Below the pieces are notes generated by a model. It made no database searches and was not told the DNA's origin. It worked only from the letters and a program-made list of their open reading frames with translations. From contig JAFXCL010000023.1 of assembly GCA_017521485.1 (NCBI GenBank), positions 1 through 34,223 of the forward strand: a stretch of DNA of 34,223 nucleotides, in the 5' to 3' direction. A program made the translations under genes and the position numbers. The stretch is from Oscillospiraceae bacterium (GTDB lineage: Bacteria; Bacillota; Clostridia; Oscillospirales; Oscillospiraceae). Shown in pieces: positions 1 to 34,223 of this stretch; the stretch's first letter is position 1, and each line of letters begins with the position of its first letter.

Positions 1-305
1 ATCATCTGACTGTGTTTACCAACCTGTCTGAGACTGTTGCTACCTCTTCCACTGTTGTGGAGAAGAGCGCAGAGCGTCCCGATGCGAAGCTCTCCATGAC
101 CATTGATGAGTTGGATCTGTCTGTCCGTAGCTTCAACTGCCTGAAGCGCGCCAACATCAACACCGTGGCTGATTTGATCAGCAAGACCGGTGAGGATATG
201 ATGAAGGTTCGTAATATGGGCAAGAAGTCCCTGGACGAGGTGCAGAAGAAGCTGGAAATGATGGGTCTGTCCCTGGCCAGCGAAGATTCTGTCAGCAACA
301 ACTAA
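1..305 (+). CDS. rpoA: RNA polymerase alpha subunit, C-terminal part (5' truncated by window)
   Basis: The reading frame is open from base 3 and ends at TAA 303-305. It encodes the last part of the alpha subunit, starting [10 protein letters not shown]. About 30 flexible linker residues follow ([14 protein letters not shown]), then the alpha C-terminal domain with the hallmark [16 protein letters not shown] and the helix-hairpin-helix [20 protein letters not shown]. In the family this domain binds UP elements and activators, while the missing N-terminal domain dimerises and assembles beta and beta'. The gene ends 15 bases before rplQ, the conserved end of the bacterial alpha operon. The 5' end lies outside the window; the GTG at base 12 is an internal Val, not a start. 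Confidence 0.97.
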
Positions 306-320
306 AAGGAGGATACGTTC

Positions 321-662
321 ATGTTCGGAACTCGTAAGCTGGGCAAGACCAGCGCGCAGAGAAAGGCCCTGCTGCGTCAGCAGGTAACCGACCTGCTGGA
401 GAACGGCAAGATTGAGACCACCTTCTACCGTGCTAAGGAAGTACAGCCTGTTGTTGAGAAGATGATCACCCTGGGTAAGAAGGGTGGCCTGACCAACTAC
501 CGCAGAGCACTGTCTTTCATCACCAAGGAAGATGTTGCCAATAAGCTGTTTAAGGAGATCGCTCCCAAGTATGCTGACCGTAACGGCGGCTATACAAGAG
601 TGACCCGTACCGGCGCCCGCCGGGGCGATGCTGCTGAGATGGCAGTTATCGAGCTGGTGTAA
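321..662 (+). CDS. rplQ: 50S ribosomal protein L17
   Basis: This 113-residue protein has the usual bL17 length. It starts [20 protein letters not shown] and carries the family blocks [20 protein letters not shown] and [21 protein letters not shown]17 is a large-subunit protein near the peptide exit tunnel. The ATG follows a strong AAGGAGG at 305-311, directly after the rpoA stop, so the two genes are cotranscribed. In many Firmicutes the next genes would be the ecfA energy-coupling transporter pair. Here a 650-base repeat-rich gap follows instead, so L17 appears to be the last gene of the ribosomal operon. Confidence 0.97.
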
Positions 663-671
663 TGAAGTTAT

Positions 672-985
672 AAAAAGAGCGTACTGCTTTGGGCAACACT
701 CCATAAGGAAGTAATGCCTGAAAACACCGTCTATTCCCGCCAATCTGCGTTAAAAATACTCGAAATACACAAAGTATTTCTGTGTTTTTTGCCTTGACTG
801 GCAGAAATATCCGCTATTTTCAGGTGCTATGCAGTTTTGAAGTGGTAACTTTTTTGATTAACAAATAACAAAATTCCCGGAATGCTGACGCATTTCGGGA
901 ATTTTTTATGCAGTTAAGCGGAAAAGAGACCGTTCAAAACCAATACTTCCTTACGGAGTGTTGCCCTTTGCAGTACGCGCTTTTT
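672..985. repeat. 314-bp non-coding element with 45-bp terminal inverted repeats (MITE-like)
   Basis: Bases 672-716 and the reverse complement of 941-985 match at 39 of 45 positions. Both arms contain the core GGGCAACACTCC and GGAAGTA. Between them lies a nested imperfect hairpin (717-745 against 796-824, 22 of 29 positions pair), whose centre holds the perfect small stem GAAATAC/GTATTTC (762-768/774-780). A terminator-like hairpin follows at 870-907. No reading frame of note is present. The layout resembles a miniature inverted-repeat element or another folded intergenic repeat. No convincing target-site duplication is visible at the edges. Confidence 0.75.
870..907 (+). terminator. Rho-independent terminator downstream of rplQ
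   Basis: A 15-bp stem (870-884 with 891-905, one G-U pair, loop CTGACG) is followed by a T run to base 907. It is the first terminator-like hairpin after rplQ, although it lies 208 bases downstream and inside the inverted-repeat element. The element may therefore supply the end of the ribosomal operon. Confidence 0.7.
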
Positions 986-986
986 C

Positions 987-1020
987 AATGGATAATTGAC
1001 AGTTGACAATTGACAATTAT
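987..1020. repeat. TTGACAA-type short tandem repeat, forward copy
   Basis: The stretch is built from degenerate units of GATAATTGACA, GTTGACAA and TTGACAATT. An inverted copy of the same array lies at 1275-1308, so the two arrays bracket the block between them. The units look like -35 boxes, but no matching -10 box or gene start follows. Confidence 0.6.
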
Positions 1021-1043
1021 GGTGCGAGCTTAACGATTTTACC

Positions 1044-1113
1044 GTAGGGCGGGGGCTTGCTCCCGCCGTTTGATTTTTTTGGTTTTTTCGGCTGGAGCAA
1101 GCCCCTGCCCTAC
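1044..1113. repeat. GC-rich inverted repeat (24-bp arms)
   Basis: Arms 1044-1067 and 1090-1113 are reverse complements at 22 of 24 positions and share the core GGGGCTTGCTCC. They are separated by a T-rich 22-base loop. Each arm can also fold on itself (GCGGG/CCCGC in the left arm). The left arm followed by T-rich sequence could act as a terminator on the plus strand. The GTAGGG...CCCTAC style recurs in the hairpin at 28455-28480. Confidence 0.65.
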
Positions 1114-1231
1114 ATACAAGGTTTGGAAACAGATGTAGGGAAGGCTATTAGCCTCCCGCTACAACCTGGCAGCAAGATGAAAGCTTTGGCAGGTGGATCA
1201 TATCCGCCCCTGCTGATATTCCCAAGTAAAT
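1114..1231. other. Rest of gene-free gap: two further imperfect hairpins, no gene seen
   Basis: A hairpin at 1134-1163 has arms beginning TGTAG and ending CTACA, with an AGGCT/AGCCT stem. A second, with a bulge, pairs 1189-1198 with 1202-1213. No open frame with a ribosome binding site and no RNA gene was recognised here. Confidence 0.4.
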
Positions 1232-1275
1232 AATAAGCGAGGGTGTTCTCAACCATTGAGAGCACCCTCGTTATT
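1232..1275 (-). terminator. Long hairpin, probable terminator of the M42 peptidase gene
   Basis: Arms 1232-1252 and 1256-1275 pair almost perfectly around GCGAGGGTGTTCTC/GAGAGCACCCTCG. On the minus strand the stem is followed by TTATTATTTACTT, moderately U-rich. It lies 35 bases beyond the stop of the minus-strand peptidase gene. Confidence 0.6.
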
Positions 1276-1308
1276 CATTGTCAATTATCCATTGTCCATT
1301 GTCAATTG
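1275..1308. repeat. TTGACAA-type short tandem repeat, inverted copy
   Basis: Read on the minus strand this is a degenerate array of TTGACAATGGA-type units ending in GATAATTGACAATGA. It is the same family as 987-1020 in the opposite orientation. It abuts the stop codon of the peptidase gene. Confidence 0.6.
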
Positions 1309-1309
1309 C

Positions 1310-2350
1310 TCAGCAGCCCAGGTAGCCGCATAGGACTTTCAGGGTGTTGTATACCCCGTCGATGTGGCTGCGCTCATAGCCGTGGCTGGCGTAGACGCCG
1401 GCACCGATCAGACCGTGACGGATGTCAAAGCCTGCCCGCAAGGTGGCTTCCACATCAGAGCCGTAATGAGGATATACATCCACTGCATAGTCAGCACCGG
1501 TTTTCTTGGCTGCGTCGATCAGCTTGCCAACCACCTGATAGCTGTAAGGACCACCGGAATCCTTGGCGCAAATGGACACCTGCCGTTCTGTGCAGGAAAG
1601 TCCATTGCCTACGCAGCCCATATCCACGGAAATTGCCTCGGTAACGCCTTCCGGCACAGAAGCAGAACCGCCATGACCCACTTCTTCATAGACCGTGATA
1701 TGCACCCAAGTCCGGCGAGGGAGGGTGATCTTGTTGTCTGCAAGGTATTTGGCAAAGCCCAACAGAATACCCACAGACAGCTTGTCATCCAAAAAACGGC
1801 TCTTGAGATAACCGGAGGCAGTGCGGCGGGTGCGGGGGTCAAAGCAAACGATGTCGCCCACTTGAATATCCAGCTTTTTGGTGTCGTCAGCAGAGGAAAC
1901 CGGCTCGTCCAGCACCACTTCTGTGGTGTCGAAATTGCGGGTGGTAGTGGAATATTCACCGTTGACGTGTACGGATGCGTTGCAAAGCTGCAAAGTGCCT
2001 TCAATTACTTTACCGCCCCGGGTGTATACCCGGACATTTTCACTTTCTCCATTGTTGGCACTCATACCGCCTAAGGGCGTCAGCCGCAGCCGCCCGTTGC
2101 CCTTGATTTCTGCCACCATAGCACCAAGAGTGTCCGCGTGGGCAGCCAGCAGCAGGCCGTCGTCCTGCTTTTCACCACTCAGATCCACCAAAACACCGCC
2201 CTTTGCAGTAATCTGCGCAGAATAACCCAAGGACTCAAAAGCGGTTTTCACCCATTGGGAAGCCCGGTCTGTAAAGCCGGAAGGGGAGTCGATGGCTAAA
2301 AGCTGGGAGGTCATCTCCCAGGCGTAGTCTGCGTAAGCGCAATTAAGCAT
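1310..2350 (-). CDS. M42 family metallo-aminopeptidase (glutamyl aminopeptidase type)
   Basis: This 346-residue protein belongs to the M42 (TET/FrvX/YsdC-type) dinuclear metal aminopeptidases, which trim cytosolic peptides as dodecamers. The metal ligands are in place: H71 in AAHADTLGAMV, D189 in RFLDDK, E223 with catalytic E222 in YEEVGHGG, D243 in SVDMG and H324 in ASHGYERSH. The start is the ATG at 2350, preceded on the minus strand by GGAGGA seven bases upstream. An upstream in-frame start at 2437 would lie inside the promoter and has no such site. The gene is monocistronic and divergent from the capsule locus. Its specificity cannot be read from the sequence. Confidence 0.93.
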   Translation of the reverse strand: MLNCAYADYAWEMTSQLLAIDSPSGFTDRASQWVKTAFESLGYSAQITAKGGVLVDLSGEKQDDGLLLAAHADTLGAMVAEIKGNGRLRLTPLGGMSANNGESENVRVYTRGGKVIEGTLQLCNASVHVNGEYSTTTRNFDTTEVVLDEPVSSADDTKKLDIQVGDIVCFDPRTRRTASGYLKSRFLDDKLSVGILLGFAKYLADNKITLPRRTWVHITVYEEVGHGGSASVPEGVTEAISVDMGCVGNGLSCTERQVSICAKDSGGPYSYQVVGKLIDAAKKTGADYAVDVYPHYGSDVEATLRAGFDIRHGLIGAGVYASHGYERSHIDGVYNTLKVLCGYLGC

Positions 2351-2403
2351 AGATACATCCTCCAAATTCTGCAAAATTCGTTCCAATTTGCAATCATTGA
2401 TTG

Positions 2404-2431
2404 ATATTATCTTAACATATGAGGTGGGCAA
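2404..2431 (-). promoter_or_regulatory. Sigma-A-like promoter for the M42 peptidase gene
   Basis: On the minus strand TTGCCC (2431-2426), a 16-base spacer and TAATAT (2409-2404) lie about 54 bases before the start codon. Confidence 0.55.
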
Positions 2432-2496
2432 ATACAATCCCTGTTATTTTTGCCAAAAAATGACATTAAAAGGACGGGTATTTTTTGCAATTTCAG

Positions 2497-2525
2497 TTGC
2501 TTTTTGGGAGGAAATGGGTTAAAAT
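2497..2525 (+). promoter_or_regulatory. Sigma-A-like promoter of the capsule locus
   Basis: TTGCTT (2497-2502), a 17-base spacer and TAAAAT (2520-2525) lie 65 bases upstream of the first capsule gene. It is the only clear promoter found in front of the 20.5-kb collinear gene set. Confidence 0.65.
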
Positions 2526-2589
2526 AGAATAGCGAAATTGTCTGCGAGCGGGGGATATCCCGCAAATCAGAAAGAGGAGGCAGACAGCT
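2526..2589 (+). promoter_or_regulatory. Short capsule-operon leader with nested stems around the ribosome binding site
   Basis: The leader contains a small hairpin GCGGG/CCCGC (about 2548-2562). It also contains a 7-bp complementarity between TGTCTGC (2539-2545) and GCAGACA (2580-2586). The second pairing would enclose the first hairpin and abut the AAGAGGAGG ribosome binding site at 2572-2580. Translational control is possible but is inference from pairing alone. Confidence 0.3.
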
Positions 2590-3321
2590 ATGGAAAACAG
2601 CTATTCGTTTTGCGATCTCCACAGTCATATTTTACCCGGAATGGACGATGGATGCCAGACGGTTGATGAATCAGTACAGGTGCTCCGTTCTTGTTATGAG
2701 CAGGGCATCCGGAAAATCTGCGCAACACCCCACTACTATCCGGTGGAGTCTGTAGATGAGTTTCTGGCACGCCGGGATGCATCTGCCCAGGAGTTACATA
2801 AAGCGTTGGAGAAGGAAACTATGCCTGTTCCTAAAATCTGCCTGGGTGCAGAGGTGGCATACCGCCCGGGTATATGCTATCAGGAGGATCTGGACAAGCT
2901 GTGTATCGGCAGTTCCCAGTATCTGCTTCTGGAAATGCCCTTTCACCAGTGGGGAGAAGAGGTGATCCGGACAGTGCGGGGTATTTCCAATGTCCGGGGC
3001 ATTACGCCGATCCTTGCCCATATTGAGCGTTACCTGCCCATGCAGGAAAAGGAAGTGCTGGAACGCCTTTTGGATCAGGAGATCCTGGTGCAGATGAACG
3101 CGGCACGGCTGCTGCATTTTGCAACCCGGGGACAGGCCCGTCGATTGCTGATAAACGGTACTGTCCAGCTGTTGAGCTCGGATTGCCACAACAATACATC
3201 CAGACCGCAAAACATCTCCCAAGCAGTAGCGTACCTGCAGAAGAAGGGTATGGATGCGGTGCTGGAGGAATTATCCCGCCGCAGCCGGAGAATTTTCCGG
3301 GAGGCCACAGGCGAAAAATAA
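2590..3321 (+). CDS. cpsB: CpsB/CapC-family tyrosine-protein phosphatase (PHP fold)
   Basis: This 243-residue protein matches the manganese-dependent PHP phosphatases CpsB/YwqE. In the family these dephosphorylate the tyrosine-rich tail of a capsule autokinase and so control polymer length or export. Metal-binding motifs are DLHSHILPGMDDG (H11, H13, D19), ATPHYYP (H48), LGAEVAYRPG, LAHIERY and SSDCHNN near residue 200. The ATG follows AAGAGGAGG. It is the first gene after the locus promoter. Its usual partners, the CpsC/Wzd adaptor and CpsD/Wze kinase, are not beside it. Either they are encoded elsewhere or the protein acts on another target. Confidence 0.9.
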   Translation: MENSYSFCDLHSHILPGMDDGCQTVDESVQVLRSCYEQGIRKICATPHYYPVESVDEFLARRDASAQELHKALEKETMPVPKICLGAEVAYRPGICYQEDLDKLCIGSSQYLLLEMPFHQWGEEVIRTVRGISNVRGITPILAHIERYLPMQEKEVLERLLDQEILVQMNAARLLHFATRGQARRLLINGTVQLLSSDCHNNTSRPQNISQAVAYLQKKGMDAVLEELSRRSRRIFREATGEK

Positions 3322-3357
3322 GCAGAGCAGACTGCTCTGGATTGCAGGAGAATGGTT

Positions 3358-5382
3358 ATGAGTGAAAAACCCAAGTTTAGCAAGCGGTTTGAGCATTGGC
3401 ACATAATGGCGCTTCTACTGGCTGTATTTGATGTTATTGCAGTAAATTTCTCTTATTTTCTGGCGCTTTGGTTTCGGTTTGACTGTATGTATTCCGAGAT
3501 TCCTTGGAATGAATATATGGTGCCATTCCTTAAATTTGCGCCCATATATGCCCTTGTTTGCCTGTTTGTATTTTGGAGATTTCGTCTATATAACAGCATC
3601 TGGAGATTTGCCAGCGTTACGGAGATGACAAGAGTAACCTTGGCAACCACGGTTACTTCGGTAGTACATATTTTTGGAATTACATTCCTGTTTAACAGAA
3701 TGCCTATTTCCTATTACATTATCGGTATGGGCATCCAGTTTTTGCTGGTGCTTGGTGCTCGCTTCTCTTACCGTTTTATTCTGTTGGAAAAGAACAAGAT
3801 CCAGAGGGGAAGCAATGTAGAACGGGCAATGCTGATCGGTGCAGGCAATGCAGGTCAAGGGATTTTACGGGATGTAGCCCGTATGCAGGGAGAAAAAATA
3901 AAAGTTTGCTGCATCATTGACGACAATCCCAATAAATGGGGTCGGTATATTGACGGAATTCCTGTAGTAGGCGGCAGGGATGACATTTTAGCCAATGTAG
4001 AAAAATACACGATCAAAAAAATACTGATTGCCATTCCCAGTGCCAGCGCTGAGGACAAGCGGGATATTTTGAATATCTGCAAGGAAACCGGCTGTGAAAT
4101 GAAAAATCTGCCCGGTGTCTATCAACTGCTTTCCGGTCGGGTCACTATGGCAAGCATGAAGGATGTGGCAGTGGAAGATCTGCTGGGCAGAGAGCCGGTT
4201 AAGGTCAATATGTCCGAGATCTACAGGGAAATTCAGGGAAAAACCATTCTTGTAACCGGTGGCGGCGGATCCATCGGCAGTGAGCTTTGCCGCCAGGTGG
4301 CAGCGCACAATCCCAGGCAGCTGATTATCTTCGATATCTATGAGAACAATGCCTATGATATCGAACAGGAACTGCGGCGAGAATATCCCGGTTTGAAATT
4401 AGAAGTGCTAATTGGATCGGTTCGGGACAGTCGGCGTATTGACAGTGTTTTCGCAGAGTATAAGCCGGATATGGTGTATCATGCAGCAGCCCATAAGCAC
4501 GTGCCGCTGATGGAAGGCAGCCCCTGCGAAGCTATTAAAAACAATGTGATCGGTACATATAAGACGGCTTATGCGGCGCTGATCCACGGATGCAAGCGGT
4601 TTGTGCTTATCAGCACAGATAAGGCGGTAAATCCCACCAACATTATGGGCGCCAGCAAACGGCTTTGCGAGATGGTGATCCAGAGCTTTGACCGGGCGGT
4701 GAAAACCGGCTGCGCAAAGAACCTGCCGATGCTTTTTACCCACCGGGAGGATGGGCAAGAGATTGGGTCGGAAGAAAACAAGCGTGCCTTCTGTACAGAA
4801 TTTGTGGCAGTGCGGTTTGGCAATGTCTTGGGAAGCAACGGTTCGGTGATCCCGCTGTTTAAGAAGCAGATCGAAAACGGTGGTCCGGTAACGGTAACCC
4901 ACCCGGATATTATCCGTTATTTTATGACGATCCCGGAAGCGGTGAGCCTGGTTATGCAGGCAGGCGCTTATGCCAGCGGCGGCGAGATCTTTGTGCTGGA
5001 TATGGGTCAGCCGGTAAAAATCGATGAACTGGCGCGAAATCTCATTAAGCTTTCCGGACTGAAACCGGATGTGGATATTCAGATCCAGTACACCGGACTC
5101 AGACCCGGTGAAAAGCTTTATGAGGAAAAGCTGATGGCAGAAGAGGGTATGCAGCGAACAGACAATGAGCTGATCCACATTGGAAACCCCATCCCCTTTG
5201 ATACGGATGTGTTTTTGGTACAGCTGCAGCAATTGATGACAGCTGCTTACGAAAATAACTGTGATATTTCGAAAATAGTGGAACAAATGGTATCCACGTA
5301 TCACCCGGAAGCTGCGTGCAGCGGGGAAAAGGATCAGAAGTATAAAGAAATTTTCACAAAGCCGGAATTGGTAAAGATTTAA
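3358..5382 (+). CDS. Membrane-bound NDP-sugar 4,6-dehydratase (PglF/CapD/WbpM family)
   Basis: This 674-residue protein has about four N-terminal membrane helices (roughly residues 15-140). A first nucleotide-binding fold follows (AMLIGAGNAGQGI), then the catalytic SDR domain with TGGGGSIGSELCRQ, YHAAAHKHVPLMEG and STDKAVNPTNIMGASKR. Met replaces the usual catalytic Tyr, as is typical of this subfamily. Family members convert UDP-GlcNAc to the UDP-4-keto-6-deoxy sugar. Start choice: the ATG at 3358 sits seven bases after AGGAG, whereas the in-frame ATG at 3352 touches it. The aminotransferase and phosphoglycosyl transferase genes follow, as in bacillosamine-type pathways. Confidence 0.93.
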   Translation: MSEKPKFSKRFEHWHIMALLLAVFDVIAVNFSYFLALWFRFDCMYSEIPWNEYMVPFLKFAPIYALVCLFVFWRFRLYNSIWRFASVTEMTRVTLATTVTSVVHIFGITFLFNRMPISYYIIGMGIQFLLVLGARFSYRFILLEKNKIQRGSNVERAMLIGAGNAGQGILRDVARMQGEKIKVCCIIDDNPNKWGRYIDGIPVVGGRDDILANVEKYTIKKILIAIPSASAEDKRDILNICKETGCEMKNLPGVYQLLSGRVTMASMKDVAVEDLLGREPVKVNMSEIYREIQGKTILVTGGGGSIGSELCRQVAAHNPRQLIIFDIYENNAYDIEQELRREYPGLKLEVLIGSVRDSRRIDSVFAEYKPDMVYHAAAHKHVPLMEGSPCEAIKNNVIGTYKTAYAALIHGCKRFVLISTDKAVNPTNIMGASKRLCEMVIQSFDRAVKTGCAKNLPMLFTHREDGQEIGSEENKRAFCTEFVAVRFGNVLGSNGSVIPLFKKQIENGGPVTVTHPDIIRYFMTIPEAVSLVMQAGAYASGGEIFVLDMGQPVKIDELARNLIKLSGLKPDVDIQIQYTGLRPGEKLYEEKLMAEEGMQRTDNELIHIGNPIPFDTDVFLVQLQQLMTAAYENNCDISKIVEQMVSTYHPEAACSGEKDQKYKEIFTKPELVKI

Positions 5383-5458
5383 AAAGCGGAACAGATATGA
5401 AAGAAGATTTTGCAACGATGTACAGCGCCCGGCACAAAGGAATTGAGGAAACAAGCTT

Positions 5459-6724
5459 ATGAAGATGGAAAAGTTCGAAAACAGAATATGGCTTGCTTCA
5501 CCGACAATGCACGGTGACGAAATGAAGTATGTTCAGCAGGCATATGAAACCAACTGGATGAGCACAGTGGGCGAGAACATCAACGAAGTGGAGCGCATTG
5601 CTGCCCAAAAAGCGCAGATGCAGTATGGCGTTGCCCTTTCTTGCGGTACTGCTGCCCTTCACCTGGCGGTCAGACACGCAGGAGAAACCCTTTATGGCAA
5701 GGCTCCCATTGGACAGGGTGCTTTAGCCGGCAAGCGGGTTTTCTGTTCGGATATGACTTTCGATGCCACTGTAAATCCGGTTGTGTACGAGGGCGGTATT
5801 CCTGTATTTATTGACACAGAAGCAGAGTCCTGGAATATGGATCCTGTAGCCCTTGAAAAAGCATTTGAATTTTATCCGGATGTGAAGCTGGTAGTGTCTG
5901 CCGAGTTATATGGTTTTCCCGGCCGAATGGATTTGATTAAAGAAATTTGTCAAAAGCACGGCGCACTTTTGGTTGAGGATGCGGCAGAGGCAATGGGCGC
6001 AACCGTATGCGGTAAGCAGTGCGGATCTTTTGGTGATTACTCGGCAATCAGCTACAACGGCAACAAAATCATCACAGGTTCTGCCGGCGGCTGTTTACTG
6101 ACCAATGATATTGAGGTGGCAAATAAAGCACGGAAATGGTCCACACAGGCAAGAGAAAATGCACCTTGGTATCAGCACGAAGAGGTGGGCTATAACTACC
6201 GTATGAGCAATGTGATCGCCGGTGTTGTGCGGGGACAGTACAACTATCTTGAAGAACATATTGCACAGAAAAAGGCAATTTACGAAAGATACTGTGAAGG
6301 CTTTAAGGATCTCCCGGTACAAATGAATCCCATTGTAAAAGATACCGAGCCGAACTATTGGCTCTCCGGTATGATTATTGACAGGGATTATATGTGCAAG
6401 CAGGTCAGAGATGATTCAACAGCCTTGTACATAGCTGAAACAGGAAAGACCTGTCCTACAGAAATTCTGGAAACCCTTGCAAGCTATAATGCTGAGGGCA
6501 GACCGATTTGGAAGCCTATGCATATGCAGCCGATGTACCGGATGCACGAGTTTATTACCCGCAGCGGCTCTGCCCGTGCAAAGACAAATGCGTATATTGC
6601 TGGCGGTGCACCGGATGTGGGTGCGGATATTTTTGAGCGGGGCCTTTGCCTGCCCAGTGACAATAAGATGACCCCGGAGCAGCAGGCGATTATTATCGAG
6701 ATCATCAAAGGCTGCTTTCAGTAA
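5459..6724 (+). CDS. PLP-dependent UDP-4-amino-sugar aminotransferase (DegT family, PglE/WcfR-like)
   Basis: This 421-residue protein is of the DegT/DnrJ/EryC1/StrS family. The PLP lysine is K203 in SYNGNKIITG, and D174 lies in VEDAAEAMG. The block STQARENAPWYQHEEVGYNY and the later RPIWKPMHMQPMY closely resemble Campylobacter PglE as I remember it. PglE adds an amine at C4 of the UDP-4-keto-6-deoxy-GlcNAc made by the preceding enzyme class. The likely product is UDP-2-acetamido-4-amino-2,4,6-trideoxyhexose. GAGG ten bases upstream supports the ATG. No PglD-type N-acetyltransferase is present nearby, so the 4-amino group may stay free. Whether the product is gluco or galacto cannot be told. 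Confidence 0.92.
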   Translation: MKMEKFENRIWLASPTMHGDEMKYVQQAYETNWMSTVGENINEVERIAAQKAQMQYGVALSCGTAALHLAVRHAGETLYGKAPIGQGALAGKRVFCSDMTFDATVNPVVYEGGIPVFIDTEAESWNMDPVALEKAFEFYPDVKLVVSAELYGFPGRMDLIKEICQKHGALLVEDAAEAMGATVCGKQCGSFGDYSAISYNGNKIITGSAGGCLLTNDIEVANKARKWSTQARENAPWYQHEEVGYNYRMSNVIAGVVRGQYNYLEEHIAQKKAIYERYCEGFKDLPVQMNPIVKDTEPNYWLSGMIIDRDYMCKQVRDDSTALYIAETGKTCPTEILETLASYNAEGRPIWKPMHMQPMYRMHEFITRSGSARAKTNAYIAGGAPDVGADIFERGLCLPSDNKMTPEQQAIIIEIIKGCFQ

Positions 6725-6744
6725 AAAGACCGAGGAACAACTTT

Positions 6745-7383
6745 ATGTACGAAAAGTGTTTTAAAAGATTGTTGGATCTTGCTTTGTCTGTGATTGCGAT
6801 TGTTGTGCTTTCTCCTGTGCTGTTGGTTTTGACGGTGGTGGGAGCAATCGCAATGGGCGGAAATCCTTTTTTTGTCCAGATGCGTCCGGGCAAAAAAGGC
6901 AAGGACGGTCAGGAGAAGATTTTTAAGCTGATCAAGTTCCGCACTATGACCAACAAGAAAGACGAAAAAGGAAATCTTTTGCCCGATGAGCTGCGGCTTA
7001 CGAAATACGGAAGATTTTTGCGGTCCACTTCCTTAGATGAGCTGCCGGAACTCTTTAATATCGCAATCGGGGATCTGGCGATCTGCGGACCCAGACCGCT
7101 GCTGGTCCGGTATCTGGAGCGATACACGCCGGAGCAGCGCCGCCGCCACGATGTTCGGCCCGGTCTAACGGGACTTGCACAGGTCAATGGCCGGAACGCC
7201 ATTACCTGGGAAGAGAAGTTCAAGCTGGATGTTACTTATGTGGATAACATCACATTTCTCGGCGATATGAAGATCATTCTGGCAACGGTGAGAGCTGTGC
7301 TGAAGCGAGAGGGCATCAGCTTCGAAAATTCTGCCACAATGGAAGAGTTTATGGGAACAGAGCAAAAGACTGCTCAGCCCTAA
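6745..7383 (+). CDS. Monotopic phosphoglycosyl transferase (PglC-like), initiates repeat-unit synthesis
   Basis: At 212 residues this is the size of the minimal PglC-type bacterial sugar transferases. It has a single N-terminal hydrophobic re-entrant segment (about residues 12-38), the block IKFRTMTNKKDEKGNLLPDE, the catalytic Asp-Glu dyad D98-E99 in TSLDELPELFN, and CGPRPLLVRYL and VRPGLTGLAQVNGRN. The family moves a sugar-1-phosphate from a UDP sugar onto undecaprenyl phosphate at the inner leaflet. The close PglC resemblance and the two preceding genes suggest the 4-amino-trideoxy sugar as donor. GAGG upstream supports the ATG. There is no large Wba-type N-terminal membrane domain. Confidence 0.93.
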   Translation: MYEKCFKRLLDLALSVIAIVVLSPVLLVLTVVGAIAMGGNPFFVQMRPGKKGKDGQEKIFKLIKFRTMTNKKDEKGNLLPDELRLTKYGRFLRSTSLDELPELFNIAIGDLAICGPRPLLVRYLERYTPEQRRRHDVRPGLTGLAQVNGRNAITWEEKFKLDVTYVDNITFLGDMKIILATVRAVLKREGISFENSATMEEFMGTEQKTAQP

Positions 7384-7393
7384 GGGAGTACAT

Positions 7394-8482
7394 ATGAAAG
7401 TTTTAGTGCTTGCCAATAACGATGGAGGACTGTACCGCTTTCGAAAGGAATTGTTAGAAGCCCTGGTCGCAAATGGCCACCAGGTGTATATTTCTCTCCC
7501 CTGGGGGGAACGGGTAGAGGATCTGAAAGAGATCGGATGTACCTACATTGAAACAAATATGGACCGGAGAGGTATGAATCCGCTGAAGGATATGAAGCTG
7601 TTTTTCCACTACAGAAAAATTATTCGAACGGTGAAGCCGGACCAAATTATCACATATACCATTAAGCCCAATATCTACGGAGGCTTTGCAGCCCGGCTTG
7701 CGAAGATCCCTTATGCATTGACTATTACTGGACTGGGAAGCGCTTTTCAGAAAAAGGGTATACTGCGGAAAATGGTTACTATGATGTATAAAATAGCCTG
7801 TGGCAAGGTTCATGTGGTCTATTTTGAAAACACAGGAAATCAGAAAGTATTCCTTCAGGAGAAGATTGTCCGGGAGGACACAACCTGTGTACTGAATGGC
7901 GCAGGTGTGAATCTGGAAGATTTCCCATACGAGCCTTACCCTATGGATCCCGGGCCGACCCGCTTTTTGTTTGTAGGTCGCGTTATGCGGGAGAAGGGTG
8001 TGGATGAACTGCTGAATGCTATGAAGGCTTTGCGACAGGAAGGACAAGACTGCACTCTGGAGATTTTGGGCGGTTATGAAGAAGATTATATAGAGACGAT
8101 CCGTCATTGCGAAGAGAGCGGTTGGCTAAAATATCATGGCTTCCAGCCGGATGTCAGACCTTTTATGGCGGCGTGCCACTGTTCTGTATTGCCTTCCTGG
8201 CATGAGGGAATGTCTAACACAAACCTGGAAGCTGCTGCAACCGGACGGCCAATTATTACCAGCAATGTATATGGATGCAAAGAAGCGGTGCTAAATAATG
8301 AAAGTGGCTTTTTGGCGGAGGCTGGAAATTGGGAAAGCTTGTATCAAGAGATGAAGCGCTTTTTGGAATTGTCTCCAGAGCAACGCCACGCAATGGGTGA
8401 AGCCGGCCGCAGACATATCGAAGCCCAATTCGATAAAAAGGTAGTTGTGAAAAAGACACTGGAGCGGCTTTTTGTCAACTAA
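7394..8482 (+). CDS. GT4 glycosyltransferase, PglA-like (second sugar)
   Basis: This 362-residue protein is a GT-B fold, retaining GT4 enzyme. The N-terminal half has MKVLVLANNDGGLYRFRKEL and NPLKDMKLFFHYRKII, the second echoing PglA. The C-terminal donor domain has FLFVGRVMREKGVDELL and the E-x7-E motif HEGMSNTNLEAAATGRP. PglA adds the second sugar onto undecaprenyl-diphospho-bacillosamine, and the gene sits right after the PglC-like enzyme, so the same step is likely here. GGGAG lies before the ATG. Donor and acceptor sugars cannot be deduced. Confidence 0.9.
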   Translation: MKVLVLANNDGGLYRFRKELLEALVANGHQVYISLPWGERVEDLKEIGCTYIETNMDRRGMNPLKDMKLFFHYRKIIRTVKPDQIITYTIKPNIYGGFAARLAKIPYALTITGLGSAFQKKGILRKMVTMMYKIACGKVHVVYFENTGNQKVFLQEKIVREDTTCVLNGAGVNLEDFPYEPYPMDPGPTRFLFVGRVMREKGVDELLNAMKALRQEGQDCTLEILGGYEEDYIETIRHCEESGWLKYHGFQPDVRPFMAACHCSVLPSWHEGMSNTNLEAAATGRPIITSNVYGCKEAVLNNESGFLAEAGNWESLYQEMKRFLELSPEQRHAMGEAGRRHIEAQFDKKVVVKKTLERLFVN

Positions 8483-8508
8483 GATGAAAGATAAGATGGG
8501 GTGAAGAA

Positions 8509-9564
8509 ATGAAAGTGGTATTCTTTATGGGAAGTATGTGCCGCGGTGGTGCAGAACGAGTAATTTCCATCCTATCCAATGATTTTTGTGCTCGCGGTTG
8601 GGATGTGCAGATTGCATTGCTCCTGCGAAATAAAGTGGAGTATGAATTAGATTCCCGCATTCAGATCGTGGACTTAACCGGAAAACATACTTCCTATATT
8701 AAAAATGCGGCATCCTGGATAGGGAAGATCAGAAGATTTCTGAAAGATACCCACCCAGACCGTGTAGTATCGTTTGCAGGCCGCATCAACGCTTTAGTGC
8801 TAACTGCTGCGGCAGGTCTTAAGCTTCCGGTTATCGTTTCAGAACGCAACGATCCGAAGCACGACGGCCGGGGACGGCTTATGCGTTGGTATTGTGATAC
8901 CATATATTTTCGTGCAAAAGCGATCGTTTTTCAAAACAACTATGAGCGCAGCTGTTTTTCTTCTGCCCACGAATCACACAGCTATGTTATCCCGAACCCA
9001 ATCCGTGTAACAGCACTGAAAACGCAAAAAGAAGCCAGCGATCGGGTGATTGCCACAGCCGGACGGCTGACGGGTCAAAAAAACCAAAAAATATTGATAT
9101 CTGCGATGAAACAGGTTTGCCAGGTCTATCCGCAGACCAAATGCCGGATCTATGGAGATGGAGAACTGCAGAACAGCCTGCAAGAACAGATCAATGACTT
9201 GCAGTTGCAAGATGCAGTATCTTTAGAAGGAAATGTAGCGGACATCCATGAAAGACTGGCGCAGAGTGATTTATTTGTGATGACATCGGAGTTTGAAGGC
9301 TTGTCCAATGCTTTGGTTGAGGCAATGATGATGGGCCTGCCGTGTATATCAACAAATTACCCCGGTGTTGAAGAATTGATTCGGAATGATGAAAACGGTT
9401 TGCTGGTTCCTTGTGGGGATGATACCGCATTGGCAGAAGCAATCATAAAATTAATCGGGGATTCGGCTTTTATGGAATGCCTTGCACAAAAAGCCAAAGA
9501 AACTGCCGAAGCCTATCGTGTGGAAGTCGTGATTGACTTGTGGCGCAAGGTGATAGAACTGTAA
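8509..9564 (+). CDS. GT4 glycosyltransferase (first of a paralogous pair)
   Basis: This 351-residue GT4 enzyme starts MKVVFFMGSMCRGGAERVIS, a GGAER acceptor-side signature. It carries VIVSERNDP, the donor-domain start TAGRLTGQKNQKILI and the E-x7-E motif SEFEGLSNALVEAMMMGLP. It is clearly paralogous to the protein at 12699-13799 (shared GGAERV, VIVSERNDP, FEG..NAL.EAM..GLPCIS). Both are followed immediately by a TupA-like gene. The stop TAA overlaps the next gene's spacer by chance only. It presumably adds one sugar of the repeat unit on the cytosolic side; specificity is unknown. Confidence 0.9.
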   Translation: MKVVFFMGSMCRGGAERVISILSNDFCARGWDVQIALLLRNKVEYELDSRIQIVDLTGKHTSYIKNAASWIGKIRRFLKDTHPDRVVSFAGRINALVLTAAAGLKLPVIVSERNDPKHDGRGRLMRWYCDTIYFRAKAIVFQNNYERSCFSSAHESHSYVIPNPIRVTALKTQKEASDRVIATAGRLTGQKNQKILISAMKQVCQVYPQTKCRIYGDGELQNSLQEQINDLQLQDAVSLEGNVADIHERLAQSDLFVMTSEFEGLSNALVEAMMMGLPCISTNYPGVEELIRNDENGLLVPCGDDTALAEAIIKLIGDSAFMECLAQKAKETAEAYRVEVVIDLWRKVIEL

Positions 9565-9587
9565 TGGATATAAAGAGGAGTGCCAAA

Positions 9588-10466
9588 ATGTCCTTTAGAA
9601 CTTTTGTGTTACAACGAATTTTTAAATATGTTCCGGATAAGCCGTGGGTAAAGTTTAAGTATTACAGCCATTTTCGAAAGAAATTAAACTTAGAGAACCC
9701 TAAGACTTTCAATGAAAAGCTACAGTGGTTAAAGTTGTATTATCAAAAAGAATCTCACACACGAATGGTGGATAAATGTGAGATGAAGGCATACGTAACT
9801 GAGAAAATCGGACCGGGATATGTAGTGCCACTGCTTGGGGTATGGAACAGTGTAGATGATATCGACTTTGAAAAGCTACCCAATCAATTCGTGCTAAAGG
9901 CTACCCACGATTGTGCAGGGCTCGTGATTTGTAAAGATAAAACAAAGCTTGATATAGAAAAAACTAAAAACATCCTGCGTCAGGCGATGAAGAATAGTTA
10001 TTATCTATATTACAGAGAATGGCCCTATAAAAATGTAGTGCCCCGGGTAATTGCAGAACAGTTTATGGTAGATGAATCCGGAACGCAGCTAAAGGATTAT
10101 AAGATTTTCTGTTTTGATGGAGAACCATATTGTGTGCAGGTTGACTTTGATCGGTTCTCAGGACATAAAAAGAACCTCTATACGCTCGATTGGGAGCTAA
10201 TGGAGTTTTCCTTTAATTACCCCGCCCATCCGGAAGTGGAAATTGCAAAGCCACCGGCACTGGAGAAAATGCTGGAAATGGCAAGGGTGCTATCTGCTGG
10301 AGAACCCTATGTGCGTGTGGATTTTTATAGTGTAGAAGGAAAACCTTATGTGGGCGAGATTACCTTTTTTCCGGCTTCCGGTTATGGAAAATTTGTGCCG
10401 GAAAAATATGACAGAATACTTGGCGATATGATAAAGCTGCCGGAAAAAATTATTGCAAAGGACTGA
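9588..10466 (+). CDS. TupA-like ATP-grasp protein (first copy)
   Basis: The 292-residue protein fits the ATP-grasp TupA family, named for a teichuronopeptide biosynthesis protein. Visible blocks are PKTFNEKLQWLKLYYQKE near the N terminus, FVLKATHDCAGLVICKDK (an ATP-grasp lysine strand), REWPYKNVVPRVIAEQFM, LKDYKIFCFDG, and the C-terminal acidic metal-site region VRVDFYSVEGKPYVGEITFF. ATP-grasp enzymes join a carboxylate to an amine through an acyl phosphate, but database annotations of this family vary and the reaction here is unproven. The ATG at 9588 is chosen because AGAGGAG lies seven bases upstream. Upstream in-frame starts overlap the previous gene. Confidence 0.85.
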   Translation: MSFRTFVLQRIFKYVPDKPWVKFKYYSHFRKKLNLENPKTFNEKLQWLKLYYQKESHTRMVDKCEMKAYVTEKIGPGYVVPLLGVWNSVDDIDFEKLPNQFVLKATHDCAGLVICKDKTKLDIEKTKNILRQAMKNSYYLYYREWPYKNVVPRVIAEQFMVDESGTQLKDYKIFCFDGEPYCVQVDFDRFSGHKKNLYTLDWELMEFSFNYPAHPEVEIAKPPALEKMLEMARVLSAGEPYVRVDFYSVEGKPYVGEITFFPASGYGKFVPEKYDRILGDMIKLPEKIIAKD

Positions 10467-10472
10467 TACCGC

Positions 10473-11588
10473 GTGAAGGAAAAAATAAAAATCCTTTGGG
10501 TCACAAATGCATTTGGCTGCGGTGGTGCAGAACGGCAGATGCTATATATGTATCAAATTTTACAGGAACGTTGCAATTTTGATATTACCATTTTATATTA
10601 TGCAAAGGTAGGCGATGCCTTAGATATTGATGGCGTAAAAACCGTTTTTTTCGATAAAGAAAAAATAGGTGGATTTGCTGTTATAAAGGAAATCGCTAAA
10701 TACATTCGGCAGAATAACATTGATATTATGCATGCTTTTGGTGGCTGTTCCGCCAATATTTATGGCCGCGCCGGTGCAGCGCTTTGCCGTAAGGTCATAC
10801 CTGTGGGAGCAATGTTAGGCAAAAAGCATTTTGCTGGAAGGGCAAATAAGTATATCAACTCGTTACTTAATTTATTTGGAAACTGGTGGACAATCAATAA
10901 CTTAGAGATGGAGCCGATTCTGCGGCGGGATTTGAGATTTGTCTCCAAGGAGCGCATAAAACTACTGCATAATGGTTTTATACCGGCTGAGCGGATAGAT
11001 TATCACACAGAAGAAAAGACGGAATATGACCGGGACAAGGGAAGTCAGTTTGTGTTTACTGTGTTAGGACGCTTGGCTCCGGTAAAAAATTACGGTTTGT
11101 TTATTAAAGCGGCTGCACAGATTGCACAGAAATATGAAAATACCCGGTTTTGGGTGATTGGAAACGGATCAGAGGCAGAGAACCTGCAGCAGCTTGCGGA
11201 AGATTGCGGTGTGGCAGACAAGGTGCGCTTCTGGGGTTACCGGACGGATACGGATGTAGCCCTTTCCAGAAGTGATGTTTTTGTACAAACAAGCTTCACG
11301 GAGGGCTCTCCTAACACCATAGCAGAGGCTATGCGGGCGCGCAAACCGATTATTTCTACCCAGAGCACAGACCTGAGTGAAATGATCCGGCAAGGCGAGA
11401 ACGGCTTTGTAGTCGCCAATGACAATTTGCCGGAATTGGTCAGCGCTATGGAAACGCTGCTGGAGATGTCGCCTCAGCAGCGGCAAAAAGCAGGCGAAGT
11501 TTCCTACGAACTGTTTAAAGAGAATTTCTTAGATTGCCGTGTGGCGGCAGAATTTGAAAAGTTTTACCACGAGATTTTAGGAAGATAA
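10473..11588 (+). CDS. GT4 glycosyltransferase
   Basis: This 371-residue GT4 enzyme begins with GTG (KEKIKILWVTNAFGCGGAER). It has the donor-domain block FTVLGRLAPVKNYGLFIKAA and the E-x7-E motif FTEGSPNTIAEAMRARKP. AAAGGA lies ten bases upstream of the GTG, inside the end of the preceding TupA-like gene. The spacing is slightly long but no better start exists. It shares the GGAER signature with the GT4 proteins at 8509 and 12699 but is more distant from both. Base composition is AT-rich relative to the window flanks. Donor and acceptor are unknown. Confidence 0.88.
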   Translation: MKEKIKILWVTNAFGCGGAERQMLYMYQILQERCNFDITILYYAKVGDALDIDGVKTVFFDKEKIGGFAVIKEIAKYIRQNNIDIMHAFGGCSANIYGRAGAALCRKVIPVGAMLGKKHFAGRANKYINSLLNLFGNWWTINNLEMEPILRRDLRFVSKERIKLLHNGFIPAERIDYHTEEKTEYDRDKGSQFVFTVLGRLAPVKNYGLFIKAAAQIAQKYENTRFWVIGNGSEAENLQQLAEDCGVADKVRFWGYRTDTDVALSRSDVFVQTSFTEGSPNTIAEAMRARKPIISTQSTDLSEMIRQGENGFVVANDNLPELVSAMETLLEMSPQQRQKAGEVSYELFKENFLDCRVAAEFEKFYHEILGR

Positions 11589-11599
11589 GAGGAATTGAT

Positions 11600-12673
11600 A
11601 TGCACGATATTCCCATCCTTATGCTTCATACGGTGAATGATCACCCTCAGGACAACCCTATGGGAGAGCTGTCGGTATCTTCAAAAGGTTTGGATGCTTA
11701 TCTAAAGGTTTTGAAGCAGTGGAAGTATCAAATGATCAGTATGGATGACCTTCTCAATGACCGTTATGACCCCAAAAGGAATTTCATTGTACTGACCTTT
11801 GATGACGGTTACAAAGACAACCTGACAGTGGCAATGCCTGTTCTGAAAAAATACGGAGCAAGAGCTACTATTTTTGTCAATCCGGCTTATGTCAGTCCGG
11901 AAAGCGATGATAGCGACTGGGGATTTATGACATGGGAGGAAGTGGAGCAGGCGGAGAAATCCGGCGTGTTCGACATTCAGGCCCATACTATGACCCATGA
12001 GTTCATCTTCACCTCCGATAAGGTGGTGGACTACTATACACCGGATAAGTTCCACAAGTATTATTGGCTGGCATGGATGCTTTATCCGGATGCACCGAAC
12101 CATTGGAACGGAAAAGCAAACCGGTACCGGGATATGATTCCTACCGGTTATCCGGTGTTCGAATACGGACGCAGGATTTCCGGAAAGAAATTTATACCGG
12201 AACAGGCCTATGTAGACTATCTGATCGGAAAGCATAACGGCCAGAAGCTGGAAGAATATACCGGTAGCCACGGAACCTATGAAACCGAAGAGGATTATCA
12301 AGGTTATATTCGCTGGGAGATTGAAGATTGCAAGAAGATTCTGGAAGATAAGCTAGATAAGAAGATCCACACCTTGTGTTTCCCCGGTGGCGGCTACACA
12401 GACTTTGCTCTGGATATTGCCCGAAAATGCGGATATCAGTGCTATATGACAGCCAGCCGTATGCGTGTCGGCAACAATAACGACCACTTGGAAAATGTGA
12501 AAAAGGGGAACTTTTGCGGCATGAACAGAACCTCTTTTTCCTTGATCCACCCGGGAGTTTTGCCGGATGCGTTTTTTGACTATTGGGTGGCAAAGCTGAG
12601 CTTGGGCACCTATCAAAACAAGCAGCCTTATAGAACCTTTAAGAAATTGATGTCTAAAATATTTCACGCTTAA
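11600..12673 (+). CDS. NodB-fold polysaccharide deacetylase family protein, apparently cytosolic
   Basis: The 357-residue protein has the NodB metal motifs LTFDDGYKDN (D68, D69) and H129-x3-H133 in QAHTMTHEF, with FPGGGYTD later. About 130 residues are inserted between the second and third motifs, rich in Tyr and Trp. Family enzymes remove N- or O-acetyl groups from glycans. Most are exported, but no signal peptide or membrane anchor is present here, which suggests action on a nucleotide sugar or on the cytosolic face of the lipid-linked unit. AGAGGA precedes the ATG. It lies between two GT4 genes. If active on an N-acetyl sugar it would create a further free amine. Confidence 0.85.
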   Translation: MHDIPILMLHTVNDHPQDNPMGELSVSSKGLDAYLKVLKQWKYQMISMDDLLNDRYDPKRNFIVLTFDDGYKDNLTVAMPVLKKYGARATIFVNPAYVSPESDDSDWGFMTWEEVEQAEKSGVFDIQAHTMTHEFIFTSDKVVDYYTPDKFHKYYWLAWMLYPDAPNHWNGKANRYRDMIPTGYPVFEYGRRISGKKFIPEQAYVDYLIGKHNGQKLEEYTGSHGTYETEEDYQGYIRWEIEDCKKILEDKLDKKIHTLCFPGGGYTDFALDIARKCGYQCYMTASRMRVGNNNDHLENVKKGNFCGMNRTSFSLIHPGVLPDAFFDYWVAKLSLGTYQNKQPYRTFKKLMSKIFHA

Positions 12674-12698
12674 GCTTTAGTACTGGGAGGTGTGTGCA

Positions 12699-13799
12699 GT
12701 GAACAGAAAACCAAATAAAATTGTTTTTGCAATCTCATCTCTCGGCTCGGGTGGTGCGGAACGAGTAGTTTGCTCGTTGGCAAATGAATTGACTGAAAGA
12801 GGTTATCAGATCGGAATTATATTGGTAGCGAACGATCACTTGGTGTACGAGCTTTCCGAGAAAGTGGAGCTGACATACTTATCCTGTGAAGAACGGCATC
12901 AGAGCCTGAATACTTTGCAGCGCACCTTTCAGCGAATTTCGGATATTCGAAAAGCAATCAAGAAAAGTAAAGCAGATGTGGTTGTTTCCTTTATGTCTGG
13001 AACGAATATTGATGTTTGTTTTGCTGCCTTGGGATTGAAGATTCCTGTGATTGTAAGCGAACGCAATGATCCCGCAATCGATCCGGCAAGCCGCGCAAAA
13101 CAGATATTGCGTAAGATCGCATATTGCAGAAGCAACGGTTTTGTGTTCCAAACACCGGACGCCCAGACGTACTTCAATAAAGGAATCCAAAAACGGTCTT
13201 GCATAATCCTAAACCCCTTGACTTCGGCGCTGCCTGCGCCCTATGAGGGAGTTCGGGATAAAAGAGTTGTGGCGGTTGGCAGACTGAATAAGCAGAAGAA
13301 TTACCCAATGCTTTTAGACGCTTTTGCTGAATTTATCAGGACAAAGCCGGAATATATCTTGGAGATATACGGCGAAGGTCCTCTGGAAAGGGATATCCGG
13401 GCTGACTTGGAGCGGAAAAACTTACAAAATCAAGTGGTTCTGAAGGGCTTTTGCAAGGATGTACATCAGCAGATCCGTGACGCCGCTTTTTTTGTGATGA
13501 CTTCCGATTTTGAGGGTATGCCCAATGCGCTGATCGAGGCAATGGCGTTGGGACTGCCCTGTATTTCGACGGATTGTCCCTGTGGCGGTCCCAGAATGCT
13601 TATTCGAAACGGAGAGAATGGATTGCTGATTCCGGTGAAAGATCAGCAGGTCCTTGTAAAAGCGATGCACCAAATGGCAGCGGACGCTGAAACCGCCGCC
13701 CGGATGGGCCGAAATGCATGCCAGATCAAGGAACAAGTCCGGCTCGAAGCAATTGTGGATCAGTGGATATCTTATATTACGGACATTTGCAATAACTAA
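12699..13799 (+). CDS. GT4 glycosyltransferase (second of the paralogous pair)
   Basis: This 366-residue GT4 enzyme has IVFAISSLGSGGAERVVCSL, VIVSERNDPAIDP, the donor-domain block VAVGRLNKQKNYPMLLDAF and the E-x7-E motif FEGMPNALIEAMALGLP. The start is taken as the GTG at 12699, eight bases after GGGAGG (12685-12690). The in-frame GTG at 12690 overlaps that site. It is a paralogue of the protein at 8509-9564, and like it is directly followed by a TupA-like gene, so the pair looks like a duplicated two-gene cassette. Confidence 0.9.
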   Translation: MNRKPNKIVFAISSLGSGGAERVVCSLANELTERGYQIGIILVANDHLVYELSEKVELTYLSCEERHQSLNTLQRTFQRISDIRKAIKKSKADVVVSFMSGTNIDVCFAALGLKIPVIVSERNDPAIDPASRAKQILRKIAYCRSNGFVFQTPDAQTYFNKGIQKRSCIILNPLTSALPAPYEGVRDKRVVAVGRLNKQKNYPMLLDAFAEFIRTKPEYILEIYGEGPLERDIRADLERKNLQNQVVLKGFCKDVHQQIRDAAFFVMTSDFEGMPNALIEAMALGLPCISTDCPCGGPRMLIRNGENGLLIPVKDQQVLVKAMHQMAADAETAARMGRNACQIKEQVRLEAIVDQWISYITDICNN

Positions 13800-13825
13800 A
13801 TGTGGTACACAAAGAGGAATTTGGA

Positions 13826-14731
13826 ATGATTATTAAAAACTATCTGAAAAACCCGCTGAAATATACGATTTTAGCCTTTTCTGCCCACGGGTTTTTGAAG
13901 TGGATGCCGGATAAGCCTTATTTGAAGTTGATGTTCTGGGCCAATATGGGTAAAAGACTCAACTTGAGAAATCCCAAAACATTTAGCGAAAAATTGCAGT
14001 GGCTGAAGCTTTATAACAGAAAACCGGAGCACCCCGGTATGGTAGACAAATATGAGGCAAAGAAATATGTAGCGGAGCGGATCGGTGAAGAGTACATCAT
14101 TCCGACCTTCGGCGTGTGGGAACACTTTGAGGATATTGATTTTGACAGCCTGCCGGATCAGTTTGTGCTCAAATGCACCCATGACTGCGGCGGTCTTGTG
14201 ATCTGCAAGGACAAGAGCAAACTGGACAAGGAAGCAGCAAAAAGCAAGATAAACCGCTGCCTGAACCGGAATTACTATTATAGCGGCAGAGAATGGCCCT
14301 ATAAGGAGCTGCAACCTCGCATTATCGCAGAAGAATATATGGAAGACGAGGCAACAGGAGAGCTGCGGGACTACAAGTTCTTCTGCTTTGACGGCCATAT
14401 GAAAGCGCTTTTTATTGCGACAGAGCGCGCGAGTGCAACAGAAGAGACAAAATTTGATTTCTTCGATGAAAACTACGAACATCTGCCTCTTACAAACGGC
14501 CACCCCAATGCGCCGGTTTTACCGGAAAAGCCTGTCAATTTTGAAAAAATGAAGGAACTTGCAGGGGTGTTGTCGAAGGGTGTTCCCCAATTGCGGGTGG
14601 ACTTTTATGAAGTGAATGGGAAAATCTATTTTGGTGAATTGACTTTCTTCCATTGGAGCGGAATGGTGCCGTTTGAACCGGAGGAATGGGATTATAAGTT
14701 TGGTCAGTGGATTCAATTGCCAAAAGATTGA
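13826..14731 (+). CDS. TupA-like ATP-grasp protein (second copy)
   Basis: This 301-residue paralogue of the protein at 9588-10466 shares LNLRNPKTFSEKLQWLKLY, DQFVLKCTHDCGGLVICKDK, REWPYKELQPRIIAEEYM and DYKFFCFDG. In the central 90 residues the two copies are identical at about 60% of positions by eye. The C-terminal part (LRVDFYEVNGKIYFGELTFF) keeps the acidic residues. The middle after FDG diverges, consistent with different substrates. The ATG at 13826 follows GAGG by eight bases; the GTG at 13802 lacks a site. By family the protein may form an amide or similar bond on a uronic acid or amino sugar. This is inference. Confidence 0.85.
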   Translation: MIIKNYLKNPLKYTILAFSAHGFLKWMPDKPYLKLMFWANMGKRLNLRNPKTFSEKLQWLKLYNRKPEHPGMVDKYEAKKYVAERIGEEYIIPTFGVWEHFEDIDFDSLPDQFVLKCTHDCGGLVICKDKSKLDKEAAKSKINRCLNRNYYYSGREWPYKELQPRIIAEEYMEDEATGELRDYKFFCFDGHMKALFIATERASATEETKFDFFDENYEHLPLTNGHPNAPVLPEKPVNFEKMKELAGVLSKGVPQLRVDFYEVNGKIYFGELTFFHWSGMVPFEPEEWDYKFGQWIQLPKD

Positions 14732-14744
14732 AGTATGAATTTTA

Positions 14745-14767
14745 CACAGCAGTAAACTACTGCTGTG
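14745..14767 (+). other. Perfect 10-bp hairpin between the TupA-like and wzy genes
   Basis: CACAGCAGTA (14745-14754) and TACTGCTGTG (14758-14767) flank a 3-base loop. No T run follows, so this is more likely a pause, processing or mRNA-stabilising stem than a terminator. It is the most regular structure inside the locus and marks the step into the AT-rich membrane-protein genes. Confidence 0.45.
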
Positions 14768-14797
14768 GTTAGCGGTAACAGTTAAGGGCATATATTT

Positions 14798-16183
14798 ATG
14801 AAACGAATTATATTAAGAGTAGACGGAAAACACAGTACCGTCCGGGGCGGGAAAATCATATTGGACCAAGGAAGGCAGCAGGCAATTTTTATTATGCTGT
14901 TTACTGTGCTGTATTTGTTTCGCGATCTGGCGGGAGTAAATGTTCCGGATCTTATATTTTCAGGACTGTGTGCAGTAGCCTTTGTTTTGATGGACAGGGG
15001 AACATCTCTGGGAATATATATTTTCACAACGGCACTGACTGTTCCTCACAACGAGATCGTTATTGTTTATTTGGTGATATCTCTTTATAAGATGTTTTCT
15101 TCCGGCAAGGTGCAGCTAAACGGTAGAATGTTCCTTATGAACATAGGACTACTATTCCTGCAACTACTGAACATGACAATGTTCTCAAAAAGTTCAGTCA
15201 ATGGTGTGCTCTATGATTATATTACAAGAATGCTGATTATCTTTGTGCCTGTGTTCTGGTGCAATGATGCGTATTCTGCGGAAGATTTCCGGAGCGCGTT
15301 GCTGTGTTATGTAGCAGGTGCTATATTGGGCGGAACAGTAACAATGATACTAACTGCCGATGTTTTAACTTGGGAAGCCCTTCTGAAGGGAACGGGCGGC
15401 AGCCGACTGGGAAGAACCTGGAAAGCACAGCAGGGTATGCAGACATCCTATAATTCCAATCAGCTTGCTGTTATGTTTGCAATTTCTGTAGCGATCATTT
15501 TGCAATATATAGATAAAAAAAGAATATCCAAAACGCTTGGCATTGTTCTGGCAGGCTATTCTTTGTTCCTGATATTCCTGACCCGTTCCAGAACCGGACT
15601 TTTGGTAACAGCAATGGCTGCCATAATCTATTATCTGATACTGGTTGTCCGCAGAAAAAAACTGTTTGCCGGTATTTTACTGTTAGGGATAATAGGAGCA
15701 ATGGTTTTTGCGGTAGCAACATTTATACCAGATATATTTCAGTCTGTGATTGAACGGTTTGTGGGTGAGGAAGATATCTCAAACGGAAGAATTACAATAT
15801 TTACTTATTACATACAGGAATGGGTGAGAGACCCGTGGTGCTTCTTCTTTGGCTTCGGAATAGGATCTTATTATGATGCACTTGGGATATATACATCTCC
15901 GCATAATGCTGTAACAGATATTTTGATCTCACTGGGACTTGTGGGAATGATCATTATTGCGGGAATAATTGGAATATGTTACAATCTGGGAACCAAATCA
16001 ATTGATAAGAAGGAACGGGTTCTTGCATTATTGCCAGCATTGGTGGCGTTAATAGCCTGTATGGGAGGTCAGTATATATCAGAGGGATATCCTCACACAC
16101 GCCTTTGCTTTCTGCTTTTAGCTGCACAGGCTGTTTTGGAGAGGAATGATCTCAATCAGCAGGGCAAGAAAGAAATAAAATAA
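14798..16183 (+). CDS. wzy: Wzy-type repeat-unit polymerase (O-antigen polymerase/ligase family)
   Basis: The 461-residue polytopic protein has about ten or more membrane segments. A large outer loop contains the typical Wzy_C-like stretch WVRDPWCFFFGFGIGSYY, then SPHNAVTDILISLGLVG. Two arginines in SRLGRTWKAQ and LTRSRTGLL fit the charged loops of polymerases. In a Wzy-dependent system it joins flipped repeat units at the outer face of the membrane. The ATG follows AAGGG by nine bases. The gene is AT-richer than its upstream neighbours. A ligase role cannot be excluded on sequence alone, but the position next to the flippase favours a polymerase. Confidence 0.85.
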   Translation: MKRIILRVDGKHSTVRGGKIILDQGRQQAIFIMLFTVLYLFRDLAGVNVPDLIFSGLCAVAFVLMDRGTSLGIYIFTTALTVPHNEIVIVYLVISLYKMFSSGKVQLNGRMFLMNIGLLFLQLLNMTMFSKSSVNGVLYDYITRMLIIFVPVFWCNDAYSAEDFRSALLCYVAGAILGGTVTMILTADVLTWEALLKGTGGSRLGRTWKAQQGMQTSYNSNQLAVMFAISVAIILQYIDKKRISKTLGIVLAGYSLFLIFLTRSRTGLLVTAMAAIIYYLILVVRRKKLFAGILLLGIIGAMVFAVATFIPDIFQSVIERFVGEEDISNGRITIFTYYIQEWVRDPWCFFFGFGIGSYYDALGIYTSPHNAVTDILISLGLVGMIIIAGIIGICYNLGTKSIDKKERVLALLPALVALIACMGGQYISEGYPHTRLCFLLLAAQAVLERNDLNQQGKKEIK

Positions 16184-16259
16184 ACGGAATATGTATATTT
16201 GGAAGAAGTATTTGGAAATTATATCCATAATTGGAAGATTCAGACAGGAGAACAAATAG

Positions 16260-17759
16260 ATGGGCAAACAATCATCGGGAAAAAAAGTAATATTAAATGC
16301 AGTGATCTATTCGTGCAGTGGATTGCTCTTAAAATGTGTTAGCTTTTTTTTACTGCCGTTATATACGATCTATCTGACAACAGAAGATTACGGTATTACC
16401 AGTATTGTTGGCACGTTTAATGGGACAATGTGCTATGTTGTGTCTTTTTCGTTGTTCTCTGCAGTTACACGCTTTTATGTCGAGCTAAAAGAGGACCCAG
16501 AAAAACTAAAGCGTTTCTATGGAACAATTTGTACATTTGTATTTTTATCTGGTTTAACATTTGGCGGACTTTTTACAATATTTAGAGGAGCTTTATCCAA
16601 ATATGTTTTTTCTGGGCTTGATTTTTATCCAGTTATCTTAATTTGTATTATTTCACTTATTTTTAATTGTGAGTATACAATTTATGATATGATATTGAAA
16701 AGTCAGCAAAAGGCAATGAAAAGCTCGATTATAAGCATTGTGTTTTTCTTTATATCTTTAGCACTGAACATTCTTTTTATTGTTGTGCTTCAAATGGGCG
16801 CAACAGGTTCTCTTTTGGCAACACTTATAAGCTATGTGTTATATACAGCTTATTTTTTGACAGAGATGAGCTTACAGAAAACGATTCACTTCTGTATAGA
16901 TTGGGGCCTTTTGAAGGACGCGTTGAAATACTCTATACCGATTATGCCACACAACCTGTCTACCCATTTGGCACTGCTGATTTCGAAAATTATGATTGGA
17001 GGAACAGCCTCATTATCGGGCTTGGGTGTTTATACAGTGGCAGCGCAGTTTGGTAATGTGGCAGATACAATCCAGGGATATGTATCTAGAGCGTATAGCC
17101 CTTGGCTGTTTGAAAACTTACATGATCGAGAAGGTTATTACAAAGCAAGAATTCGAAAAATTACAAATTTAATGAGTTCAGTTGTGGGACTCTTCATGCT
17201 GGGAATAGCGTTGTTTGCGCAGGATTATATAGTGTTGTTTGTGGATGCTGCATACATAGATGCGTGGAGATATGTACCACTGATTGTAATAAACTATATT
17301 ATTAAAATAGCTTATTATTTCTATGTACAGATCCTGTTTTACTATAAAAAGGCGTCTAAAATGCTCTTTATAGCAACGGTGTCAGGCAGTTTAATTAATA
17401 TTGTTCTTTCGTATTTTATGATTCCCGCATGGGGAGTCTATGGATCTATTATAGCGGATTGGATTGCGATGATTATCCGAGTGGGAATTGTGATCGGTGT
17501 TAGTAAGATGTTTGAAGATGTGGGATTAAGAGTATGGGATACTGTTAAAAATATGCTATTTATCGGCGTGTTTGTCCTGGGCGGTATGGTATTTTCCTAT
17601 TTAAAATTCGGAAACACATTTTCTATTGGTAACTTTGTTTATAAGATTGTTGTCGTACTGGTATATGTAGCAGTGCTGTTTGCCCGTTACCACAAAGAAC
17701 TGTTAGAGTATATACGCGGTATCAAGAAAGGCAGAAGCAGGAAGGAACAGCTGCAATGA
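16260..17759 (+). CDS. wzx: Wzx-type flippase (polysaccharide exporter, MATE/MOP fold)
   Basis: This 499-residue polytopic protein has 12-14 predicted membrane helices. It opens with VIYSCSGLLLKCVSFFLLPL and LTTEDYGITSIVGTFNG, the pattern of the polysaccharide-synthesis flippases. Family members move undecaprenyl-diphosphate-linked repeat units to the outer leaflet. AGGAG nine bases upstream supports the ATG. The last four bases overlap the next gene (ATGA), implying translational coupling. This is the most AT-rich gene of the locus, as often found for wzx genes in exchanged capsule clusters. Confidence 0.9.
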   Translation: MGKQSSGKKVILNAVIYSCSGLLLKCVSFFLLPLYTIYLTTEDYGITSIVGTFNGTMCYVVSFSLFSAVTRFYVELKEDPEKLKRFYGTICTFVFLSGLTFGGLFTIFRGALSKYVFSGLDFYPVILICIISLIFNCEYTIYDMILKSQQKAMKSSIISIVFFFISLALNILFIVVLQMGATGSLLATLISYVLYTAYFLTEMSLQKTIHFCIDWGLLKDALKYSIPIMPHNLSTHLALLISKIMIGGTASLSGLGVYTVAAQFGNVADTIQGYVSRAYSPWLFENLHDREGYYKARIRKITNLMSSVVGLFMLGIALFAQDYIVLFVDAAYIDAWRYVPLIVINYIIKIAYYFYVQILFYYKKASKMLFIATVSGSLINIVLSYFMIPAWGVYGSIIADWIAMIIRVGIVIGVSKMFEDVGLRVWDTVKNMLFIGVFVLGGMVFSYLKFGNTFSIGNFVYKIVVVLVYVAVLFARYHKELLEYIRGIKKGRSRKEQLQ

Positions 17760-18907
17760 AACACTGGAAAGAACGGATTATTCGTGCGTATTTTCATATT
17801 GTTCGAATGGTGCTGGGTATAAATAAGAAAAAGGTTGTGTTTATCAGTTTCGGAGGAAAGTCATATTCGGACAACCCGAGAGCCATTTCTGAGGCATTAG
17901 CCACGGAAAAAACGGAAGCGGAAATCGTTTGGTTATTCATAAATCCCACAGATAAAAAATGCATCGTTTCAGATGGGATTCGTTGTGTGGATGTCAGTCG
18001 GCCGTGGAGAGTTCGCAAAGAGATCGCAACCGCTTCTGTGTATGTAAATAACTTTGCACTTTCCAATTTACCTAAAAGCAATAAACAACTTTTTATCCAG
18101 ACTTGGCATGGGGATAAGGCATTTAAGAAAGTGCTGCATGATGAGCAAGGGTGGCCACCGGATAAGGTGCTTGGTGAGCAGATTCCGGGAATGTGTGATT
18201 ATGCAATTGCGGGATCTGATTACGGTGAGCGCCAATACCGTTCCGCATTCTTATACAAAGGCAATGTGCTAAAGTGTGGAATGCCCCGAAACGACCGGCT
18301 GATATTGCAGGATGAGCAAGAAAAAGAGCGGATTCGAAAGAAACTGAACTGCTCTCAGGAAACACAACTTTTGCTGTATGCACCTACATTACGCAGAGAA
18401 GAAGCGCAAAAGAAAGTGGCGTTGGAAATTAAGCAGCTTGATATAACCAAAACACTTACTATGTTGGAAGAGCGAGATCACTGCAAGTGGATCTGCTTAA
18501 TGCGCGCCCATCCTAAGATGGTTGGACTAAGTTACCAAGGGGAAGATGAGCGGATTGTGGATGTTTCTGAATATGAAGATATGGGAGATCTGCTGCTGAT
18601 CTCAGATATGCTGATTACAGACTATTCTTCCTGCGCCGGTGATTTTGCCTTAACTGGGCGGCCTGTTGTGTTATTTCATGCAGATCGGCAGGAGTATCTG
18701 AAAGATAGAAGTTTCTACTTTGATATGGATGAAAGTCCGTATTATATCGCAGAATCCCAGGAGGAGTTGGAAGCAATTCTGTCAGGTTTGACACAAGAAA
18801 AAGCAAAGCAAAATTGCAAAGAGATTCTAAAGTTTTACGGTGATTGCGAAACTGGTCATGCGTCGGAAACGGTTGCAAAAATCATTAAGGACTGGATTGA
18901 ACGATAA
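17756..18907 (+). CDS. CDP-glycerol glycerophosphotransferase-family protein (TagB/TagF-like)
   Basis: The 383-residue protein matches the Glyphos_transf GT-B family. Visible blocks are FIQTWHGDKAFKK (conserved His), AGSDYGERQYRSAF, CGMPRNDRL, LLYAPTLRREE, CLMRAHPKM and ISDMLITDYSSCAGDFALTG. Relatives transfer a polyol phosphate from a CDP-polyol to wall teichoic acid or to capsule. The start overlaps the wzx stop. The next gene encodes a cytidylyltransferase fusion that could supply its donor, so the two probably form a polyol-phosphate decoration or linkage module. It could act on the nascent lipid-linked unit. The polyol (glycerol, ribitol or other) is not identifiable. Confidence 0.9.
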   Translation: MKHWKERIIRAYFHIVRMVLGINKKKVVFISFGGKSYSDNPRAISEALATEKTEAEIVWLFINPTDKKCIVSDGIRCVDVSRPWRVRKEIATASVYVNNFALSNLPKSNKQLFIQTWHGDKAFKKVLHDEQGWPPDKVLGEQIPGMCDYAIAGSDYGERQYRSAFLYKGNVLKCGMPRNDRLILQDEQEKERIRKKLNCSQETQLLLYAPTLRREEAQKKVALEIKQLDITKTLTMLEERDHCKWICLMRAHPKMVGLSYQGEDERIVDVSEYEDMGDLLLISDMLITDYSSCAGDFALTGRPVVLFHADRQEYLKDRSFYFDMDESPYYIAESQEELEAILSGLTQEKAKQNCKEILKFYGDCETGHASETVAKIIKDWIER

Positions 18908-18922
18908 GAAAGCAGGGGTAAT

Positions 18923-20080
18923 ATGAGCAAAGCGCTGGTAGTAGGCGGAAATAGCGGAATTGGTCTGGCAATGGTTATGAAGTTGCTGGACAAGGGCTAC
19001 GAACATATTTATATTGCCGGCAAGGATGCACCAAGAGCAGAGGATGTGGGCTTGCATTGGGAGCGGTTTCAGCAGAAGACAAGCTTTCGCCGTGTGGATC
19101 TGGTGCAGGAAAACTATTCGTATTTTGACACTGTGACGGATATTGACACGCTGGTGATCACCGCCGGTTTTGGTCGGGTCGCACCTTTTGAAGAACTGAC
19201 AGAGCCGGAAGTAACCAACCTGATCAAATGCAATCAGCTTGGTGCAATTCGGGTGATACAAAAGTACTATAAAAAGATCCGAAGCAGCCAGCCGTTTTAT
19301 TGCGCAGTGATGGGCAGTATTGCAGGACATATTGCGTCCCCCCTGTTTTCTGTTTACGGAGCATCGAAAGCTGGTCTTTGTGCCTTTATTGAGAATATAA
19401 ATGCTGAGCTAAATGCACAGGGCTATGAAAACCGCATTTTGGATGTTTCTCCCGGATCTCTAAAAGGAACAAACTTCAACGGAACCGGAAATGACCTGTC
19501 TTTGACAATGGATGTGGCAGGGGAAATTCTGGAGAATATGTTTGCAAGAAAGGCACTGTATATTCCCCAGTATGATGAGGTTTATCGGGATGTTTTGAAT
19601 CGTTATCATACCGATCCGGTGAAGTACGGCAAGGAAAGCTACGAGTATAAGCAAAACAGCGGGAGGATGTCTGAAAAGCCCCAAGTGGTTGTAGGCTATC
19701 TCAGTGGAACCTTTGATCTGTTCCACATTGGACACTTAAATCTTCTCCGCAGAGCCAAGGAACAGTGTGATTATCTGATCGTAGGCGTACATAAAAGCGG
19801 CGCGTGGAAGGGAAAGGAGACCTTCATTCCCTTTGAAGAGCGGTTGGAGATTGTGGGAAGTATCGGTTATGTAGACCGTGCGATCGAATCCTTTACGGAG
19901 GATTCCGATGCCTATGATGCATTGCATTATGACAAACTGTTTGTGGGGAGCGATTACAAGGGAACAGAACGGTTCGCCCGCTACGAAGCATATTTTGCGG
20001 ACAAAGGTGTGGAAATCGTCTATTTCCCCTACACAAAGGGAACAAGCAGTACGCAATTGCGTGAGGCACTGAAAAAATAA
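18923..20080 (+). CDS. Bifunctional SDR oxidoreductase / TagD-like cytidylyltransferase (CDP-polyol synthesis)
   Basis: This 385-residue fusion has two domains. Residues 1 to about 215 are a short-chain dehydrogenase with GGNSGIG (8-14), TAGFG and a correctly spaced S132-Y145-K149 triad. Residues about 252-385 are a glycerol-3-phosphate cytidylyltransferase-type domain with GYLSGTFDLFHIGHLNLL (HIGH at 268-271) and GTSSTQLREALKK. A charged linker joins them. The natural reading is that the first domain reduces a sugar phosphate or ketone to a polyol phosphate and the second makes the CDP-polyol used by the preceding transferase. Haemophilus Bcs1-type enzymes make CDP-ribitol with a cytidylyltransferase-SDR order; here the order is reversed and the cytidylyltransferase is of the small TagD type. 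Confidence 0.88.
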   Translation: MSKALVVGGNSGIGLAMVMKLLDKGYEHIYIAGKDAPRAEDVGLHWERFQQKTSFRRVDLVQENYSYFDTVTDIDTLVITAGFGRVAPFEELTEPEVTNLIKCNQLGAIRVIQKYYKKIRSSQPFYCAVMGSIAGHIASPLFSVYGASKAGLCAFIENINAELNAQGYENRILDVSPGSLKGTNFNGTGNDLSLTMDVAGEILENMFARKALYIPQYDEVYRDVLNRYHTDPVKYGKESYEYKQNSGRMSEKPQVVVGYLSGTFDLFHIGHLNLLRRAKEQCDYLIVGVHKSGAWKGKETFIPFEERLEIVGSIGYVDRAIESFTEDSDAYDALHYDKLFVGSDYKGTERFARYEAYFADKGVEIVYFPYTKGTSSTQLREALKK

Positions 20081-20133
20081 AAAATTCTCAAAACATTTTT
20101 AAAGAAAGATATCGTGAAAAAGGAGGGACTTTT

Positions 20134-21174
20134 GTGGAAGGCATAAAAAAGTTGACGTTAGTCAATCCAGACGATACTAAAATGATAAAAAATGATAAGC
20201 CGAGAATGGATTGGCTGGATGCATTGCGGGCACTTGCTATGCTTTTTGTGATATATGGGCACACATATAAACAAAGTGAATTCTTTTTGTTTACCAGCCC
20301 TGTAAAAGTCCCTATGTTTTTTGCGATAACAGGATATTTGCTGTATGGTAAAACTGAAGATATCAAAACCTTTCTAAACCGGATCCTTCACAAGATCGTA
20401 ATACCGTGGCTTATATTATCCTTAGGTTTTGGACTGCGGTTCATTCTAACACAGGGATTTGCGTATTATGCAAACCTCGCAGTGGAAACACTGATTGGAA
20501 AGCAGTCTTGGTTTATGGTTTGCTTAATCATAGCGCAGACTCTCTTTTATTTCTTACAAAAAATATTTGGCTCCGGATGGAAGTTAGGCATAGCTGTTTT
20601 GCTGATTACTGCAGGAGGACTGACACTAAGTGCTTTTGGAGTGGGAGATCTGTTTCAGTTCAGGACAGCACTAATTTGTCAGTTTTATCTATTAATCGGT
20701 TACTGGCTTAAAAAGTATGAAAGTAAGCTTCAAGGCTTAAAGGTATGGATGTGCCTGGGATGGCTAGGTGTATATCTGGCATTGGTGATTGCAAGTGTGT
20801 TCTTATTCCCGAAACGCACACTTGATATCCATATGGATGAGTATTACAACATTCCTTATTGTTTTCTTTTGATTACAGTAGGATGTAGTGCGCTGTTTGT
20901 TTGTGCGCAGCGGATAAAAAAGTTCCCCAGATGGCTTTGCGCCATTGGGCGAAATACATTGGTTTACTATGAGCACGATATTTTTTGGAGAGGAATGGCA
21001 GGAAGAGTATTCTCTTTGCTGGCAATCTCTATACCGGCCACTTGGTATGGCGGGTTGATTTGGCTGATTATCAGCTGTGTTGGATGTGGATTTGAGGCAT
21101 ATATTTTGAATAGATTTTTCCCGGAAGCTAACGGAAAAAAACGCAAGAAGAAAGTTGTACAGACAGGTGCATAA
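20134..21174 (+). CDS. Acyltransferase-3 family membrane protein (O-acetylation type)
   Basis: The 346-residue protein has about ten membrane helices and the family-opening motif MDWLDALRALAMLFVIYGHT, whose His is the presumed acyl-transfer residue, followed by KVPMFFAITGYLLYG. Family 3 acyltransferases (OafA/WecH-like) move acetyl or other acyl groups from the cytosol onto glycans across the membrane. The start is GTG at 20134, seven bases after AGGAGG. In this locus it most likely O-acetylates the polysaccharide. It is not a soluble PglD-type N-acetyltransferase and so does not fill that gap. Confidence 0.85.
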   Translation: MEGIKKLTLVNPDDTKMIKNDKPRMDWLDALRALAMLFVIYGHTYKQSEFFLFTSPVKVPMFFAITGYLLYGKTEDIKTFLNRILHKIVIPWLILSLGFGLRFILTQGFAYYANLAVETLIGKQSWFMVCLIIAQTLFYFLQKIFGSGWKLGIAVLLITAGGLTLSAFGVGDLFQFRTALICQFYLLIGYWLKKYESKLQGLKVWMCLGWLGVYLALVIASVFLFPKRTLDIHMDEYYNIPYCFLLITVGCSALFVCAQRIKKFPRWLCAIGRNTLVYYEHDIFWRGMAGRVFSLLAISIPATWYGGLIWLIISCVGCGFEAYILNRFFPEANGKKRKKKVVQTGA

Positions 21175-21214
21175 ATGATTTTATCCTGTGTGGTGCAATG
21201 TCGTTGGAGGCTAT

Positions 21215-22390
21215 ATGAACTGTACTGAAATTTATGAATCCATATATAAGAAGCCGCCGGCGGATGTGGCGTTTTGTCCCTATCGGGTGTGCCCGGTGGG
21301 TGCCCATGTGGATCACAACCAGGGAAAAATTACCGGCTTAGCGCTGGATAAAGGCATCCACATTGCATACAGCCCTAAGATGAATGGCGTTGTGGAGCTG
21401 GTTTCCCTGCAATTTTCCAAGCGTGCCCAGTGGCATGTGGCGGCTGTGCCGGAGGTAAAGGAAAACGACTGGGCAGACCAGCTTCGGGGTGCAACACTGA
21501 TGCTCGCCCAGAAATATCGCCTGACAGTGGGTCTGTGTGGCGTGGTAGAAGGTAGTTTGCCCATTGGCGGACTTTCTTCTTCTGCGGCGGTCATTCTTGC
21601 CTTTTTGTGCGCACTGTGCAAGGTTAACGGGCTGAACCTTTCTGATCAGGAGCTGATCCTGACAGCACAGGCTGCGGAAAACAAATATGTGGGTGTCTCC
21701 TGCGGTCTGCTGGACCAGTGCTGTGAGGTCTATTCCAAAAAAGACCACCTTTTGTATCTGGACACAAAGGATTGCAGCTATGAACGGATCCCTACTCCCG
21801 CCAACATGAAGCCCTATAAGATCGCCATTTTCTTCTCTGGCTTGGAGCGGAGCCTTGCCAGTTCCAAGTACAATCTGCGGGTGGATGAGTGCCGCAGCGC
21901 AGCTTATTCCATGTTGGCGTTTGCGGGTATGGAATATGGAAAGATCGCAGATACCAATCTGCGGGATGTCCCTTATGAAATCTACTTGCAATATAAGGAC
22001 CGTTTGCCCGATCCCTTTGCCAAGCGGGCAGAGCATTATTTTCAGGAAATGCAGCGGGTCGAGAAAAGTGTGGAAGCCTGGCGGCGGGGCGACATTGAAG
22101 AGTTTGGCAAGCTGTCCTTTGAAAGCGGCCACAGTTCTATTTATAATTATGAAGCCGGCTCTCCGGAATTAAAAGCGCTGTATGAAATTATGGTGCACAC
22201 CGATGGCATTTATGGCGGACGGTTCTCCGGTGCGGGCTTCAAAGGCTGCTGTATGGCACTGATAGATCCGGCTTATGAAGAACCAATCGCAGAAACAGTC
22301 AAGCGGGAGTACTTAAAGAAATTCGCCGATCTGACTGATAAATTCTCCGTACATATCTGCCAAAGCGCCGATGGAGTGGGAAGCTTATGA
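21215..22390 (+). CDS. Galactokinase-family (GHMP) sugar-1-kinase, galacturonokinase-like motif
   Basis: The 391-residue protein has the galactokinase-type signatures YRVCPVGAHVDHNQG (residues 23-37), the GHMP ATP loop PIGGLSSSAAV (116-126), GLLDQC with the catalytic Asp D167, and GAGFKGCCMAL near the C terminus. Galactokinases read GEHTDY at the first motif; here it is GAHVDH, with Ala for Glu. As I recall, plant galacturonic acid kinase carries the same substitution (CPLGAHIDH). The start is ATG 21215, four bases after GGAGG; an in-frame GTG 27 bases upstream has no site. The stop overlaps the nucleotidyltransferase gene, so the two form a salvage pair: sugar to sugar-1-phosphate to NDP-sugar. 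Confidence 0.85.
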   Translation: MNCTEIYESIYKKPPADVAFCPYRVCPVGAHVDHNQGKITGLALDKGIHIAYSPKMNGVVELVSLQFSKRAQWHVAAVPEVKENDWADQLRGATLMLAQKYRLTVGLCGVVEGSLPIGGLSSSAAVILAFLCALCKVNGLNLSDQELILTAQAAENKYVGVSCGLLDQCCEVYSKKDHLLYLDTKDCSYERIPTPANMKPYKIAIFFSGLERSLASSKYNLRVDECRSAAYSMLAFAGMEYGKIADTNLRDVPYEIYLQYKDRLPDPFAKRAEHYFQEMQRVEKSVEAWRRGDIEEFGKLSFESGHSSIYNYEAGSPELKALYEIMVHTDGIYGGRFSGAGFKGCCMALIDPAYEEPIAETVKREYLKKFADLTDKFSVHICQSADGVGSL

Positions 22391-23121
22391 AATGTTTGAT
22401 TTTAGCGGCGGGATATGCTACCCGGCTGTATCCCTTAACAGAAAATTTCCCCAAGCCCTTACTTAAGGTGCAGGAGAAAACGATCCTAGACTGGCTGGTG
22501 GACGATCTGGATACTGCCGGATTGATCGATGAATATGTGGTGATCTCCAACCACCGGTTTGCCCACCATTTTGCCCACTGGGCAAAGACCAAACCCCAAA
22601 AGATTACCGTAGTAGATGACGGAACAAGTACCAACGAGACCCGTTTGGGTGCGGTGAAGGACATCCAGTTTGCCATCGAGAGCCAAAAGCTGGATGACGA
22701 TATGATCGTCATCGCAGGCGACAATGTGCTGTCCTTCAGCCTGACAAAATTTGTCCGTTACGCAAAGGAAAAGAATACGCCCTGTATTATGCGCTATTAC
22801 GAGGTAGATCCCAAGAAGCTGTCCAAAAGCGGTGTGGTGGAGATCGATGAAAATGACCGGGTGCTGTGTATGGAGGAAAAGCCTGCTAAGCCTCGATCCA
22901 ACTGGTGCTGCCCGCCTTTCTATTACTACACGAAGGAAGCAGCCAAAATGGTATCAACCGGCATCGACTCCGGCTGCGGTACAGATGCCCCCGGCAGCTT
23001 TATTGCCTGGCTTTGCAAGAAGTTACCTGTCCACGCAATGGAGATGCCCGGCAGACGCTATGATATTGGAAATATTCAGAGCTATGAGCAAGTCCAAAAG
23101 GAATATCAAGGAATCAAATAA
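22387..23121 (+). CDS. Sugar-1-phosphate nucleotidyltransferase
   Basis: This 244-residue single-domain NTP transferase has LAAGYATRLYPLTENFPKPL at the N terminus (activating Arg13 and Lys23), IAGDNVLS with the metal-binding Asp, and VCMEEKP-like CMEEKPAKP before a short C-terminal part. It lacks the left-handed helix domain of GlmU and the extra domain of RmlA. It is closest in layout to the compact MurU/HddC/GMPP-type enzymes. The start codon overlaps the kinase stop (ATGA), so the pair is translationally coupled and the kinase product is the probable substrate. Nucleotide and sugar are not determinable. It is the last gene before the locus terminator. Confidence 0.88.
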   Translation: MKCLILAAGYATRLYPLTENFPKPLLKVQEKTILDWLVDDLDTAGLIDEYVVISNHRFAHHFAHWAKTKPQKITVVDDGTSTNETRLGAVKDIQFAIESQKLDDDMIVIAGDNVLSFSLTKFVRYAKEKNTPCIMRYYEVDPKKLSKSGVVEIDENDRVLCMEEKPAKPRSNWCCPPFYYYTKEAAKMVSTGIDSGCGTDAPGSFIAWLCKKLPVHAMEMPGRRYDIGNIQSYEQVQKEYQGIK

Positions 23122-23122
23122 G

Positions 23123-23156
23123 AAAACAGCCTGACGGCTTGCCGTCAGGCTGTTTT
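23123..23156. terminator. Perfect bidirectional terminator between capsule locus and thrS
   Basis: A perfect 16-bp stem (23123-23138 with 23141-23156) is flanked by AAAA on one side and TTTT on the other. It can therefore stop the capsule transcript on the plus strand and thrS on the minus strand. It lies between the two convergent stop codons. Confidence 0.9.
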
Positions 23157-23166
23157 AATCGTTCGA

Positions 23167-24963
23167 TTATACTTCCTTGCTCTTAGATGCGATTTGCATC
23201 AGGCACTTTGCGGTGAATTCGTCGGGGGTCATAGCGCCCAGATCGTCGCCCTTGCGGGTACGGACGGAAACGGTTCCGTTTTCCATATCCCGGTCGCCGA
23301 CCACCAGCATATAGGGAACCTTCTGCAGCTGCGCCTCACGGATCTTGTAGCCCAGCTTCTCAGAACGGTAGTCACCCTCAGCGCCGATACCCATATTTTT
23401 CAGATCTTCCACCAGACCCTTGCAGTAATCGTGGGCCCGGTCGGTAATGGGCATTACCCGAACCTGCTCCGGCATCATCCACAGAGGCAGTGCGCCGGCA
23501 TAACGCTCAATGAGGTAAGCCAGAGTCCGCTCGTAGCAGCCAAGGGAAGTGCGGTGGATAATATAGGGAGTCTTTTTCTGACCGTCTGCATCCACATATT
23601 CCATACCGAACTTCTGTGCCAGCAGCATATCGATCTGGATGGTAACAATGGTGTCTTCCTTGCCGAACACATTCTTATACTGAATGTCCAGCTTCGGGCC
23701 GTAGAAAGCGGCTTCATCAATGCCCACTTCGTATTCCACACCCAGATTGTCCAGAATTTCACCCATGACCCGCTGGGCTTCTTCCCACTGCTGGGCAGTA
23801 CCCTCGTACTTAATACCGGCACGGGCCGGATCCCACTGGGAGAAACGGAAGGTGCAGTTTTCCAGCATACCCACAGTGTCCAGAACATACTTTGCAAGCT
23901 CCAGACAGCCGCGGAACTCTTCCTCCAGCTGATCGGGGCGGAGCACCAGGTGACCCTCGGAAATGGTGAACTGACGCACACGGATCAGACCGTGCATCTC
24001 ACCGGAATCCTCATTGCGGAATAATGTGGAAGTCTCGCCTAAGCGCATAGGCAGATCCCGATAGGAACGGGCACGGTTCAGATAGACCTGATACTGGAAA
24101 GGACAGGTCATAGGACGCAGTGCAAAGCACTCCTTCTCCTCATCGTCCGGATCGCCCATAATGAACATACCGTCCCGGTAGTGATCCCAGTGACCGGAGA
24201 TCTTGTAAAGATCCCGCTTTGCCATCAGGGGAGTTTTGGTAAGCAGGTAGCCACGCTTTTGCTCCTCGTCCTCGATCCAGCGCTGGAGCTTCTGGATCAC
24301 TCTTGCGCCCTTAGGCAGCAGGATGGGCAGACCCTGACCGATCTCCTCTACAGTTGTGAAGAATTCCAGCTCACGGCCCAGCTTGTTGTGATCCCGCTTC
24401 AGAGCCTCAGCCTGTGCTTCCAGATACTGATCCAGCTCGTCTTTACTGGGGAAAGCAATGCCGTAAATACGCTGCAGCATTTTCCGATTGCTGTCGCCAC
24501 GCCAGTAAGCGCCGCAGGACTTTGTCAGCTTAAAACCGTTGTGCTTCACACGACCGGTGTGGTCCAGGTGCGGACCGGCACACAGGTCGGTAAATTCCCC
24601 CTGGGTGTAGAAAGAGATGACTGCATCCTCGGGAAGATCTTCGATCAGCTCTACCTTATAGGGCTCATTGAGGGATTCCATGTAGGCAATCGCTTCTGCC
24701 CGGGGCTTTTCGCTGCGCTCCAAGCGGATGCGCTCCTTGCAGATCTTCTTCATTTCGCCTTCGATCTTCTCTAAGTGCTCAGGGGTGAAGGAGAAGGGGG
24801 CGTCAAAGTCGTAGTACCAGCCCTCGTCGATAGCAGGACCGATCGCAAGCTGCACCTCGGGCCACAGACGCTTGACTGCCTGCGCCATAATATGGGAGCA
24901 GGTATGCCAGAAGGTTTTCCGGTACTCGGGGTTTTCGAATGTGTACAGGTTTTCGTTTTCCAT
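23167..24963 (-). CDS. thrS: Threonine-tRNA ligase lacking the N-terminal TGS domain
   Basis: The 598-residue protein charges tRNA-Thr. The editing domain is present (HTCSHIMAQAV with H20 and H24, and DLCAGPHLDH). The catalytic core has ALRPMTCPFQYQVYLNRARS, GETSTLFRNEDSGEMHGLIR and HRTSLGCYERT, with a C-terminal anticodon-binding domain. It lacks roughly 55 N-terminal residues (the TGS domain) relative to E. coli ThrRS. The motif usually written FTQDDAHIF reads FTISEGHLV here, so it belongs to a divergent ThrRS branch. The ATG at 24963 is chosen because AAGGAGG lies just upstream and because the longer open frame (to 25227) runs through the T-box leader. Confidence 0.95.
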   Translation of the reverse strand: MENENLYTFENPEYRKTFWHTCSHIMAQAVKRLWPEVQLAIGPAIDEGWYYDFDAPFSFTPEHLEKIEGEMKKICKERIRLERSEKPRAEAIAYMESLNEPYKVELIEDLPEDAVISFYTQGEFTDLCAGPHLDHTGRVKHNGFKLTKSCGAYWRGDSNRKMLQRIYGIAFPSKDELDQYLEAQAEALKRDHNKLGRELEFFTTVEEIGQGLPILLPKGARVIQKLQRWIEDEEQKRGYLLTKTPLMAKRDLYKISGHWDHYRDGMFIMGDPDDEEKECFALRPMTCPFQYQVYLNRARSYRDLPMRLGETSTLFRNEDSGEMHGLIRVRQFTISEGHLVLRPDQLEEEFRGCLELAKYVLDTVGMLENCTFRFSQWDPARAGIKYEGTAQQWEEAQRVMGEILDNLGVEYEVGIDEAAFYGPKLDIQYKNVFGKEDTIVTIQIDMLLAQKFGMEYVDADGQKKTPYIIHRTSLGCYERTLAYLIERYAGALPLWMMPEQVRVMPITDRAHDYCKGLVEDLKNMGIGAEGDYRSEKLGYKIREAQLQKVPYMLVVGDRDMENGTVSVRTRKGDDLGAMTPDEFTAKCLMQIASKSKEV

Positions 24964-24999
24964 TTTCGTTTTCCTCCTTGTCTGTTGGGAGAAAGGCAT

Positions 25000-25238
25000 A
25001 AAAAATACCCACCCCCCTGAATAAAAACAGGGGTGGGATACAAAGTATTCCACGGTTCCACCCTGGTTGCAGATTTCTCTGCCACTCATTGACGCAATAA
25101 CGGGCGCACCCGGACGGCCATTTCCGGCAGTCGGCTCAGAAGGGGTAGCCACTTTGCAGGGGTACGAAGCCATTTCACCAATTAGGCTTCTCTCTGAGAA
25201 TCTTACAAAGCGCCGTGTCTTCTTCACAGCTTTTTACT
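25000..25238 (-). ncRNA. T-box leader of thrS
   Basis: On the minus strand the leader carries AGAGAGAAGCC and GGTGAAA of stem I and the T-box sequence AGGGTGGAACCGTGG (25064-25050). The terminator follows just downstream. Uncharged tRNA-Thr should pair with the T-box and favour the antiterminator. Two ACC (Thr) triplets in the stem I region (minus strand 25146-25144 and 25163-25161) are specifier candidates; I cannot choose between them without folding. The promoter sits immediately upstream and thrS immediately downstream. Confidence 0.92.
25001..25040 (-). terminator. T-box-controlled terminator of thrS
   Basis: On the minus strand CCCACCCCTG pairs with CAGGGGGGTGGG around a TTTTTATT loop and is followed by TATTTTTT. 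The 5' arm region overlaps the antiterminator partner, as expected for a T-box. Confidence 0.85.
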
Positions 25239-25245
25239 AAAAGTC

Positions 25246-25274
25246 AATATACCACAAAAATATATAGCTGTCAA
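25246..25274 (-). promoter_or_regulatory. Strong sigma-A promoter for thrS
   Basis: On the minus strand TTGACA (25274-25269), a 17-base spacer and TATATT (25251-25246) lie just before the T-box leader. Confidence 0.85.
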
Positions 25275-25633
25275 TAAATATTGCCACAATCGTTCTTGTC
25301 AAAAACGACTTGATGTATTATTCATTAGGATGAACTGCCGAGACTTTATTTCCTGGAAAGTGGAGGTGTACAACGAAAAAATAAAGGATTTTCTATGGCT
25401 GCGGGAAGAAAAAACCTGAAAATCAAGGCAAAATTGGTTACCATAATTATTGTATAACAGAAAATTAAAAAAAGTTACATAATTTTACGAATTATGTTGA
25501 CTAGAACCACAAAACCACTAGATATTGTGTTTGGATTTGGTTAAAACTGTATATTTTGCGTGAATAGTTTACATAAAATTTATGCTATATTTTAGTAAAA
25601 AGTTGTCAAATTACCGAGTTTAGCAGAAAAGGC
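25275..25633. other. AT-rich intergenic stretch with dyad symmetries, no clear gene
   Basis: Apart from a possible 20-codon frame at 25395-25457, the stretch holds a perfect 8-bp dyad ACATAATT/AATTATGT (25477-25484 and 25490-25497) and the palindrome CATAAAATTTATG (25572-25584). They lie 62 to 157 bases upstream of the yabE-like promoter. They could be regulator-binding sites, but AT-rich DNA makes such dyads common by chance. Confidence 0.3.
25395..25457 (+). CDS. Possible 20-residue small ORF (uncertain)
   Basis: ATG at 25395 follows AAAGGA by six bases and runs to TAA at 25455. The peptide MAAGRKNLKIKAKLVTIIIV is basic then hydrophobic. It resembles the first residues of a membrane-bound sensor or chemoreceptor, which would make it a decayed gene start, or a small membrane peptide. 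Nothing further downstream in any frame continues such a protein. Confidence is low. Confidence 0.15.
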   Translation: MAAGRKNLKIKAKLVTIIIV

Positions 25634-25661
25634 TTGACTTTTTCAAAATAATTGTTATAAT
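25634..25661 (+). promoter_or_regulatory. Sigma-A promoter of the yabE-like gene
   Basis: TTGACT (25634-25639), a 16-base spacer and TATAAT (25656-25661) lie 99 bases upstream of the TTG start. The leader has two small hairpins (near 25669-25686 and CCGCC/GGCGG at 25711-25725). Confidence 0.8.
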
Positions 25662-25760
25662 AGGCGTACAGTCCTTTGCAGGATTGTTTTTCTTTGTTAC
25701 CGATTGATACCGCCTGTTGGGCGGAAGAATGACGAATGTTTTCGAAAGGAGGTCTATTTC

Positions 25761-26822
25761 TTGCAGCTTATTTCGATCAACAGAAACAGAAAGCTTACCC
25801 GGATCGCAGCTGTGCTGATGGTAATGTTTTGCCTGTCCAGCATGCTGGCAACACCGGCGTTTGCACAAAATACATATGTGATCACTGACGGCGATCAGGT
25901 GACGGTGCACACTACATATGCAACCAATCCGGAAAAAGTCCTCAGTGAAGCAGGCCTTGAGCTGGGAGCTGAGGATTCCTACACCACACAGGCATCCTGG
26001 ACCGGCGGAGAGATCACTGTGCAGCGGGCACAGCAGATCACAGTTTCCGTCTGCGGCGAGCCTATTGAGACCGCCAGCAACGGTGAGACCGTGGAGGCGC
26101 TGCTGGAGCGGCTGGGCGTCATTGTGGGCGGCGATTATCAGGTATCCGAGCCTCTGGACACTATGACCTATGATGGCTTGGCGCTGACTGTGGACCACGT
26201 GGTTCATCAGCCTGAGACCTACACTGTGGAAATGCCCTTTGAAACCACCTACTGCTATGACCCCACTATGGAGGAAGGTCAGCAGAGGGTGATCACCGAG
26301 GGTGTACCCGGTCAGATGCTGCGCAAGGCAGATGTTGTGTATGTGAATATGCAGGAGCAGAGCCGTACCGTAGTAGAAGAGACTGTTCTGCAGCAGCCTG
26401 TCAATCAGGTGGTGGCTGTGGGTACCGGTGAGAATGTGGGCGGCGAAAGCGGTCAGGTTCTCATTGGTGACGGCGTGATCGTACTGTCTACCGGCGAAGT
26501 TTTGACTTATACCAGAACCGCACAGTTCGTTGCTACCGGCTACAGCCAGTTCAACGAGGGCTGTAACGATACCACAGCAACCGGCTCTAAAGTGCGTCCC
26601 GGTGTGGTGGCAGTTGACCCCACTGTGATTCCTTACGGAACCCGGATGTTCATCGTTGCCAACGACGGCTCTTACATCTATGGCATTGGCACTGCAGAGG
26701 ACTGCGGCGGCGCAATTCAGGGCAACCGTGTGGACCTGTACTTTGAAACCGACCCGGAATGCTTCCAGTTCGGTGTGCGTAACTGCACCATCTACTTCTT
26801 AGGCGATGCCAACTGGCGATAA
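25761..26822 (+). CDS. YabE-like secreted cell-wall protein (DUF348 repeats, G5, 3D domain)
   Basis: The 353-residue precursor starts at TTG, eight bases after AAAGGAGG. A signal peptide ends near ATPAFA-QN (A35). Two DUF348-type repeats follow (about 38-75 and 84-125), then a G5-like domain (about 143-222). The C-terminal 3D domain (about 255-353) has conserved aspartates in GVVAVDP, GTAEDCGGA and NRVDLYFE. The 3D fold resembles MltA-type lytic transglycosylases, and relatives (YabE, YocH, Rpf-like proteins) remodel peptidoglycan. In Bacillus the order is yabE-rnmV-ksgA; here rsmA follows directly and rnmV is absent. Confidence 0.9.
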   Translation: MQLISINRNRKLTRIAAVLMVMFCLSSMLATPAFAQNTYVITDGDQVTVHTTYATNPEKVLSEAGLELGAEDSYTTQASWTGGEITVQRAQQITVSVCGEPIETASNGETVEALLERLGVIVGGDYQVSEPLDTMTYDGLALTVDHVVHQPETYTVEMPFETTYCYDPTMEEGQQRVITEGVPGQMLRKADVVYVNMQEQSRTVVEETVLQQPVNQVVAVGTGENVGGESGQVLIGDGVIVLSTGEVLTYTRTAQFVATGYSQFNEGCNDTTATGSKVRPGVVAVDPTVIPYGTRMFIVANDGSYIYGIGTAEDCGGAIQGNRVDLYFETDPECFQFGVRNCTIYFLGDANWR

Positions 26823-26833
26823 TATGGATTGCA

Positions 26834-26880
26834 AAAATATCCGTGTGTTGTTATAATAACAGCACACGGATTTTTATTTT
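26834..26880 (+). terminator. Terminator after the yabE-like gene
   Basis: A stem of ATCCGTGTG with CACACGGAT, extended by TTGTTA/TAACAG on the loop side, is followed by TTTTTATTTT to 26880. Confidence 0.85.
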
Positions 26881-26893
26881 CTGAGGTTTATTT

Positions 26894-27757
26894 ATGATAG
26901 ATGTTTGTAATATTCAGGTGATGAAGCCCCTTTTAGAAGCCCACGGCTTTCATTTTTCCAAAGCAAAGGGTCAGAACTTCCTGATCGCCCGGTGGGTGCC
27001 GGAGGAAATTGCCCGGCAGTCCGGTGTGGATCAGACAGTTGGCGTATTGGAGATCGGTCCGGGCATTGGACCGCTGACCCAGCAGCTTTGCCTCAATGCC
27101 AAAAAGGTTTGCGCGGTGGAGCTGGACAAGCGACTACAGCCGATCCTCAAAACCACCGTTGGGGAATTTGAGAATTTGCAGATCATCTGGGATGATGTGC
27201 TGAAACAAGATGTGAAAAAGCTGGTTGCAGAGCAGTTTTCCGGTCTGCGGCCTATGGCCTGTGCCAATCTGCCGTACTATATTACCTCCCCCATCCTGAC
27301 CGCACTGCTGGAAGCAGAGTGCTTCCAGGCGGTGACGGTGATGGTGCAAAAGGAAGTGGCACAGCGGATCGCTGCCAAGCCCGGCACAGCGGATTACAGC
27401 GCCTTTACCGTGTTCTGCCAGTATTACGCAGAGCCGGAGATCCTGTTCGATGTGCCTGCCCACTGCTTCCTGCCCCAGCCGAAGGTCACCTCGGCAGTGG
27501 TGACTCTGCGGACCAGAAAGGAATTGCCCTGGGAAATCCACAGCAAGGAGATTTTCTTCCGCACTGTGCGGGCAAGCTTTGCTATGCGCCGGAAAAAGCT
27601 TACGAACGGCCTGGCTTCCGGTTTCCCGGAGCTGGGAAAAGCGGGGGCAGAGGATGTGATCCGATCTTGCGGACTTTCTGAAAATGTCCGGGGGGAAACC
27701 TTGGACATCGGTCAGTTTGCAGCCATTGCCAATGAAATCCACCGCAGGAGAAAATAA
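26894..27757 (+). CDS. rsmA: 16S rRNA dimethyladenosine transferase
   Basis: The 287-residue protein dimethylates two adjacent adenines in the 3'-terminal hairpin of 16S rRNA during 30S maturation. It shows AKGQNFLIARWV at the N terminus, SAM motif I VLEIGPGIGPLTQQL (residues 51-65), and the catalytic NLPYYIT motif at 125-131. The C-terminal PKVTSAVV and RASFAMRRKKL are also family blocks. ATG follows GAGG by seven bases. The gene has no obvious promoter after the terminator at 26880, so it may rely on readthrough or a weak promoter. The next gene's ribosome binding site lies inside its 3' end. Confidence 0.95.
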   Translation: MIDVCNIQVMKPLLEAHGFHFSKAKGQNFLIARWVPEEIARQSGVDQTVGVLEIGPGIGPLTQQLCLNAKKVCAVELDKRLQPILKTTVGEFENLQIIWDDVLKQDVKKLVAEQFSGLRPMACANLPYYITSPILTALLEAECFQAVTVMVQKEVAQRIAAKPGTADYSAFTVFCQYYAEPEILFDVPAHCFLPQPKVTSAVVTLRTRKELPWEIHSKEIFFRTVRASFAMRRKKLTNGLASGFPELGKAGAEDVIRSCGLSENVRGETLDIGQFAAIANEIHRRRK

Positions 27758-27758
27758 T

Positions 27759-28445
27759 ATGTACGAATTTTTGCTACTGGACATGGACGATACCATTCTG
27801 GACTTCAAAAAGGCAGAAGAGGTAGCCCTGAAAAAGACACTGGAATCCTTTTCCTTAGCGCCTACCCAGGAGGTCTGCGCCCGGTACAGCCAGATCAACC
27901 AGAGCTACTGGGAAATGCTGGAGCGAAAAGAGATCACCCGGGAGCGGCTGAAGGTTCAGCGGTTCGGTGACCTTTTCCAAGAATACGGGATCGAAGCGGA
28001 CAGCGCCCTTTGCGCGCAGCGATATGTAAATAATCTTGCCCAGGGGCACTTTTTCCTGCCCGGGGCGGAGGAAGCAGTGCGCCGTCTGTCCGAAAAATAC
28101 AAGCTGTACTTAGTGAGCAACGGCGCAACAGATGTGCAAATGAGCCGGCTGGAAAGTGCGGGGATCGGAAAATATTTTCAGGAAGTGTTCATCTCCCAGC
28201 AGGTGGGCGTAGATAAGCCGGACAAGCTGTTCTTTGAGCGGTGCTTTGCGCAAATTCCGGAGTTTGATAAGCAGAAAGCGATCATTGTAGGCGACAGCCT
28301 GACTTCCGATATTTTAGGCGGACGAAACGCAGGCATTGCCACCTGCTGGATCAACCCGACGAAAAAGCCCGCCAGAGCTGATATCCCGGCGGACTATGAG
28401 ATCGAGGCACTTAGCCAATTGGAAGCATTACTGGAAACGTTGTAA
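27759..28445 (+). CDS. HAD-superfamily phosphatase, YjjG type
   Basis: This 228-residue HAD hydrolase has motif I LLLDMDDTILDF (nucleophile D8), motif II LVSNGATD and the motif III/IV region VGVDKPDKLFFERC and IVGDSLTSDILGG. The helical cap and the SNG and DSLTSD wording match YjjG nucleotidases, which dephosphorylate noncanonical pyrimidine nucleotides. The ATG at 27759 follows AGGAG that lies inside the end of rsmA, so the two are cotranscribed. Substrate assignment is by family only. Confidence 0.88.
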   Translation: MYEFLLLDMDDTILDFKKAEEVALKKTLESFSLAPTQEVCARYSQINQSYWEMLERKEITRERLKVQRFGDLFQEYGIEADSALCAQRYVNNLAQGHFFLPGAEEAVRRLSEKYKLYLVSNGATDVQMSRLESAGIGKYFQEVFISQQVGVDKPDKLFFERCFAQIPEFDKQKAIIVGDSLTSDILGGRNAGIATCWINPTKKPARADIPADYEIEALSQLEALLETL

Positions 28446-28450
28446 AAACA

Positions 28451-28484
28451 AATTGTAGGGGAGGGGCAATGCCCCTCCCGAATT
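28451..28484. terminator. GC-rich hairpin between convergent genes (bidirectional terminator, repeat-like)
   Basis: GGGAGGGGCA pairs with TGCCCCTCCC (28460-28479), enclosed by AATT/AATT. Both sides are A/T-rich, so it may end the phosphatase gene and sfsA. The GTAGGG lead-in resembles the repeat arms at 1044-1113. Confidence 0.65.
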
Positions 28485-29162
28485 TTATAATTTTACCGTT
28501 ACAGGTTTGTTGAGAATCATAGTATTTGGTGTGACCTTGCAGTCCATTGCCAAAATCTGCACACCGGCTCTGGCAGCTTCCCGGAGGGCATCCCCAAAAG
28601 CCGGGTCTGTGGCATCGTTGGGATGCAGGTATTTTACATCCGCCATCTGAATCACAAACAGCACATAAGCACCGTATCCCGCTTTTGCAAGGGCGGTTAG
28701 TTCTTTTAGGTGCTTTACACCCCGCTCCGTTGGCGCATCCGGAAAGGCGCAGACTCCGTTATTTTCCAAGGTGACGCCCTTTACTTCCAGAAAACAGGGT
28801 TTTCCGTCTTTCGTAAAGGAAAAATCAAAGCGGGAATTGCCCTGTGTTGTTTCAGAACGCAAATTTTCGATCACACCCAGTCCACCGGCGGACAGCCATT
28901 CCCCGGCGGCTTTGTTGGGGGCTTGGGAGTCCATATTGATGAGCCGTCCTGCTTTTTCCACGCAGATCAGGTCATACTGGGTCTTGCGGGCAGGGGAGGC
29001 GGCATCCAGACACCAAACGGTGGTGCCGGGCTGTAAAAGCTCCCGGCAGCGGCCGGTATTTTTTACGTGGCAGATCTCCTCCCTGCCACCGATTTCAATA
29101 TGGGCGATGAACCGGTTGGGCCGGGAAAGAAAACGGCCTGGAACCATCGGGGAATACTCCAT
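28485..29162 (-). CDS. sfsA: DNA/RNA nuclease SfsA-family protein
   Basis: The 225-residue protein is close to the usual SfsA length. Family motifs are PGRFLSRPNRFIAHIEI, CHVKNTGRCRELL, SRFDFSFTKDGKPCFLEVKG (nuclease-like core), FPDAPTERGVKHL and LFVIQMADVKYLHPND. SfsA was named for sugar fermentation stimulation in E. coli and has a PD-(D/E)XK-like nuclease fold. Its cellular role remains unclear. The start is the ATG at 29162, seven bases after AAAGGAG on the minus strand. A longer in-frame start would extend through the promoter. Confidence 0.93.
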   Translation of the reverse strand: MEYSPMVPGRFLSRPNRFIAHIEIGGREEICHVKNTGRCRELLQPGTTVWCLDAASPARKTQYDLICVEKAGRLINMDSQAPNKAAGEWLSAGGLGVIENLRSETTQGNSRFDFSFTKDGKPCFLEVKGVTLENNGVCAFPDAPTERGVKHLKELTALAKAGYGAYVLFVIQMADVKYLHPNDATDPAFGDALREAARAGVQILAMDCKVTPNTMILNKPVTVKL

Positions 29163-29181
29163 ATAAACACTCCTTTTTTTC

Positions 29182-29210
29182 ATTATAGCACAGGGAGGAA
29201 GGTTGCGCAA
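29182..29210 (-). promoter_or_regulatory. Promoter for sfsA
   Basis: On the minus strand TTGCGC (29210-29205), a 17-base spacer and TATAAT (29187-29182) predict a very short leader of about 13 bases. Confidence 0.75.
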
Positions 29211-29224
29211 TTTCTAAATAGTAC

Positions 29225-29252
29225 TTGCGATTTTGTGCCGATGGGTTATAAT
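29225..29252 (+). promoter_or_regulatory. Promoter for the YhcH-family gene
   Basis: TTGCGA (29225-29230), a 16-base spacer and TATAAT (29247-29252). It is back to back with the sfsA promoter, the two -35 boxes lying 14 bases apart. Confidence 0.75.
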
Positions 29253-29293
29253 AAAGGTGGTAACAAACCAAGTACATAAAATGAGGTGTAATT

Positions 29294-29743
29294 ATGCTGT
29301 ATATGACTGCTGACCAGAAATCTGAAAACAAGTATCTGCAAAAGTGCCTGGACTTCTTAAACGGCGGCAACCTGCCTGGAAATAAGGAGACCGTTGAACT
29401 GGGTGACGGCATTCGCTGCATCGGCAACTACTACGATACCCTTCCTGCAGCCCAGTGCAAATTTGAGGCACACCACAAGTTCTGCGATATCCAGTGTGTG
29501 GTCTCCGGTGAGGAGAAAATGGGCATTACCCCTGCCGGCAAGGGCGTTGCCGGCGAGTACAATGAGGCAAAGGATGTATACTTTGTGGAAACTGAGGCGG
29601 AGGAATATGTGGAGCTGAAGGCCGGCTCTGTGCTGGTGCTGTATCCCGAGGATCTGCATCAGGTGAAAGTCCAGCTGGAGGAAGGAAAACCTGTGGCAAT
29701 TACCAAAATGGTGTTCAAAGTACCGGTTGAGCTGCTGAAATAA
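29294..29743 (+). CDS. YhcH/YjgK/YiaL (DUF386) family sugar-metabolism protein
   Basis: This 149-residue single-domain cupin-like protein has the family signature KFEAHHKFCDIQCVVSGEEK with the metal-binding pattern of Glu and His residues, then YPEDLHQVKVQL with a second conserved His. Relatives include EbgC and YhcH, thought to act as anomerases or isomerases on sugars such as sialic acid derivatives. ATG follows GAGGTG. It is a single gene between its own promoter and terminator, so the neighbours do not indicate a substrate. Confidence 0.88.
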   Translation: MLYMTADQKSENKYLQKCLDFLNGGNLPGNKETVELGDGIRCIGNYYDTLPAAQCKFEAHHKFCDIQCVVSGEEKMGITPAGKGVAGEYNEAKDVYFVETEAEEYVELKAGSVLVLYPEDLHQVKVQLEEGKPVAITKMVFKVPVELLK

Positions 29744-29748
29744 TTAAG

Positions 29749-29780
29749 AAAGGAGTGTTGCTTGGGCAACGCTCCTTTTT
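29749..29780 (+). terminator. Terminator after the YhcH-family gene
   Basis: A 13-bp stem (29749-29761 with 29766-29778, one G-U) has a TTGG loop and ends in TTTTT. Confidence 0.9.
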
Positions 29781-29790
29781 ATAAATTCCG

Positions 29791-29819
29791 TTGAAAAACC
29801 AAAGCACCTGTGTTATAAT
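29791..29819 (+). promoter_or_regulatory. Promoter of the cobalamin riboswitch unit
   Basis: TTGAAA (29791-29796), a 17-base spacer and TATAAT (29814-29819), with the riboswitch starting a few bases downstream. Confidence 0.8.
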
Positions 29820-29825
29820 AGAAAA

Positions 29826-29985
29826 GCTATCCGGGGAAGCAGGTGAAAAACCTGCGCGAGCCCGTCGCCGTAAGGTGCGTTTTTGGCACTTGCCTTACCC
29901 AAATGCCGCAATTTGGGGAAATGCCATTGGAATTTTCCGAGAAGGCTGGCTTTTGCTGCACCAAGCCGGAATATCCGGAAGCAAA
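29826..29985 (+). ncRNA. Cobalamin (B12) riboswitch
   Basis: The block GGGGAAGCAGGTGAAAAACC (29833-29852), then CTGCGCGAGCCCGTCGCCGT, is the conserved B12-box core of cobalamin riboswitches. The closing AAGCCGGAATATCCGG (29963-29978) matches the usual 3' end. A palindrome GTGCCGGCAC and the ribosome binding site of the lipoprotein lie further downstream. No T-rich terminator is evident, so control is probably at translation initiation. Cobalamin should lower expression. Confidence 0.9.
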
Positions 29986-30046
29986 ACCTTATCCAAGCTG
30001 CGGTGCCGGCACAGGAAAGGAAATTATAATAAAGGAGCAAACAAGT

Positions 30047-30496
30047 ATGAAAATGAACAGCATGAAAAAATGGCTGTCGTTCATCGTTTGTATGGTGCTG
30101 ATTGCGGCTATGGCACTTACTATGAGCGGTTGTAACGATACAGCGCAGGAAAAGGTAACTGAGCCTACGGTATTTACCGACGGTCAGAGCCTGGGTCAGG
30201 GTGCAAGCAAGTTTACCTTCACAGTGGTGGACTTGGACGGCAGCACCGCCACAGCCCAAGTGAGTACCGATAAGGAGACTGTGGGGGAAGCATTGCTGGA
30301 GCTGGGTCTGATCACAGGCGAGGAGGGCCCCTACGGACTGTTTATTAAGGCAGTCAACGGAATCCCCTATGTGTACGAAAAAGACGGCGCATACTGGGCA
30401 TTCTACATTGACGGCGAGTATGCCCTCACCGGTGTGGACGCTACAGATATCGTGGCGGGAGCCACCTACACCATGAAAGCAGAAAAAGCAGAATAA
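30047..30496 (+). CDS. DUF4430 lipoprotein under B12 control, putative cobalamin-binding protein
   Basis: The 149-residue precursor has a lipoprotein signal ending in the lipobox LTMSGC with the lipidated Cys at residue 29. One DUF4430 (transcobalamin C-terminal-like) domain follows, with FTVVDLDGSTATAQVSTDKE, TVGEALLELGLI, KAVNGIPYVYEKDGAYWAFY and IDGEYALTGVD. In intrinsic factor and transcobalamin the related beta domain contacts cobalamin. The start is ATG 30047 after AAAGGAG; an open frame extending to 29843 runs through the riboswitch and is not coding. The gene stands alone, with no B12 transporter genes next to it, so it may bind and present corrinoids at the cell surface. Function is inferred. 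Confidence 0.88.
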   Translation: MKMNSMKKWLSFIVCMVLIAAMALTMSGCNDTAQEKVTEPTVFTDGQSLGQGASKFTFTVVDLDGSTATAQVSTDKETVGEALLELGLITGEEGPYGLFIKAVNGIPYVYEKDGAYWAFYIDGEYALTGVDATDIVAGATYTMKAEKAE

Positions 30497-30501
30497 CCCA
30501 A

Positions 30502-30530
30502 AGGGCGTGTGCAATGCACACGCCCTGAAT
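30502..30530. terminator. Bidirectional terminator between the lipoprotein gene and plsC
   Basis: AGGGCGTGTGC (30502-30512) pairs perfectly with GCACACGCCCT (30516-30526) around AAT. A short T-rich tail follows on the plus strand (GAATTT), and the minus-strand side reads TTGGGTTATTC, so it is weaker in that direction. Confidence 0.75.
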
Positions 30531-31241
30531 TTATGCATATTGATCTAAAACTTCCTGGATACGGGATTTTACCAGGGAAGCAAGGGCAACGGTCGTCATG
30601 CCCTGATATTCCTCGTAAGGGATGGGCTTCAGATAGTGCATCTGCACCGTCACCGGCTGCGTTCCCTTGCGGTCAAGGACCATAAAGCTGTCGATATAGG
30701 CTACCGGCAGAATGGGACACTTTGCCTTCATAGCGGCTTTGAAGCTGCCCCCGTGGAAATCTCCCATCCGGTTTCCGTTCTTACTCCGAGTACCCTCCGG
30801 GAAAATAAGATAGTTGCGACCCTTTTTCACTTCCTCGGTCACTGCCCGGATCACCGTCAGGGATTGGCGCACATCCTCCCGATTCATTGCAAAGGAGTGG
30901 GTAACCGCAGCGAGCTGTTTGACTAAGATCACATTTTTCAGTTCGTGCTTGTACACCGCTGCCAGCGGACCGCGGAAATCAGAAGCAAGGGCAATGGGGT
31001 CGAAGATGCCTTGATGATTGGCATAGATCATAAAGCCGTTTTCTTCCGGAATATTCTCCCTGCCGAAGACCTGAAGCGACACATTGCCCTTGGCAATAGC
31101 GCGTCTCATAACATCCTGAATACGGGTGTAAATTTCCATCTGGGTATACTTTTCCGGATGCTTTACGCAGCGGCACAGTATAAAATATAATTTAACCAGC
31201 CGGGCAAAGACACCCAGCACCATTTTTATTAGACGGGACAT
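30531..31241 (-). CDS. plsC: 1-acyl-sn-glycerol-3-phosphate acyltransferase
   Basis: This 236-residue protein makes phosphatidic acid from lysophosphatidic acid at the membrane. It has an N-terminal hydrophobic segment (about residues 5-22), the H-x4-D catalytic motif YANHQGIFD (H76, D81) and FPEGTRSKNG (147-156), then ILPVAYIDS. The ATG at 31241 follows AGGAGG by six bases; the longer frame to 31268 ignores that site. The gene is monocistronic with its own promoter, divergent from the methyltransferase gene. Confidence 0.93.
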   Translation of the reverse strand: MSRLIKMVLGVFARLVKLYFILCRCVKHPEKYTQMEIYTRIQDVMRRAIAKGNVSLQVFGRENIPEENGFMIYANHQGIFDPIALASDFRGPLAAVYKHELKNVILVKQLAAVTHSFAMNREDVRQSLTVIRAVTEEVKKGRNYLIFPEGTRSKNGNRMGDFHGGSFKAAMKAKCPILPVAYIDSFMVLDRKGTQPVTVQMHYLKPIPYEEYQGMTTVALASLVKSRIQEVLDQYA

Positions 31242-31268
31242 TTTGTGCCTCCTAAAGAATTTGCACAC

Positions 31269-31297
31269 ATTTTACCATATTTTACCCGGAAAATCAA
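31269..31297 (-). promoter_or_regulatory. Promoter for plsC
   Basis: On the minus strand TTGATT (31297-31292), a 17-base spacer and TAAAAT (31274-31269). Its -35 box directly abuts the -35 box of the divergent promoter. Confidence 0.7.
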
Positions 31298-31326
31298 TTG
31301 CAGAAAAGGCGACCAGGGAGTATAAT
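31298..31326 (+). promoter_or_regulatory. Promoter for the TrmH-like methyltransferase gene
   Basis: TTGCAG (31298-31303), a 17-base spacer and TATAAT (31321-31326), back to back with the plsC promoter. Confidence 0.75.
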
Positions 31327-31355
31327 GAAAAAAACCACACAGGAGAACGGAAATT

Positions 31356-32165
31356 GTGAACATCATTGAGATTACAGATTTTAATGCGCCGGAGCTGGAT
31401 GTATATGCCCGGCTGACGGAAGCACAGCTATTAAACCGCTTTGATCCTACTAAGGCAATGTTTATTGCAGAAAGCCCGAAGGTGATTTGCCGGGCACTGG
31501 ATGCAGGCTGTGAGCCGGTGTCCATTTTGGTGGAGCGCAGTCGGATGACGGGAGAAAGTCTGGAAGTGATCCAGCGATGCCAGGGAGTGCCGGTCTACAC
31601 GGCACAGATGGATGTGCTTACCCAGCTGACCGGATATCAGCTGACAAGAGGCCTCTTGTGCGCAATGCGCCGTCCCCCGCTGCCGGACTTCCGGCAGGTG
31701 ATCGCTTCTGCCCGGCGGATCGCAGTGCTGGAGGAAATCATGAATCCCACCAATATCGGTGCGATCTTCCGTTCTGCCGCGGCACTGGGAATGGATGGGG
31801 TGCTGCTTACCCCTGGTTGCAGTGACCCCTTGTACCGCCGATCCGCCAGAGTGAGTATGGGTACAGTGTTTCAGATTCCCTGGACCTTTGTGGGAGCCGA
31901 GTGGGAAGAAATGCTCCATACCCACGGCTTTAAGACCGCCGCAATGGCACTGACCGATGACTCTGTTTCCATTGATGATCCGGCGCTGAACCGGGAGGAA
32001 AAGCTTGCGATTGTATTAGGCTCGGAGGGGGATGGCTTGGCACAAACCACCATAGCCCATTGTGATTATACTGTAAAAATTCCAATGGCCCACGGGGTAG
32101 ATTCTCTGAATGTAGCGGCAGCCAGCGCTGTAGCATTCTGGCAACTAAGAAAAGGAGGTGCATAG
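31356..32165 (+). CDS. SpoU/TrmH-family RNA 2'-O-methyltransferase
   Basis: The 269-residue SPOUT protein has an N-terminal substrate-binding part and the three knot motifs: EEIMNPTNIGAIFRSAAALG, VLGSEGDGLA and IPMAHGVDSLNVAAASAV. Relatives methylate ribose 2'-OH groups in rRNA or tRNA using SAM. The start is GTG at 31356, ten bases after AGGAGA. The stop codon lies in the loop of the terminator, so the last residues (RKGGA) are encoded by its 5' arm. Target nucleotide is unknown. Confidence 0.93.
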   Translation: MNIIEITDFNAPELDVYARLTEAQLLNRFDPTKAMFIAESPKVICRALDAGCEPVSILVERSRMTGESLEVIQRCQGVPVYTAQMDVLTQLTGYQLTRGLLCAMRRPPLPDFRQVIASARRIAVLEEIMNPTNIGAIFRSAAALGMDGVLLTPGCSDPLYRRSARVSMGTVFQIPWTFVGAEWEEMLHTHGFKTAAMALTDDSVSIDDPALNREEKLAIVLGSEGDGLAQTTIAHCDYTVKIPMAHGVDSLNVAAASAVAFWQLRKGGA

Positions 32166-32177
32166 CACCTCCTTTTT
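32150..32177. terminator. Terminator overlapping the methyltransferase stop codon
   Basis: AAAAGGAGGTGC (32150-32161) pairs perfectly with GCACCTCCTTTT (32165-32176) around a 3-base loop, followed by T. It also lies just downstream of the convergent transporter gene on the minus strand and reads AAAAAGG...CCTTTTCTT there. Confidence 0.9.
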
Positions 32178-32181
32178 GTGT

Positions 32182-33207
32182 TTACATCAGGCCCATACAC
32201 CAGATGACCGCCAGTGCGGTCAGGGTTACCAATGTGTCGATGGTGACACCGTAGAACATTGGGGCAAGGCCGGCTTTTTTGAAGTCGGCAATGCTGGTGC
32301 CAAGACCAATGGCAGCCAATGCGGAAACCATCAGGAATTTGCTTGCCTGCTTCATAACACCGGAGACTGCCGGGGGAATGAAGCCGATACTATTGAGAAT
32401 TGCCAATGCAAGGAAACCGCAGATGAACCAAGGGATAATCTTTCCGAGCTTCACTGTTTGTCCACCGTTTGTTTCCTTGAGCGCTTTTTGTTTTTCTCGT
32501 GTGCCGATCCAGGCAAATACCAGAACGGTGGGGATAATGGCGATGGTGCGGGTGAGCTTCACCATTGTGGCAAAATCGCCGGCTGCTTCAGAAAAGGCAT
32601 AGCCGGATGCCACCACGCTGGCAGTATCGTTTACAGATGTGCCTGCCCAAATGCCATAGGCAATGTCGGACATTCCCAAGGCCCTACCCATAATGGGGTA
32701 CAGCGCCACCATAACCATATCAAACAAAAAGGTAGAGGACATAGCAAAAGCGATATCTTTATCTTCTGCATCGATCACAGGCGCGATTGCCGCCACCGCA
32801 GAGCCGCCGCAGATACCTGTTCCGGCAGAGATCAGGTTACTGAGCTTCCAGTTCAGCTGAAAGAGCTTGCGGATAAAGTAGCCGCCGCCAAAGCACATTG
32901 TGAAAGTGAAGAGCATTACAAAGAAGGTCATTTTGCCCACTGACATAATGGTACGGACAGATAGGGATGCACCCAAGAGGATGATCGCACATTTCAGAAT
33001 TTTCTTCGATGTAAATTTCAGGGCAGGCTGGATCCATTTGGGAGACCAAAAGCTATTGATGATCGTACCCAGAAACAAAGCAATGATGGATGCGCCCAGC
33101 AGATCGCCAGGAACAAGGCGTTCGATGAGAACAGACAGCCCGGCGACGGCAAAGCAAACAGCAATGCCCAGAAGAAACAGCCACCGATCTTTTCCTTTGG
33201 AATTCAT
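32182..33207 (-). CDS. YeiH/UPF0324-family membrane transporter (putative sulfate exporter family)
   Basis: This 341-residue protein has about ten membrane helices. Family features are the early GASIIALFLGTIINS, CAIILLGASLSVRTI, the glycine-rich signature ISAGTGICGGSAVAAIAPVI with the following acidic DAEDKD, and WAGTSVNDTASVVASG. YeiH-family members are annotated as putative sulfate exporters, and the substrate is not established by this sequence. The ATG at 33207 follows GGAGG by six bases on the minus strand. It has its own promoter at 33240-33267. Confidence 0.9.
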   Translation of the reverse strand: MNSKGKDRWLFLLGIAVCFAVAGLSVLIERLVPGDLLGASIIALFLGTIINSFWSPKWIQPALKFTSKKILKCAIILLGASLSVRTIMSVGKMTFFVMLFTFTMCFGGGYFIRKLFQLNWKLSNLISAGTGICGGSAVAAIAPVIDAEDKDIAFAMSSTFLFDMVMVALYPIMGRALGMSDIAYGIWAGTSVNDTASVVASGYAFSEAAGDFATMVKLTRTIAIIPTVLVFAWIGTREKQKALKETNGGQTVKLGKIIPWFICGFLALAILNSIGFIPPAVSGVMKQASKFLMVSALAAIGLGTSIADFKKAGLAPMFYGVTIDTLVTLTALAVIWCMGLM

Positions 33208-33239
33208 ACATGACCTCCGATTATGTTTTATTTAATCAT

Positions 33240-33267
33240 ATTATATCACAGATTCCTAAAAAGTAAA
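33240..33267 (-). promoter_or_regulatory. Promoter for the YeiH-family gene
   Basis: On the minus strand TTTACT (33267-33262), a 16-base spacer and TATAAT (33245-33240). Confidence 0.7.
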
Positions 33268-33298
33268 TCCGTGAACGGATTGCACAACAAAAATAGAA

Positions 33299-33329
33299 AA
33301 CAGGGAGCGACCGGTGGCCGCTCCCTGTT
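33299..33329 (-). terminator. Terminator of the surface-protein gene
   Basis: AACAGGGAGCG and CGCTCCCTGTT form a perfect 11-bp stem with a 9-base loop. On the minus strand it is followed by TTCTATTTTT, 16 bases past the stop codon. Confidence 0.85.
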
Positions 33330-33344
33330 GCACAGGGTTATGAA

Positions 33345-34223
33345 TTAGTGGGTTTCCCGCTTCCGGCTCAGTACCAGTACGAACAGGCAGGCAAGGCTGA
33401 AGAGCATCAGGACTGCCAGCAGTGTTACGGGGGTAGTGTCGCCGGTCTTGGGGTTGTCGGAAGGTGCAGGCTCTGTGGGGGTAGGCACGGGAGGCTGTTC
33501 GTATTTGTTCTGGAATGCGAACTTGTAGGTTGCCTCGTCCACATCGTTTCCGTTTACTGTGTAGGAGATGCCGATGTTGCCTTGCTCATCGTCGGTGAGG
33601 GTAACCACAACGGTGTAAACGGTTTCATCGTAGGTGATGCCGTCCGCGGGGTTGCCGGCTGCGGGGATGATCTCCTTAATGTAGTAGGTAAATGTTCCGG
33701 TAGCCACATCTGCCTGCTTGTAGGGGATAGCATCGAAGGAAGCTTCTGCGGCGGATGCCTTGGTAACACCGGTAACGGTCACAGTATCCACAGGCTCAGC
33801 ATTCAGGTCAGTGTACAGACCGAAGGAGAAGTCTCTGCCGGTGGTGGCGTCGCCGGTCATGGTCTTGATGACCGACAGGACCAGCTGGTTGTCTTCCATC
33901 TGGTAGCCATTGTGGAAGGCAAGGTTTGTTGCAGGATCGCCGTTTTCGTCAGCATAGGTGATGTTTTCAATCTCCAGCTTGCCGACGCCGTTATCGATGA
34001 CCTTGATCGTCACAGTGTACTCGGTGGCATCCCACTTAATGAAGCCGCCCAGAATGGAGCGGTATTCCTTAACGGTGAATACATAAGTACCTGCGGTAGT
34101 GAAGTTCAGGGTATCGAAGGTGACGGTGTTGGTAGCGGGGTCTACGGTCTTGCGGTCGTTAATTTCACCGGTGCTGTCCGTTCCGGTCAGATCGAACTGG
34201 AAGTCCAGCATATTCTTGCCGTC
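33345..34223 (-). CDS. Sortase-anchored surface protein with pilin-type isopeptide domains, C-terminal part
   Basis: The frame is open to the window edge, so the N terminus is missing; 292 residues are visible. An incomplete Spy0128-type domain (GTYVFTVKEYRS with its acidic residue, then NLAFHNGYQ) is followed by a complete one, from SVIKTMTGDATTGRDFSFGL to TFTYYIKEIIPAAG and FAFQNKY. Such domains form internal Lys-Asn/Asp isopeptide bonds. A proline-rich stalk PPVPTPTEPAPS, the sorting motif NPKTG, a hydrophobic helix and the tail RKRETH complete the cell-wall anchor. It is probably a pilin-like or adhesive wall protein. The ATG at 34211 is internal. Confidence 0.9.
   Translation of the reverse strand, partial: DGKNMLDFQFDLTGTDSTGEINDRKTVDPATNTVTFDTLNFTTAGTYVFTVKEYRSILGGFIKWDATEYTVTIKVIDNGVGKLEIENITYADENGDPATNLAFHNGYQMEDNQLVLSVIKTMTGDATTGRDFSFGLYTDLNAEPVDTVTVTGVTKASAAEASFDAIPYKQADVATGTFTYYIKEIIPAAGNPADGITYDETVYTVVVTLTDDEQGNIGISYTVNGNDVDEATYKFAFQNKYEQPPVPTPTEPAPSDNPKTGDTTPVTLLAVLMLFSLACLFVLVLSRKRETH

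Follow-up and report, generated by a model that had tools for sequence, protein, structure and literature searches.

A capsule-type polysaccharide locus of an Oscillospiraceae bacterium encoding a probable galacturonate-salvage pair

Organization of the locus

ORF calling across the window (the whole 34,223-nt stretch of DNA analysed) placed 18 collinear plus-strand ORFs between positions 2590 and 23121, with intergenic gaps of -25 to +76 bases (Table 1). G+C content is 44.9% in the locus and 51.0% elsewhere in the window. An initiating transferase, glycosyltransferases, a Wzx and a Wzy are found together in this single operon, and by its gene content the locus is a Wzx/Wzy-type capsule or wall-polysaccharide cluster. 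The first-pass annotation had described 18 collinear capsule genes; the ORF map agrees, and Pfam backs every module that it named. Functions were assigned to all genes at the family level, from which we infer every substrate and the structure of the polymer. As the genome is a draft that is 83.9% complete, absences from it are provisional.

Table 1. Predicted genes of the polysaccharide locus and its flanks
Predicted product	Position	Strand	Evidence or remark
M42 peptidase	1310-2437	-	flanks locus on one side
CpsB/CapC-type PHP phosphatase (capsule regulation)	2590-3321	+	PF19567, E 2.8e-41
PglF-like membrane UDP-GlcNAc 4,6-dehydratase, retaining type	3352-5382	+	PF02719 and CoA_binding_3; 5bju, E 6.5e-83
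PglE-like aminotransferase, predicted to give UDP-4-amino-4,6-dideoxy sugar	5459-6724	+	PF01041; PDB 1o61, 4ztc
PglC-like initiating phosphoglycosyl transferase	6745-7383	+	PF02397, E 3.1e-55 (Pfam family match)
GT4 glycosyltransferase	7394-8482	+	PF00534, E 1.5e-31
GT4 glycosyltransferase	8509-9564	+	PF00534, E 4.8e-39; PglH-like, 150 bits, below cut-off
TupA-like ATP-grasp ligase 1	9540-10466	+	PF14305, E 6.5e-76
GT4 glycosyltransferase	10473-11588	+	PF00534, E 5.8e-33
NodB/PgaB-like polysaccharide N-deacetylase	11600-12673	+	PF01522, E 6.1e-24; PgaB, 85.8 bits, below cut-off
GT4 glycosyltransferase	12690-13799	+	PF00534, E 1.1e-33
TupA-like ATP-grasp ligase 2	13802-14731	+	PF14305, E 1.7e-70
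Wzy-type polymerase	14798-16183	+	PF04932, E 3.9e-14
Wzx-type flippase	16260-17759	+	PF01943, E 1.2e-11
TagF/TarF-like CDP-polyol phosphotransferase	17756-18907	+	PF04464, E 1.8e-66; TarF, 163 bits, cut-off 550
SDR reductase-TagD-like cytidylyltransferase fusion	18923-20080	+	PF00106 and PF01467; TIGR01518, 73.9 bits, below cut-off
Acyltransferase-3 family protein	20134-21174	+	PF01757, E 6.6e-20
Galactokinase-like GHMP kinase	21188-22390	+	PF00288/PF10509/PF08544; start probably near 21215
Sugar-1-phosphate nucleotidyltransferase	22387-23121	+	PF00483, E 9.3e-31; overlaps kinase gene
thrS	23167-25227	-	flanks locus on other side

Pfam also agrees with the earlier proposal of a CDP-polyol phosphotransferase with its own CDP-polyol enzyme; the latter is a fusion of an SDR and a cytidylyltransferase that likely makes the CDP-polyol, and at full length it was found in 3 of 200 genomes of the family, this one included. 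The acyltransferase-3 protein has a probable role in O-acetylation. The deacetylase contains TFDDGY and HTMTH, which we take to be NodB/PgaB-type deacetylase motifs, and no signal peptide was visible in it by eye; it had been left out of the charge-giving modules proposed earlier, and could yield another free amine.

Amino-sugar module and polymer charge

PglF-, PglE- and PglC-like genes with no PglD had been recognised at first pass, and Pfam backs the trio, with no PglD-like gene in the locus. The best solved match of the dehydratase is 5bju, titled WlaL and presumably C. jejuni PglF, with which it shares the stretch STDKAV.PTNIMG; the same alignment places a Met where SDR enzymes have Tyr, a replacement that we take to mark PglF-type dehydratases. 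Among the top six solved structures matching the aminotransferase, 1o61 (E 4.5e-62) and 4ztc (E 2.1e-61), both titled only 'aminotransferase', are presumably C. jejuni PglE, and the remaining four are one sugar aminotransferase and three perosamine synthetases. Its score against the NCBIfam LegC family was 279 bits (cut-off 420). PglE/perosamine-synthetase-type enzymes give an equatorial 4-amine, as in QuiNAc4N, and these matches thus suggest such a product here; the dehydratase and aminotransferase could also serve another sugar.

A PglD-like acetyltransferase encoded elsewhere had been named as what would count against a free amine, and none exceeded the TIGR03570 (NeuD/PglD) cut-off in the 83.9%-complete genome. 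Four matches fell below it, the best of them (56.6 bits) spanning positions 97-202 only, and one being the N-terminal portion of the PglF encoded in the locus itself. PglD lies over the cut-off in only 9 of 30 genomes with the aminotransferase, being missing in 20 of the 29 others besides this one, and its absence was rejected as an unusual trait.

The first-pass annotation had further proposed a zwitterionic capsule comparable to PSA and Sp1. The amino-sugar, polyol-phosphate and uronate-type modules behind this proposal are all present, but the parallel as stated is unsupported, since it needs AAT-galactose and the best solved matches of the aminotransferase are presumed PglE-type enzymes and perosamine synthetases. 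We consider a true zwitterionic capsule of this kind, in which each repeat unit pairs a free 4-amine with a free uronate or phosphate, somewhat unlikely: the lack of PglD over the cut-off in the draft genome speaks for it, but PglD is commonly missing in relatives; deacetylase, phosphotransferase and uronate-type genes do share one locus, but so do two TupA-like ligases that, by analogy, probably cap carboxyls, and the aminotransferase is PglE-like rather than a proven AAT-galactose transaminase. If these ligases act like C. jejuni Cj1438C the negative charge of the uronate would be lost, unless the amine partner is itself charged. A zwitterion formed by the 4-amine and polyol phosphate is still possible, and the idea matters only if the polymer truly bears both charges.

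A galactokinase-like kinase with an altered residue signature

The kinase and nucleotidyltransferase had been proposed as a uronate supply, a suggestion that residue signature and operon context back further. Structure comparison gave the kinase a galactokinase fold (TM 0.85), and by sequence it is nearest to galactokinase, scoring 207 bits against the NCBIfam galactokinase model, just below the cut-off of 226.65. The catalytic residues Arg28 and Asp174 are retained in all 83 kinase relatives, so that the galactokinase-like GHMP fold and intact catalytic residues expected of a galacturonokinase are both in place. In contrast to five galactokinases (L011, L013, L014, L015 and E. coli GalK; L010, L012, L016, L017, L018, L019 and L020 were left out of the comparison), all 83 relatives have replaced Glu34 (by Ala), Tyr38 (by His in 82 and Ala in one) and Gly337 (by Lys in 82 and Arg in one). 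In galactokinase, Glu34 binds O6 of galactose. The plant galacturonokinase At3g10700 has a PYRxCPxGAHxDH-type motif. Tyr371 is His in 57 of the 83, and GalK Tyr371His reportedly gains activity on galacturonic acid, a report that was not found in the openly licensed literature. This residue was set aside as a galacturonate mark because it follows taxon: it is His in 50 of the 54 loci from Clostridia, but mostly Tyr in those from Bacteroidales (17 of 26, with His in 4). The best NCBIfam match of the nucleotidyltransferase was AglF (UTP-glucose-1-P type), with 88.9 bits against a cut-off of 400.

Genomic context of the kinase

The best 80 of 416 relatives provided 80 kinase loci, which were divided by record title into Clostridia (54) and Bacteroidales (26). 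Within this set the nucleotidyltransferase accompanies the kinase in 78 loci, and a UDP-GlcA 4-epimerase-like or Ugd-like gene is found in 49. For Fisher tests, loci with full flanks were picked by length, giving 29 of the 54 from Clostridia and 15 of the 20 PglE controls; an epimerase-like or Ugd gene lay nearby in 22/29 versus 1/15 (1.4e-5, uncorrected for shared descent of the loci). In G139 the tail of Ugd (69.7 bits, below the cut-off and clipped by the contig start), kinase, nucleotidyltransferase and epimerase are contiguous. No NCBIfam model matched the relatives' epimerase over its cut-off, and its best solved match was 5u4q, titled dTDP-glucose 4,6-dehydratase, with WbgU entries next; seventh (131 bits) came 6zl6/6zla, which bear the title 'Epimerase domain-containing protein' and are presumably B. 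cereus UDP-GlcA 4-epimerase. The name therefore depends on the adjoining dehydrogenase and on a presumed resemblance to Klebsiella Uge/GlaKP. The operon context is weaker in Bacteroidales, where an epimerase or dehydrogenase occurs in 9 of the 26 loci and often glucose-6-phosphate isomerase is found instead (14 of 61 neighbours scanned, hand-picked from 109 listed ORFs).

In the 83.9%-complete genome of the window itself, no UDP-glucose dehydrogenase was found (a single match scored 21.8 bits, well short of the cut-off), nor a close UDP-GlcA 4-epimerase (best 30% identity). Strong kinase relatives (at least 64%) occur in 3 of 200 genomes of the family, this one counted, and in none of three same-genus genomes among the matches listed; the pair recurs in many other gut bacteria. 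No plasmid annotation among the matches listed (15 of 203 records) carried a uronate name.

The loss of Glu34, the retained catalytic residues, the partner gene and the epimerase/Ugd context together argue for a bacterial galacturonate-salvage pair, in which the kinase is a probable galacturonokinase and the nucleotidyltransferase a probable UDP-galacturonate pyrophosphorylase. Such a pair is apparently uncharacterised; no bacterial galacturonokinase was found among the listed titles and abstracts of openly licensed papers. We suggest, with belief and doubt nearly in balance, that in gut Clostridia and Bacteroidales it feeds free GalA, for example from dietary pectin, into surface polysaccharides, that it is the sole UDP-uronate source found here, and that the TupA-like ligases amidate the product.

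It is unlikely, in our estimate, that the pair instead activates glucuronic acid or another galacto-configured sugar (L-arabinose, D-galactose or D-fucose). Loss of the O6-binding Glu34 would fit arabinose too, and the galactokinase score is near the cut-off, yet this residue is replaced in all 83 relatives of a kinase nearest to galactokinase. Many Bacteroidales copies adjoin glucose-6-phosphate isomerase, whereas other operons hold genes for UDP-glucose dehydrogenase and a UDP-GlcA 4-epimerase-like protein. The glucuronokinases of zebrafish and plants belong to the GHMP kinases, and the zebrafish enzyme is joined to a nucleotidyltransferase that has relatives in bacteria, but the zebrafish paper describes galacturonic and glucuronic kinases as very diverse in sequence (PMC3938481).

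TupA-like ligases

PF14305 matches both TupA-like proteins, in agreement with the ATP-grasp chemistry noted at first pass, and the second is 47% identical to the first. An ATP-grasp fold was modelled for ligase 1 (pLDDT 92.6), for which the best Foldseek matches were ATP-grasp carboxylate-amine ligases at TM ~0.4, a similarity that reaches the ligase class only; no solved structure matched it by sequence. No amine-donor gene was recognised among the 18 genes of the locus. TupA was present in 13/29 kinase loci versus 1/15 controls (Fisher p 0.015, uncorrected for shared descent) and in 0/26 Bacteroidales kinase loci. A Ugd/WecC-type dehydrogenase occurred in 6/18 other TupA regions versus 2/19 PglE regions, making the TupA-uronate link weak at that depth, and TupA beside uronate genes was rejected as general proof.

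ATP-grasp ligases generally couple a carboxylate to an amino group, amino acid ligases are among the nearest folds, and an amino sugar would be made by the same locus, all of which would suit N-acylation of that sugar at its 4-amine by an amino acid. We nevertheless think this improbable, as TupA occurs beside the kinase more often than at PglE loci and uronate amidation is the activity of the sole characterised TupA-like enzyme found (PMC11800379).

Proposed pathway

Taken as a whole, the following scheme appears rather probable to us. The product would be a capsule or wall polysaccharide of the Wzx/Wzy type, linked to undecaprenyl. PglF and PglE would form UDP-4-amino-4,6-dideoxy-GlcNAc, and PglC would place the derived sugar first on the carrier, its 4-amine probably unacetylated at the nucleotide stage because there is no PglD. 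Four GT4 enzymes would extend the repeat unit. The GHMP kinase would add a phosphate to C1 of free galacturonic acid, and the nucleotidyltransferase encoded by the overlapping gene would convert GalA-1-phosphate to UDP-GalA, so that the uronate would come from salvage and not from UDP-glucose dehydrogenase activity. Both TupA-like ligases would create amide linkages, most likely by joining an amine to the carboxylate of the uronate, and the SDR-cytidylyltransferase fusion would supply CDP-polyol from which the TagF-like enzyme adds polyol phosphate. If confirmed, the kinase pair would let gut bacteria build a dietary pectin sugar into their surface coat, bypassing degradation in central metabolism, and would give a function to widespread genes, of which the one in the window is matched as galactokinase only below the cut-off.

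Comparison with known systems

As in the C. jejuni bacillosamine route, PglF- and PglE-like enzymes precede a PglC-type transferase here; that route serves N-glycans, whereas this locus serves a polymer and lacks PglD (absent from the locus, and none in the draft genome exceeds the cut-off). B. fragilis PSA (WcfR/WcfS) and pneumococcal Sp1 share with it, in principle, acidic groups and a route to a 4-amino-6-deoxy sugar. Homologues of wcfR or wcfR/wcfS are a marker for zwitterionic capsules (PMC11641655, PMC7230855) and Sp1 contains AAT-galactose and GalA (PMC10107948); the aminotransferase here is PglE-like by its solved-structure matches, and this locus has TupA-like ligases and a predicted polyol phosphate. 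C. jejuni Cj1438C is likewise a TupA-like ATP-grasp enzyme within a capsule locus, and amidates GlcA; it differs in being fused to a GT2 domain and in using serinol-P or ethanolamine-P (PMC11800379).

In plants, galacturonokinase At3g10700 and UDP-sugar pyrophosphorylase carry out the two-step salvage proposed here (PMC8636097), whereas the present pair is bacterial, has a small stand-alone nucleotidyltransferase and is set in polysaccharide operons. Zebrafish DrGKUP, a glucuronokinase/putative pyrophosphorylase, also combines a GHMP kinase with a short nucleotidyltransferase domain, but as a fusion and with a kinase of a different branch. Its nucleotidyltransferase domain has relatives in Ruminococcus, Prevotella, Alistipes and others, and the authors measured extremely little pyrophosphorylase activity for it (PMC3938481); if confirmed, the pair described here might offer a working relative of this domain, whose activity was poorly demonstrable.

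Gene content of the locus

Eighteen plus-strand genes, with intergenic gaps of -25 to +76 bases and with an M42 peptidase on one side and thrS on the other, were assigned by Pfam to CpsB, a PglF-like dehydratase, a DegT aminotransferase, a bacterial sugar (PglC-type) transferase, four GT4 enzymes, two TupA-like ATP-grasp proteins, a polysaccharide deacetylase, Wzy, Wzx, a CDP-polyol phosphotransferase, an SDR-cytidylyltransferase fusion, an acyltransferase, a GHMP kinase and a nucleotidyltransferase. The capsule locus proposed in the first-pass annotation is certain enough, and the families also bear out its CDP-polyol phosphotransferase with a dedicated CDP-polyol enzyme, probably the fusion. 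Nearly all NCBIfam matches shown for the locus proteins were under curated cut-offs, and gene names are therefore family-level. The genome is a 1.46 Mb draft, 83.9% complete.

Features of the window
Feature	Position	Strand	Evidence
Capsule locus (18 genes)	2590-23121	+	Pfam
TupA-like ligase 1	9540-10466	+	PF14305, strong
PgaB-like deacetylase	11600-12673		
TupA-like ligase 2	13802-14731	+	PF14305, strong
SDR-cytidylyltransferase fusion	18923-20080	+	Pfam
GHMP kinase	21188-22390	+	Pfam
Nucleotidyltransferase	22387-23121	+	Pfam
Cobalamin riboswitch	29833-29976	+	RF00174, 46.3 bits (gathering 31.5)
DUF4430 protein, as called	29843-30496		
Spy0128-like isopeptide-forming pilin-type domain protein	33345-34211	-	PF12892

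Three of the 200 family genomes, this one among them, encode the fusion at full length; its relatives adjoin a TagF-like gene in one region (L176) and Ugd- and epimerase-like genes in another (L177). Outside the locus, the DUF4430 protein follows the riboswitch; contrary to the coordinates as called, its reading frame must begin 3' of the aptamer. The Spy0128-like protein, near the contig end, is perhaps incomplete.

The kinase pair

The kinase and nucleotidyltransferase are the strongest and most testable part of the locus. A genome-contig scan gave 416 kinase relatives, of which the best 80 were kept (by record title, 54 Clostridia and 26 Bacteroidales), the closest named among them being Oscillospiraceae metagenome assemblies, 77-78% identical. 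Strong relatives (at least 64%) occurred in 3 of the 200 family genomes, this one counted, and in none of the three other genomes listed for its genus. Of these best 80 loci, 78 carry the nucleotidyltransferase alongside the kinase (72 of them directly downstream), 39 have a UDP-GlcA 4-epimerase-like gene, 25 a Ugd-like gene, and 49 either one. Either gene was found at 22 of 29 full-flank Clostridia loci, whereas among the PglE loci used as controls 1 of 15 had one (Fisher 1.4e-5), in support of the uronate module proposed earlier. One genome (G139) carries the kinase and nucleotidyltransferase in an uninterrupted row with an epimerase and the tail of a Ugd gene, which is truncated at the contig start and scores under cut-off.

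Two Bacteroidales results count against the uronate reading: either gene is present in only 9 of 26 loci, and glucose-6-phosphate isomerase makes up 14 of 61 neighbours scanned. WbsX-family proteins are another 4 of the 61, and at loci such as L042, L063, L082 and L085 a gene of one kind lies directly upstream of the pair, glucose-6-phosphate isomerase in L082.

A PF00984 search, which found its target in 13 of 14 control genomes, detected no UDP-glucose dehydrogenase in the window's draft genome; TIGR03026 gave a single match of 21.8 bits. Because epimerase relatives there are also only distant, the pair may be the sole UDP-uronate source of this incompletely assembled genome.

TupA-like ligases

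The first TupA-like protein was modelled as an ATP-grasp carboxylate-amine ligase. In C. jejuni, Cj1438 has a TupA-like domain that joins serinol-P or ethanolamine-P to GlcA in amide linkage (PMC11800379). TupA was present in 19 of 200 family genomes, and in 13 of 29 kinase loci versus 1 of 15 controls (p 0.015). Given this precedent and enrichment, uronate amidation is a likely prediction, yet TupA was absent from all 26 Bacteroidales kinase loci, and of 18 further regions with TupA no more than 6 also hold a sugar dehydrogenase. Tandem pairs of TupA-like domains occur in open frames of about 650-700 aa in L188, L189 and L190 (genomes G159, G102 and G169), and four consecutive TupA-like stretches at L096:1589-5212, a locus also carrying the kinase pair.

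Amino sugar and capsule charge

The nearest solved structure to the dehydratase was 5bju (WlaL; 6.5e-83), which we take to be C. jejuni PglF; both share a PTNIMG stretch whose Met presumably stands at the position of the usual Tyr. The aminotransferase was nearest to 1o61 and 4ztc, presumably PglE, followed by a sugar aminotransferase and perosamine synthetases. PglE forms a gluco-type 4-amine, and these matches among solved structures favour such a product rather than the galacto-configured AAT present in PSA and Sp1. Of the suggested PglF/E/C route without PglD, the genes stand and profile search found no PglD over cut-off anywhere in the draft genome; the likeness to AAT is not supported in the form proposed. 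PglD is genuinely missing from this draft, yet its lack is common among relatives, since only 9 of the 30 family genomes (200 searched) with a window-type aminotransferase have PglD over cut-off; in several of the 30 a PglD-like gene adjoins the PglC gene. The PgaB-like deacetylase, which shows no clear signal peptide, could free a further amine in the cytoplasm. Judged from genes only, a zwitterionic capsule is possible, and rather doubtful.

Comparison with known enzymes

The kinase model (pLDDT 90.2) has a galactokinase fold, best matching human galactokinase (TM 0.85). In an alignment of 83 kinases (the 80 kept, the window's, and those of L008 and L009) with 5 galactokinases, Arg28 and Asp174 were common to all, whereas Glu34, which we take to contact galactose O6, was replaced by Ala in 83, Tyr38 by His in 82, Gly337 by Lys in 82 and Tyr371 by His in 57. 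Among the matches listed, a literature search found no publication on a bacterial galacturonokinase. Plants pair a galacturonokinase with a broad pyrophosphorylase (PMC8636097). In the zebrafish enzyme, one polypeptide combines a glucuronokinase with a nucleotidyltransferase domain, and its pyrophosphorylase activity was extremely low (PMC3938481). Among the relatives of that domain are stand-alone proteins from Ruminococcus, Prevotella and Alistipes; the window pair, in contrast to the zebrafish fusion, is encoded by separate genes.
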